Assembly (NCBI GenBank): GCA_033439295.1
Contig: JAVTLE010000014.1
Location: 744,001-808,000 of the forward strand
Reading direction: 5' to 3'
From: Deuterostichococcus epilithicus
Taxonomy: Eukaryota; Chlorophyta; Trebouxiophyceae; Prasiolales; Stichococcaceae
DNA: 64,000 nucleotides
The position numbers and the translations under genes were made by a program. A model generated the notes under the pieces. It had not been told where the DNA came from, ran no database searches, and worked only from the letters and a program-made list of their open reading frames with translations. The stretch's first letter is position 1. The number at the start of each line of letters is the position of its first letter. Below, piece after piece: positions 1-64,000 of the stretch.

Positions 1-408
1 GCTGCTGGCGCGCGAGGCCCTCAAGTCCCGCACTGCCGGTGCGCCGCCCTGCCGCCTCGCCGACGCACGTCTCTGCGGCCCGACAGCTGTGAAGACGCGC
101 GCCGCCGAGTCGCACTCCGCGCCACCTGCCACCAGCGCAGGTTGCCGCTGGGGACCTGCCTTGACTGTCACTGTCGGGGCCTATCCGGCATCTCGGCAGC
201 AGTAGCCGAGCTGTGTGGCACCCGTAACTGCCGCTGTGCTCGAGGAGCCATGGGCAGGAACATGTCTGCGGCTGGTGAGAGCAAGACGCTGAGCAGACCC
301 GCGGCTGATGGCGCAGGGCTCCAGGAGCAGCTGCAGCGGGTGGAGAAGGACCGGCAGGACCTTCTGGAAATCTGCCAGGGGCGGTTGGCTGGCATACAGG
401 GAGCCTGA
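1..408 (+). CDS. 3' end of an unidentified gene with coiled-coil tail
   Basis: Two exons can be joined in phase. The first runs from the window edge to 140, where the donor follows GCGCAG. The second runs from 317 to the stop at 406-408. The joined C-terminus ends in a charged amphipathic stretch (EQLQRVEKDRQDLLEICQGR) typical of a coiled coil. The upstream part is Arg/Ala/Pro-rich and shows no motif I recognise. The gene starts outside the window, so its function cannot be judged. Phase agreement across the 176-base intron is the main support for the model. Confidence 0.5.
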   Translation, partial: AAGARGPQVPHCRCAALPPRRRTSLRPDSCEDARRRVALRATCHQRRLPLGTCLDCHCRGLSGISAAVAELCGTRNCRCARGAMGRNMSAAGESKTLSRPAADGAGLQEQLQRVEKDRQDLLEICQGRLAGIQGA

Positions 409-964
409 TGAGCAGGGGGCGCCGTTGCGAGGGCCTCGCCGCCACTGCAGGCACATCGGCGCAGCTACCCGGAGCAGCTGGCAGCCTGTGATACGCCTGC
501 TGTCCAGTTCATACCAGATCGGTAGAGCAGGCGCTTGATGACGACGGTCCGCGAAGGTGCAATACTGGAAGAGCAGCAAGCCGCCGTACAGCACTGCCCG
601 TACACACAACACGCGCTGAATTTTTTTTCTGTAATTAATTTTGTTTAAAAATTCATTATCTATACAATAAACAAGAGTATGAAATTCCTTTATTTTTACA
701 ACCTTTGGTCCGGGGACAGCATCGCGGGGGGCGACTGGCCGACTGCCCAATTGCGTTGCAGGACAACTGGCAGGACTGCGCAAGTTCTCCCCCACTCGCT
801 GGTGCGTTCAATTTGCAAAGACGGAAAGCAAGATCTGCCGTCTTCGCTCCTTGCTGCCAAGATTAAGAGTTGCTGTGCTGAATCCGTGTGAAGAGACAAG
901 TGTCCGGAAGTACCATCCTTCACAGCCGAGTGTACGACCAAGCGTCCTTGTCTTTTGACACACA
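409..964. other. Intergenic region with an AT-rich patch
   Basis: I see no gene here. Bases 620-690 are strikingly AT-rich against the GC-rich surroundings, with a T-run, TGTAATTAATT-like sequence and an ACAATAAAC-like sequence. This would fit the 3' UTR and polyadenylation zone of the preceding gene, but no processing site can be proven from sequence alone. Confidence 0.35.
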
Positions 965-2738
965 ATGAGGCTGCACGACCTGCCCGATGAACTTCTGCTC
1001 ATTTCTTTACGACTGTAGACGATTTCATACAAAGGTGGGTTGAGTGTGGCACTTGCACATCAATTTTATGACCCGTGCGGATCCGATGTGAACCGTGGTG
1101 CGCGATCGTGCAGGGCCCAAGGACTGAACCAGCTGCTTCCTAAACAGCTGAAAGTCATCACACCAATATGAACATGCGCCACGACTCCGTGCTAACAGAC
1201 CACAACAGGCACTCTGTTGCAGGTGTGCCAGCGCTGGCGGCGCCTCGCGCGATGCGGCAAGCTGTATCAGACTTTGGAGGCTGAAGAAGACATGGAATCA
1301 CGCTATCACGTGCACAACGTTGATGCACTCAGGTTCCTCGAATGGTTACGTCCACATGCTGCACATGTCACCACTGCCCACCTGGACACACTGGTAGGGC
1401 TATTCGGCTGCCTTTTCCAATTTTGCAGTGGCACTGTGTGGCCTGCAGACTGCATGAAATCTGGAAAAGAGTGAATGATGATGGTAGTGGCCACTGGACT
1501 GTTGCCAACTGCTCCATGCAGGACCTCCACTGCAGTGGTGCCGCTGGCTTCACATCCAGCGAGCGTTTTTTCAGCTGCTTCCTTGGAATGATGGCTGCGC
1601 ACGAGCGCTTTGGAAGCCTGTCGGTCTTTAACGGCGTCAACGCGGAGATGGTACAGCCGATGCGCATGCTGTCGCTGCGGTCTCTGGGCTTGACGGGCAT
1701 AGAAGGTACCATAGAATCAGCGGCGCTGAGCCGCGCTATCAGCAGCCTCACAAGGTGAGGCCGCACCAGAAAATGTGCACTTATGCACGGTATCAGTGAA
1801 GCGTGTTGAGAGTCCTGCAGCACGAGCCTGTGTCAAGTCCGAGGGTCGGACGGCGAGAGGATGGCGCCTAAGTGTCCGTTTGGATTTGCAGGCTGACTCA
1901 TCTGCGCCCTGCGTGGTACCCCGGCGATTGGGATGACGATCCTGCGGACGAGTGCCTGCTTAATGGCTTTTCAGAGGGCATGTGCAGTCGCGTTGAGCTC
2001 CAGCAACTCGGGCTAGAGGGGGCAGGTAATGCTCAAGAGCATGCATGCCCACAACCAGAATCTGTGCTGTCGTTCACACACCTTGCAGCCATTACGCCAA
2101 AGCCTGATGACGGCCCACTGCTGCGGCAACACCGCCAGGGCCGCGCTCGTGCGCAGCTGATCATCTGCAGCCGGCGTATCTGCCTTGGCTGCATTGCAGA
2201 CCGCATGGCGATCCCGCAGATCCCGCACAACATCAGCCGCCTCCAGCGCCTCCAGGACCTACAGCTGATTCAGTGCGGAGTTCGAGGGTTGCCAGACTGC
2301 GTCGGCTCGCTGCAGCAGCTCATCCGCATCACCATCGCGGAAGACGAAGTGCTGTCCGCCACCGACGCAGCAGCACTGCAGACGCTGCCGCTGAGCATGT
2401 CATGCCTGACGGCTCTGCGGGCGCTGGACGTGTCGATGGCTGCCTTTCCAGACCGGTTCGAGGTGGCGTTGCGGGGCATGTCTTCGCTGGCAGAAGTGGA
2501 CGTCGACTGCGTAGTAAGCGCAGCCGAAGCTCAGACTTGGTTCAGTGCCCTCCCATGCCTCATGGAGGCTGGCGGCGTCAGTCTGCACGAACGGGACGGC
2601 CGGGGGAGCGTGAAGGCTTCGCAACTTCAGACAGTTGTACTATCATCGAAGATGGTTTTCTACGTAAGGCAAACAGCGTGCTGGTCACCAGCCTTCGAAT
2701 GTTGGGGCCTCCGAGCATTTGAAGCAGTCTTCACCTGA
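965..2738 (+). CDS. F-box/LRR protein
   Basis: This is a likely substrate receptor of an SCF (SKP1-cullin-F-box) E3 ubiquitin ligase. The ATG at 965 begins the F-box core LHDLPDELLLI. The second half of the box (VCQRWRRLA) opens the next exon at 1223, followed by a segment ending LRPHAAHVTTAHLDTL. Later exons at 1522-1754, 1892-2025 and 2200-about 2663 join in phase. They encode leucine-rich repeats (for example ISRLQRLQDLQLIQCGVRGL), which normally bind substrate. The last exon may read to the stop at 2736-2738 or be spliced at about 2663. The first exon does not join exon 2 in phase: a stop at 1016 follows the box in the ATG frame. Either a base error or an unusual splice lies near 1005-1034. 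The substrate is unknown. Confidence 0.7.
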
Positions 2739-3060
2739 CATGAAGACGCCACACTGCGGCAGACTGCAGTTCCTGATTCACTGGTGCACTGGTGCAGTTC
2801 GACTCACACGACATCAGCAGGTCACCGGTTGCACAGGTTGGTGCTCACATTGAAGCGCTCACACATCCAGAATTCTTATGAGACTTCCGACACACTCATA
2901 ACTTGCGACCCGGCGGATCGGGCACCTGAACTTTGCGGTCGGATGAGTGGTTCTCAATGTACAAGCCTGCCGGTATGACAGCACAGTGCAACGCAAGATG
3001 GAGATGGTCACTCTGACCCTGGCGCAACTGGTGACACTCACTCGCTGAATCTTAGACAAC
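2739..3060 (+). other. Short intergenic region
   Basis: This gap separates the F-box gene from the deacetylase start at 3061. I see no conserved coding segment. It must hold the 3' end signals of the first gene and the promoter of the second, but no motif stands out clearly enough to call. Confidence 0.3.
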
Positions 3061-6026
3061 ATGCACCCCATCAGCGATGGCCTGAAGGCAGCTTACGGTG
3101 ATCTCGGAGGCTGGATGCAACCAGGCCAGCTGCCGATAGTCTACCATCCAAGCTACAACATAGGGTGAGGTGGCGCCCTGGTGCCGTGGCGCCGAATCAA
3201 GCTGCCTTGACTCTCGTGGCTGCGAGCAGATAATCAACATCAGATTTGCGTCGAAATGAGAATTCCCGAAGTGGTGTTCATGTTGCAGGTTCTTCGGTCT
3301 GGAGAAAATCCACCCGTTCGACAGCTGCAAATTCAAGCGCATTGTCGGGGCGCTGCAATCGGAGGATTTCGCTTGTATCGGAGGAAGGGTGCTGACACAG
3401 AAGCAGGTGTGCACCAGCGCCTCTGTTAACCCAGGCCCAGACGCTCAGGTCATTACCACCAGTGCGACAACTCAAGCTGTGTCCTGGGCGCCCCTGCCGC
3501 TGTTTGGTGTGCGTCGCCAGCATGCGATACTGTCGGATGTCCTCGTCATTCCACAGCCCGCGTTGGTGAAGCGGATTTCTGATGCGCCTGGCAGCTGGTG
3601 ACGCCAGTGGAGGTGACAACGGAGCAGCTGCGGGATGTGCACACGGCGGAATACCTGGACCAGCTTCACAGCAGCTCCCGTAAGGCGGGTCCTGGCTTTG
3701 CGATTCTGATCGTGTAGAAGTTGCTTGGAGTTCTGCAGAAGGGGAAGGTCTCCTGTGCATGGGCACAATAGCTGTTCTGAGCCTTACCACCTGGTGGCAG
3801 GTAGCCGAGGTTATCCAGCTGCCTCCGCTTGGGCTGCTTCCAAACTGCCTGGTGCAGAGCCGGGTGAGCCTCATGGGACGTGTGCTCGCATGCAGAGGAC
3901 CCGCACCGTTGTTGTTCGATGCACAACACAGTGTGCCGCCTCTTCTAAACGTGCACTGGTGTGGCACAGGTCATGCGCCCCTTCAGGCATCATGTCGGTG
4001 GGACAATGCTGGTGCGGCTTGTTGAGGAAAGACGTTTTGCCACTGATGCAACTGCAAATTGCCTGTCCCATCAAGTCCGTCGACCAAGAGCAGCAGTGCC
4101 TGCTGCTGCATTGCCCAGCTTGCGTGTAAGCCTGGTGGATCCTAGCACTGCTGGTGGCACCGCTGGTGACCGGTGGACGTGCGGCGGCAGGCGGCTGGGC
4201 TGGCGCTGGAGTTTGGTTGGGCAATCAATATTGGAGGCGGCATGCACCACGCCTGCTTCGAAAGTGGCTCTGGCTGGTGCGTCTGCCGCAAATCTTGAAG
4301 CAAACGCTTGAGGCACCATTCATATCACCCAACCAAGCAACGAGCCTCAAGCAATTCAGCCTGCATGACGTGCTGTTGTGCTGCAGCGGCGGGTGCCGGA
4401 CTTCGAGCTCAACCTTGCAGGCCCCTTGGGACGACCGTCCTTGCAGGCGATCCAGAGCAGTCTCAAAGCAGCTCCGTGTCCTGCTGCGCACCCAGGTGCG
4501 CATACAGCGACCTAATCCTGGCGCTGCGGCGGGTGCGCACCGCGAGTGGCGGCGCCGTGCAAAAGTGCCTCATCGTGGACCTGGACGTGCACCAGGCGAG
4601 CAGTTTTGATTCGTTCTCATACACGAAATACGCCACCAGGTCGCAGAAGTGCCCTGACACGGTGCTGCCATGCCCAAGGCGGATAAGCGGGAGCAGCGCA
4701 GCACAGCGTGCGAATGACTTCCGTGGAAAGGCAGCGGCATCGCCCCACCAGTGTTGCTGCTGAGGCCATATTCACACAGCCCATGCCTGACTCAGCTGCA
4801 CGCTCACAGCCTGAACGTGCCTTGTCCGATGCAGGGCAACGGGCATGAGCGCGACAAGCTGCACTTTCAAGATTCGGACCTTTTCATCCTGGACATCTAC
4901 GGGAAGGTCTGCTCCTGGCAGCTCGTGCAACAGGCGCCACTCCTCTGCGCTGCTGCTCCCTAGCAGCAGTTGTGCCATTGTTGAAATTTTGGCAAGACGC
5001 TGCACTGGCTGACTAGGAGGAGTTCAGTCCGTGCTGCCAATGTCGCATCAGCGACGTGCGATAAGCATGTGGTTTCTGCCTACAGATCATTTGAGTGACG
5101 TGTGTTTCTGCCACAGGACTTGTGGCCAGGTGATGTGGAGGCAAAGGCGGCCATCGACATCGACATCGGCATTCCCTGCGGTGCGAGAAAAGCAGCTTGT
5201 CTATCGGCGTGCCCGCAGCCATGCTTGCTTTGTCATGCAAAGCGCCGCTGGCGTTGCTACTGCCATCTGCAGACGCCTGGCCGGCTGCCGGCCATTTGTG
5301 CACTACGCGGCTTTCTCTAGCGTGGCTGCGCAAAGGCTTGCGGCTGCGGCTGTGCTGCAGATGCTGGCCAAATCACATGCATGGCCCGTTGCGTGTAGGA
5401 GCAAATGACGAGGAGTATCTGGCAAAGACGCGAGAAGCCCTGCAGCGCGCATTCACAGAGTTCACGCCAGATATCGTGCTTTACAATGCGGGTGAAATCG
5501 TCCATGAGGGCATGGTTCCCGAACTTGCTGCATGTTATCCTCTGCCTCTTCTGCAATTGCATGTGATGCTTTGTCTGACAGCTCTATAATGAGCGTGCAA
5601 GTTGCTGCAATATTTATACGTTTTGCTGCTATGAACGTGAGGATCCAGCTCACTGCCGCTAGCACCGCATCCTGCACTGCAGGCACAGACATCTTGGCGG
5701 GCGACCCGCTGGGCGGCATGCAGGTCTCGCCCGCGGGCGTGGAGCGGCGAGACGAGATGGTCTTCCGCGCCGCCGCGGACGCGGGCGCCCCCATCTGCAT
5801 GGTGCTGTCGGGCGGCTACGCGCGGCAGAACTACGAGGTGGTTGCCGCATCGCTGGCCAACCTGCTGCGCACATTGCGCCTGATTGGGGAGGACGGCGCC
5901 CCGCAGCCACTGCGGGTGCAGCCGGCCGCCGACAGTCGGGTGGCGGAGTGTAGGCGTGAGTTGGACACTGCATGGAGGTCGCTGCAAAATCTCCCTACAC
6001 GGCCCCGCGGCGGGCTGCTCGGCTAG
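3061..6026 (+). CDS. Class IV histone deacetylase, HDAC11/HDA2-like
   Basis: A Zn-dependent lysine deacylase of the arginase/deacetylase fold, expected to act on acetylated or fatty-acylated lysines. Ten exons: 3061-3164, 3289-3406, 3595-3684, 3801-3863, 3970-4011, 4191-4276, 4496-4595, 4835-4906, 5117-5180 and 5399-5491, then a last exon 5683-6026. They join in phase and reproduce the family order: PIVYHPSYN, GLEKIHPFD, PNCLVQ, HHVGGTM, the active-site GGGMHH, the metal-binding VDLDVHQGNGHERD, YNAGTD with its aspartate, and the LSGGY tyrosine. All catalytic and zinc ligands that I know for the family are present, so the enzyme looks intact. A C-terminal tail of about 40 residues is extra. 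Two introns (from 3685 and 4596) appear to use GC donors. Identification is secure; the substrate is not known. Confidence 0.93.
3685..3800 (+). other. Probable GC-AG intron in the deacetylase gene
   Basis: Splicing after AAG at 3684 to GTAGCC at 3801 gives ...LHSSSRK-VAEVIQLPP, which aligns well with the plant family pattern LKSSANVARIIEVPP as I remember it. The donor would be GCGGGT. A competing GT-AG choice (GTAAGG at 3680 to an AG at 3803-3804) is also in phase but removes three residues, so this case is less certain than the one at 4596. Confidence 0.5.
4596..4834 (+). other. GC-AG intron in the deacetylase gene
   Basis: The exon ends at the CAG codon of the motif VDLDVHQ and the next exon begins GNGHERD at 4835. 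These residues are contiguous in the family. The intron therefore begins GCGAGC and ends AG; no GT lies at the border. This is a non-canonical but known spliceosomal intron class. Confidence 0.8.
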
Positions 6027-6572
6027 TGGCACGCCTAAATCTGCACTGGCGGCTCCAGAAGCATATGCGTGAAAGCATATGTGTGCAAACCAAAAGCTGT
6101 CGCAGCTGTGTGCTGTCGTTTTGCTTTACTTGAGCAAAATCATAGGATGGTGTGATGTGTGCGCAGCTGGTCATCATCTTGGAGCGTGTATTCAACTGTA
6201 ACATTTCCAAGAACTCAATGTCGCAAACACAGCATACAGTTCATCAACAGCGTCAATTTTGACTGGTTCGCACGCAAGCTGACGCTGGTCGCTGTGAGTT
6301 TGAGACACCTTACGAGCCAATCCTTCGTTCTGGGCATCTCAAAGCCCAACACCAAAGCCAAGGTGGCAGCGCCACGGTGGCCCTGCGCTCCGTCGCGATC
6401 GGGCCACGGCGCTACTTTACGCTTTCCAGTCGATTGGATCTGGAGCTGCAGCCCGCAAAACAATCTCAGACAAAGGCGACGCACTGCGTACAGCCGTGAG
6501 CCTTCGCCAGCGAGCGGCCTCTCTGAATCCACCATCAGCTGTCGTGCTCAATCGGGAAGACAATCTCATCAG
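6027..6572 (+). other. Intergenic region
   Basis: No convincing exon of the deacetylase or the exonuclease gene was found here. The sequence is more AT-rich than the coding exons up to about 6330. The reading frame upstream of the ATG at 6573 stays open for some distance, so an earlier start of the exonuclease cannot be excluded. Confidence 0.3.
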
Positions 6573-9500
6573 ATGGAGCCCGCAGCAGCAGCGGCGCCCC
6601 CCTCAGGGCCGTTAGAAGGCGATTCGGTGCCGGAACCAAGTGCCGCACACTTCTGGCGCATGCCGGCCAACGTGACAGTCAGGCTGGTGGCCAATGCTTC
6701 AGACCTGGCGTCTGCTGAGGAGGAGCTCCTGGCGGACTCGGACGCCTGCGGCATCGATGCAGAGTGGGCCCCGGGCGCCGCAGTTCCCTCGGCGGCGTTG
6801 CTGCAGCTGGCGCTGCGCTCGGCGGCTACTGGCGAGTGCACCGCGCTCGTGCTGGTGAGTGCGATAGGCTGGCTGTCTAGCTGATGATTGCAGCCTGCTG
6901 CCGTGTTCAAGTACTGGCCCCGATTGGGCCGGCAGATGCATGCTGGAGCAAGCATGGCGCCAGGCCCTTGCAAGTTCACGAGCCCACGCTGATGATGCCG
7001 TGCTCATTCGCAGCAACTCTTTCCGCCTTGGAGAAAAATAAAGTGCAGAACCGCACGCCATCCTCCTTGTCTCGGCGCACAGGACCTGCTGCGGCTGCCG
7101 CCCGAGGCGGCGGCGGCCTTCGTGCGGCGCGTCCTGACGGACGACGCCATCCTCAAACTGGGCTTTGCGCTGCCCGGCGACCTGTGGGCGCTCGCGGCGC
7201 GGCTGGGCCTGGGAGCCGTCAGGGACGTGCGGCCGGCAGTGGATGTGCGGCCACTGCAAGCGGCGCTCAGCCAGCGCGGGCCGCTGCCGAGGGTGAGCGT
7301 CTCGACTGTCGGTTCTGGATCCCTGTGGCTCTACCTTCGAACCACAGCGGCGTCTTGCTGCGCATTGAAGTGAAGTGACTGAAGTGAATGAAGTATGCTC
7401 GCTCGAATGGGGTGCTGCAGCTCATCAGTGCGTACTGCTGCAGTTGTCCACACCGCAAAGCTCAGTCTAACAGGTACCCAACCACTTGCGTGCACTGCCC
7501 AGCTCGCCAGATGCACCTCAAAGCGATGATGCGCTGCATCGGTGCCACGCAGTGCAGAATCTTGACCGTTTGGGCCTGGTGGACTGCCACCAGACGAGAC
7601 GGCTTTCTCAAGCCAAAAATGCACTTTGCCGAGCTCTCCAGCCGCACCTGATGGCTGTAATGTGCCAGTGATCGGCCTACATTGTCTACCTGTGTAGGCG
7701 CGGCTGCCGGGGCTGTCGGGTCTGGTGGACATGCATCTCGGGCGGCCCCTGGACAAGGCGCTGCAATGCTGTGCGTGGGAGGCGCGGCCTCTGTCGGACG
7801 CCCAGCTGGACTATGCTGCGGCCGACGCCGTGTGCCTGCTGCATCTCGTTGACGCCATGGTGGGATGTGGGAAGTCATTGTGGCGCTGAATTGGTCCGAA
7901 CCTTTGCTTGGTGAACAGCTCCAGCAATTGCTGGAACCTTGATTTTCAGTAATTTGCTTGCTTCGATGCACGCCCTGTTATCAAGCCTGAATACAAGCAC
8001 TTCAACACTGCATTCTAGTACGTGGCATTACCATCACCCTACTTCGCTGCGATGTTGCTTTGCCTGCAGGCTGTGGCCGCGCCGCCGTCGCAGCATCCGC
8101 TCAACCGCAGCACACAGGCCAGCAGGCCCGGCGGCGGCGGCAGGGGCCGAGGCACGGCCGCGCGGCCGGGCATGGGCCGCTCTGCGCCCTTCGGCAGCGC
8201 CGCGCATTTTGGCGGCTCCGTCGCTGTCACAGAGGCTGCAGCATCGGCCGCTGCCTCTGGTGCAGTCACAGAGCCGCGCGGTCCCGATGATCCGGCGGAG
8301 ACAGGCCCTGGCAAGTTTAGCAGGCGCCCTAGCAGCAGCAGCAGCAACAGCAGCGGCAGCAGCAGCGACTGCAGCAATGGCAGCGCCAGTGCCAATGATG
8401 GCAGCCTGGCGGTGCAGCGCCGGAGGGCTACGAATGCTGTGGCGGAGCACTGGGGCGAGTCCTGGACGCTGAGCCATGTCAGGGGCAGGAAACGGGTGAG
8501 TTGCAAGCAGCGGGACTTCCGTCTTGACCTTCCCTCTTCGTGACACCAGACATCCATCGTTGCACACATGGTTGCGGTTATATACTAGCAACACAGGGTC
8601 TCTGGTGCTGCAGTGGCACTCTCGTGATATGGCAGTGGGGAGACGCGCCCTGACGGTGGTGTGTTGGTGGTTGAGTGACCCTCATCTGCCTTCCTTGGCC
8701 CTGCGCGCAGGTGCACGGCCAACTGACGAGCAGGCTTCCAGATCCCATGGTGTCGCGAAGGAGCATCGACGACGCTGCAGGTGTGGCAGCCTGCCTGCTC
8801 CTGTCCCGCTCTCGTCGCTCTTGCGGACAAAGGTCTGCACCGTATGTGGTACATGCATCTGCCTGTCAGCAGCAGATCAAGCTGCTGCGACTTGCTGCAC
8901 CCGCTCTGTGCCAGCAAGCCCAGCTGGTCACGGTCGGAAGGTTGCTGAGGGAGAGGTGCACTGGCATAGGGCACCCAGCGAGGCTGCCATGGAGCCAGCC
9001 GCAGCAGGCGCGTTTCGTCTGCGACGTCATGGCCGGTGCGACGTCAAGGCTTGCTGTGTCAGATGCACCACATAAACTTATCTTGCTGCCCCCAGCCAGA
9101 ACGATTGTTTCTGCATCCTTGATCTCCTTGATCTCCTTCCTGCACAATTCACAGAGGGCTTGGCACGGCAGCTGCGGCTGTGTGGGCTGGACGCCGCATC
9201 AGTGCCGGCGGATCCCGACAAAGAGCCCCGCCACCGCATCTACAGGTGCGCTCATGCACGCAGGACATGAATTCGTTTCCAGCTCGGAACATCACACCAT
9301 GCGGACTGTGCCCTCGAGCCTTGCAGCCTGCAGGGCTCAAGAGTCAGCTGCCAGCCCTGATGCCTTCCACGATTGCGGGTGCAGGGCGCTCGTGGAGTGC
9401 CCCGCCGAGGAGGGGCGGGTTGTGTGGTCATCTCGGAGCATGCTGAAACATTTCTTCAGGCTTCAACATGGGCACTTCCAACCGGACGCCTTCGAAACCC

Positions 9501-10344
9501 AGCCTCGCGCACCTGCAGGGCACTGGTGGAGTGCGCAGCGGAGGAGGGGCGGGTGGTGCTCACCTCGGACCGCGCCTTCATTGCCGGGCGCTACAGCGAG
9601 GCCGCCTACTTCGTGCGCGGCGCCGACAAGAAGGCGCAGCTGCAGGAGGCACGCCGGAAGCACATTCTGTGTGCTCAGGGTCTAGCCGGCCCTGAGATGG
9701 TACCCTGATCCGCAGCAGCCTTGCTGAAGGCGCTGGCGAAAATGCGCGGCTACAGGAGGCACACGCCCTGCCCAAGGGGGTTGCAGTGTTGCTGCAGCGG
9801 GATTGTGGGCAGCCTGCCAGCCTAGTGGCATGGCAGCAGGAGGCGGGGCATGCAATTCTTGACTCGAGAGGCGGATTGGCGGCGCAGGTGCTGGCGGCCT
9901 TTTCGATCGACACCTCGGCGCTGGGGCTGCTGTCACGTTGCGCCAAGTGCAATGGCGAGTTCGAGCTCAGGTAACTACCCCCTCTGTCGTCCCTGCATCG
10001 TCTCCAGCGGGCTGAACAGATGAGCACGCATGGCTCTTGATGGTTGGGTAGCTAAGGCACAGCATCTGTGGACGTCCTGATCCCTGGTGCAGCTGGGCTC
10101 CTCAATAGCCCTTCAAGCTGCTGTCCTGCTCGTCGAGGTCCAACACTGTGCTGCCACATTCTGCCGCAGGCCGCTCACAGCTGCGGAGCTGCCGGAGGGC
10201 GCCAACATTCCAGTGGGGGTGCGGAACAGTCACGAGCACTTCTGGCGGTGCGGGCGCTGCGGCCAGATGTACTGGCAAGGCGCGCAGTATGACAACGCCG
10301 TTGGACGCCTGACACGGGACCTGGAGCGGCTTTCGGCCCGCTGA
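6573..10344 (+). CDS. Mut-7/EXD3-like 3'-5' exonuclease with Mut7-C domain
   Basis: A DEDD-type RNA exonuclease fused to a Mut7-C RNase domain and zinc ribbon, as in the nibbler/EXD3/mut-7 family that trims 3' ends of small RNAs. Exons: 6573-6854, 7083-7292, 7698-7859, 8070-8496, a poorly resolved stretch around 8711-9020, 9155-9245, 9519-9679, 9871-9970 and 10170-10344. The catalytic motifs are IDAEW (D-x-E), the aspartate in GFALPGDLWAL, and LDYAAADAV. The exon at 8070 is a Gly/Ser/Ala-rich linker. The Mut7-C part begins FVCDVMAEGLARQLRLCGLD and carries LTSDRAFIAGR. The zinc ribbon uses CAKC and CGRC. Homology suggests a role in small-RNA maturation. The intron before 9519 holds an imperfect copy of the start of that exon. 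Confidence 0.88.
9379..9424 (+). repeat. Exon echo upstream of the Mut7-C exon
   Basis: This 46-base stretch matches 9513-9558 at 39 of 46 positions by hand count. The match spans the acceptor and the first codons (RALVECPAEEGRVV in the copy, RALVECAAEEGRVV in the real exon). Weaker similarity continues on both sides. The copy loses the LTSD motif, reading WSSR instead, so it is not an equivalent catalytic exon. Confidence 0.75.
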
Positions 10345-10840
10345 GGGTTTGAAGTGGATAGCTGCCGGTTGCTGCCGGGTGTTAATTGGTTGAAACGAGT
10401 TAGAGCATCTTAATTGCTCCCGGGTGCATTACACACCTGGAATTTGGTCGTCGCGGCGTTGCAGGATTCGTTTCAACCAGGGTCAGTGCCTACTGCAGAA
10501 CGCGTATGTACGAGAACACATATGTACGGCAAGACGGTACAGCCTCTCCCGCGCCAGCTTTTCCCGCCAGTTGTCATAGCAAAGTGCGAGAGACTGACAG
10601 TGCCGCTTCCGTGTGCCCCTTTCAAAGAGGTCTCAACTGATCGTTAAGCGCGCCAAAGTTCGCCTTTGGTGGACATCAGAAAGCTGTTGCAAAATTTGCC
10701 GTGCACATGCAGGCAGCACTTTGAAGGACGCACACTCCAATCGATAGTTGTGAAGGCGACTGACAATTGTTTACCGACGTAGACTTCAGCTGACTGTACA
10801 TTGGAGGTCAACTCGTCTCCCCCCGAGGCCCCAATCTGGC
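10345..10840 (+). other. Intergenic region
   Basis: I see no coding segment with recognisable motifs. It holds the 3' UTR of the exonuclease gene and the promoter region of the flavoprotein gene. No distinct regulatory motif could be called. Confidence 0.3.
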
Positions 10841-13800
10841 ATGCGCAGCCAGCTGCTGCCCTTGCCAAGCTCCTATGCAGATGGCAACACCAGGCTGAGA
10901 GTCCGGCAGAAGCTGATTGCACGTCTCAGAAGCAGGGATTGGCGCTGCACAGCCGCAGCACAGTCCCATGCCTCAGCAGATGTCATCGTGGTCGGCGGCG
11001 GCGCGGCGGGCCTTACGGCAGCATACTTTGCCGCAAAGCAAGGGGCTCAGGTCCGAAACTGCGTCCTCTGAATGCTTGCCATGCGTGCGGATGAAAGTAC
11101 ATCCATTCTTGGCTGCCAGTTTCAGGCTTCGAAAGACACGTCACCGCCCGGTGCCGGCACAGAAAGCACAACCCCAGATGACAACAGTCACACGTGATAG
11201 GGCGCGGCAAGGCGCGACGATTGTGTGCAGGTGACCATCCTGGAGAAGCAGCAGGAGACCGGCAGGAAGATACTGATCAGCGGCGGCACCCGCTGGTGAG
11301 TCTGGGCCTCTTGAAAGCACATGGCCGTGCGCTCGAGGCACCCTTCAGAACAGCTGGGCCTGCCGTGCCTGCTGACCGCACGCTTATTGGCGTTGTAGTG
11401 GGCTGACATCTCGTTCTGCTGCGGTGGGCTGCAGCAATGTGCTGCCGCAGAACGCGGATGCCGCTCGCGACTTCTTCACAGAGTCCAGCGCTGGCGCGCT
11501 GCGCGGCATGCTGGCCTCCTGGCCCGTCGACGACTGCAGAGCCTGGTGAGCGAGAACATCACCTGTGGAAACAAGGGTAGCTAATGGGCTGTGATGCACA
11601 TCACATGCGCCTGCATCACCAAAAGTCAGTGAACGATACGAGCATGCATATGATGCAGCTGCCCATGGGCTGCCCGCTATGAACAAATAACATCTACAGC
11701 AATGAGTCTGGTGGCAGCGCAGGCTGGAGAACGACATTGGGCTGCAGCTCGCCATGGAGGAGACCACCCGGAAGTGGTTTCCCGCCAGCAACAGCTCCCG
11801 GGAGGTGCGGCCTCTGCTGCCGTGCACAGTGCTGCAGGGCCATGTGCACATCTGCTGAAGACTGAGATCGCTGCCCAGCTGCGTTCGCAGCCATCGCGGT
11901 CGACTCCGACGCACAGCTCATGCAAACCAGGCGCCAGTACGCTAGACGAGCCCTGCATTCCTATGCACCAAGGTTCAGAGTATTGCCTACTCGAGGTCAC
12001 GTGTGACCTCCTGATGCCCCAGGTGCGCGACCGGCTGCTCGCAGCGTGCACGGCGGTGGGCGTGACGGTGCGCTACGGCCAGGGCTTGGCAGGCCTGGAG
12101 GCCGAGGAGGGCGGCGGCGGCTGGCGCTGCAGGACGCAGGAAGGCGGCGCCTTTGCAGCCCGGCGCGTGGTGCGCGGCCCCGAAGCGCCGGACCTCGACG
12201 GCACAGCTCAGACCCTGCACCTCAAGTCTTGGATATGCAGCGCTGGGCTTTCTGAAGGGCTCCAGCGCCCTTCCTCTGATGCTCTGAAGCGCGCGCACCA
12301 CAAACCTTGCGGCCTCGCCTCGTGCTCAGTCTCACTTGGGGATTTTTCTCACCTCCTCCCCAAAAGAATGTCTGCCAGGCCCCCAACAGGTCACCTCGAC
12401 CCATTTGAGCTGTGTCGGCTTCACTGCAGGTGATGGCGACAGGCGGCAAGTCGTACCCCAAGCTCGGAACCGATGGCACAGGGTGGGCGCTGCTGGCACG
12501 GCTGGGGCACAGCCTCAAGGCCCCCTACCCGGCGCTGACGCCGCTCAAGGGATCCCACCCGGGCGGCGCCCAGCTGGCAGGTGCGGCGGCAGAAAACATG
12601 CATTGCAGCGTCACAAGACACAGTCCCGAGTCGTGGCGCGGGAGTGAGGCAGGAGCAGCCCGAACCTGGCGCGCCGTGACAGCGTCGCGCCATGTTCAGC
12701 AGCTGCTGACACTGCGGGGCACAGCGGCAGACGCACAGCGAGAGATGCCCCCGACCCCTCCTTCGCAATCCACCTGTCCTGGCCGTGTCCACGCAGGCCT
12801 CACGGTGCACAGCGTGCAGCTGGCGGCCAGGAAGGCGACGGGGAAAGGCAAGCCTGCGGTAGCGCAGCGCGGCAGCCTGCTGTTCAGCCACCGCGGCGTC
12901 ACAGGGCCGGCGGTGCTCGACCTGTCGCACCACGCCGTCATGGCGCTGGAGCGCGGCACGCCGCCGCCGGGTGGGGCCTCCACCATTGCGTCTCTAAACC
13001 GGTTTACCTCTGCACTTTGGCGCTTTTGCGCTTTCAGGCTGTCAGACCTCGCGGTCTTTGCGCTGGAGCGCGGCATGCCGGTGCCGAATAGGAATGACTT
13101 CGAGCAAGCTCTGGCTGGTTTCTACACATGGACTGCTCTTTTCAGGGTGTGGCATGTTCCCTTTGTGGCAGCTGGGCCTCTGTTCCTGCGGCATGAGGCT
13201 TGCGGCAGCCGCATTGGCATGTCGCTCGCACCCATTTCGCGTTTGCCCGAAAAGATTCTGCGCGCGCTTAAATTGAGTCACGTCCCGCCCTGCGCAGCTC
13301 TGACGGTCAACTGGACAGGCGAGGAGGTGGACGCCTGGTCCGCGACGCTGGCGGAGGCTGGCGGCCAGGCGGTGGGCAGCGTCCTGCACCGCAGGGGCCT
13401 GCCCACCCGGCTCGCAGAGGTGAGACGTTGTGCGTTTCCCTAAAGGCCTGCCCGGTGACCAGCGAACTTGCGACCAGCGCCTGGGCAACTCGTCAGCCGA
13501 GCCCCTTCGCTCTTCCCGTCCACCAAAGGTGCACAGCCGGAACTGACCTGGTCCAGGTTCCAGTTTGACGTTGGTCGTGCTGCAACACAGGCGCTGTGCG
13601 CATCGGCAGGCGTTGACGGAAAGGCCACCAGGGCGGCGGACCTCAAGAAGGGTCAGCGGCAGGCGCTTTTGACGGCGCTCACTGCGCTCCCGGTGGATAT
13701 AGCAGGGCACGAAGGCTACCCAAAGGTAACAACAGGCAGCAAAACCCTCTGCTCATCGACGGAGAAGTGCCTTGCTGCTCGTGTTGCACCCAGGCGAGGT

Positions 13801-14507
13801 GTGAAAAGTCACAGGCGCGGCTTTCAGTGTAGGCAGGCCCGGAGCACCCCCACCGCCATCACGCTGGATGTTATGGCTGTTTGAATTGAGCCATGTGCGG
13901 GTGTTACCGCCACTGGACAACCGACCTTCGGCGCGAGTCTCTGATGAGGCGACCGGGTTCTGCGGGCTTTGCGAGACCGCGGTTCACCTGCCGCGCAGGC
14001 TGAGGTCACAGGCGGCGGCATCCCGCTGAGCGAGATCAACTGCGCCACCTGCGAGAGCCGCAAGCTGCCGGTGCGATCAGTAACAAAGCAGAAAATAATG
14101 CCTAAATGCTAGTAGCTGCAGTGCTCGTGCAGCTTCAGCCACATCGGTTTTGGTTCGACAAAAGTGTGGTGGCAGTGTCTTATTGTGAGCTCGCCGCCGG
14201 GAGCAGCTGCAACTAGGGGCAGTGTCAGCGGCCGACGTGCGCCAGCACTTGATCGAGTACTATTGCATGGTCAACAAGCCCATGCCATGGCGGCACACCA
14301 CCTGCAAATGCCAGCACAGACAGTGCTGCCGCTCACAGAAAGATTGGCTGAATGTCTAAATGTGCTGCCTCTCAGGGTGTCTACGTCTCCGGGGAGCTGC
14401 TGGATGTGTTCGGGAGGATTGGCGGCTTCAATTTCTACTGGGCGTTCGTGTCTGCGCGCCTTGCCGGGCTCGCCGCTGGAGCTCCTGGGGACGGACGCAG
14501 CGGTTGA
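10841..14507 (+). CDS. HI0933/BaiN-type FAD-dependent oxidoreductase
   Basis: A flavoprotein of the HI0933-like (BaiN/RdsA) family, common in bacteria and plastid-bearing eukaryotes. Exons: 10841-11050, 11231-11295, 11435-11545, 11723-11804, 12023-about 12169, 12430-12580, about 12800-12970, about 13297-13419, 13591-about 13725, about 13999-14070 and 14376-14507. The Rossmann motif VIVVGGGAAGLTAAYFAAK is followed by the adenine-binding glutamate in TILEKQQETGRK and then ISGGTRCN. The family signature ATGGKSYPKLGTDGTGW opens the exon at 12430. The C-terminal FAD contact is VSGELLDVFGRIGGFNFYWA. The first roughly 40 residues before the FAD fold are Arg/Ser/Ala-rich and could be a plastid or mitochondrial transit peptide (inference). 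The physiological substrate is unknown. A partial copy of one exon lies at 13039-13086. Confidence 0.9.
13039..13086 (+). repeat. Exon echo downstream of a flavoprotein exon
   Basis: This matches the 3' part of the preceding exon (12922-12969) at about 39 of 48 positions. The peptides are LSHHAVMALERGTPPP in the exon and LSDLAVFALERGMPVP in the copy. The copy lacks a GT donor in the matching place. Unlike most other echoes in the window it lies downstream of its source. Confidence 0.7.
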
Positions 14508-15107
14508 TGCTCTTTATGGCGCCTGTACTAACTGTACTTACTGGACCCAGGCCATGCGCTGGTTGCTCATAATGGCAGCCTGTACAAACCTGTACATGCT
14601 GGACCCAGATCATGCGCTAGTCGGAAGCCGTCGTCTGCGCTGCGGCAAAGGCATTCCGGAGGGTTAGCAGCTGATCCTTGAGACCCTGCACACGCACAAT
14701 CTCCATTGACAGGCGAGCAAGTGGCAATTGCAGGACTGTTTTTGCACTGGTCGCTCATGCCCTCGCTGGCTCGTGAACTTCATGGTGACATTACAGCATG
14801 AGACTCTAGCCACCGGAGTCCTGCTAGCCTTGCTGATGAGTTGAAGCTGACCTTACCGCCTTGCCCTCGACTATAGACAACACTTGCAGAGTTCAAGTAT
14901 ATAAGCATCCATACTGCAGCCTGTTCCCGGATTCATGCTGGCGTACAAGTCGCAGATCATCATGACCCGACCTCCACGAAGTGTGTCAAGACTCACCCAG
15001 CAAATGCTCTTGGTCCACTGTGGTGACCCCCGTCAACGATTCTTGATCACTACTTTACCGGAATGACTGTCATTGACGTATAAACTGGCCCTTCGAAGGC
15101 TACCAGC
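14508..15107. other. Intergenic region with a short direct repeat
   Basis: No gene was recognised. Two related segments of about 40 bases at 14523-14562 and 14581-14622 share TGTAC-, GGACCCAG- and CATGCGCT-like blocks, forming an imperfect direct repeat just after the flavoprotein stop. The rest should contain the promoter of the next gene. Confidence 0.4.
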
Positions 15108-18100
15108 ATGGACGAGCTTGACCAGATCATCAACGCTGGCAGATCCGACAGCAGTCTGAAACAGCAGCAGACATCAGGAGCCGCGCAACAGGCGTCGAAT
15201 TTGCCAGCAACCCCTGCTGCGTCGCTCCTCGACAGCCTAGCCGATCTGACTGGCTCGACACCGTCGTCACTTGACGCAAAACTGCACCCTGCGGGCGCAT
15301 CAAGCGCCGCGTCAGCCAGGCCCGCTCAATACCAGGTGCAAGTCTCGCGTCACATGCGTTCTGCTGTATAATGGGAAGATGACTTGAGCCTGTCCCGGTC
15401 ATAGGTCTTGGTGCCTCGCTGTTATGCCAGATTGCGTGCAGGTTCTGACATGTGTCTCCCTGGTGACAGGCTTGGGACGACCTGTTCTTGGACGCTGGGG
15501 CACTGCCGTCCGCGTACAGCGGCAAAGCGCCAACAGGTGGCGCCGCACAGAACGACCTCGACCGCTGGTTTGCGGATGCGGACGCTGACCATGACGGCAG
15601 GTCAGTGGCGCATTGCAATCTGCAGCAATAGTCCAATGCCACAGCATTGCAGGACTGCCGCTGATAAGACCATATCGCCTCCAACGAATGCACGCGCCTG
15701 TTCACCGGCGCGGGCTCGCCAGTGCATTCGGTTCTGAGAGGCTGCCGTTGCTGTCAGGGTGTCACAGCGACGCTGCTGACTCTGCAGCCCCGGGTGCAGG
15801 GTCGCCGGCGGGGAGGCGGTGCAGTTCTTCACGCGTACCGGGCTGCCAAAGGCTGACTTGTCAAAGATCTGGCGTGCCGCCAAGCGGGCGGCGCCTGCGG
15901 AGGGGGAGGGCCTGACCACGGAGCAGTTTGCGGCCGCCATGCGCGTGGTCGCGTACGCACAGGTCTGTTGCTCAGCCGCGCAGGGCTGTGTCTGTTCTCA
16001 GACGGGGTGCCACCGATGATCCATCTGCCATGGAGGTCGCTGACTTGCAACACTTTCAGGCGGCCATCTTTGAGTAAAAGGCGACTGCTTGAAGGAGTGC
16101 ACACTCTGCAACCAGCTTGCAGATGCTCATCTTCACACTCCAAGGCAGTCACGGAGTTCAATGCAACAGAAGCCACCATGCACTGCAGGCGGGCAGGTCT
16201 CTGGACGACAGCGGCGCGGTGCAAGCAGCCGCCAGCGACGGCGGCTGGCAGCAACTGACGGGCCGCCCGCTGCCCCCGCCGCGCATCGCGCCCCGCACTG
16301 GCAGCGGCGCCGTTGCTGCGGCAGCGGCCGCCTCTTCTGCAGACTCCTCGGCGGCCTCGCCCCCGACCTCGTCGTCTGTGGCAATGCTCCGAAAGGGCCC
16401 CGTGCAGCCGGTCTCGGCCAGCCGTGTCAGCACAGGCAGTGCTGTCTCATTCGCAGCAGGCGGCAGCCCGGCAGGCGGCGCCGCAGCAGGCGTGCAGCGG
16501 CTGAGCCTCAGCGGCGCGGCGCCGACTCCAACTGCAGCGGCGGCGCCAGCGCAAAGCCGCTTTGCCACGGCTTCGACAGGGAGAGCCGCAGGCAATGTCT
16601 CGCGCAACTCCTCCGTCTCGGAGCTTCGCGACGGCAGCGCCAGCGGCGACGATGGCGGCAGTATCGATGGCAGCAGTGACGAGGAGGGTTTTGGCGTGGT
16701 GCGGGACACTGGTGGCGGCGGAACTGGACTGGCGGCTGGCCCGCTGCCACTGACCCATGCGCGCACGATTGGCGTGCCGCACAAGCGGACGCTGCAGGCG
16801 AGGTCAACGCCAGGGCCTACCAGCCAGTCGATGAGCGGTGAGGTTTTCGGTCACGCGCAACACGACCGAAAGTGACCCTGCATTGAAAATTGGCGCTGCG
16901 CATCAGGCTGGCCGCCTGACCTGCACCCTGGTGAGTCGAGTTGCTAGGAATCATGGGTCCATGTTCAGGCTGCTGTGACAGGAGCATTAGCGCAGATCGT
17001 GGCCTCACTACCTCTGATGCGTGCTGGCACTTGCCGCGCAGAACGCATGCTGCATCGGCCCAGCCCCGGTAGGCTACCCACGCCCAGCTTCAATGCCCTG
17101 GAGGTGCGACAGCCCTCCCGAAGCCTCTGCTCCCTCCCCCTGGGGCGTGCTCATGGTAGCATGTCAGCAATGTCGACCGCCATGCTGCACACAGCACCCT
17201 GTTTGCACTCGGGCACCTGCCGACAGCCACACGCGCAGCCGCTGCTGCTGCACGCCGCCTGGGGGGCCCCCAGTGCGCCCAGCCTACGTTCAGGCAGAGG
17301 CGTTCACCTCTGAACCAACACACCACGTCGCTGATTGATCGTAGGCAGACCTCCCCAGGAACCTATGAGCGCGAGTACGTCCTGCTTCGAGGGGCTCACA
17401 CCTGAGCGTCGTGTTTGTCATGCACAGATCGGGGACGCGGCACTGGAGACAGCGCCGCTGTCTATCGACGTCCGACAGCCGCCGCTGCACCCAAAGCGGT
17501 CCGCCGCGCTACGCATGCTGGCCGCCGCTAACGGCTCCCTGTTTGCGGGTGCGTCCCTGCCAGTGACAGTGGTCAACTTGTGCGGGATCACATGTTGTGA
17601 GCATGCTGTCATGTTGCCGTGTCTGGCCGGCGCTGTCGGCCTTCTTGATTTGGGAAAGATTATGTTGTTGTTGGTGTGTGCAGAAAAGGCATCTGCAGTG
17701 TTCATCTGTCTTGCCTGAAGCTTCTACGCAGGCCCTTGCTTGCTTTGCAACTTCCGTTTCGTGTCGTGCAGCGCCTGCCGCAGTGCCGGCAGCGGGGCAG
17801 TCGCAGGGCGCCTTCATCCAGTGGGCCGGCACTGGTGGCGCGCTCCGCCTGCCGCATGCTAACAACCGTGAGGTGCGCCGTGGCTCTGACACACGCTTCG
17901 TGTTCCGCAAGTCTGTGCCGGCCCAAAAGGACAGAGGAGATGCAGAATGTGACCTGGGTCCAGGCGGAGCACCGCTCATGGCTCAGCTGGCATCCCAGGC
18001 TTGACAGAGCTTGATTGTGCGCAAGGCCGCGTGAGCCTCCCGGAGCTGCTGACAAGCGAGCCAGGCTGGCCCTCGCATTGTCTCCTCGCCGACCCCTTCG

Positions 18101-21100
18101 TGTCTGCTCTCCTGGTGCTGTGTCCCCTCCGTGCTGTGTCCCCTGATCTCCGTCTCCGCACCCCTTTGCAGGAAGCGGAGATGCCGGACCGCATTTCAAG
18201 CGAGGACACTGACGCAGCGCCCGGGCTGGAAGTGCCGCTGCGCGGCGTCAAGCCCGTCACCTGCCTCCACGTGGACCTGCACAACAGCCTGCTGTGGACG
18301 GGTGTGCATCTGCTGAGGACTGCTGTGCTTGATGCGCCTAGCAGCATCAATGACTGCATTTGGCGGATTGCGCTCTCGTCCACATCTGGGCACGGCAGAC
18401 CAAGTCACGATCAACACAAGCACAGACCGCTGTCTGACCCACAGAGTTCGAGGTTTAAGCCAAACGACCGGTGCTGTGTGTGAAGCAGCGGCGAGGAGTA
18501 TTCTCGCAAGTCTTGCACAAACCTGGCTGTCTGGACCAGCGCGCAGTGACGCCTCTCACCCCCCAGCATTGAGTGCCTGGCGCGTAGGTCACCACGACGG
18601 CTGGGTGTGCGGGTACACGCTGGGCGACATGCCGGGCGCGGCAGTGGAGCGGCGCTACTGCTTTGCCGCCTTCCGCGGCGGCTCTGTCACCGCAATGTGC
18701 GCCACCGCGTGGGGCGACCTGTGGGTGGCCAACTCCCGCGGCAGCATCCGGTGCGCGGCGAAACCGCAGCTTTCTTCCAGCTCTACAGCTGCACAGGACT
18801 CCCACCCTTGCCAGGCGGCCAGCGCGGGCCGGCTGAGCGTGCAGAGCAGGCGCTGCTGCGTTTGCCGAGGCAGAGTCGGGTTCAACCATGTGCTGACCCC
18901 ATCAGAAGCACGATGCGCTAGCCCACACTGCATTTGGCTCGCCAGCCACCCTGGGCCGGCCACAGTAGTGGCATGGCACCCGGCGCTGCTCGACTGCCCA
19001 GACAAACAACGGCTGCTGAGTGGTGGGCCGGTGCCCACGAAGCATCTGGTTAACAGGTGGCCGCGCGCCTGGATGTGCACATCAGACGGGGCTCAGCCGG
19101 GGTATCAGTGGTCAACATGGCCTGGAAACCCCTGGTCAAATACCGCTATCTGGTCTAGTCGACCAATCCTCCTCGTGTCTCACCCTGTCCCCTCTCTCGC
19201 TCCCTTGCTCGCCAGCCACAAGGGCTCATGCTGGAGACAGAGATTTAGTGATACCAGTGCCCACAGGGTGCTCCTCAAACTCGGTTTGTTTCCGCGCCGA
19301 CTCGTTTCCCTGCCGGTGCAGCATCTGGCCGGCTAGCCACGAGGGGCCTGCCATGTCCGAGGTGGAGGCCCGGGAGCTGCGCCGCGGCTCCAGCGGCAAC
19401 CGGCCCCACGGCGGCCACATCTCCTTCCTCGCACTGCCGCTGCCAGGCCAGGTGGGCAATCTGCTCCAGTTGCAGCGCTGAGCTTCTGCCTGAATTTCCA
19501 TGTGCACTGTTTGATCCTGCGGCGAAGTTCAGAATGGCTTGATGCACACACCTGAGGGAAGAGGGTCTCGCTCAGAACATTCAGACATCCAGGACGGGTT
19601 GCTCCTGAGCAGGCAAAGCGCTGCAATTTGTTCATGCAGGACTTCCGTCCAAAAGCGCCTTTCCCAGCGCCTCCAATGACATGAGTAGCCGAATAGTCTT
19701 GCCCGAGTCTGTTCTCGGGTGGCTTGAAATCTCATGGGTGGCCTGGTCTGCACTAGCAAGGCGATCCGCTCGAGACTGCTCAAATAGCAGCGCTCCATCT
19801 CGGCAATGTCCCAGGGCATGTGTTGGCCTCGAATCCCTCCAATCAGTGACGCGTCAAAATTCTGCTCCTGCAGAGGTCTTCTGAAGTCGCAGTTACAACG
19901 TTCCAGTGGCACGGCGCTTTCTTCCTGTGTCGTTGGGCTTGCAGACGGACGAAGTAGGTGTGTACGGCTTGGACATGGTTTTGCCACTGGCGCGCAGGTG
20001 GTGTGGAGCTGCAGCGGCAAGACGCTGTGCGTGTGGTCTGCTGACACGGGCGCCTGGCTCGGCAAGATTGGCGGCGACCGGGAGCTCGAGGAACCGCTGC
20101 CGCCGGCCTTCGGGGAGTCGCCTGCGACTGCCGCCGAGGCGCTGTCCAGCTTCACCGGCGAGCACGGCGCACACCTGCAGATCAACAGCGCCAAGGTGCC
20201 GCCCCTGCGCATCGGGCCTGCACACGCTCCCGACTGCTCGTGTACCCGTCCTGCTGTGTGACAATCGGGGACTGTAGTGTGCTGCCTCCGCCCCTGGTCG
20301 GCATCCTGTTTCTATGTGTGCACAGGCAATACCCCAGAGCTCCGTGCCACCACAGCGGCACCCGCTCCTCATCAGAATGGCACCCGCTCCTCATCACAGT
20401 GAGCCCCGCTCCTCACCACAGTGAGTCCGCTCCTCCTCAACGACCTCAGGGCCTAGACATGGACGCCGTGGGCGGCGTGGCGGTGCCGGGAGCCTGGCTG
20501 TCGCGGGACGAGGAGATCCGGCGGCAGCGCGCCTGGGCTGAGCAGACCGACACCCGCCTCGCCGGCGTGGCGGAGCAGATGACCATCGCCCGCGACAACG
20601 TGGCCCACACGGCAGGCGCGCGCGCCTGTGGGGGCCGCACCCGCATGCCCGCGCCGCCGATGGGCCTGCGTCCTCCTGCGGCTGCAGCCCTGGCGGGCGC
20701 TCTTTCTTGCTGCCTGCCCGCTGCCCCCGCCCCGCCTGCACGCGCGGCGGGGCAGACAGCGCAGACAGACGCCACAGTGGACTGAGCTCGTTGCTTTCTT
20801 CCTCTTTTCTCAAGTTTGTCGTCCGCGTTCGCCGCAGTCAAGGCAGGCGAGCTGCTCAAGAAGCTAAGCTGAACTCGCTTTCAAAACTCTCTTTAATCTT
20901 CCTTGCCTATGATATGCAGTCAAGGCGGGCAAGCTGCTGAAGAAGCTGGGCACGCGCATCGCGGCGCGCATCGAGGGGCAGGACGCCGGCGGCGGCTCCT
21001 TCTCCGAGCAGCAGCGCCCCACCTCGGCGGAGCTGCCCGCCGCCGCCAACTGGTCGGCGCACAGCGTCGGCGGCGGGTCGGAGCCCGAGGCCAGCCCCCA

Positions 21101-24100
21101 CCACGGCGACATCAAGGTCTGGATGCGCTCTTGTATACACAGCGCACGTGTATCGGCTTGCCATCATGTCATTCTATGGTGGCTGAGGCACGATGCTGCA
21201 GCAAGCGCCCCCAGAGACCCTGCTACCAGCATGATGACTCCGGATCACGGCGCAGCAGCCTGCATCACCACAGCCAATTATTCTGGCGTCACCACAGCCA
21301 CTAAACCTGTCTGCTCAACCTGTGGCAACTGCATTGGGAGGGCAGTTGCCACAGGCATTTGGAAGGCAGCTGCCAAAGGATCAGCAAACAGGAGTAGCAA
21401 TAAAATACTTGAACAAGATGCTCGTTGCAACGAACGTAAAACACACATGGATCTGATGTTGGAAGTCCTGTGGCAGGTGCTGGTAGCGGGGCCGGACGGC
21501 TATGTGTGGGCGGGGCACAAGGGCGGCCTGCTGGAGCGCTACACCTCGGGCGGCTGCGTGCAATGGTACAAGGTGCGTGCGCCGACAGCTCCGGCAGCAG
21601 GACATCTCGAGCGTGTTCTGCTGCAAGCAAGCATGTATATATACCCGTTGTTCTTCCGGCGCTGCTGGGTTGCTGTGCGCGCTTTCGGCGCGCCAGCGCT
21701 TGCAGCACTCGCAGCGCATCAGGACAAGCCGACTGCAGCTGCTCGTGCGTCCACAGCATGGCCCCGGGCGAGTCCACAAGGCCTGGAACCGTGATTCGAA
21801 ACCCCTGTTGGTGGCGGCGCGCAGGAGATGGGGTCCGGCATCCGCTGCGCAGCGGCAGTCGGCGACCGCTTGTGGCTGGGCCTCCGCTGCGGCTCGCTGC
21901 GCGTGTTCAGCACCGGGCCCAAGCCCGCGCTGCTGGCCCACTGGGAGGCGCACGACACCGCGGTCGTGTCGGTCACCCAGGCGGGGCGCCGCGTGTTCAG
22001 CCTGGCGTCCGACGGCGGCGTGCGCGGCTGGGCCGCCGGCGTGCCCGGCCCCGCCGACGACGACTGCAGGTGCCACCGCGGCCGGGCCGCAGCCCGATCC
22101 TGTTATGTCATGCTTGGTACTCTGCACCAGGCTACAGGCCAGGGACGTGTGCCTTCGCCTGCACACCTGCATGGGGGCCGCCACGCCTGCTCCTCCACTA
22201 TCCTGTTGATGGCTCCGTTGCACGTGAGGAGCATGCCCGTAATGCACTGCCTGCTGCGCGCAGGGCGGAGCTGGAAGCGGAGATGGACCAGCTTGTCAGC
22301 CGGCGCTGCTACACGTGCGTCGCGATGACGTGGAACGTGAACGAGCAGCGCCCGGAGGACTCCGCGGCATTCACCGCGCTGCGCAACGCCGCGGTAGACG
22401 CGCACGTCGCGGCCGTGGGGCTGCAGGAGATTGAGATGGGCGGCGGCAGCGTCGCCATCGCGGCCGCCAAGGACGCCATTGCGCGCGGCATGCTGGTGCA
22501 GCCTCGTTCTGCCTTGTTCCCCATCGTCAGGGGATACTCAGTCCGACGGTTGACTTTAGTATCGCCTGCCATCGTCTTCGAAGATGTGGGGCAGGCACAT
22601 GGCTGCTCTGCAGCCTGCTGCAGGACTCCGGCGTCGAGCGGCTGCGCGCCGTACGCTGCCGCCGCTGCCTGTGCTGGGACGTGCCCTGAAACTCTGGCTG
22701 CACTACTGCACCCCCAATGCTGTGTTGCACGCATGGCAGGGAGTCCCGAAACCAACAGTCTTTCTGCTGGCAATTGTCCGGCGGAGCTGCTCTCCAGTCA
22801 TTGAGCGCATGTTTGGAATACTCATAGCAAACCATCCTGGGGTCAGCTTCACACCTGCTTGGAGCCAGGCGTGTGCAGTAGACCATGTAACATGTGTAAC
22901 TGTGGCCACAGGAGAAGGGCAATGCGAATGCGCACTGGTGGGGACGGCGCTGCCTGCGTGCGCTGCACGGCGCCGGCGATGCTGCCTGGACGCAGGTCGG
23001 CCTGCGCCAGCTGTCGGGGATGCTGGTCCTCGTTTTTGCACGCCAGGTGCGGCACGGGTCTGTCTGAAGGCACGGTGATACTTGTTGCCAGAATCAATTC
23101 CAATTATCTCGTCCGAACCTCTATTGGTGTGCGTGTGGCAGTGGCTGGGCATGCCTGTGCAAGCTGCTGGCATGCTGCTCCTCTGCTGCACCAGCGGTGG
23201 GTGCAGTGGGGTCTAGTCTGTTGGCTCGTCGGCGGCGGCCTGGCAGCCGTCTGCCCTGTAAGACGCTCATTTCATGACATTTGCACACCCTATTCGACCG
23301 CAGGAGCTGGGCGAGGTGGTGGGCGAGGTGGCGTCCGCCAGCGTTGCCACGGGGGTGCTGGGCGTGGGCGGCAACAAGGGCGCTGTGGCGCTCGGCTTCA
23401 CGCTACACCGCCGCCGCGTCGCCTTCATCAACAGCCACTTCGCCGCGCACCAGGCACGGAGGACGTCCCTCATTTTGTCTGTGTTCCGACCGGTTCCAGG
23501 CTTGCAGTGAAGTGCTCGTCGGCACGACAGCGACGCCAGAGTGCAGCCTTCCACGCTGCAGGTGCTCCTGCCGCAGAAATCCAGGCCGCTCCGTCGTGGT
23601 CTGCCCTGATGCTCAGCTTTACGAAAGCTTTCAGGGCCAGCACAGGTGGGGTCTGGGGGATGAGCCATCGTTGCTGCAGTTGTGCTCTCTGATCCGTACT
23701 GGCCTCACCGTGCGAAGGGCCGGCCGAGGCCTGATGATGCGCGGCAGCCAAGGGTATCTCGGAGCGGCACCGTCACCAAAATCAGCAGCCACATCCACCG
23801 TGATCGCCAACAGGCGTGCTTTGCTGGCTTCTCTATAGCCACAAACGGTCCGCAGCAGCCCTAAGGACACCACAGCCGTTGGGTGACACAGTCCGTGTGG
23901 CAGTGGCAGAAACGACAACCATTCCTCACCGGCTTGGAACTTGGGTAGGTCGTGCCGCCTGCACACAGGCCCAGCAGCGTCGCCGTCACTGACAGTGCAC
24001 AGGTGCCGCGGCTGTCGCGGCTGTGGCCCACGGTACCAGCCTGGAGGTCTAGCCTGGCAACGGGTTCAGGAAGCAACCTTTCCTTGCTGGGCTCTGTCAC

Positions 24101-27100
24101 TCCTTCGCTGAGTCAGTGTTGGACAGTCCTGGAGGAATCCTCTGGCTGCACTCATCGACAGGGTGCGGTGGAGGCGCGCAACGCCAACTACGCCCAGATT
24201 GCGGCGCAGCTGGCTTTTAAGCGTGCTGGCTGGCTGGACGAGGACAGCCACGCGGCCGGCGGCGGCGGCGGCGCGCTGAAGGCGGGTCCGTCTTCGAAGC
24301 GGCTGCAGGCGGGGGCGGCGGCTGCCGCACATGAGGCGGGCGAGGGCAGTGAGTTCGAGGACCTGGCAGAAGAAGAGGAGGGCCAGGTGAGGCGTTTCGT
24401 TCCGATGCAGCCTGCAGTCGTTCATCGTGTGGCACCAAGGTGCAGTTTCAGTTCGGGCCGACGGGCATGGCCAGAAGGTGGACCGCCGCTCTTTGCGGCC
24501 AAGGCGCCGAGCTGAGGCACGCGACGCAGCGAATGCGAGCCTCGCAGTCCACAGGCTCTGGGGGCGCCGGGAGTCGCTGCTGCTGCTGGGCAGCGCACGA
24601 GGCGCCACAACCACCTTTGCTTCTGTGTGTGCTGACGGGGCAGCGTCAGTTCGGTTGAGCGGCTCAACTGAGGTTGTCCCGCAGCCCTGCCGAGCCTTCA
24701 TACACATCCCGTAGGGGGAGGGCATGTGCGCAACAGAGCTGCTGGTTTGGCTGGGCGCCTTTGATGACCGTACATCACATCAAGCCATGTCAGATCACGA
24801 TGCGTGATACCATGCAACAGCATGTCGTTGCAAGGGAATTGGCTGCGCGCGGCGGAACCGCTGGTGCGGAACAGGGATGGACGTCCTCAAGCAGTGCTCG
24901 ACGACAATCCTCCACGAACTGCAGGGGGAGGGCATGCGCGCAGCGGAGCTGCTGGTGTGGATGGGCGACTTCAATTACCGCATCGTCGGCGAGCGCAATG
25001 CCGTCGTCTCCTCCATCCGCCGCTTCCTGCTGCAGGACAAGGCCTCCGCGCTGCAGGACCTGCTCGCCCAGGTGGCTCTTCAATCTGTTCTGTTGCTTTT
25101 GCTTTCCCGTGTTTTCTGTGCAGCTCTCTGTGCGCGACTGGTGAACCAAGCTCATGGCGCTTGAACCAGCTCACCCAGGCGCCCCCTGTCTCCCGCCCAT
25201 TCTAGGTCGCCGCACTTTCGTGCATTTTCCAATCGACTGCTGACGCAGCACTGAGACTGCGCCCCTCAGCTATCGCGTCCCCGCCACGTCGTCTGAACAA
25301 ATGGTCCGTCGTAACCATGAACAACAGAAGCGGCAGTGAACCTGTATCACACCGAAGGGGCCTCCCTGTTGGACATGCACCCCTAGTGAACATCCGGCCC
25401 TGCCCAGTTCTGGGGTCAAGCCACCTGAGATCGCATGACGTTGCATGACATCGCCCAAGGGTGGAAGCTCGACCAGGATGCAACAAACATGCCACAGGGC
25501 CAGCTGCTGTGGGGGATGGCGGCAGGGGTTGTGATCCACTACCTACCTACCTCGTCACTGCCTTCCTGCAAACCTCTCGAGTGCCCAGGACGGGACCAGC
25601 TGCGATGGGGGATGCCGGCCGAGCGCTTGTCCCGCTGCACGAGGCAGTCTCGGCATTCGCATCCCGTCACAAAACTCTCAGCTGTCACACACAGGACCAG
25701 CTGCGGCAAGAGTCGGCGGCCGGGCACATGTCCCGCTGCATGCACGAGGCAACCTCGTCATTTGATTGTGTTCTGCCACAAACCTCTCAGCCGCCGCACA
25801 CAGGACCAGCTGCAGCGGGAGGTGGCGGCGGGGCGCGTGTTCCGCTACCTCCACGAGGCCCCCCTCCGCTTCGCGCCCACCTACAAGTTCGACAAGGGGG
25901 AGGTCAGCCCGCACGCCTACGACAGCAGCGAGAAGCAGCGGGTGCCGGCCTGGTGCGACCGCGTGCTCTTCCGCGGCTCGGAGCTCACCCGCGACTCCTC
26001 CCAGGTGCGCAGAGGATTGATTTACTCAAGGGCATCCTATTGAAAGGCTTTGCCAAGGGCGTCTCCCGGGGTTTCCCCCTGACCCTGCATGCAGCGACTC
26101 CTGCTCCTGCGAACGCTGTGCTCATCGTGGGCTGGGGATTCTGCCGTCAACCATCTGTCAGGTGGCGTCAGGCGCCCCCCTGCTCCCGCACAGGCCCGCA
26201 GCAGCTCAGCGCCATGCATGTGGTGGGGCCATGCAAGCACCTGACCGTCTCTGCCGCTCCGCATTGCTGCAGGCCCTGTCGCGGCGCAGCACGGAGGACC
26301 CTGACGCCCCCGAGCCGGCGCTGGCGGCGGAGGAGATCCGCGTCAAGTGCACCCACTACTGGTCAGTGCCGCACGCCGTGGAGTCAGACCACAAGCCGGT
26401 GCTGGCGAAGCTGGCCATCAGCATGCCCGTCACCGACCAGGCGCGCCGCCATTCCACTCGGAGGTTTTGGGGGCCGCGTCTGACACGCTTGCTTCTGCAG
26501 GGCGAGGAGGATTTGCGCTGCTGAACAGGCGCCTGACAGTGCTGCCGGCGCAGCCGCCATGTTAGCCGTCCATCACCGGGGACTTCCCAGGCAGCCAGGG
26601 TGCTGTCGAGCTGACCCTGCATGCCCAATGTGCCGGGGGGACTGCGCCGTGGCACGCGCCAAAGCTCCGCACACCCAGGTGGGGTGCCGGAATCGTGCTG
26701 ATGGCGCAGTTCCGCGGTCCCCGTGTCCCCCCCGGCCGCCCCCAAACGATCACCAGGGCCTTGCAGCGCCCGCCACCTCATGCGTACCAACCCCGCCCAC
26801 CCCTGCTGCACCCAGGCCCGCAAGCGCGCCCGGGTATCGGCCATCCTGGCGGCAGCGGACGCGCGGGCCGCCGAGGCGGAGGGGCGCCCCGATGTGCACG
26901 TGGTCCCGGGCGCCGTGGAAGTGGAAGCAGGAAGCCCCCCGGGCGAGCTGGTGCACCTGCACAACCGCGGCAGCGCGCCGGCGGCGTTCTGCCTGGGCCC
27001 TGCCTCGGTGCGTTGCTTCCCCCGCCGCCCTCGCAGCGCCCTGCAGACTCGGAGCCGCCGAGTAACGAGTTGGCATGTTGTGGATCTTCACTATGATCCG

Positions 27101-28115
27101 CTGGCAAGGCGTACATGCCTCTAGCATGACTCTGCGGCGTGACTCTTCCGCTTGTGCAGCAAGCTGTCACCTGAGCAATGACCGGCTCCAAGTGCACGCT
27201 GCACGTCCTGCTTGCTACCCGCTGCCTCAAAGACTCACCTGTTTCCACTGCGGCCCGGCGTCACCCAGGACCCGCACCTGGCAACGTCATCTCAGAGCCC
27301 TGGACCCCACCATGCGAAACCTATCATCCGGAACTTATCAGAGGGAGCCCTGCGTCCTGCGCAGGGCGGCGGCGTCGGGCGGGGTGGGCTGCCGTCGTGG
27401 CTGCAGGCCCACCCGGCGGCCGGCACCATTGCCCCCGGCCAGGCGATGGCGCTGCACCTGGGCGCCCACCCCTCCACACGCAGCCGCGCCCAGAAGGTGC
27501 GCAGCCTTTAGGGCTTAAAACCTGCGCTTCGACCTGCTGATAGAGGTTTGGTGCGGTATTGCATGGATGTGGCCACCTGGGGCGCCACTCCTCCGCGCAC
27601 AGCCGTCTCCGAGAGGTGGTCGCCACTTCGACGGCGCGTGCTGCGCTGTGCTGTGCTGTGGAAGAATGACGGCACGTGCTGTGCTGTGCTGTGCTGTGGA
27701 AGAATGTGGCATCGCCAGGCGGCGAATCTGTCTCCCAGAAGGTGCGGGGGCTGCCGTGTTGCAGCACGTCGGGAGCTCATGATGGGGACCTTTCCTGTGC
27801 CGTGCGGCCGGCCGTGCTGCCAGTCCACTTGCAGTGCTTCACAGCACGATGTGGGGAGGTGTCAGGAACCGACCCTCCATTGGTGTGGGTTCCATTCTCG
27901 GGAGTCATGAATGGCGACAAGTTCTGGCACCGAGCTTGTACTGGCTTGCGTCGCAGGCCAAGCTGGCGGTGCGAGTGCTGCCGCTGACGGCGCTGGGCGG
28001 CGCTCGGGAGGCATTCCATGAGCTGCGGCTGGTGGTGACGTGCACACCGACGACCGCGCGGGGGCCGCTGGCATCGCTGCGGCAGAATGCCGTGTCATAC
28101 GCGCACCACCACTGA
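15108..28115 (+). CDS. EH domain - WD40 - inositol polyphosphate 5-phosphatase (FRA3-like)
   Basis: A very long gene whose WD40 plus 5-phosphatase plan matches plant FRA3/5PTase12-14, with an N-terminal EH domain added. Exons 15108-15335, 15470-15600 and 15800-15962 give an EH domain: an EF-hand-like DADADHDGR loop, then EAVQFFTRTGLPKADLSKIW. A long low-complexity exon follows (16189-16837). WD40-like blades span about 18173-22069 (for example GKTLCVWSADTGAW and GSLRVFSTG). The catalytic domain runs over exons at 22264, 22912, 23304, 24162, about 24877, 25804 and 26273. It carries MTWNVNE, GLQEIEMG, GNKGAVALGF, NSHFAAHQ, WMGDFNYRI, PAWCDRVLF and SDHKPV, so all the usual motifs are present. 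The last exons (26816-27007, 27365-27496, 27957-28115) resemble the plant C-terminus, including GLPSWLQAHPAAGTIAPGQ. Its expected role is phosphoinositide dephosphorylation linked to membrane traffic. Exons between 16838 and 18172 are uncertain. Confidence 0.88.
20835..20865 (+). repeat. Exon echo in the 5-phosphatase gene (copy of exon at 20920)
   Basis: This matches 20917-20947 at 28 of 31 positions, including the CAG acceptor. It encodes VKAGELLKKL against VKAGKLLKKL in the exon and then meets a stop. The two copies are 82 bases apart. Confidence 0.8.
21319..21355. repeat. Perfect intronic hairpin
   Basis: A perfect 14-base stem (21319-21332 with 21342-21355) encloses a 9-base loop inside an intron of the 5-phosphatase gene. 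The 3' arm and flank are partly repeated just downstream, at about 21354-21378. Confidence 0.7.
23454..24161 (+). other. GC-AG intron in the 5-phosphatase gene
   Basis: The exon ends in the conserved NSHFAAHQ, and the next exon at 24162 continues GAVEARNANY, as in other 5-phosphatases. No GT is at or near the border; the intron begins GCACGG. Confidence 0.7.
24715..24890 (+). repeat. Two exon echoes before the WMGDFNYRI exon
   Basis: Copy 1 (24715-24773) matches 24925-24983 at 49 of 59 positions and reads GEGMCATELLVWLGAFDD against GEGMRAAELLVWMGDFNY. Copy 2 (about 24836-24880) is more diverged but keeps the core encoding the RAAEPLV-like stretch. Both copies carry a sequence resembling the acceptor. 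Copy 1 loses the catalytic aspartate of the GDFN motif. Confidence 0.78.
25498..25803 (+). repeat. Three-unit exon-echo array before the exon at 25804
   Basis: Units begin at about 25498, 25594 and 25695, and the real exon is the fourth at 25804, giving a period of about 96 to 109 bases. Each unit contains about 30 bases of intron with an AG, then the start of the exon (GACCAGCTGC- or closely similar). The third unit matches the exon at about 44 of 57 positions, including the stretch that in the exon encodes YLHEA. The units drift progressively out of usable coding. Confidence 0.82.
26441..26815 (+). other. Probable GC-AG intron in the 5-phosphatase gene
   Basis: After the catalytic SDHKPV motif the exon appears to end at the CAG codon of MPVTDQ, with GCGCGC as donor. 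The next exon begins ARKRARVSAI at 26816. A GT at about 26464 would give a different reading phase. This rests on phase and plausible protein continuity, so it is weaker than the case at 23454. Confidence 0.45.
27641..27712. repeat. TGTGC-type minisatellite in an intron
   Basis: Two neighbouring blocks of GCTGT repeats each end in TGTGGAAGAATG, forming an imperfect tandem repeat inside an intron of the 5-phosphatase gene. Confidence 0.7.
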
Positions 28116-28651
28116 TGACTGGGAGCAGCTGGCCGCCCGGAAACAGGAAATAACGACATCCAGGCCGTGACGCTTTTTGTTGTGGCAGCGTGTGGACGGG
28201 CCGCACCGCCTGGTGCACGGGCGGGCGGCTGGACGCCGGACGCTGAGTTTTGGCAGTATGCCAAGATTGGAACAATTTGGCGAGAGCATAGCAGCGGGCC
28301 TTGTACATTGCCATTTATGCGCATTTCCGTGCAGCGGCCTTGTAGACATTTGCGGTCTACAGTTTCCAGCAGATTGGTGTGTTGTTGTCGCTCAGAAAGA
28401 GAATACTGCGAGATCGCACCGTTCACCAGCTGTGTGGAGTGTGTCTAGCAGTGCTGATGTGATACCTAGGAGCAGACGGCGACAACATTCTGGAACAGAG
28501 CTCATGAGCAGCAGCACGTCGGTCCTGCGAGATGACCCAGCCACGTTGCACAGCCTGACTCACGCCCAAGGCAGCGAAGAGCGCGAGTGCAGATGAAGCC
28601 TGCAGGCTCGGTCGAGTCAAGGTCCCCGCTGATCTTTCCGCTGCTTGAAAC

Positions 28652-29386
28652 ATGAAGTTTGGAGCCCTAGCCATCTTTACGGGGTTGACTGGTCCTGTCG
28701 GTATACCCGGGTGGGGTCAACTGGCATGCCATCTCACTCAAACTAGTCAGAACAGCTTGTTTCCAGTTCTGCCATGCACCCTTGCGCTCTACACCTGCTG
28801 TGGCGACCGACTCCTCTCGTGGGACCCTCTGGAGGGGCAGCAAGTTTGTGCGTAAGTTCGGCACGGCAAGGTTCATGGTTCGCCTCAGGTTCAGACACGA
28901 CGATCAAAGTTTCTGCATCTACTTAGTGCCTTCTGCTCACCGTCCTGCAGGCGTGGCTGAAGCTGATGCTGTGCAGCATGCGGCGGGCACTGTGGGCCGT
29001 GAGGGCGCCGCCCGGCGCCTGACTGGCGCCACCACCTCCAATGGGCTGAGCTTTCAGGAGCAGAAAGCCATTGCCAGCGGCAACTCCGCACAGGATGCAT
29101 GGTACAGCTGTGGTGCGCATCATCAGCACCCTTACCCTGTGGCATTGCTGCTTGTGTCCTCTGCCCTGTATTATTGCCTGCCTCGGCACAGTCTATGTGG
29201 TACCTGCACCGTACGGGAGGCGGATTGTGCTGTGCGACGGTGCGTGATGCCACGAGCAGAGGCAAGTCTTTGCCCAGCGGGTCGACGACAGTAATGTGGT
29301 GTCAGTCATTCAGCAGGCGGCTGTTGCCACAGCGACAATCGGGGCCAGCCAGCAACTGAAGGCATTGGCCGCGGCCGCAGGTAAGC
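28652..29386 (+). CDS. Hypothetical small gene
   Basis: I do not recognise this protein. A start at 28652 reads MKFGALAIFTGLTGPVGIPG, a hydrophobic start that could be a signal or membrane-anchor segment. Two later segments look like exons. About 28951-29102 encodes VAEADAVQHAAGTVGREG... and ends NSAQDAW. The segment ending at 29380 reads QVFAQRVDDSNVVSVIQQAA then ATIGASQQLKALAAAAG, with a GTAAGC donor after it. A further exon from about 29537 to the stop near 29622 is possible. The joins between these segments were not all resolved, so the gene model is tentative. The middle segments look alpha-helical and soluble. Confidence 0.35.
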
Positions 29387-29399
29387 GGTCTGTATAAGC

Positions 29400-30495
29400 A
29401 TGCAACCAACCCTCCCGTCGGCATGTGGTGCGAAGAGTACTAGTGTATTACAAGCTACAACATTGTCAAGTTCGCGTCATTCATGATGCACGTACAATCG
29501 ATGTCACTTGTCACTCTGTGCACTCTCATACTGCAGCGGCTGACACTGCTGACCATGAGGGACCTGCTGTTCAATCTTGCATGCAGCATCACCCGTCATG
29601 TGTTTCTCTACACCTTGATTAGCTCGTGTGTGACGGTGCAGCGAGGAACGCAGCAACATCAACAACGGTAGATAGAGGCAACATACCGAGGAGCGCTCCG
29701 TGTCACAGCCGCACGCAGTGGTCTGCGGTAGGGTTTTGATGGTGCGGGTCAGCACCATGTTGAACAGTCTGATTCAAATAGCCCCGGTTTGTAGCAGTAA
29801 TCGCACATCTGACTGATATCAGCAGTTTCATATCTGTAGACATGTCGGCACCCCTGCCGACTGTGTGATTCGATGATGTGTCAAACTCGAGCGCCCGTCG
29901 CAGCGCTGTATGTAACGCCAGGGCGGCCAGGCAACGGTCACCACAGCAAACATAATGACACGGAGCATTGGCAGCCACCGAGACAGTGTTGTGTTTGTAC
30001 TGCGTAACTAAGTCGGCCTCGAGCTGCCATGCACGAGTCGCATTGCAGTGATGCATTGGGGCGGCGGCGCCACCGCTCCACCACGCAGTGGCAGCAGAAA
30101 GTGAATTTTTCATGCAAGCGGACTGGAAAACACCCGGAATGCCATGCCAGTCAGTACATCGAATATGACAGTAGCTTGTAAGACCGCCCCAACCCCTTAT
30201 CACTCAGCAACGTTCTGACCACCTCCTGCACAATGTGTGCTTGCACGACAGCACTTGCCCCGTTTCTGATAGGTTTCCTCCCTGAGGCTTGCCATCACTG
30301 ATGGCTTGCTGGTTGGTGCGCAACCCTCGGACACAAACTGCAGTAGAACCTGAAAGATGTATGTGCCTTGCAGTTCCCTGCGGCTGTGGCCGCGATGCTA
30401 TGGCACATCAGCAAGCCTTGATGGCAGGGACCTGGATTTCTGATTCGGCTGTCCAACTGTCCGCCTCAACACCTCTCTTTGGTCATAAACGCATC
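29400..30495. other. Long region without a recognised gene
   Basis: Apart from a possible last exon of the preceding gene at about 29537-29622, nothing convincing was found. A 166-codon open stretch on the minus strand at 29703-30203 has no motif and no supporting splice structure. Confidence 0.3.
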
Positions 30496-33400
30496 ATGTG
30501 GGGTCAGCTGAGCAACCTGGGAGGGAAGCTGGCTGAACAGGCTTCGCATCTGAAGCTCGATGAGCAGCTGGTGAGATCCGGATCGCTCCCTTGCAGTTGC
30601 TATGTTCTCTCTGTTTGCAGCTGCGGCGATGAATCCAGTTTGGAGTTTCATCCGACCAGTTGCAACGGCAAGATGATGATGCCGCATGACATTGGGGTGA
30701 GGCGCACCTCTGCAAGAATGCCGCGGTGCTCGATTTCTTTGGGACCGTTGCTGCAGGACTTTGCGCGCAACCAGGTGGGCGCGCTGGCGGACTCAGTGCT
30801 GGCGCTGGAGCCGGGGGGGGACGATGAGGAGAGCGACGCCGACTCGCCGAGCTTCCAGCAGTCCGGCGGCCTGCAGCTCGCCGACTCAGGTGCTGCGGCA
30901 ATGAGCGCAGGAGTTGCGATAGTCTTGTGACACTGCTGCAAGAAGCCCTCTGTGTCGCATCGGGGTGGCCAAGATGTTCGCCGGTTGCTGCCGTCGCCGC
31001 CTGCTAGCCCGGTCGCAGCAGAACATCTGCAGGTTCACTCACTTGACGCTCGCCCAATTGCAGGGATGATGGGCGAGTGGGGCGATGGCGGAGACAGCTT
31101 CCAAGACGTGCCGCTGGACGCCGCGCCGGCCCGCAAGCCGGATGCTGGGCGGCGCCCCAGCAGCGGTGGTGGCGGCCGCGGCGGCGGTCGCGGCGGCGCT
31201 CAGGCCGCCAGGCTGCGCCGCGAGAACGAGCAGCTGCAGGCCCGCCTCAGGACCGCCGAGTCGGTGCGGCGCAGATGTCGTGTTTGTTCGTGGCCATGCA
31301 GGGAGAATACTGGGAAGTCCAAGCTGCTCTGGTCCCCAGAACGGTGATCAACAGAACAGACCATTCCTTGGCAGCTGTGCTAATGCGGCTGCAGGGTTGC
31401 CAGGACATGCAAGAGGCCCGACCAAGCCTGACAGCGCACTGGTGCTGGTCCACCTTGGCACCTATATCTGAGGACCCAATGTGTGGGACGGCGCCAGGCC
31501 GCCGCGGACACCTGCGCCGAGCTGGACGATTTGCGGGAGGCGCTCCGCGGCGCCCAGCGGCTGGCGCGGGAGGCCGACGGGCGGGCCAGCTCCGCGGCGG
31601 CGCGCGCCGATGCGGCGGAGGGCGCCGCTAAGCAGGCGCGGGCGGAAATCGCGGACCTGGAGCGGCGGCTGCAGCAGTCGGACGCCGCCGCCGCAGAAGT
31701 GGCCGATCAGGTAAGCTCAAGTCGCGTAGGTCACCCTGCCGTGGCAGCTCTTGATTGTCAGCCCGGGGCAGGTGAGATGACACCTCGCCCGTGAGGTGAG
31801 AACCAGGTGGTATGTCCATGGTGAGAACACAAGCGCCAGCGTGACAACAACCTGTCAGGCTGACAGAGGTGGTGCGATCTGTACTGTCCAGGCGGCGGGG
31901 GCCCAGCAGCAGCTGCAGCGAGTGGAGGGCGAGCTGCTAGAGGTCAGGGCAGCGGCGGCGGCGGCGAAGGAGCACAATGCTGAGCTCAGCCGCCAGCTGG
32001 AAGCTGCGACAGCTGCGGCGGCGGCGGCGGCTGGGCCNGCGGTNGGTCGGCAGGCGGCCCCGCCCGCAGCGCCGCGGCCGCAGTGATCTTCGGNTNNCTG
32101 ATGCAGTTGCGCCAGCGACGCCGCCCGCCACGCCAGCTAGGACGCCGAGCGGCGGTTTTGGTGTTTCCGGAACAGAAGCCGAGCAGGTGACCACGAAGGC
32201 ACAGCACAGCTTGGTCATCCGAAGACAAACCTGCAGCACCTCTTAGCAGGGCCAGAGTCAGCAGTCACTTGCCGCATGTAGTGCTGCCCATACTTCACAC
32301 CCGCTGAGAGCGCTACGCACGTATCAAATGGCACAGAGATCATTCAGCATATCGCGGATCAGGCTGTGCGTCTGCTGCCCGGCAGCCACAGCGCATCAAG
32401 CATGAGTGCCATTCGCTAGCCAAATTGCCGGACCCTGACTGTGCGAAGAACCCTGACCATGCACAGACCCTGACGTTTCACAGACCCTGATGCCGCACAC
32501 GCCGTCGCAGATCGCGGAGTTCAAGCTACGGCTGGGGCGCGCCAAGCGCCAGGTCATGGGCCTCAAGCGGCAGCTGGAGGAGGCGCAGCAGCAGCGGGAT
32601 GCCGCGATGGCGCAGCTGCCGGCGCCAGCGGCCGGCGAGGTGGCGCTTGCCGCGGGTGGCACAGCAGACTCAGCAGCCGGCACGCCCGCAGCGATGCCGG
32701 CACCGGCAGAACAGCACCCTGTGAAGGAGAACGGGCTCGCGGTCCCCTCAGCTGCCGCCGGTGCGGCTGCGGCGGCGGCAGCAGCGGCTGCGGAGCGTGC
32801 GGCGGGCTTCGAGGCGGCGCTGCGGGCGGCACATGCAGAGGCTGCTGAGCTTCGAGGCCAGCTGGCGACCACCTTGGCAAGTTTGACGATGGCAACGGCG
32901 GATCTCCAGGATGCACGAGAGGCGCTGGCGGCCGGCGGCGCTGCGGCTGCCGAGGCGGCTGGGGCTCAGCTAGCCCAGGTGGCAGCTGTGCAGCGTGAGC
33001 TGGAAGCAGCGCAGCAGCAGGCGGCTGCGTCTCAGCAGCAGCTCGAAGCGGCTCAGCTGCAGGCTGCCGATGCACGACAACAGCTGCAGATGTTGCACGA
33101 GGCGGAGACGCAGTCTGCGGCGCAGCAGGCGGCGGCAGCGGCAGAGCAGCAAGCAGTGGCGGAGCAGCAGGCGGCGGCGGCAGAAGAGCAGCTGCAGCAG
33201 GCACAGCAGCAACTGCAGGGCAGCCAGCAGCAGCTGCGGGATGCGCAGCAGCAGCTGCAGGGCGTTCAGCAGCAGCTCGAGGCTGCTCGTCAGGAGGCGG
33301 CGGGTTCGCAGGCGCAGCTCGTCGCGACGGCGCAGAGGCTCGCTGCGGCCGAGCGGCAGCTCGCGGCTGCGCAGCAGCACGCCGAAGAGCAGCAGGCCGC

Positions 33401-34241
33401 AGCGGAGGCGCCGGCGCCCGGCACCCCCACCGCCAAGGAGGCCGAGCAGTCGGGGGCGNCGGCGGCCGCGGACGCGCCGGAGGCAGACGGCGGCCCGACG
33501 GCCGACCCGGCATTGGTGGCCAACCCGCCGGCAGCGCCGGATGCACCAGCAGTGCTGCCAGAGCAGCCGGCGGACATGGATCATGGATCAGCGACTGCGG
33601 CACCGGAGCCAGCAGCGGAGGGGACCGCAGGGCAGGAGGCACGGCAACTGCAGCAGCGCATCGGCGAGCTGGAGACTCAGGCGGCAGACCTCCGGGCGCA
33701 GCTGGGTGAGCCTTCGCGCCTTGATTGGCGTCCATCAAAATTCGCTTGCATGCTATCCTTCGACCCTGTGTGACGGTGTGCAGCTGCTGATGCTGAGAAG
33801 ATTGCAAGATCGGCGACTTCAAGCTTGGCATCCGGCCCAGCAGCACGACACACCAGCATGAGCACCAGGCAATGCACGTGCTCATCAATGTCATATGTTA
33901 GTCTCGCGCAATCGTCAAGCTTGCCAGTTGCTGGAGTCCGCCCAACTGGCAGACTCCAGAGACCAGCCTTTACGCGGTGCAACAGGTACGCAAGGCCAGC
34001 AGCTGGAGGCGGCGCAGCGCCAGCAGGAGCAGGCGCAGGGCATCGCCGCGGAGCAGGAGCGGCAGCTCCACAGAGAGCTGTCTGCTGTTGCCGAGGCGGC
34101 GTCTGCGGCGGACCTGCGGGCAGCGCAGCTGCAAGGCGATCTTGGCGCGGCGCAGCAGCAGCACGTCCGGCTCAAATCGGAGCTTGAGGCAGCCCGGCAG
34201 CACCAGGCGCAGCTCGCATCGGATTTCGAGGCACAGCAGCA

Positions 34242-34294
<53 letters not shown>

Positions 34295-37200
34295 GCCAGC
34301 AGCAGCAGCCGGCGCAGCTTGCATCGCAGCTCGAGGTTTTCCTGGAGCACAGCACGCAGCCGGCAGCGGAGGAAGTCGAGGAGGGAGTCCAGGCAGCTCA
34401 TCAGGAGCAGCAGCAGCAGCAGCAGGCGCAGCTTGCAGCCGAGCTGGCGGCAGCTCAGCAGCAAGTTGTGCAGCTGGCAGCGGAGCTTGAGGACGCACGG
34501 CAGGTGCAGCAGCAGCAGGCGCAGCTTGCGGCGGAGCTTGAGGCAGCCCGCGAGCAGAGTACGCAGCTGGCGGCGGAAGTCGAGGACGCACGGCGGCGGC
34601 TGCAGCAGCATGCAGAGCAGTCGGGAGCGGTTGCTGCCTCGCCAGAGCAATCTTCAGCAGCGCAGCTCGAGGAGAGGCTTGCCGGCGCTGAGGCGTCTGC
34701 CGCTGCTGCCGTCGCACGCAGTGAAGAGCTCGAACAGCAGCTGGATGCGGCGCGGCAGCAGCTGTCAGAGGCAGCACAAGAGCTCGAAGAAAAGCGGGGC
34801 TCGCTCGCCGCATCGGACGAGCGGCAGCGTGGCCTGGCCGCCAAGTTGCTGGAAGCACAGGATGCTGGAAGCAGCGCCACCGCCGAGGCGGAGGCCCTGC
34901 GGCAGCGGCTTGCGGCCCTGGAGGCAGCCAACGGGAAGCTGGAGTCCAGCGGCGCCAAGCTGCGAAAGGGCATCGACAGCCTGCAGGCCGCGCTGCAGGG
35001 CAAGGTGCGTGTGTGATGATTTGGTGCCGGGATGTGCCGGGGTTTGCAGCGAGTTGCGTTCTCGCCCTCATGCGTCTGCATGGCAGTGGCCCAGCTTCTG
35101 CCCTGGCCTGCAATATCGCGTGGCGTGGTGCTCATCAGACGAAGGGGCGCGCTCTCGCAGGCCGCACTGCACAGCCCGGCGGGCCAATGGCCCCTAGGCT
35201 CGGGCTGCTGGCACTGTAATCCAACCTGGTGGCCGCCAGGAGGCTGACGGAGGCATCGTTCCTGCTTGCAGGAAGCGGAGCTGGCTGCTCTGAGGGAGCA
35301 GCAGGCGGGCGGCGTGGCGGCTGCCACCAAGCGTGCCGAGGCGGCAGAGCGACGCGCCATCGCGGCGGAGGCGGCGGCGGCCGCCGAGCGGGAGCGGCGT
35401 GAAGACGCGGACGCGGGCCTGGACGAGGCGGCCGAGCGGCTGCGCGCCGCTGAGGCCCGCGCCAATGGGGTGGGTGCTCTTGATTATTTTTAAAGAAAGG
35501 TTTGTGAGGCTTCGCATGCAGCAGAGTCAAATCGGCAGCCACATGCAAAGTCACATGCCCCGCACTTTGGCAGATGGTGTTGTGCTATGTTCGGCTGGAG
35601 CAACTGGAGCAACTATTTTGCCGCCAGTTGCCAGCCCCTCTCGACTGGCCCTCTCTATTGCGCACAGGCCAAGCAGCGCGCCGCCGATCTGGAGGCCGAG
35701 CTACGGGAGGCGCAGTCGGCGGCCGCCGCCCGGCGCCGGGCGGCGGCGGACGAGGCGGCGGCGGCGGCGCAGCGCTTCCAGTCGCAGCGGGAGGAGGTGG
35801 AGGCCCCGGCCGCCGCCGCCGGCCGCGATGCGGGTGCGCCAATCTCTCCCTGCTGATACGGGGCAGCGCCACTGGTCACACCCGCTACATCCTCGCGCAG
35901 CAACATGGTATCATGCAGGCGAATCGGACGGCCCGAACCCGTTCATGCTGCCCAGGTCTCTCTTGTGCAGCCGCTGGCTTGCGCGACTGCCACGCCATAG
36001 TAGGAACGGTTTCAGGGGGAGGCATTTCAGGGGTGCACGGACGGCCTCATGTCAGGACACTGCCTGAGCGGGGGCAGAAGAAAGCCTTTAGGCGCAAAGC
36101 TGTGCAGGATCTCACGCGCGCATCTCGGCCGCATGCGTGCTGCACACAAGCCCCGCAGCACCTGCAGCATGTAAGCAAACCGCGCGTTGACAGAGAGCAA
36201 GAAAATGCTTTTGATCCCGCCCGCAGGCCGCGCTGAGGCGCTGTCGGAGGCCGCCGCACGGGAGGAGTTACTGCGGGGCGAGCTCGGGGAGGCGAGGGAG
36301 GCGGCGGCGGCGGCGGAGGCGGCATGTGACGAGGCGCAGGCGGCTCTGGAGGCCACGGCGGGCATGCAGGCCGCCATGGCGGCGCTGCGCGATAACGACG
36401 CCAAGCTGCAGAGGTGTGCACCCAGGCACCAGGCGCGGCGCCGCGGATGCAACGCTGCTCGAGTGCAGGCCTCGCACTCACGGCCAGCGTGCGCATTTGT
36501 TGGCGGGCCGCCCATGACGGTGACGTCGTCGCCCACGCACCTTTTCACCTGGCGGAATCGCTGAAGCTCTGATGCTCAACCTCTACCGTTGCCGGGCTGC
36601 AGGGAGATGGAGGAGTGCCGGCGGCTGCAGGAAGCGGCGGCAGCCGAGGCGGCGGCGGCAAGGGCGGAGGCGGCGGCGACGCGCCGGGAGGCCGACGAGC
36701 GGCAGAAGCGGTTCATGGCGCTGAACGGCGGCTGGAAGCGGAAGGAGGACGCGCTCGCGGCGGCCGCCTCTGCGGCGGAGCAGGCGGCCGCGGAAGCGCG
36801 CGCTGCGGCGGCGGACGCCGGCGCCCGCGCGGACGAGGCCACTGAGGTCCGTCCACCTCCTAGCGCCTCTTTTTCTGATTGTTGTGCTGAGACCCCGGCA
36901 GCAGCGGCGTTCCTGCATGAGCTCAGTGCGAGTACGGTGTCGTGGGTTTTTTTTGAGCTAATGGCTGCAAATGGCGGTGCATCGGTGGTGCAAATGGTTT
37001 GTGCTCCTGCAAGCCTCGTTTGGTTTTCATCTGGCGTGATATACATTCCTGAATAGGGCCTGTCCACGTGCCCTGCACAGGAGCTGGCGCACGCGCAGCG
37101 GCAAGCACAGGCGGCGCAGCAGGCGGCCGACGAGGCCGCAGGCGGCCGCGCCGTCGCTGAGCTGGCCCTGGCGGCCTCGACCGCAGAAGCCGCGTCCCTT

Positions 37201-38352
37201 TCCGAGCAGCTGGCTTCTGTCGAGGCGGCTCTGACGCTGGAGCGCGAGGCAGCAGCGGAAGCGGCGGCGGCGGCGGCCAGCGCCGGGCGGGAGCAGCTGC
37301 GCGAGCAACTGCAGGAAGCTGAGGAGGCGGCGTCGGCGGCGGAGGCGGCCGCTGCGGAGGCGGACGCGGCGACAACGAGGCTGCAGCGGCAGCTCGAGGA
37401 GGCCAGGTGTGCAGTCCTCACGAGCGTCGCTTGGTTGACGCTGCTGAAAAGACAAGCACAGAGGCCAGCCCCAGGCCCGTTGTCAGTCTGGTGTCACCTA
37501 CTTCCCCTTCCTTGCCATCGAAGACGTCATTGCCAACGCCAATGTGCCTGATGCTTGCCGATGCCGCCCGCTCATCTCGTCCCTTTCGCATGTCGCAGGT
37601 CAGAGCTGGTGGTGGCGCAGGACCGGGCGACAGCGGCAGAGGTGGCCAAGATTCAGCTGTCGCTCAAGCTTGCCGAGGCGGACGCGCTGCGGGAGGAGGA
37701 CGCTGCTGCTGTCGTCGCCGACGCCGTTGACGGCAGCGGCGGCGGTGGCGGCGGCAGCGAGGCAGGCGGGGCCGCCGGCGGCCTGCCGGTGCTGCCCGCA
37801 CAGCGTCCCATCCCGGCGGCGCTGGAGGCGGACGCAGAGGTTCTCAGGCGCAGGTTGGTGCTCCCTTGAGCTGGACCTGCTGTGTACACATGGCAGCTGG
37901 CCCCACTGGCCTCGATCCAGTCTGATGCGAGACGAGCCTCCTGCAGGTGTTGTCACCGCCTCGATCGGTACCCTCTCTGCACCCCGAGTGCTGCCGGACG
38001 AGCCGCCTGCTGTGCGTCGCGCGTCCGCACTGGCAAGTGCCGCGCAAGCCGCAGCCGGCTAGCCGGGTCGTTCTGGCGACCCCGTGTCACGTCCCAATGT
38101 TGCTGCAGGTGTGAGGAGGCGGAGCTGGCTGCCGCCGTCGGCAGCAGGCGCGCTGTTGCGGCGGAGGCGCGGGCGGCTGACGCTGAAAAGCGCGCAAAGG
38201 ACCTTGCGTGGCAGATCCGCATGATCAGTGAGCCGCAGCGCATTGGCGGCGCCGCTGCGCCGCCGGGCCGCATCGCCGCCGCCATGGACATGTTCGGCTG
38301 CGCAATCAGGAGCAACAGGCGGCCAGCCGACGCCACACAGGCGCCGCAGTGA
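30496..38352 (+). CDS. Giant Ala/Gln-rich coiled-coil protein, golgin-like
   Basis: A tether-like protein made almost entirely of coiled coil. It starts MWGQLSNLGGKLAEQASHLK, which resembles the N-termini of plant golgin candidates, and is followed by an acidic patch (DDEESDADSPS). Exons include 30496-30570, 30757-30889, 31064-31263, 31498-31708, 31891-about 32036, 32511-33705, 33986-35004, 35272-35469, 35668-35833, 36226-36413, 36603-36846, 37081-37406, 37599-37853 and 38110-38352. The joins I checked keep phase. The two longest exons are built of LEAAQQQ-like heptads with a pure (CAG)n run at 34233-34293. The C-terminus reads AEKRAKDLAWQIRMIS and then a small Ala/Pro-rich tail. No GRIP domain or transmembrane anchor was recognised. 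A Golgi role is inferred from the N-terminus and architecture only; a centrosomal or structural protein is possible. Ns near 32037-32097 and 33459 leave gaps. Confidence 0.65.
34233..34293 (+). repeat. (CAG)n run encoding poly-Gln
   Basis: A nearly pure CAG run (one CAA) inside a coiled-coil exon encodes about 20 consecutive glutamines and is followed by further interrupted CAGs. Confidence 0.9.
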
Positions 38353-39251
38353 GGGACGTCATCAGAAACACGCGGCTTGCAAGGCCATGCGCGCGGCTGG
38401 GCAGCGGGGCCATTGGCTGTTTACCAGTCGCATTGGTAACTATTCTGGCTCACTTGTATATCAGACCACAATTTACAATTAGCAGATGGGGGATGTGGCA
38501 GTTCGGACTATTGCACAGCTTTGCATGCTGATGTTGTATGAAGCACGCCCGGCACAGCAGTCGTTCACCATCATGGACGCCATGATGATGCCGCATCATC
38601 CTGCAGCCGCCGCCCTTTGCGCACCTGGCGCCTGTCCGGTCAGCCTGTCCAAACCCCTCAAGTCAGGTGATTTTCGTGACTGTGCACACGCTTGGCACCG
38701 ACCCCGCCTGAGTGCAGTCCACGCGCTCGCACTTTGGTTTTCATTTCCTGAGTGCCGGGACAGTAGCTGCCGCTTCATCCGATCTAGTTGGCAATCTGGC
38801 AGTACAGTCTTCAATGAAGATTCGTCCGGCAACAGAGATGTCGAACATCAGCGCGTACAGTACGCTTCTGCAGGCGCAGCGCGCCATCGTGGCCCTGCCA
38901 CTCTCATCTTTCTCTCCGCTCTGTCTCGGGAGAGCCGCGAGCCGTCCAAGGCCGCATGTTGAGCGCCCGAACGTTGACCTTCCAGGACGGTTGAATTTTC
39001 ACCGTCGAGCGGCTCAGCGTCAGCAAGCGTATAGTCTCAACTCAGCTGAAAACTCAGCAGAGCACACCTTCTCTAGTGCTGCTCGGTGCGTCACCCTCCC
39101 TTGAAGCCGCTGACGCGGCAGTCATATCGTCACAATAGCGGTTGAGGCACAATCGCTACCATGTCTGCACAACCAGACACGGCATTGACACCTGAGAACG
39201 TGTCCAGGAGCTCCGGGCCTCCTGCGGGTGCGTTGTACGACGGAAACAAAC
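38353..39251. other. Intergenic region
   Basis: No gene was recognised between the coiled-coil gene and paralogue A. An ATG at 39161 opens a short reading frame (MSAQPDTALTPENV) that could be an upstream exon of A. However, splicing from 39227 to 39290 would break the phase, so it was not joined. Confidence 0.3.
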
Positions 39252-39655
39252 ATGCACGAGAACACTGTCTTTATCTCGCAGGAGCCCATGGCGCCGGCAA
39301 ATGCAGCGTCAGGCCAGGACCGCTCTGTTGCGGCGGCTGCATCAAGCGCCGCCAAGCGGAGGCATTCCATCTTTACGCTGTCCATCAGCCCGAGCCAAGG
39401 CGCAGAGCCCGCAGCTGGCCCGCCGCAGGCCACACCTATACGGCCTCCACCGGCAGCCCGCCAAAACGCAGCGGCTCCAGCCGCCACTAGGAAGGTGTTA
39501 AACGACAAGCACGCTGACGCACGGCAAGCATCCAAGAAGAGGCAGCTTCCGGTTGGCAGCAAGCCCGCGTTCTCTGCAAAAGCCTCAAAGACAGCCGTCG
39601 GTGCGCGGGCTGTGCCGGTGCCGCAAAGGGCCCCTGCTGACCCGCGGCTGGCGCC

Positions 39656-39702
<47 letters not shown>

Positions 39703-42700
39703 TGCGCAAACAGCCGCAGCGGCTCGCCGCGCGGCCTGCAAGCTTGAGCACATTTCTGGCCGCTGCAGCCGCCGTGCGGCGCGAAACAGCTGCCGGTGCT
39801 GGAGCCGATGCACTGAAGACCGCTCCTGCTGCTGCGACGCCAGCGGCAAACGAAGCAGGCGCCGATTCGGGGTTCAACCCAGTCAATGCACAGCCTGCAG
39901 CAGCAGTTGCACCTGCAGCTGCAGCGGCGGCGGGGCCGGCAGTGGGGCCCACGGCAGGGCTTGCGCCTGGTGCCGCCACAGCGTGCCCAATGGCTTACTT
40001 CCGCTGCGAAGTGCCGGGGCGAAAAGGGCAGATGCAGAGTGACTGGCTGTCTCCAGAAGACGAGGTAGGCAGAGAATTGTTTCTTTTAATTTACGAACAA
40101 TATCGTTCGCAGGAATTGACCGTGTTGCGGCGTGGCATTGCTGTCCTTGCGCGAGACCAACAGGATGGTGAAACCCCTGGGAATGGCCATTGCAGGTTGT
40201 CCCCCCGGCACCCTCGAATATCAGCCGCATATTTGTCTCGCGTGCCAACCTGGCGCGGCTGTGGCCGCTCGAGAAGGAGATGCAGCGAGGTGCGCTGGTT
40301 TGCAGTGTGCGCTGGGTTGGTATTCTAATCATCCTTCCGCGTCTGTTCGTCCTGACCTGCTTCAACTTGCTTCTCCGACGCGTGCTGACTGCCGGAGGGT
40401 ACTTTCCTGCCTGCGCGGGTCCGCAAATTCCGACTAAGCGAAGTGTGCTGGCGCTGCAGCAGGCCTGAGCATCCTGCATGGCGCATTTACAGCGGGTGAG
40501 TCTTTGGCCACCCTGGAGCAGCTCCAAGCGTCTTACGCCACACCGGAGACCAGGCAGCTGCAGCTGCCCGTCCAGGTATGTAGATTCTGAGCATACTTTG
40601 CTGAACTGAAATGGAGGAGCCTCCGCTACAGTGTTTCATTGTGACATGGTCCTGCACCGATATGTTGCATGTGGCTACCTTTGCAATGTTGACCAGCGGG
40701 CAGCATCAGAGAATGCGTGCAATTACTGTTTGCTGCTGGCAGGCGGCAGACACAGGAGTGATGTTTCACCGTGTCAACAGGTCTGAGCTGCAGCAACAGT
40801 CCTGACATACTGTTATCTCAACAGGGTGCGGGCATCGACTTGACACCGCCTGCGTTTGGCGGCGTCTGCAGCGGCTCAGTCGAGGCGCACCTGGAAGTGC
40901 TGCGTGAGCGCATCTCCGACGGCAGCCGCCGGCCGCTGGTGCTGAGGGAGGTGGCGCGCGTGGCTCGCAACCTGGAGCTCGGCTACGCCTGGACCGGGTG
41001 CGATGCCGACCCTGCCATTGACCTGCGATGTGATCTGCCCATGACTTGGGGCCGTCTTGGCAAGTGGGTGGGATGTAGAAACCTCCTATCGTACTTTCGG
41101 CTCGATGACTTGAAACGGCATGAGCTCCGCACCTGCTGGAGCGTGCTGTGACACTCCTCAAATCTGTCGATAAAATTGTGTCCATGAAGTGTTACATCTC
41201 GCTGCTGCCTGGGATGCAGGGCGCCCGACAGTGAGAAGGGGAAGCTGCTGAAGCACTTCAAGAAGCATGTCGCAGTGGGGACTGTGACCAACGACGCCAT
41301 CGCGACCGTGTTCCGCAGCCCCAACCCCAAGCGGTGAGACTGCCCTGGCATTGATAATTTGCACGATGAGGATGACAGCATCCTGTAGCAGGGTGTAACC
41401 AGCAGGTTGGCCGTGCCAGCCAGCGCCCTGCATGGTGCTCAAACCGTAGGTGCAATCTATGGTTCGCAGAAGCTGTTTGCACCGAGCCTAGCTGCTGCGT
41501 TCTGCAGGCTGGAGGAGCGGTGGAGCGGTGAGCAGCAGCCGCAGGCGCAGTCGGAGACGAGCACCCAGCCACTGCCGCAGAAACACCGGCAGCTGGCCCG
41601 GCTCTTGCAGCAGGATCCGGCTGCATGGCAGGCCGCCGGTATGTCGGTGGCACCGTCTGGTGGAGCTGCCACCGGAGGCCAGAGCGTTGACGGCGCCACC
41701 GCCACGGCACGGCGCACTGCCCCGCAGATCGTGGGACTGGCACATCCACCATCGGCAGGGCCGGTCACGCCGACCTCGCGGTTATCACACCCGGATGGCA
41801 TCGGCACTTGCGGCGATAGCGCCGGCGCTGGTGCCGGGGCTGCCGCTGCAGGCACCGAGCTGGTCGTTCATCCCGATTTTGCGCTGGCTCAGCCGCACGC
41901 AGCCTCGGTTGGGTACCAGCTGCATGATGGTGCTGCAGCGCCGGACGCGCAGCAGCAGGCTGTTGTTGCGGCGGCGGCACAGCCGCCACTGCCGCTGCCG
42001 GCGACACTGCCGCTCGTCGCAGACTATAATTTTGCAGACGGTGCGCGCTCCCATGAATGGCATAGATCCAAGCTCGATGGAAGAGGGGGAGGGGGGGGGN
42101 GGAGAATAGAATTCCGCCCGTTGCGTGTCACTGGCAAGATGCATGGACCTGCCGGCATTGCCAAGACAAAGCCTGGACCTGAAAGCGCCAACTGCAACAC
42201 TGTCAGAGGTCCTGCGCCAGCATCATAAGGATTTAGTCTGGATGCCATGCTTCCGATCCTGCCTTGGCCAAGGCTGCCTGGCCCTGACATGCACCATCTC
42301 ATGTTGCAGGCGTGTTCCTGCGGCGGCTGCCGCCGCTTCCGTTGTTGGAGGCGTGCCTGTCAGAGTATCTGCAGGAGACCGCGGCGCTGGCAGCGGACGA
42401 CCCTGCGGAGCAGTCCGACTTTCTGGAGGTAGGACATACGTGCCTTCCTGTGGCTGTGCCTCGCACAACCAGCTGCGTCGGCTCGCCTTCTGGCTGATGC
42501 ATGTGCTTGCGGTCACCGCAGCGCGCAGGTGGTGCCCTGGTCGTCAGCATTTTCCCTTCCTGTCCTAGAACAAGGCAGAGAAAAAATCCCAGCCATGCAA
42601 CTGCCGCGTCTCGTTGTTGTTGCCTGACTCTAGGCATCTCGCGCATTTCACACTGATGCAGTGCCACAGCGGCGAGGTGCGCAAGCTCTGGTGGCCGGCC

Positions 42701-45700
42701 AACCCGCATGTGGTGGCCGCCAGTGTCGCCGCCACCTTCACGCGCCATGGCAGCACCGCAGCTGCCGACAAGCGGGCCGGGCCCGGCTGGCTCAACCCCT
42801 CGGGTGCGGCACCCCTCCGCGCTGCGTCCAATGGACTCTAATTCAGCAAGGTTTCACCTTCTGCAGAATGTCCACTGCAGATGTTTCGGCGCATCTTGAC
42901 AGCTCCATCGTGGTGAGGTCTGTCGTCCGCTGAAGGTCGGCGGCACCCAGGCATCCAGTGCAGAGAGTCGCCTCGGAAGCATGCTCCATCCCTGTCTGCG
43001 TGTGCAGTGACGGTACGCAGCGCCGCCACGACCTGTCGCAGCAAGTCTGAATGGATGCTGCTGTGCAGGCAAGGGGCTGAAGCTGCTGCTGCACCGCGAC
43101 ACGCGGGTGCTGCAGCCCGAGCTGGAGCTTAGCAGTCTTGTTGCACTCAACGGCAAAGGTGACGGCAGCGCCTCTCCCAGTGCCCGTGCCTGTCACTGCA
43201 GACACTGTCCTGCGGCCACCCATCCTGGTAAAGCATGCGAGAGTGTGCAGCTGCACAGTGACACACATGCCGCAGCCCCTGCCAGGCGTGAACTTTGTGG
43301 CTGTGGCGTGGAAGCATGGCCTCTCACCAACCAGGTGCTGAGCAGTGTCTTGTTCCCTGTCCCAGAGGGCTGGGAGACGCTGCGGCACGGCTGGGATGGG
43401 CACGTGCTGGTGGCTGCCGGCGCCGAGGGCGCCACCCCTGCAGAGCGCGCAGTCCCCTTCCCGCTGCTGCAGCCGTGGATGAAGCTCAGCGCGATGCTCA
43501 GGTGCCATGCTGTCGCACGAGCACCTTCCCCTGTTCTTCCACGCATGTGTCCTCATCCATGACCTCAAGATGCCCGTCCCTTTGTTCAAGGAAAGATTTT
43601 CGACCTGCGGTCAAGCAGGCAGATGTGCTGGTTCCATGACGCTCAGCCTGCCACCCTGTGTTCTCGACTGCTGCTAGGAGTATCGGCCAATCAGCTGCCT
43701 CTAGACAGCCGCCCTGAGATGGACTCATCTGCTTGAAACCTGCAGGAAGGGCAGCTGGGCCGCGGCGTACCGCTGCTGCTTGGCAGTCGACGGCGCTGAG
43801 CGCACCTTCCGCTTGCTGCTTGCCCCGCCGGGGCACCCGCTGGCAGACCGCCTGCTGGGCACGCTGCCGCGGGTGGGTTTTCAACAAGTTTCATGCAGAC
43901 TGCACTTCTAGGACCTTCCTGTGTTGCCCTGTTCGTTGTCCGCCCTACATCTTCAACTAAGGGCGCTATTCCCAGGATCCTACAGTCGATGGCCCTGCCA
44001 GCTGGCTGCTGCAAATCATATGGTCAGCCTTCAGCGTGCCTGAGCACATTATATTGCGCCTGCGAATGTGCTTCGTCAGGCCTTCGCAGTCGGCATGGAC
44101 TTGCTGTCTGTCTGCCTGAACAGGAGCAATCAGCACCTTGCCAGCATGCAATTCGCTTGAAGTAGTTTCTTGATGGGCGCAGGCTGAACGGGCAAGCGTC
44201 GAGGGGCAGCTGCAGGCACTGAACGCCGCCAAGCGTGGCCGCCTGGTGGGCGCGCTTGTGGAGGAAGTGGCACTGCCGCCGCCGGAGCAGCGGCGGCGGT
44301 GGGCTGTGGAAGAGCCTGCCGCAGCATTCGCAGCTGCAGACGCCAGCCATGCGCAGCCACTGCTGGCGGCCGTCTCAGCAGCGCCAGCGGCGCCTGCCCT
44401 ACAGCTGCTCCCATCGACCGACTCGTCGAGGGTGGCGGCTGTAGCGGCGGCCCTGGTGGAGGCCGAAGCCGCACTTGTGGCACGTGAGCCGCAGCAGCAG
44501 CGGCAACCAGCGGAACAGCCAGCAGATGTTGCAGCGCAGGCAAAGCAGTCTCGCAAGCGGTGCCGGTCGGAGGCCACCTCGGCAGCTGCTGCCGACGGGC
44601 CAGCGCCCGCAGGCGCTGCCGCCGCTGCCACACGTGGCAGCTCGGCGCCGTCAAATGGCAGTTCCGGCCGATCCCGCAGGCGGCGCGGGCGGCGCGGCCG
44701 CGGCGTGTCAAAGTCGCCCGCCGGCAGTGCTGGCGGCGGATGCGAGGCGGCGCGCTCTGTCCTGCCAATACGCCTGACCATGAGCGCTCGCGAGGCCGAC
44801 CGTCGCTGTGGCGAGACCACAACAGACGGCATGCGACCGACCATGTCGCCGTACTCGCCATCGCCGCACTCGCCATCGCCGCTCCAACCATACTGCGATC
44901 CGGGCATAGTCGATGAACCCGCGGATACCAGGCGGCCGGATGCCGGACAACAGGGCGCAGGCAGCCCGCCATACGACCCAGCCGGCAGCCGCAGCCCCAG
45001 CCCAAGGCCCCTGGACGCTCCCGGCGCCCCGCAGCACGGCCCGCAGCGCCGAGAGCACTCGCCCGCCGACGGCGACGCGCTGCAGCCGCTGCTGCGCGAG
45101 CTCAGCCCCACCCGCTCCGCAGACGCCAGGGCATACCCAGACGGCGAGGCGGCTGCGGCCAGCCCGGCGCACAGCCCCTTGGCGGCACTGCCCGACCTCG
45201 ACCCGGCCGCCCCCCTCTCGTCCAGCCCCGGGCGTTACGCCCCGGCTGACAGCCCGGAGGCCCGGCGCCCTGACAGCCCAGAGTATACACCAGGGAGCCC
45301 CGTGTACCGTCCGGTCAGCGCAGCATACACTCCGAGCAGCCCGGCCTACCGCCCTGACAGCCCAGCCTACTCTCCCAGCAGCTCGGCGTACCGCTTGGAC
45401 AGCCCGGCGTACACCCCACGGAGCCCAGCGTACCCCTCATTCCTCCCGGCAAGTGATCACCACCCAGACAGCCCGACGAGGTACCGCCCAGACAGCCCGG
45501 CATACCAACTTGACGGCCTGGCATACTCCCCAACGAGCCCAGGCAGGTATTGCCCAGACAGCCCGGCATACACACTCGGCAGCCCAGCGGATCGTCCGCG
45601 CATCCCCACAGACACGCCAGATGCCCCGGGGGGCAGCCCCGGCAGCCCAATATACTCACCAGACGATGTTATGGCCTACGCGGCATCACTGATACAGAGC

Positions 45701-47574
45701 GGCATGTCACACGTAGACATCGCGTCGCTGCTCATTGCTGGGTATGGCCTCAGCACGGGGCTCGCAGACTTTATTTTGGCAGAAGCCGCCACAGCCGCAG
45801 CAGGACATCTGGCAGCATCGGGCGGCGAAGCAGCGCAAGCGCCAGAGGGGGCTTCAGAGGAAGAGTCCGAGGTGGACTCAGAGGAGGAATCAGAGGAGGA
45901 GGGAGGGGAGGCGGCGGCGCTGGCCTCACAGCTGTATGCGGCGCCGGATTGCAGCGACCTGCCGCCGGCGATGCGTAGCTACACCGTGGAGTACGAGGAG
46001 CGAGTGGTCGCCTTCCTGCAGGCAGGCTGTTCACCTTGCAGTTCCCACTGCGATGCATGCGACACATTCAAAGCCTGTTGTGGGCCGAGAGACTACTACG
46101 CTGGTGCTGCCAAAAAGCACGCTATTGGTGAGTGACAGCTGCATGCCTGTACACGTCCATATGCTTGTTGTGCCCCTAGCCTGGCAGTGCTTCTGCTCAA
46201 GATGCGGGTCATACAGAGTTCCAAAATAAGCTGCTGTGCAACAGGGGCAAGACGAGGAGTGGGTGGGCATCTGTATCATCCAGCGGGAGTGCGCGCCGGC
46301 GCCAGAGCTCCACTTCCAGCTAGGCGCGTCCCCAGGACCCCTCGTTCTGCAGCCTGACTCGAACCTCCCCTGTTGTGTCGTGCTGGCGTGCAGGACCCAC
46401 ACTGCGTTTTCCTTCACTAGCATGGCTTGTGAAAGTGCGGGATCGCCTCTGTGGGGTATGTGGGGATGTGCCATGTGACAGAGATGCCGTTTGGGGGGCA
46501 AAGCAAAATGCAGCTCAGATATGCAACGTCCTGCAGCTGCTGCGTCTCATCACAGAGTGCCCTGGGCATGTCAATGCGATGCACAAACGAGGGGACCTGA
46601 TTGACAGCCCTGCAAAGCCTGCAAGCAGTGTTAGCTCGGCGCAAGCTCAGCTCAGCAAGCTGGATGCATTGGCTCAGCCTTGCAAACTCAGCTCAGCAAC
46701 CCGGTGTGTGCAGGCGACCTCAAGACGTTCCTCCTGCACCGCAAGCACTACTTCCAAGTGGACAAGGGCCACGTGCGCGTCACCGTCAACGCGGTCGCCC
46801 AGCTGCGCCTCAAGCGTTGCGTGCTCGATGTCCTGTACACCCGGCTGCGGACCAAGGGGGTGAGGGCGCAATGTCGGCATGCATGTTCGGCAGGTGGTCT
46901 GCTGGCCTGTGCAGCCCAGCTGCATTGGTGCGGAACGCTCATTGACGATTTCACATCGCCGAAGCTTTACTCCATCGCTTCGAAGCAGGTGTGCAGGCAG
47001 ACGGCTGCGAGGCAGGCCAAGGCAATCGTAGATGCGTGGGCAAAGTTTTCAGTTGTGCCGCATGCCTGTGTGCTGTGCAGAGGTGGAGCAAGCCGTACGG
47101 GCGAGTTCGCATGCCGCTGGAGCAGCTGCGAGAGAAGTGCGCAGATGTCGACACCCTGGTGCGTGTTTGGCAAGCTCTTATTGGGTCGATACTGGAGAGT
47201 GGGTCCAGACATGTCGCTCGCTCGACTGTGTGTCGTCATTGCTTGCAGTGGTCGCCACACTGTTCCATGCTTGCCTGACTACCCAGCGACGGATCCGCTC
47301 AGCTGCTTCTTCACTCCTCCTCGGCTCTTGCATGTCTACTGGCACACCTCTCCATGTCTGCCGCTCTGCAGCCGCGAGCAGCAGCTGAAAATGCACAAAG
47401 TGACCTGCCCGACTCCGTTGTTGATATGTGCAGCGTCTGCTGCAGGGCATCCTGCGGGACCGCACGCGCGTGCTGGGCAGCCTCAAGGACGTGGTGTGGG
47501 TGTTCCACAAGGGGCCGCACGAGGGCGGCGAGGATATCGTGGAGCCGCGCCGCCCACCACCCGCCTCAGCGTGA
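39252..47574 (+). CDS. Paralogue A of an unnamed nuclear-type family, with CTD-like heptads
   Basis: I cannot name this family. Fifteen in-phase exons: 39252-40064, 40196-40289, 40463-40575, 40825-40997, 41220-41333, 41508-42040, 42310-42428, 42662-42803, 43069-43158, 43366-43501, 43746-43872, 44183-46127, 46714-46859, 47081-47158 and 47446-47574, about 1,580 residues. Conserved blocks shared with B and/or C are ISRIFVSRANLARLWPLE, FTAGESLATLEQL, the LTPPAFGG block, RAGPGW, WETLRHGWDGHVLV with PFPLLQPW, FRLLLAPPGHPLA, LRLKRCVLDVLYTRL and VVWVFHKGPHEGG. The first exon has a Q15 run. The exon at 44183 holds a basic RRRRGRRGRG patch, about 13 Y-x-P-x-S-P-A heptads (45284-45589), an acidic SEEESEVDSEEE stretch and a Cys/His cluster. 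A nuclear, transcription-linked role is inference. The start at 39252 and the end at 47574 (a GTGAGC overlaps the stop) are the weakest points. Confidence 0.7.
39657..39701 (+). repeat. (CAG)15 encoding poly-Gln in paralogue A
   Basis: Fifteen uninterrupted CAG codons lie in the first long exon of paralogue A. Confidence 0.95.
45284..45589 (+). repeat. RNA polymerase II CTD-like heptad array
   Basis: About 13 seven-residue units of form Y-x-P-x-S-P-A (for example YTPGSPV, YTPSSPA, YRPDSPA, YSPSSSA, YTPRSPA) run in register, with two interruptions of a few residues. Tyrosine 1, proline 3, serine 5 and proline 6 of the polymerase consensus YSPTSPS are largely kept; position 7 is mostly Ala. 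Confidence 0.9.
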
Positions 47575-48316
47575 GCACCTGCACATCTCCGCTTGGGGTC
47601 TCAAACTTCTCTCCCAACACATGCCCGCCAGACCCTTCCAGGCACGGGGCATGTGCGCCCTGGCAGGCGGTGAGGCGCCTCCTGCATCCGCTCTATGTCA
47701 TCGCTGCCCTGTCGGTGCCAAGCGAGCCAGACAACTTGTGCACAGCTGCCTGCTCATGCTGCGTGCCGTACACCGCCCGTCCAGTGGTTTGTTGAGGAAC
47801 GTGTGTAGCGTTTCTGCATGTCTTCTGCCATGTCTTCTGCACCTGATGCAGATGTTCCACCGACTTCCTTTGACGCCTGTTGTTGCACAAGGTCACAACA
47901 CGACCAAATGGGCGGCTGACAATCGACTGGGTTGTTTGATGCAGTGCCAACGTGAGTACTTCAACCTATTGGCCGGGCGAATGCCAGTGCGACAGGATCT
48001 GGGCCTGCCGGCACAAGTTTGGCTGCCACAACACGCACGCGCCTGCGCGGGATGCGCCGTAGTGCGGCATCTCTGCATGGCGGCAAACCTAGCGGCATGA
48101 CTGTACTATCATCTGCAATTCACCAGCTGCTTCGTGGGCGGCACTACTGTCGGTTCTATTCGAATGCTGCAGCACCATCACATGATTGTTGAGATTGGAC
48201 CGCTTGACAGCAACAAAGAGTGCTGCAGCAAGACGCTGTTAGACGTTGACACCTCGTTGATGGAGTGCCCTCAAGATGCTTGGAAGAAGACCTGCAATAA
48301 GCCCATGTGCATAGTA
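47575..48316. other. Intergenic region between paralogue A and the inverted-repeat element
   Basis: No gene was recognised. It probably holds the 3' UTR of A. If the GTGAGC at 47571 is used as a donor, a last exon of A could lie here, but no segment with similarity to the end of B was found. Confidence 0.3.
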
Positions 48317-48460
48317 TAGTGTGGTGCAAAATTATTCGCCCCTGTCTGACAGCTGTTTGAGAACGAAATTCGGTGTTGCTTGTGTGCCATGTCCATGCGC
48401 CTGAGCGGGCAGCACGTGGATCAAAATACTTTGACCGAGCTCTCGTAAAAGGGGCACTGA

Positions 48461-48619
48461 AATGGGCGGCCTGTTGAGCGAGGTTATACGCCGTCACGTG
48501 CAGCCGTTTGAAAAGGAGGTGGTGACAGATGGCGACTTTGCCCGGTTCGGCCGTCTGCGGCGCCGCGCACAGCGCGAAGCCGCGGCGGTACCGGCCATTT
48601 TCACAGTGACTGGAATGTG
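48461..48619 (+). CDS. Small reading frame inside the inverted-repeat element
   Basis: A 52-codon frame starting MGGLLSEVIRRHVQPFEKEV and ending in a stop at 48617-48619. The amino-acid balance (mixed charged and hydrophobic) looks more protein-like than random frames nearby. No family was recognised, and it may be the first exon of cargo shared with the RING-like segment downstream. Confidence 0.3.
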
Positions 48620-48813
48620 AGCAACACATGCAGGGTGGTTTGCGGCACTGCATCGCTTCCAGCAGTGCTGGAGCCCAGTTTTTGCGGAAGATGCCAATCT
48701 GTTGTCTCTTTCAGTGGCTCCCAATCAAACCCTTTGACCTGTGGCCGGCGCCAAGAGCGGCGTGAGCGGCGCAGCGCCCCACATCCTGAGGAACAGATAC
48801 ATAGCTGCGATCT

Positions 48814-49053
48814 GTGAAGAGGGCAGCGCCACTCGTTGCATGTGGCTGCTGCAGGCAGCCCTCAAACATGGGGGTGTGTGCCACAGGGCGGGCACACTTC
48901 TGTCTATATTGTCTATTAAAGAACCCTCCACGTCGGACAGGGGATTCATGCCCCATTTGTCCAGAAGTATTCCCTAGTGTCAGGCCTTTGTGGCACTGGG
49001 CGGGGCGCGGCCAGAGTCGCTCTGTGCTAAGTGCTGTGAATTTCCAAAAGTGA
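48814..49053 (+). CDS. RING-like zinc-finger fragment inside the inverted-repeat element
   Basis: One frame encodes a Cys/His series: CGCC, then CATGRAHFCLYC, then CPIC. This approximates the C3HC4 spacing of RING E3 ligases (C-x2-C ... C-x5-H-x-C-x2-C ... C-x2-C), although the third-to-fourth ligand spacing is unusual. There is no convincing start and the frame ends at 49053. It could be captured host sequence carried by the transposon, or a chance pattern. Confidence 0.35.
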   Translation: MKRAAPLVACGCCRQPSNMGVCATGRAHFCLYCLLKNPPRRTGDSCPICPEVFPSVRPLWHWAGRGQSRSVLSAVNFQK

Positions 49054-49230
49054 GGGCGAATAATTTTGCACCGCACTTTATCTTGCAGAGCAGCAGCAGA
49101 CCTCTGACCAAGGCTGGTCTGCTGAATGTGTGCCTGACACAGGGCCGCCCTGCACGGTGTCGGCAACAGGCAGGCCGCCTTGCACACCTCTGATCTGCTA
49201 CCTTCCGCATTGTCCCCCCAACTTGCATTA

Positions 49231-49316
49231 TAACAGATGCATCAGCGTCTCCCTGAACATGCAAATGCTGTTGCGCTGCATCAGCGTCTCCCGGAACATG
49301 CAGATGCTGTTGCGCT
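49231..49316. repeat. Two-copy 39-base tandem repeat
   Basis: Two adjacent units beginning TGCATCAGCGTCTCCC differ at only a few positions. The array lies between the transposon and the last recognisable exon of paralogue C. Confidence 0.8.
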
Positions 49317-49461
49317 AAGGTGTCCCATTCCTATGCAGGCTCACAAAGCGCAGCCAATGCGACGAAGGCCGGATCTGGCTCAGGTTGCGACCGTCGCTGC
49401 CTTTGCCGCCGCACTCTCCGCCGCGGTCCTAAAAGGCGGCGCCGGAGTGCGGCCGGCTCAC

Positions 49462-52400
49462 TGAACGTCGCCGGCGCGGCAACACACGCCCCTGGCTCGG
49501 ACTGCGCTCAGTGCTGCGGCTGCGCCCAGCGCCACTGCAGCCTGAGCGGCTCAATGAGGAGCACCAATGCCGCTGGCGCCGCCGTGACGATCGACTCCTG
49601 CTGCGTCCTCCTGATCTGTCTCTGGCGCGCGACCGTCGATGGGTGCGGCCATGGCAGCGGCTGCGCGACCGGCTGCGGCTGCCGGGTCGTTGTTGTTTGC
49701 GGAGGCCGGAGCTGCGCCGGCTGTGGCGGCTGCATTTTTGGAGGACACGCCATTCAGGCCACGCACTGCCTTCCTCAAGAAAATGTGGCACAGAAGAAAT
49801 GTGGCCTATCAAGCGCATGCATGGTGCATCTTATGTTGCCAAAGCCGCTGTACTTCACAGGCATCGATGGCCATGACGATCTTATGTGTCTCGCGCAATC
49901 AGCCGAGCAGGGTCTGCTTCACCTGCTGTGGTGGTCGGCCGATGCAGTCTCCATGACATTTAGCATGTCGGCCGCCACCCCGGTGCAGCGGATGCACTCC
50001 ACGACAGCCGCCAGCGCCTGCGGCTTGTCCGCCTCGGCAGCCCTGCGGCGGAGCATCAGGTGGCGGTGACTGCTGACCTCCTGCTGCCGTTTAGCAGTGC
50101 CAGTCTCATCTTGCGCCCAATCCGACTGAGTTGGCTGCGCAGAGCCAGGTCTAAAGACAGGTATGATTGGACGAGCAAGCCAAAGACATGCCAACATCAT
50201 ACTGCCGGCAACAACATGCGGTTCCCACAGCACACCTGGCCCAGTCACGGCCCAGGCGCAGCTTGGTGGCAACGTGGCCGACAGCGCGCTGCGTCAGCGC
50301 CGGCGCACAGCCGAGCTCCTGCAGAGTCTCCAGCGATGCCAGCTGCTTGGAGGCGACTTCGGCCTCCTTGGCGATGCCGGTAAAGGGCGGCCCCATGCTC
50401 AAGTCCGATGAGGGACAACACAAGCACGTTTCATTGATGTGACAGTCCAAGACTCGCTGGCAAGTGTTGACAACCGTTGGCTGTTGGCAATAAACCGCTG
50501 GTGAGGAAAGTAAGCACATGACAGCCCACCAGACTGCCCGCAATGGATGCAGCATGCACGGTCTCTTGCAATGCAAAGAGCAGACGCGATGCCCACATGC
50601 ACGGAGAGCTTCGGTGCCATGCACAAGACCGTGCATGCTGCAAACATCGCATCCGGTCTCTGCATTGCAGAGTGAAACTCTACACTACTTCGGGCTGTTG
50701 GCAGCCCCGCATGATGACAGCATGTATGCAAAATCGAGTGCTGCAGGTGCAAGCAGCAGATGCCATGCAGCGATTTGGTTCGTGCAGAGGCGCTCACGAA
50801 GCAGGCGTGCTCGAGGCGGCGGCAGCCGTCCTCTGCTGCGAGCACCCGCAGCTGCTGCAGGGTGCGCGGCGCCTCCCCGGCAATGAAGACACTTTCCAGC
50901 AGGCTAAGCCTGCCTGCCGTCAAAAACATGATTGTGAATTGGCAGGCAGCTTGGTCTGGCAGGCACATGAGCACAACGAGAATATCAGCCCATCTTGCTG
51001 CTAGAGATGGTGCTCTGCTAAGGACAAAGCCCAATGGCAGTCCCACATGGGGGATGGCCCTCACGGCTGCGCAGACGTCTACCGACCATGTGCCACTGGG
51101 AAAAGTTGCAAGGCTGGCACGGCGGCGCACCCTGCTGCAGCTGCACTTCCAGCGGCCACAACTCCTGATACTCGCTGCGGCACAGGTACACCAGCTTCGC
51201 GTTCGCGGCCGTCAGCGGCACCACGTCGCCGTCACCCTCCTGCAATAATGCACTGCAATCCTTCGGAAAGCGAGTGCTTGATGTGTTTTGACTAAGACCA
51301 CACGTAAGATGCTCCGTTCCAACAAGAAACTCAAGTCCGCCGTCTTTCCAGCCATCTTACCCAGGTCCCTGTCCATGGCAGCGGCGCCCAGGCATGGTGG
51401 CAGTTCTTGTGCCGGTGGCTGGTTGATACCGGATGCGGAGGAGCGCAGATTGGCCACGAGGCTGATTTCACCTGCTCCGACGCACAGGCAGTGGCCTCCA
51501 CCACCGCCTCCGGCAGCGGCGGCGGGAAGGTGAAGGATGGCAGCTCGGGGCCGGCGGCCGGCTGCACCGTTGGCGCCGCGTGGCACCCCTCGTCGTATCT
51601 TGCCAGCCGACCTCCCTCACTCGCTTCAGGGTTGCATGCTCACTGCCAAAGGCACTGGCGGCGCCGGCAGGCTCCGCCAGCTTGTGGCGGCGCGGCCCCG
51701 TGACGGCCGAGGCGGCTGTCGCTGACGCTATCACGGCGGCTGGGTTGCAGCAGTACGACGGTGTGACGCTGCTGATGGCCGCTGCGCCCAGGTTGCCGTG
51801 GAACACCGCGATCAGCGGCTGGGAGGCGGCCAGCACGTGCGCTAGGTGGGTGCTGGTGCGCTGCTGCTGCTGCTGCTGCTGCTGCTGAGGAGCGCCAGTC
51901 ACCGGAACAGGCAACTTCGGCTGCCGCCGCGGCGGTGGCTGCTGCTGCGGCTGCGATGGGGGCACCTGCAGTGCCTGCCACTGTGCGCTGCATGCGCCAA
52001 GCCCGCGGAATGTGCCAGTTGAGCCCAAGCTGGCATGCACGGCCCCTGGCGTGCCTGTAGACGAGGTCCATGCCAGCACTGACTCCTGATGTGTCGCAAT
52101 TGGCGGGCTTGTAAACACCTGAGGGTCAGCAGGCAGGCTCCAAGGCGCACACAGCGCCTGCTCCGAGCGTGCCCAGCGTTGTTTTGCTGCCGCCGCCGCC
52201 GCCGCTGCGTCTCCCACTGCCACTGTCCCCTGACATGCAGCGCCTGCGCAGCGAGTGCCTGTCGGCGGGTGCGCAGGCCGCTGGTGGCCGTGCCAGTTGA
52301 GGTCAGCTGCTTGCTTCTTAGCTGTTTGCTCTGTGCGGCCTGGCGCATCGCAACGTGGCAGGAAAACATGGGGCAGCGCTGGCGCTGAGGCCCTGCTGGC

Positions 52401-53147
52401 TGGGGCACTGCATGCCCGTGCCCCGCCGTCGCTCCTCCGCTGCCGCCGGTCTGTCGGTAGTGGAGCGGCCTCTGGCTGAGCATGCGCTCTTTGAGGCGCC
52501 CTGTCTCTGCTTGGCGGCCTGCTGTGGCGGCGCTGATGCTCAGCGCGCTGCGGCTGTGGCTGCGGTCGCAGTTGAGACGGCAGCCTCTTCTTGGGTATGA
52601 TGCCGCTAGGCAGCATGCCATGGCGGTCCAGCTCTGGAGGCTTGATATGCGGCTGGGCTGCCACTGCGCTGTCTTCCCCTGCTTGCGCATCGCCTGCCAC
52701 AGCCAGCCCGAACAGCTGGGTCTTTCTTGCGACGTTGCTTTGGGCGAGCTCCTTGCGCAGTGTACGGCCGCGCATGGGTGCGAACATATTCCGCTGGCCT
52801 CGACTGCTCGCCTCCCTGGGCAACCGCAGATAATTTTGCCATTTATGGCCGAAATGCTCCTGCGCTGCGGCTTTTGCCTCGTTGTTGCGGCAGCCGCAGC
52901 CTGACTGCATCTCCAACGCTGAGGGCAGCAAGTCGTTGGTGCCGCCGCTGCTTGCGCCGCGCCTGCTACGGAGGCCGCGAGGCTGGCTCTGCGGGGCCTC
53001 ATCGGGTTCCAGGCTGTGCTCAGTGCAGCCGGTTGTGACGCCGCTGGCGTCGCACTGGATGCTGGCTCTGTAGTCTTCGTCAAAGCTGCTGGCGCGCGTG
53101 CTGCCGCTGTCGCCGCCACTGCCGTCCCAAGACAACAATGCCACATC
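49462..53147 (-). pseudogene. Paralogue C, truncated copy of the unnamed family
   Basis: Exons read on the minus strand: 51621-53147 (509 codons, low-complexity, with Q9 from a CTG run at 51861-51887), 51472-51561, 51131-51239, 50798-50913, about 50236-50408, an exon starting at 50042, and an Arg/Ser-rich segment of about 49462-49790. Blocks matching A and B are VVPLTAANAKLVYL then WPLE, FIAGEAPRTLQQLRVLAAE, MGPPFTGIAKE and VATKLRLGRDW. The GWDGH half and everything after it are missing. The exon ending at 50236 lacks an AG where A and B have their acceptor. These losses suggest a decaying or truncated copy, although the long first exon is fully open. A possible first exon is at 54147-54380. 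Confidence 0.5.
51861..51887 (-). repeat. (CTG)9 run, poly-Gln on the minus strand
   Basis: Nine CTG units on the plus strand encode nine glutamines in the long first exon of paralogue C. Confidence 0.9.
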
Positions 53148-54146
53148 CTGCAGGCGACAAGCAACCGGAGTGCAGTACCTACTCGTATATACCCATATAT
53201 GGGTAATTCCACCATATGCAGATTGGGTTCTTGGCATGGTGGAGGGGTTCTTTAAGCTGCTGCACACAGGATGCACACCAGGACTGCTGCACCAGCATGA
53301 CAATCAGAGCCAGGGGCTGTGGTTGTACCCGCCGGCCGAAGGGCGGCGCCATGTTCAGTGGACGGCACTATTCCAGCAGTAGCCGATCCCTGCATTCTCA
53401 GCGCGCTGTTGATGCCTGCCCATGTCAACCACCACATGTGTGGTTTGATGCACATCCTTTCACATGGCATGCCGCCGCAATCACATGCCAACATCTGGCT
53501 GCCGCCGCACTTTTAATAAGTTGAAGAAATGTCTAAGATCCTTCAGAGGCTTCCCGGGCCGACCGGCATACCTACCTGCTTGTTCCAGCGAGCAAGCAAC
53601 AATGCTGATTGCCGTCGTCACGCCAAGATAGCGGTGTCAGGTGTGGCCACGAATAAATCTCATGCCGACGTCCAGCCCCATCGCGGTCATGAAGATGCAG
53701 GCTTGCCGAGGATACGGCAGAGGCACTCCCAGGGGAGAGTTGCTCAAACTCCGGTGGCGTTCATTTTCGTGGCGTCTCTCAAAATCAGCAGCAGAGAGAT
53801 GAGAGAGAGAGAGGACCCCGAAAGGATAAGAGTAAGCAGCAGCCATTGTGTTGGCTTCAGTGGAGAAAGTTTCCTGCTGTTCTTGCGGAGTAGTAGCCCC
53901 TCTGGTAGCTGTAATCCCTGAAACCTGGGTATCGTTGTGCAAGAGACGGCTGCTGTGACTACCTCTTGATTCCAAGCGATGCCGTTCTTAAAGCAAATGA
54001 CGAAGTCACTGCAAGCACTTCTGTCGCTGATCACGTGTCCCTTGCGGGAGCAGACACTCGCTGGCCATCGTCAGTTATAAAACACGCTGAGAGCTACCTA
54101 CAATAAAACATTCCTCTACCAATCGCTTCTTGCGTGTCATGCCTAC
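53148..54146. other. Region between paralogues C and B without recognised exons
   Basis: Either an intron of C or an intergenic spacer. It contains a GA-rich run at about 53797-53813 and a 14-base palindrome at 53191-53204; neither supports a specific call. Confidence 0.3.
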
Positions 54147-54380
54147 AGGAAGCAGTCTAGGCGCGGCCGAGCACTGCGACCCCCGCCCCTCCGTTCCATG
54201 CCTTGGCCAAGCCTCCGCCCGGCGCTCGCCACTGCCCCCGCCAGAGAGTGGCGCGCTCGATGCCGGCGCGGAACCGTCGCGACACATCGTTGCCACCTGC
54301 GGCGGCGCGGCTGCCTGAGGCGCCGCCGGGGCCGACTCGCTCAGGGGTACTTCCGCGGGTTGGCGTGGCGTTTCACGCAT
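54147..54380 (-). CDS. Possible first exon of paralogue C
   Basis: An ATG at 54380 opens 78 codons (MRETPRQPAEVPLSES...) to a GTAGGC donor at 54146. It would join the exon at 53147 in phase across about 1 kb. There is no family similarity to support it beyond phase and composition. Confidence 0.3.
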
Positions 54381-54694
54381 CCGGCGCCGAATCTACAATT
54401 CCACATTGACCTTCCGCATGCGAGCGGCCATGCCGCGCTCCGGCACTCCCTGCGCCCAGAGGACAATTTCAGCATAGCACGCATACAGCAAGTATAGAAA
54501 ACCGGGCACAGCGCGCTGTGAGGGCTGCCAACACGCTGTGGACCCTTCTTCGCACCTGCAGCCGCTGCTCTGGGACTGCGTGCTTGGCGCACGCATGCCA
54601 GAGCAACATCAGCCTGTGTCCATCCTCGGCAAGCAACAAGATGCAGCCTGCACGCCACAGGGGCGAGACAAAGCACCTGGGTTGCAAGTCTGAG

Positions 54695-57600
54695 TTACAA
54701 GTCACACAGGAGATGCGCCAAGGAGGGGGCGCACTCGTGGCTATAGGTGCCCTCGGGCGGCGCCCGCGGCTCCACGAAGTCAGCGTTATTGTGCTCGAAG
54801 AACCAGACGTGCTCGCTCAGGTCCGGCAGCAGTGCCTCCAGGAAGGTGCGAGCCTGCCGCCACCAGTACAGGGCCAGAATCGGTGCGTTGTGCGTTTCCG
54901 CCGCGAGCTTGCATTGTGCGACATGCGATGAGCACTGCTGGCATGTTCCTCAGCCCAGATGCGTTACATGGTCTTCATGCTGCTGCATGGTGGAGCACCA
55001 AGCCGCAGCCAGGTTAGGCACACCAGGCATGTCGGCCAAACCCCGTCTGGCGGGCCGCTTGTCTGCTCCCGGCTGCAGAGACTGGCCGCGTGCGAGAGGG
55101 TGCAGCCAGCTGCGGCATCTTCTGTCAGGGCGTGCCTGCTGCGGTATAGGGCTGCCGTATGGCAGCCCTTGGTGCTTCGTCTGCGTTCAAGACCTACACA
55201 CGGAACGGCTGCCGACGACGTCCCCGCTGCTGGTAGCACCAGGGCTCTAGAAGCCGGAGGCGCCAGCAAAAGCACAGTAACAAAGTGGAAACAGGCAGCA
55301 GATGGACCAACGCAGATGTTGCGGCGGTTTTCACTCACATTTCTGTCGAGCTCAGGGTCTGCAAACCGGTCCTGGATGTCCGACAGCAGCGACCGCAGAC
55401 GCCCGCCCGTCTTGTGACGGTGCGCCTGCGCCGCACACAGCACAGCCGGGGTCGCAGCAAGGTGGCGCAGCCACGACAGCTGTGACACGTGCACAGGCAG
55501 GGCCCAGGGGCACAGGCTGCTGGATCAAGGCCGCATTTGATGGGTCCGAGGACCATGACGAAGAATGCGGTGCAGGCAAGCGACATTGCACATGGCTGCC
55601 AGGTGAAGTGTCCCATTTAGGTCCCTTCAGGTTTCGGAGGCTTTGCGCCGAGCGTCGGAGGCTCACGTCATTGTTGGTGATGAGCTGCGCGTACAGAAAG
55701 TCCAGCACAGCGCGCTTGCGCCGCACGCGAGCGGTGGCCAAGGGCCGCAACCGCACGTGGGTGTTGTACTTCTTCAACTCCAATAATTCCCTTGGTGCGC
55801 GGCTTTCCCTGATGAACTCCTTGTGGCCTGCGCAGGCACAGGCGCAAGGTTTGGGAGGTGCCTCAAAGCTGCGCGGCCACCCCACAGTTCGGATGCCTGG
55901 GGTAGCTTTCGGGTGCAGGGGTTGCAGAGGGCGGCGCGGCAGCGGCCAACGGCAGTCCGCGGCAGCGGACGTTGCGGGCTCTGGACAGTGAAGTTGCAAG
56001 TGCTTGCCAGTTGCAACCTCTGCTTCAGGGTTGTGCGGCACCCTCCCAGATTTCGCTGCTGCATCGCAACTCGGAACACATGTCTCGCCTGGAGGGCGTG
56101 CATCTAGGGTGGCGACTGCAATGGCGCTGGAGAGTGCCCGGAGACGAGCAATGATGGATGCAGTCGGTCAGCCGGCGTGCTGCCCCACCTGAAACGTTGA
56201 GCCGCGACGGAATCGGGCACTCCCGCTCGAGGAGGCTCCAGTCGGCCCATTTGCCGTGCTGAAGCACACGCACAGGACCTCACATCGAGCGTGGACGGCT
56301 GTGACGAGACCATGCAGCTTCGGCTCTCGACTGCTGACAGAAACAAAGCACAGCTGAGCATGCTGACAACCCGTCCTGAGAGCGCAGCCGCTCATGCTGA
56401 CAACCCGGCCTGAGGCCCTGGCAGCCCTGCCCCATGGCTGTGGCTTGGGGTGAGTTGCAAGCATGACCGCACAGTATGACAGGTCTCGATCCAGTGGCCA
56501 TGCATCCCGCCCCAGGGTGGTCCTGGTGCGGGCCCGACCCAGTCCACGCCCCTCAGCTCGATGCGGCCTGGAGCCGACACCGCCAACGCCGTCGGCAGCC
56601 GCACCGATTATGGGGCCACAGCACCCACCCTGCAGTAGTAGGGGCGTGACCGCGCAGGGTGCTGCACGAAAGGGTCAGCAGTCTGAGGCTCCGGAGGCTC
56701 ACCTGCAGCGCCGCCACCATTGCCTCCTCCAGCTCGAGGGCCAGGTTCCTGAATGGCGTGGGCACCCTGGAGCAGTCTGGCGGAACATAGTGCTGCTGCG
56801 GCGGCACATGGCGCATCGCCCCGCCGAGCGGCGCGGCATCGCGCAGCCGCTTCACCGGCGGCGCCGCCGCCGCCGGCCCAGAATCTTCTGGCGATGCCGG
56901 GCGGCTGCGCGGCCGCTTCCTGCTGTCCTCGCGCTCGCTGGGAGGCGGCGCTGACGTGGGTGGCGCTCCGCACAAACTCCAGGGCACGGGCCTCTGCTCG
57001 GCCGAGCGACCACCAGCACTGCTGCCATGCCTGTTGCCGCTGCCGCGCCCATCAGCGTTGCCGCGGTGACCGGAATCCTGCTGGCGCTGCTGCTGCGAGT
57101 CAAGCGCCGGTCGCTCGCCACCGCCACCGCTGCGGTCCCTGCTGTCTGGAGGACCGCGCCGGCCTCTGTCGTCAGCGCTGCCGCGCTGCCGGCTGCTGTT
57201 GCTGGGCCGCTGGTCCGATGCCCTTGGCCTGCCGGCGCCCTCCTGTGGCAACCGGCGGTGCGGCGACTGAGGCGACAGGTGGGGCGGCAGGTCCGGCGAC
57301 GGCGGCGGCGGCGATGGCGGCGGGCTGCTGCTGCGCGCGCCGCGCCCAGGCAGACGTGGCGACGTCGCCGATCCGGTTGGCAAGGCAGGCGGATGCCCCG
57401 CCACGCTGCCAGCGCGAGCCGACGCCAATGAGATGAAGTCTGGCATCGCTGCCGGGCCGTCGGCGTTTCCGTGCCTGGCGGTCGCAGCTCCGCCGCTGCC
57501 GCAGCCGCCACCGTCACTGGACGGCCTGCCTGCCCGCACGCCGGCCGCGTAAACAGCCTTAATGCGGGCTGCCCGCTTTGCAGCGGCCTGGCTGAGCATT

Positions 57601-60600
57601 GACAGGTCCAGCTCCGCAGACTGAGCCGGTGCCGGCCCTGCCGAAAGTACACGGCAAGGGCATCAGTACCCCATACCACCCGTCAAATCCATGAGCAAGC
57701 GCCAGGCGACATCAGTCGCAACACGCATCCAGATCGCTGGTGCCTCCAACTGATAAGCCTTGACCCGCGCATGCTCCAAGTCTGCTCGGGTCCACCTGTG
57801 GGCGTGTTGTCGGCAGTCCGGGGCTCGGGACCCCGGTGGCTCTTGTCGGCAGAACGGCCCTCGATGTGATTCCGCCGTTCCCTGGAGCTGGAGCCGCTGG
57901 CTGAGCCAGACACGGTGCCCTGGCCGTCCCTGGCGCCACGCTGAGACGGCGGCGGCGTGGCGGCAGCGCGGCTGCGGGGAGCGGCAGCTTCCGGCTGCCG
58001 CGCGGCGGGCCGGGCCGGAGGTGCGGCTGCGGCTGCTGCGGCAGGCGGCGCCCCTGCCTGCGCTGCAGCGGGCGCCGGCGCCAGGCCCTGCTGTGCAGGA
58101 GCTTCGGGCGGGAGCAGCCGCTGCGGCCAGGAGGCGGCCGACGCCTGCCCCGCCGCTGCGCCTGCTGCCGTGCTCGCTGCCGCCTGCGCAAAGACGGTCC
58201 CCGTGCATGCCGGGAGGTCGCCCTCGGCCAGAGATGCTTCCACCGTCAGCAGGCCCAGCAGCCTGCCGCGCTGCCGCGGCAGTGCCGCCAGCTGCGCCGC
58301 CAAACCTTCCCGCTGGCCCTGCAGGGTTGCCAACGACATTGTTTCCTTGGCGTTTCAGGGGGTAGAGCAGGCAAGCTCGGGCTCTGGCTGGTCGCAAAAT
58401 CCTGACCATGGCGGTAGCACATAACTTGCAGGAGATCCACCAACGCTTTGACAACCAAGTTCTGCCGAGGGTGCTGAGCGTATGAGCAGACAGGGGATGG
58501 CTCCGTCAGGCCAGTTGTGCAGCACGTGACATAGTGTGCCGGCGCTGCACCTGCGGCAGCGCCACCTGCGCCCGGACCGCCAGCGGCGCGTCGGGCGGCA
58601 GCAGCAGCAGCCGCAGGTGGCGGGGGATGTCGTCGATGTCAACCCGGAATCGCACGGACGCCGCCAGCTGCGCCCTGTTCTTCCTGTGCAGCGTACCGCA
58701 GGGCGGCCGTCAGAAGATGCCACGGTGAAAGTTGGGGGCAGTGGCGGCCCTGCCCAGCGCCGCCCCGCAGCCCACCAGATCGACCCGAGGGGGATGGTAC
58801 CGTGGTAGCCACCCAAGCATGGAGCCGGCACTGCAGCTGATGCTTGACAAGCAGCCACCCGCACCCCCTTTGCTTTCGATGCACGACTGTGAGAAAACAG
58901 CAACAACGACCATGGTGCATGTTCAGCACATCCTTCCAGCAGCGCCGCCTAGCACATGATGCTTTCCTGTGCATGGCTGGCACCTGAGGCGGCTGGCGAG
59001 GCGCGTCCAGGGCTGCAGCAGTGGGAAGGGCGGCTTGGCTTCGGCGGGCGTCACGGCGGCGGCGCCCGCCCACACGCTGATGTGGCCGTCCCAGCCCTGC
59101 CGCACCGCCTCCCATGCACCTGCGCGCAGTCGAGGCGCTGTGAGTCCGATTGGGAAAACCATCTGAAGGCCCGCCGCCGAGGGCCGCACGATCCAACGGA
59201 GGGTCGTGACAAGGGGCAGCTACACGGGGAGGGTGCAGGGCATGCGATCATCTACCCTCCCCTTCCGTTCTTACACCACTTTGTACCACAAACTCACGAC
59301 TTTTCACAGAATCTGGCGAATCAAACCTCACCGGGGGCGCTGACGTCAACAAGGCCAGACACCAACAGCTGCTCCCGTGCCGCCAGCAGCTCGCTGCCCT
59401 GGTACACTTCCATGGCCAGCCCCACGCCCGCCTTGCACGCCTCGTCAGCGTCCAGTCCAGCGCCTGCAGCCAGGGTGAAAGGACAAAAGCACCTCAACAT
59501 CACGATTGCAGAAGTTTCATGGTTCCACACGCTTGCTGGCCAGCCGGCGCCGGCACTGAACGTTCCCGGGATCGTCCAGCCCCGTGCCTGCAGCATAGCA
59601 AGGACTTCGATGCGAAAGGCAAGGGGCGCTGGTGCGCGCTGGCATGGCCAGCGCCGCGCCGGCGTCGCCAGCCTCATCATCGTCTGGCCTCTTGCCTGCG
59701 GTGGCTGATGCCAGTCGCCATCGACTGTGGCACCAAGCGGCGCAGCATCCATCCACAACAAGGCAGCGCCCGCCCACGCCGGCACCATGTGCGTGCCCAG
59801 CAGTGGTGCAGGTTTACGTTGAGAGACGGGAGAGGCCATGACTAGGAAGCCGAGGAATGACTGAACCGCTCGGAGGGGCGTAAGCAACTTGCAGCAGCCG
59901 TAGCGACTGGTCATAGCCGTTTTATCGCAGCAAGCATGTGCCGGTGACACACCCGCTTGCTGCACCCAGCCGGGCCCCGCGCGCGACTCTGCGCCAGTGC
60001 CCCACCGCCACGCCTCGGCAATGCAGCTCTCCCAGCCCTTGCCCGTCTCCCACTGCAGCGAGCGCTCAGCGGCGCCCTCGTCGCCACCGCGCAACGCCGA
60101 CGCCGGCCACACCTGCGCAACAAGGGACACCGCGGTCAGAAGCCGGCCTTGATGACGGAGCCTGATAGGGGAAGACGACGCTGTGGTAGTTGTCCGCAAG
60201 CAGGAGTCGCTGCTGGCGCCAGGCGGCGTGGCTAGAGCTCGACTATTCAGGCTCGCAGGCTCACTTTTACACCACCGTTCTTATCTACGAGCTTGAGCAC
60301 ATCTGGAAAGGGTGTAGCTCCGTGCATGCCACATTCCCTGGCGGTCCGCGCAAAACATCCAACTTCCAGGGCTGATCTTGTCTGCGTTGCGTGAGCTGGC
60401 TGGAAAGCTCTGGCAGGCTTCGTTCAATGAGAGCAAGCACAGGGCATGCGAAAGGCGCACCACACACGCTTCCTCCTCCTCGTCTTGGTCGACGACCACA
60501 GCACCCATCCCCGCCAGGTAACCCGCTTCAAACTCCGCCTGAGCGTCACACGCCGGCGGCGGCGCTGCCATCGGCTCGGCTGCAAGCCCACCAGCATGCA

Positions 60601-63600
60601 CGTTCAGCTGCGGGCTGCAGCTCAGGCAAGCCCAGAGATTGCAATGCGCTGCTCACAGCGCAGACAGGATGCAGCGGGCGCTGACTGTGTCAAGAAGCCT
60701 CTGGCTTGCAGGGCTGCAGAGGAATGCACAGGCCATGCGCTGTTGGCACTCGGTGCCAGAGCGGTCGTCGAGGTTGAAACACGCCTGAAGACCTCTGAGG
60801 GCTGGCAGTGTATTGCACGATGGCAGGCCGAGTCAGTGAGTGGCCTCTCGTGGAGTGCATCCGGAGGGCTTCTCATTCTGGTGGTAGTTGACAGAGATGC
60901 AGTGCACGAAACGCACCCCCAGGGCAAGTCAGGTCGGGCAAGGCAGGCAGTGGCCCATCGTACGGTGGCTCCTGCGGTGCGGCCGGCAGCATTCCTGCAG
61001 CTGCAGTGGCAGGCAAAGGTGCTGCGGCCGCCACCGGGGGCTGCGGCACGTGCTGCACCGCGCTTGGCACAGCTGTGCACGTGGATGCGGCCGTGTCCTT
61101 CCCTGCAGGCGCAGGCGCAGGCGCCGCAGCTGTCTGCGCCGGCTGCATCGCCACGCCGGTGGTGGGGACGCCGGCGGCAATGGACAGAGCCTGCGGCGAG
61201 GCGACAAAGTCTGCGGGCTGCGCGTGCGGCGCCCGGGCAGCTGTATCAGCGGCTGGAGCCTGGGCAGCGGCTGGCGTCTCCGCGGGTGCAGGCAGTGCCT
61301 CTGGAGCCGCACGCTCGGAAGCGCCGGCGTGGGGCCCGATGACGCTGGCGCTGTCGCCCTCGCTGCTGGCCGCCGCCGCCTGCCGCCGCTCGCCCGCCGG
61401 GTGCTGCGGGGACGCCGCCGGNGCCGCCAACCGCGGGCGGCTGCGCTTGCGGTCGGGGGCTTCGGCCGAGCGGCTACGCCGCTCATTACGCCGNGCCGCG
61501 GGGCTGCCAGGCTGCTCCGCTGGCCGCCGGCCGCCGCCGCGGCGCTTGCTGNTGCGGCTGTGGGTCGGCCGCTCCGGCCTCGGNCTGCGCTGCCCGGGTG
61601 CCGGGCTGCGCACCCGAGGTACCGGGCTGCGCTGCTTCTGGGCGCGGAAGCGTCCGCCGGGGCTGCTGTCGCGCTGTGAGCGGGCCGCCGAAGGCTCTGC
61701 ATGATCACGGGTGCGGCTCTTGGAGTGGCGCTGCAGCGGCGCTGGGCCCCTGTCCTTTGCGTCGGGCCTGCGCTCGGCGTGCTTTCTTTCAGCTGCCCGC
61801 TGGCTGTCGATGGGCGACTTGCGAAGGTTGGAGCTGCGCTTGTGGCCGCCCGTCGTGTGGCTGCCGCCATGCGCCCGGCTGCGCTCGCGGCTGCGTCTGC
61901 GGCTGCGGCTACGCTCCCGGCTGTGGCCCCGTGTGCCGCAGTCTGCAGCGCGGCTGCGGCTGCGCACATGGCGATCGGCAGTGCGGCTGCGCCTGCGCTT
62001 GCGACGATCAGGATCGCGGCTGCGGCTGCGCTCGCCACGGTCGGCATCGCGGCTAAGGCCAAGAGCAGGGCTGCGGCGCTGCTTCGGGCTGCCGCTGCGA
62101 CAGCGGCTGCCGTGCTGGCTGCCGTGGTGCTTGTCTCGCTCTCTGCTGGCCCGGCCGCAGCTGGGCGAGACGTGCCGTCGGGAGCGCTTGGGCGACGGCG
62201 AGCGGCTGTCGCCGTGGCGCAGCCCCTTCGACTGCTCCTTCGGCAGACTGCGCCTGCCATTGCAAATGGATGCAGTGTTCAAACACAGGCTGCTTGCTGG
62301 AGACGTGAATAACACCCTCGATGCTGGTGCCTCAATAGGAGTGAGGTGGGCCAGCTTGGCGAAGGCAGCGCTCCCGGCGTGTCTGCTCTCAGCCAACCAT
62401 GCCTACAGGCCCGTCAGGTTGCTGCTGCCGAAGCATCATTGTGCGAGACAGGGTTTCCTCAGGCTGGCCGGCCTGGCTCGCAGCACCGCCACCTGGGACA
62501 TGCAGCTTCCCGCAACTCGCGGCAGCCATGTGCGGCCACAGTCGAGGGGCAGGCAAAGGCGGGAGGACATCAAGCCAGCACTGCAATCCCACAAGGCTTG
62601 ATCGGAGGGTGCTGCGAGCAAAGAAACGCGACCCACTCGGGCCTGGGCGTGGTGGGGCCCTCCACCGCCTCCAGCGCCGCGGGGTGCGCGTAGCTGTGTC
62701 TGATGCACCAGCGCAGCGTCTCCAGCTTGGCCGGCCGCTCCGCCTGTGCTGCCCTGGGGCCCCCCCACGCCACAGAACATGTGAGACGGCGCGAACGTGA
62801 CTGGTTGGGAGGCGCGGGAAACTCTGGGCAGCGCAGTGCCCTCCAGCTCGGTTGACGCCTCCGGCCGCGCGGCCCAGCGGGGCAACAACAACTTTGTGAG
62901 GCGTGCACCACCAGCAGAGCCATCAGAACAAGAATCTGTTGAGGGGCACCAGCGGTGCCCTGTAGATGTGCACCTGCAAAACATCTCCGACCTGCCTGCC
63001 TGGCGCACCTCTGCAGGCCAGCATGTCGCGCACACTGCGCACGCGCATGCGCTGCACTCGACAGCTGCAACCCTGAGCGTGTCGAAAGGCAACCTCGATC
63101 AGGACCCATCTCACGAAAGTTTGAAGAACCCCAAGGCCGCCTCACCCGAGCCACGCCCGTGCCATGCGCAGCTTGGTCGCCACGTGGGCGCAGTGCCGCC
63201 GCAGCAGCTGCGGCGCGCCGCTGGCGCCGCCCTTGGCGGCCAGCGTCGCCAGCTGTTCGGGGTCCACGACCGGCGCCTCCGCCACGCCGGTGTGCGGCGG
63301 TCCTAGCCGCATGGCGGACTGCAGGGGGGGCAATGCCGCACGATTGGTCTGGGGCTCACAGGACCATCCAGCGGTGGCCGCAGCACGGCAGGCGCCTCTG
63401 CCACGCACACAAGCAGTGGGCGCAGCTGCATCGCAGCGGGCTGCCGGGGGCGCCGGGCGAGACTGCGGAAAATCCGCAGCTGTGGGCGCGAGATGCCATG
63501 TCAGCCCTTGTTGTTTTGGTCATGCGACTGGGTAGCCCGTGTCGGGCCGCAGTGCTGACACCATCAGAAAGCTGGCAGCAGGCGGGTGTGCAGCTCCGCT

Positions 63601-63959
63601 GCTCTGTGAGCTGTTGTAAGTTCTTACCGGCCGACTCCAAGCAAAGACATGGCAAGAACAAGGGCAGGCCTGCCGAACATTCACAGGCTGGCAACTGGTG
63701 CTCGTGATGCGGCTTCGTCCGGCTGTGAGGCCACTCACCAGCTGGCCCCCAAAGGAAAACAGGCGGCAACAGGTTTGCAGCTGTTCTGCAGCCGGCTGGA
63801 CGCCTCTGCAAGATGTTCTGATTGGAGCTGTGAAAACAGCACGCACCGGGAAATTGTGGCGCAACACCCGCCGGCCGTCCCGAGCGCACACCGTCAACTG
63901 CTGCAGCGACGCACCGAGCGAGCCGGCAACATAACAACCCTCTAGCACGCTTTGACCGC
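54695..63959 (-). CDS. Paralogue B of the unnamed family, RS-rich; 5' end outside window
   Basis: Minus-strand exons, in order: 63847-63959, 63146-63318, 62666-62753, 60917-about 62260, 60465-60579, 59953-60112, 59332-59463, 58984-59119, 58551-58683, 57796-58318, 56703-57637, 55667-55827, 55339-55425 and 54695-54853 (stop TAA). It matches A block by block: YVAGSLGASLQQL, LGPPHTGVAE, RAGPGW, WEAVRQGWDGHISV with PFPLLQPW, LRLLLLPPDAPLA, RRKRAVLDFLYAQL and HVWFFEHNNADFVEP. Exons of 173, 113 and 136 bases are the same length as their A counterparts. The exon at 60917-62260 is a long Arg/Ser/Asp-Arg-rich domain of the kind found in splicing regulators. The exon at 56703-57637 is Pro/Ser- and Arg/Gly-rich. 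A nuclear RNA-processing role is inference. Earlier exons must lie beyond 64000. Confidence 0.68.
59534..59701 (-). repeat. Two exon echoes before the B exon 59332-59463
   Basis: The stretch 59643-59701 matches 59411-59469 at about 42 of 59 positions, from the acceptor through DEA..AG..LAM codons. The stretch 59534-59593 is a weaker copy sharing CTGCAGGC and CTGGACGA-like blocks. Both lie upstream of the real exon in transcription order. Confidence 0.6.
63381..63431 (-). repeat. Exon echo before the B exon 63146-63318
   Basis: This matches 63262-63312 at about 33 of 51 positions, concentrated in the ATGC-GCT start and the GCGTGGC-GAGGCGCC core. The peptides are MRLGPPHTGVAEAPVV in the exon and MQLRPLLVCVAEAPAV in the copy. 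It is the weakest of the listed echoes. Confidence 0.5.
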
Positions 63960-64000
63960 CTGTGGGCAGGAACGCGGTGCACGTTGAGGCGTCAGAACAG

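What the first reader, a model, noticed from the sequence alone, without database searches (positions are those of the whole stretch)
9379..63431. Exon echoes: introns repeatedly hold decayed tandem copies of a neighbouring exon edge
In at least four different genes (exonuclease, flavoprotein, 5-phosphatase, paralogue B) an intron carries one to three partial copies of an adjacent exon end together with its splice site, typically about 80-230 bases away. Most copies are of the acceptor plus the first 30-70 coding bases and lie just upstream of the real exon. Divergence ranges from about 10% to 35%, so these are neither assembly duplicates nor recent polymorphism. Repetition in unrelated genes suggests a recurring process, such as local tandem duplication at splice junctions. 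That could be a source of intron growth, cryptic acceptors or alternative exons. I know of no named feature class that describes this. Seen: the copies. Inferred: a common mechanism.
Basis: partly seen in the sequence, partly recalled or inferred. Interest (0 to 1): 0.88.

Follow-up and report, generated by a model that had tools for sequence, protein, structure and literature searches.

The report
Exon-edge tandem copies inside introns
In this stretch of what is probably a green-alga genome, about one intron in ten still carries worn-down copies of the neighbouring exon's edge, best explained as short DNA stretches duplicated across a splice site and then hidden by splicing, a little-documented way for introns to grow.

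Summary
A self-comparison of the window, low-complexity coding masked, finds 8 direct matches of 34 bits or more at lag 25-400 (six loci) against 1 inverted, and almost none at longer lags. In 103 introns tested, acceptor-side copies score 120 or more in 7 (0.20 expected from other exons, 0 inverted) and donor-side copies in 3 (0.40 expected, 0 inverted). Hidden middle copies turn the 210 and 230-base echoes into two steps each (120+91, 106+124). Best explanation: repeated tandem duplication of an 80-150 bp segment crossing a splice junction; splicing at the outermost site keeps the mRNA unchanged, so the extra unit becomes intron and decays. Differences are spread evenly over codon positions, and 5 of 7 copies tested would break the frame if used. 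Copy-bearing introns are longer (median 309 against 228). The elementary event is known from one potato gene (PMC4974935). New here are its recurrence, decay and absorption without a new intron. Three loci lack the whole-period homology that a simulation expected. No genome, relative or RNA data were available, so generality and mechanism are inferred.

The parts
9246..9518 (+). Exonuclease (exo1 + Mut7-C) intron; echo of acceptor and exon head at 9380-9443, source 9514-9575, lag 134
   Evidence: 52/64, 0 of 300 shuffles as good; spliced protein matches Mut7-C in one stretch over the join
12971..13297 (+). HI0933-like flavoprotein intron; donor-side echo at 13039-13092 of exon tail 12922-12975, lag 117
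   Evidence: 42/54. The gene finder ended this intron at 13045; I moved it by hand on the HI0933 match. Searches used 13296, one base short
20628..20919 (+). 5-phosphatase gene intron; acceptor-side echo 20834-20880, source 20916-20959, lag 82
   Evidence: 32 nt, 91%; 37/47
23047..23303 (+). 5-phosphatase gene intron; donor-spanning source 23001-23074, copy 23154-23228, lag 153
   Evidence: score 143, p_cross 0.0003; 55/78
24387..24924 (+). 5-phosphatase intron with two acceptor-side echoes, 24689-24776 (lag 211) and 24829-24890 (lag 91); source 24900-24984. Acceptor ambiguous: 24894 (gene finder) or 24924 (by hand)
   Evidence: genuine exon reads WMGDFNYR, echo WLGAFDDR
25072..25803 (+). 5-phosphatase intron with three tandem echoes 25493-25546, 25569-25660, 25662-25754; source 25771-25863; steps 96, 101, 109
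   Evidence: the type II inositol 5-phosphatase of PDB entry 3mtc aligns without a break across this intron
27497..27738 (+). Predicted intron, gene unidentified; donor-spanning source 27445-27514, copy 27566-27635, lag 121
   Evidence: 126, p_cross 0.0019; 50/73
59464..59952 (-). Minus-strand predicted intron with two acceptor-side echoes, 59708-59626 (lag 230) and 59594-59529 (lag 124); source 59478-59396
62749..63008 (-). Minus-strand predicted intron; acceptor-side source 62759-62709, copy 62880-62829, lag 120
   Evidence: 117, p_cross 0.0055; 37/52; weakest of the ten, kept partly because of its lag
63319..63738 (-). Minus-strand predicted intron ('paralogue B'); acceptor-side echo 63453-63368, source 63331-63249, lag 122
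   Evidence: (57/86)
27630..27706 (.). Tandem duplication inside a predicted intron (38 bp x 2, 94%), an example away from a junction

Best explanation
The echoes are remnants of short tandem duplications (units about 80-150 bp) whose ends fell one in an intron and one in the adjoining exon. Each new unit carries a splice-site module (intron tail with branch-point region and acceptor plus 40-70 exon bases, or the donor mirror image). Using the outermost site still gives the old mRNA, so the duplication is nearly neutral, the inner copy becomes intron, and it decays by substitutions and indels, sometimes after further steps that make arrays of up to four units. Shown: the copies, their excess over controls, stepped arrays with middle copies, absence of the copies from the protein match in the three conserved genes, and weak or lost splice sites in 6 of 10 scored copies. 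Inferred: that they arose by duplication at DNA breaks, that splicing uses only the outer sites, neutrality, and that introns grew this way.
For: Short lag and direct orientation (8 against 1 inverted); own-exon against other-exon control in 103 introns, acceptor 7 against 0.20, donor 3 against 0.40, no inverted hit at that score; 80-nt window scan without gene models, 29 windows at 130 or more against 0.0 far-expected and 2 inverted, with 14 of its 24 clusters at the ten loci; arrays with steps 96/101/109, 120/91, 106/124; homology reaching 13-33 nt into the intron in 4 of the 6 acceptor loci scanned and 18-28 nt past the donor at 23.0 and 27.4 kb; whole-period homology in the 25.5 kb array (p 0.004 and 0 of 500) and at 59 kb (p 0.018); spliced proteins that skip the copies match Exo_endo_phos2 (E 2e-59), Mut7-C and HI0933 in one stretch each, and 3mtc aligns across the 25.1-25.8 kb intron; even codon-position differences, 22/116, 21/115, 22/112; copied acceptors weak or dead in 6 of 10, while the six genuine ones lie at or above the 33rd percentile of 121 predicted acceptors; copy-bearing introns longer, 309 against 228, p 0.013, and about 210 after subtracting the units; plain short tandem duplications elsewhere.
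Against: Spacer homology was not detected at the exonuclease (p 0.08), 20.8 kb (0.28), 24.7 kb (0.31) and flavoprotein loci (0.88 before, 0.34 after the copy), although my simulation expects it with power 0.97-1.0. The 24.7 kb result came before its middle copy was known and was not redone; the other three stand. The simulation used mild indels. The 23.0, 27.4, 62.7 and 63 kb loci were not tested this way. Third positions are not in clear excess (18 of 44), so the genuine exon seems hardly to have changed at silent sites. Unit lengths are narrow (117 +/- 20). One acceptor hit above the cut, intron 18751-19321 at lag 392, does not fit and was left out of the ten. Local inverted similarity is also raised in the window scan (8 windows against 0.5 at 120 or more). 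The other 10 of 24 clusters of that scan lie in exons, introns or unclear sequence. Longer introns also offer more room for a match. Gene models come from my own simple gene finder, without transcripts.
Confidence: 0.74

Rival explanations
1. Templated insertion: during end joining at a break in the intron, a polymerase (recalled: polymerase theta) copies a short piece of the nearby exon edge into the break, so only the edge is copied, not a whole tandem unit.
For: No detectable spacer homology at the exonuclease, 20.8 kb and flavoprotein loci where simulated tandem units would have shown it.
Against: Such insertions should come in both orientations (recalled); at 120 or more there are 10 direct and 0 inverted exon-edge hits. 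Stepped arrays with intron tail included at 24.7, 25.5 and 59 kb, and a tail-bearing single copy at 63 kb.
Confidence: 0.1
2. The copies are kept for function: alternative or poison exons, or decoy acceptors that tune splicing.
For: 4 of 10 scored copied acceptors, 9384, 20837, 25694 and 59588, lie at the 41st-85th percentile of predicted real ones, though that score separates poorly (median of predicted acceptors 7.5; 95th percentile of random AGs 7.7). In the exonuclease copy 4 of 5 differences in 36 nt are at third positions.
Against: Pooled differences are even over codon positions; a pattern with 70% third-position changes, a figure I chose for two coding copies, is rejected (p 0.0001); the conserved motif is lost in the 24.7 kb copy; of 7 copies tested, read-through is out of frame in 4 and meets a stop before the genuine exon in 3, 5 being spoiled one way or the other.
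Confidence: 0.08
3. A process aimed at splice junctions, with a characteristic unit of about 115 bp centred on the junction.
For: Nearest-copy lags 117 +/- 20 in ten loci; exon parts 56 +/- 10 nt in six acceptor loci; uniform lags rejected (KS p 9.7e-05).
Against: An exponential length spectrum with a mean of 18-26 bp plus a minimum unit fits as well (KS p 0.25-0.29), and log-uniform lags are not rejected (p 0.11). The ten loci were partly chosen by lag, so the test is partly circular. Tandem duplications occur away from junctions too.
Confidence: 0.06
4. Chance similarity of GC-rich sequence, or assembly artefact.
For: No reads were available; the window has 11 Ns.
Against: Other-exon, far and inverted controls; divergence of 9-34% looks too high for duplicated haplotypes (inference); no N at a copy.
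Confidence: 0.02

Closest known systems
Tandem genomic duplication crossing an intron-exon boundary, potato RdRp gene PGSC0003DMG402000361 (Ma, Lan and Niu 2016, PMC4974935; abstract, results section and passages read)
   Same: Same elementary event: a tandem duplication of the intron tail with acceptor plus the exon head, splice signals inherited from the parent intron; an 83-bp tandem duplication inside an intron of the same gene is also reported there.
   Different: There one young case that created a new intron and an extra exonic segment, backed by relatives and RNA-seq. Here about ten decayed cases, no new intron, the copy lying within the old intron.
Intron gain by duplication of an AGGT-holding exon segment (Rogers model, as described in PMC4974935; Drosophila cases in PMC2891723, abstract read)
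   Same: Tandem duplication interacting with splice sites.
   Different: That model duplicates exon only, so the copy should begin at the new donor (my inference); here an existing splice junction is duplicated and the copy lies inside the intron, e.g. 139 bases after the donor in the exonuclease intron.
Small tandem duplications from double-strand breaks (PMC8355091; abstract and passages read; it cites Vaughn and Bennetzen 2014 for rice, not read)
   Same: Candidate mutational source; that paper calls small tandem duplications the commonest short (<100 bp) insertions in the human genome.
   Different: Break repair was not observed here; the junction-spanning copies are too decayed to show breakpoints.
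Tandem exon duplication and mutually exclusive exons (recalled; for PMC6071210 only title and start of abstract seen in search listings)
   Same: Neighbouring copies of exon sequence.
   Different: Only 40-71 exon bases beside one splice site are seen in the copies, and 5 of 7 tested would break the frame.

Membership tests
Tandem genomic duplication crossing a splice junction | Copy includes both intron and exon side of the junction | tested here: met
   Alignments run 13-33 nt into the intron at 24.7, 25.5, 59 and 63 kb and 18-28 nt at the donors of 23.0 and 27.4 kb; only 4-5 nt at the exonuclease, 20.8 kb and flavoprotein loci
Tandem genomic duplication crossing a splice junction | Head-to-tail units with whole-period homology | tested here: inconclusive
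   Met for the 25.5 kb array (p 0.004 and 0 of 500) and 59 kb (p 0.018); not detected at exonuclease, 20.8, 24.7 kb and flavoprotein loci despite simulated power; four loci not tested
Tandem genomic duplication crossing a splice junction | Absent from relatives (dated event) | not testable with these tools
   No related genome held; one viral-contig scan found no relative
Intron gain by tandem duplication | A new intron is created | tested here: not met
   In the three conserved genes the spliced protein matches its family with the copies lying inside one predicted intron; not testable in the unidentified genes
Alternative or mutually exclusive exons | Copy keeps an open frame and a coding pattern of change | tested here: not met
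   Even codon positions over 8 copies and frame or stop defects in 5 of 7 copies tested
Alternative or mutually exclusive exons | Copy is used in transcripts | not testable with these tools
   No RNA data

The most novel reading that the evidence does not exclude
In this lineage junction-spanning duplication, perhaps aimed at splice junctions and with a unit of about 115 bp, is a main route of intron growth: it has added splice-site modules to at least a tenth of introns and leaves a standing supply of cryptic acceptors, 4 of 10 scored ones still near ordinary strength, from which new exons or introns can start.
Probability: 0.15. Interest if true: 0.78.

Novelty: new variant of a known kind. 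Interest (0 to 1): 0.52.

Why it matters
How introns lengthen without mobile elements is, to my knowledge, thinly documented. If one intron in ten carries recognisable junction-spanning duplications (4.7% of the 34,040 intron bases examined), this is a countable, datable route of intron growth and a source of cryptic splice sites, and annotated genomes can be used to test it. It also warns that gene finders may call the copies as exons: mine did at 24715-24769 and 25477-25508 under its looser setting.

Tried and rejected
Rogers-type intron origin (copy at the donor): not supported, the copies lie inside the intron. RNA pairing as the cause: not supported, copies are direct, not inverted. A first gene finder trained on itself over-split the window and was dropped; a generic algal codon table, recalled and not from a call, gave frames without stops over whole predicted genes. 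My first idea, that exon edges are visible only because the exon copy is constrained, is only partly borne out: simulated detectability differs little up to 15% decay and about 2.7-fold at 20% (0.65 against 0.24), and third positions show no clear excess. In one search three of six donor-side hits (introns 45309, 39774, 61897) are low-complexity coding; before I dropped 21 of 124 introns for low complexity, and introns under 80 or over 1500 nt before that. Seven stretches were masked by hand before and a similar list. Among the ten loci I kept 62749 (117) and left out 18751 (131, lag 392) and 44484 (116, lag 404), partly on lag. Two intron ends were set by hand. Relatives: one viral-contig scan found none; the other collections were not scanned. 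Pfam found nothing for four peptides of the minus-strand genes. In the rows listed by ten literature searches I saw no survey of decayed junction-spanning copies, but Gao and Lynch 2009 and Hellsten 2011 are not held.
Full report
What the window is. 64 kb, 63.5% GC, intron-rich nuclear DNA of a eukaryote, probably a green alga (inferred from codon usage and gene content; not tested; no genome is held). Coding runs mostly on the plus strand up to about 48 kb and on the minus strand from about 49 to 63.4 kb. Genes tied to families: histone deacetylase, exonuclease with DNA_pol_A_exo1 and Mut7-C, HI0933-like flavoprotein, 5-phosphatase with Exo_endo_phos2; below Pfam's cut-off, leucine-rich repeats and a propeller in the 5-phosphatase gene.

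Observation. blastn of the window against itself shows short-range direct copies. With low-complexity coding masked, direct matches of 34 bits or more at lag 25-400 number 8, at six loci, inverted 1; in every lag bin above 400 the direct rate per equal lag range is 0 to 0.09. A first control on introns (stricter gene model) gave 6 of 118 acceptor-side introns at score 30 or more against 0.08 expected from other exons, and 6 of 116 donor-side against 0.16, of which 3 are low-complexity; no inverted hit reached 30.

Anatomy. A more sensitive alignment shows that several echoes are parts of tandem arrays. The 24.4-24.9 kb intron has copies at lags 211 and 91; the minus-strand 59.5-59.9 kb intron at 230 and 124; the 25.1-25.8 kb intron at 109, 210 and 306. 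Single copies lie at 134 (exonuclease), 82 (20.8 kb), 122 (63 kb) and, donor-side, 117 (flavoprotein). In 103 introns outside low complexity, acceptor-side scores of 120 or more occur in 7 (0.20 expected; 0 inverted), donor-side in 3 (0.40; 0). The ten loci I describe are six of those seven, the three donor-side ones, and intron 62749-63008 (117). A window scan without gene models returns 24 clusters at 112 or more, 14 of them at the ten loci, which are all found. The other ten are repeats of period 34, 38 and 56 in predicted introns, a 39-bp repeat at 49242 where the gene model is unclear, two weak intronic ones at 57.0-57.4 kb (lags 109, 128), three weak exonic ones, and one weak one at 44.2-44.5 kb that crosses a predicted donor. 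At 120 or more the scan has 39 windows against 0.5 far-expected and 8 inverted; windows overlap, so these are not independent counts.

Which copy is the exon. Proteins spliced past the copies match Exo_endo_phos2 (profile 1-260, E 2e-59), Mut7-C and both HI0933 domains, each in one stretch. The type II inositol 5-phosphatase of PDB entry 3mtc aligns without a break across the 25.1-25.8 kb intron; at the 24.4-24.9 kb intron its alignment is in two parts. The exon at 24.9 kb reads WMGDFNYR, the copy WLGAFDDR. For the genes at 27 kb and on the minus strand no family match supports the model.

Fate of the copies. Differences in eight copies fall evenly on codon positions, 22/116, 21/115, 22/112; leaving out the two older copies of the 25.5 kb array it is 14/85, 12/85, 18/83. 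A pattern with 70% third-position changes, chosen by me to stand for two coding copies, is rejected, p 0.0001; neutral decay of the copy is compatible (p 0.34 against one third, 0.29 against one half). I tested read-through from 7 acceptor-side copies into the genuine exon: the lag is not a multiple of three in 4, a stop precedes the exon in 3, and 5 are spoiled by one or the other; two copies of the 25.5 kb array (25.59 and 25.49 kb) stay open and in frame over the stretch tested, but their acceptors score at the 0th and 1st percentile. Of 10 copied acceptors scored, 9384, 20837, 25694 and 59588 lie at the 41st to 85th percentile of 121 predicted acceptors, 59696 at the 18th, and five at 0-2; the six genuine ones lie at 33-85. 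The score separates only moderately: 5% of random AGs reach 7.7, the median of predicted acceptors being 7.5.

Intron growth. The ten copy-bearing introns have a median of 309 nt, the other 93 of 228 (one-sided p 0.013); without the recognised units the ten have 209.5. Recognised units make up 4.7% of 34,040 intron bases. Longer introns also give more room for a match, so this is support, not proof.

Mechanism. A tandem duplication that crosses an acceptor leaves two acceptors; using the last gives the old mRNA. For that the downstream unit should hold its own branch-point region and pyrimidine tract: the intron part between a copy and the next acceptor is 34-75 nt in the seven steps measured. 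Such a filter with a short-biased length spectrum fits the unit lengths (KS p 0.25-0.29), but lag was partly used to choose the loci. Break repair is a plausible source: small tandem duplications arise by fill-in and end joining at breaks in mouse and human cells (PMC8355091, abstract and passages).

Against. At the exonuclease, 20.8 kb and flavoprotein loci the rest of the period shows no significant homology where the simulation expected it; the 24.7 kb locus failed too but was tested before its middle copy was known. Either intron spacers turn over by larger indels than simulated, which the uneven steps (120/91, 106/124) suggest, or those loci are insertions of an edge alone. I cannot decide between these here. 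Gene models are mine, unsupported by transcripts.

Known or new. The elementary event is in print for one potato gene (PMC4974935). In the rows that the ten literature searches listed I saw no account of recurrent, decayed, intron-absorbed junction duplications; the library lacks key papers.

Noticed in passing
45266-45660: Array of 21/42-base units whose translation resembles the RNA polymerase II tail (recalled motif), in a large unidentified plus-strand reading frame; Pfam gave no family for 44174-46135.
   Followed up: partly
43366-43501 (+) and 58984-59119 (-); 50154-50684 (-) and 63145-63519 (-): Related exons on opposite strands (61% over 46 aa) and on the same strand (39% over 69 aa): perhaps paralogous genes; four minus-strand peptides had no Pfam match.
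   Followed up: partly
14508-14618, 27630-27706, 49238-49316, 56347-56414: Short tandem duplications (58, 38, 39 and 34 bp, two copies each). The 38- and 39-bp ones, 94-95% alike, extend only one base beyond two full copies. The gene model around 49238 is unclear.
   Followed up: partly
34234-34309 and 39656-39701: Long CAG/GCA runs, the second perfect over 15 units, in repeat-rich coding-like sequence.
   Followed up: no
48315-48341 and 49054-49080: Inverted repeat, 27 nt at 93%, 739 apart, near where the coding strand switches.
   Followed up: no
18751-19321: Acceptor-side match at lag 392 (63/97, p_cross 0.001) that does not fit the 80-150 unit pattern.
   Followed up: no
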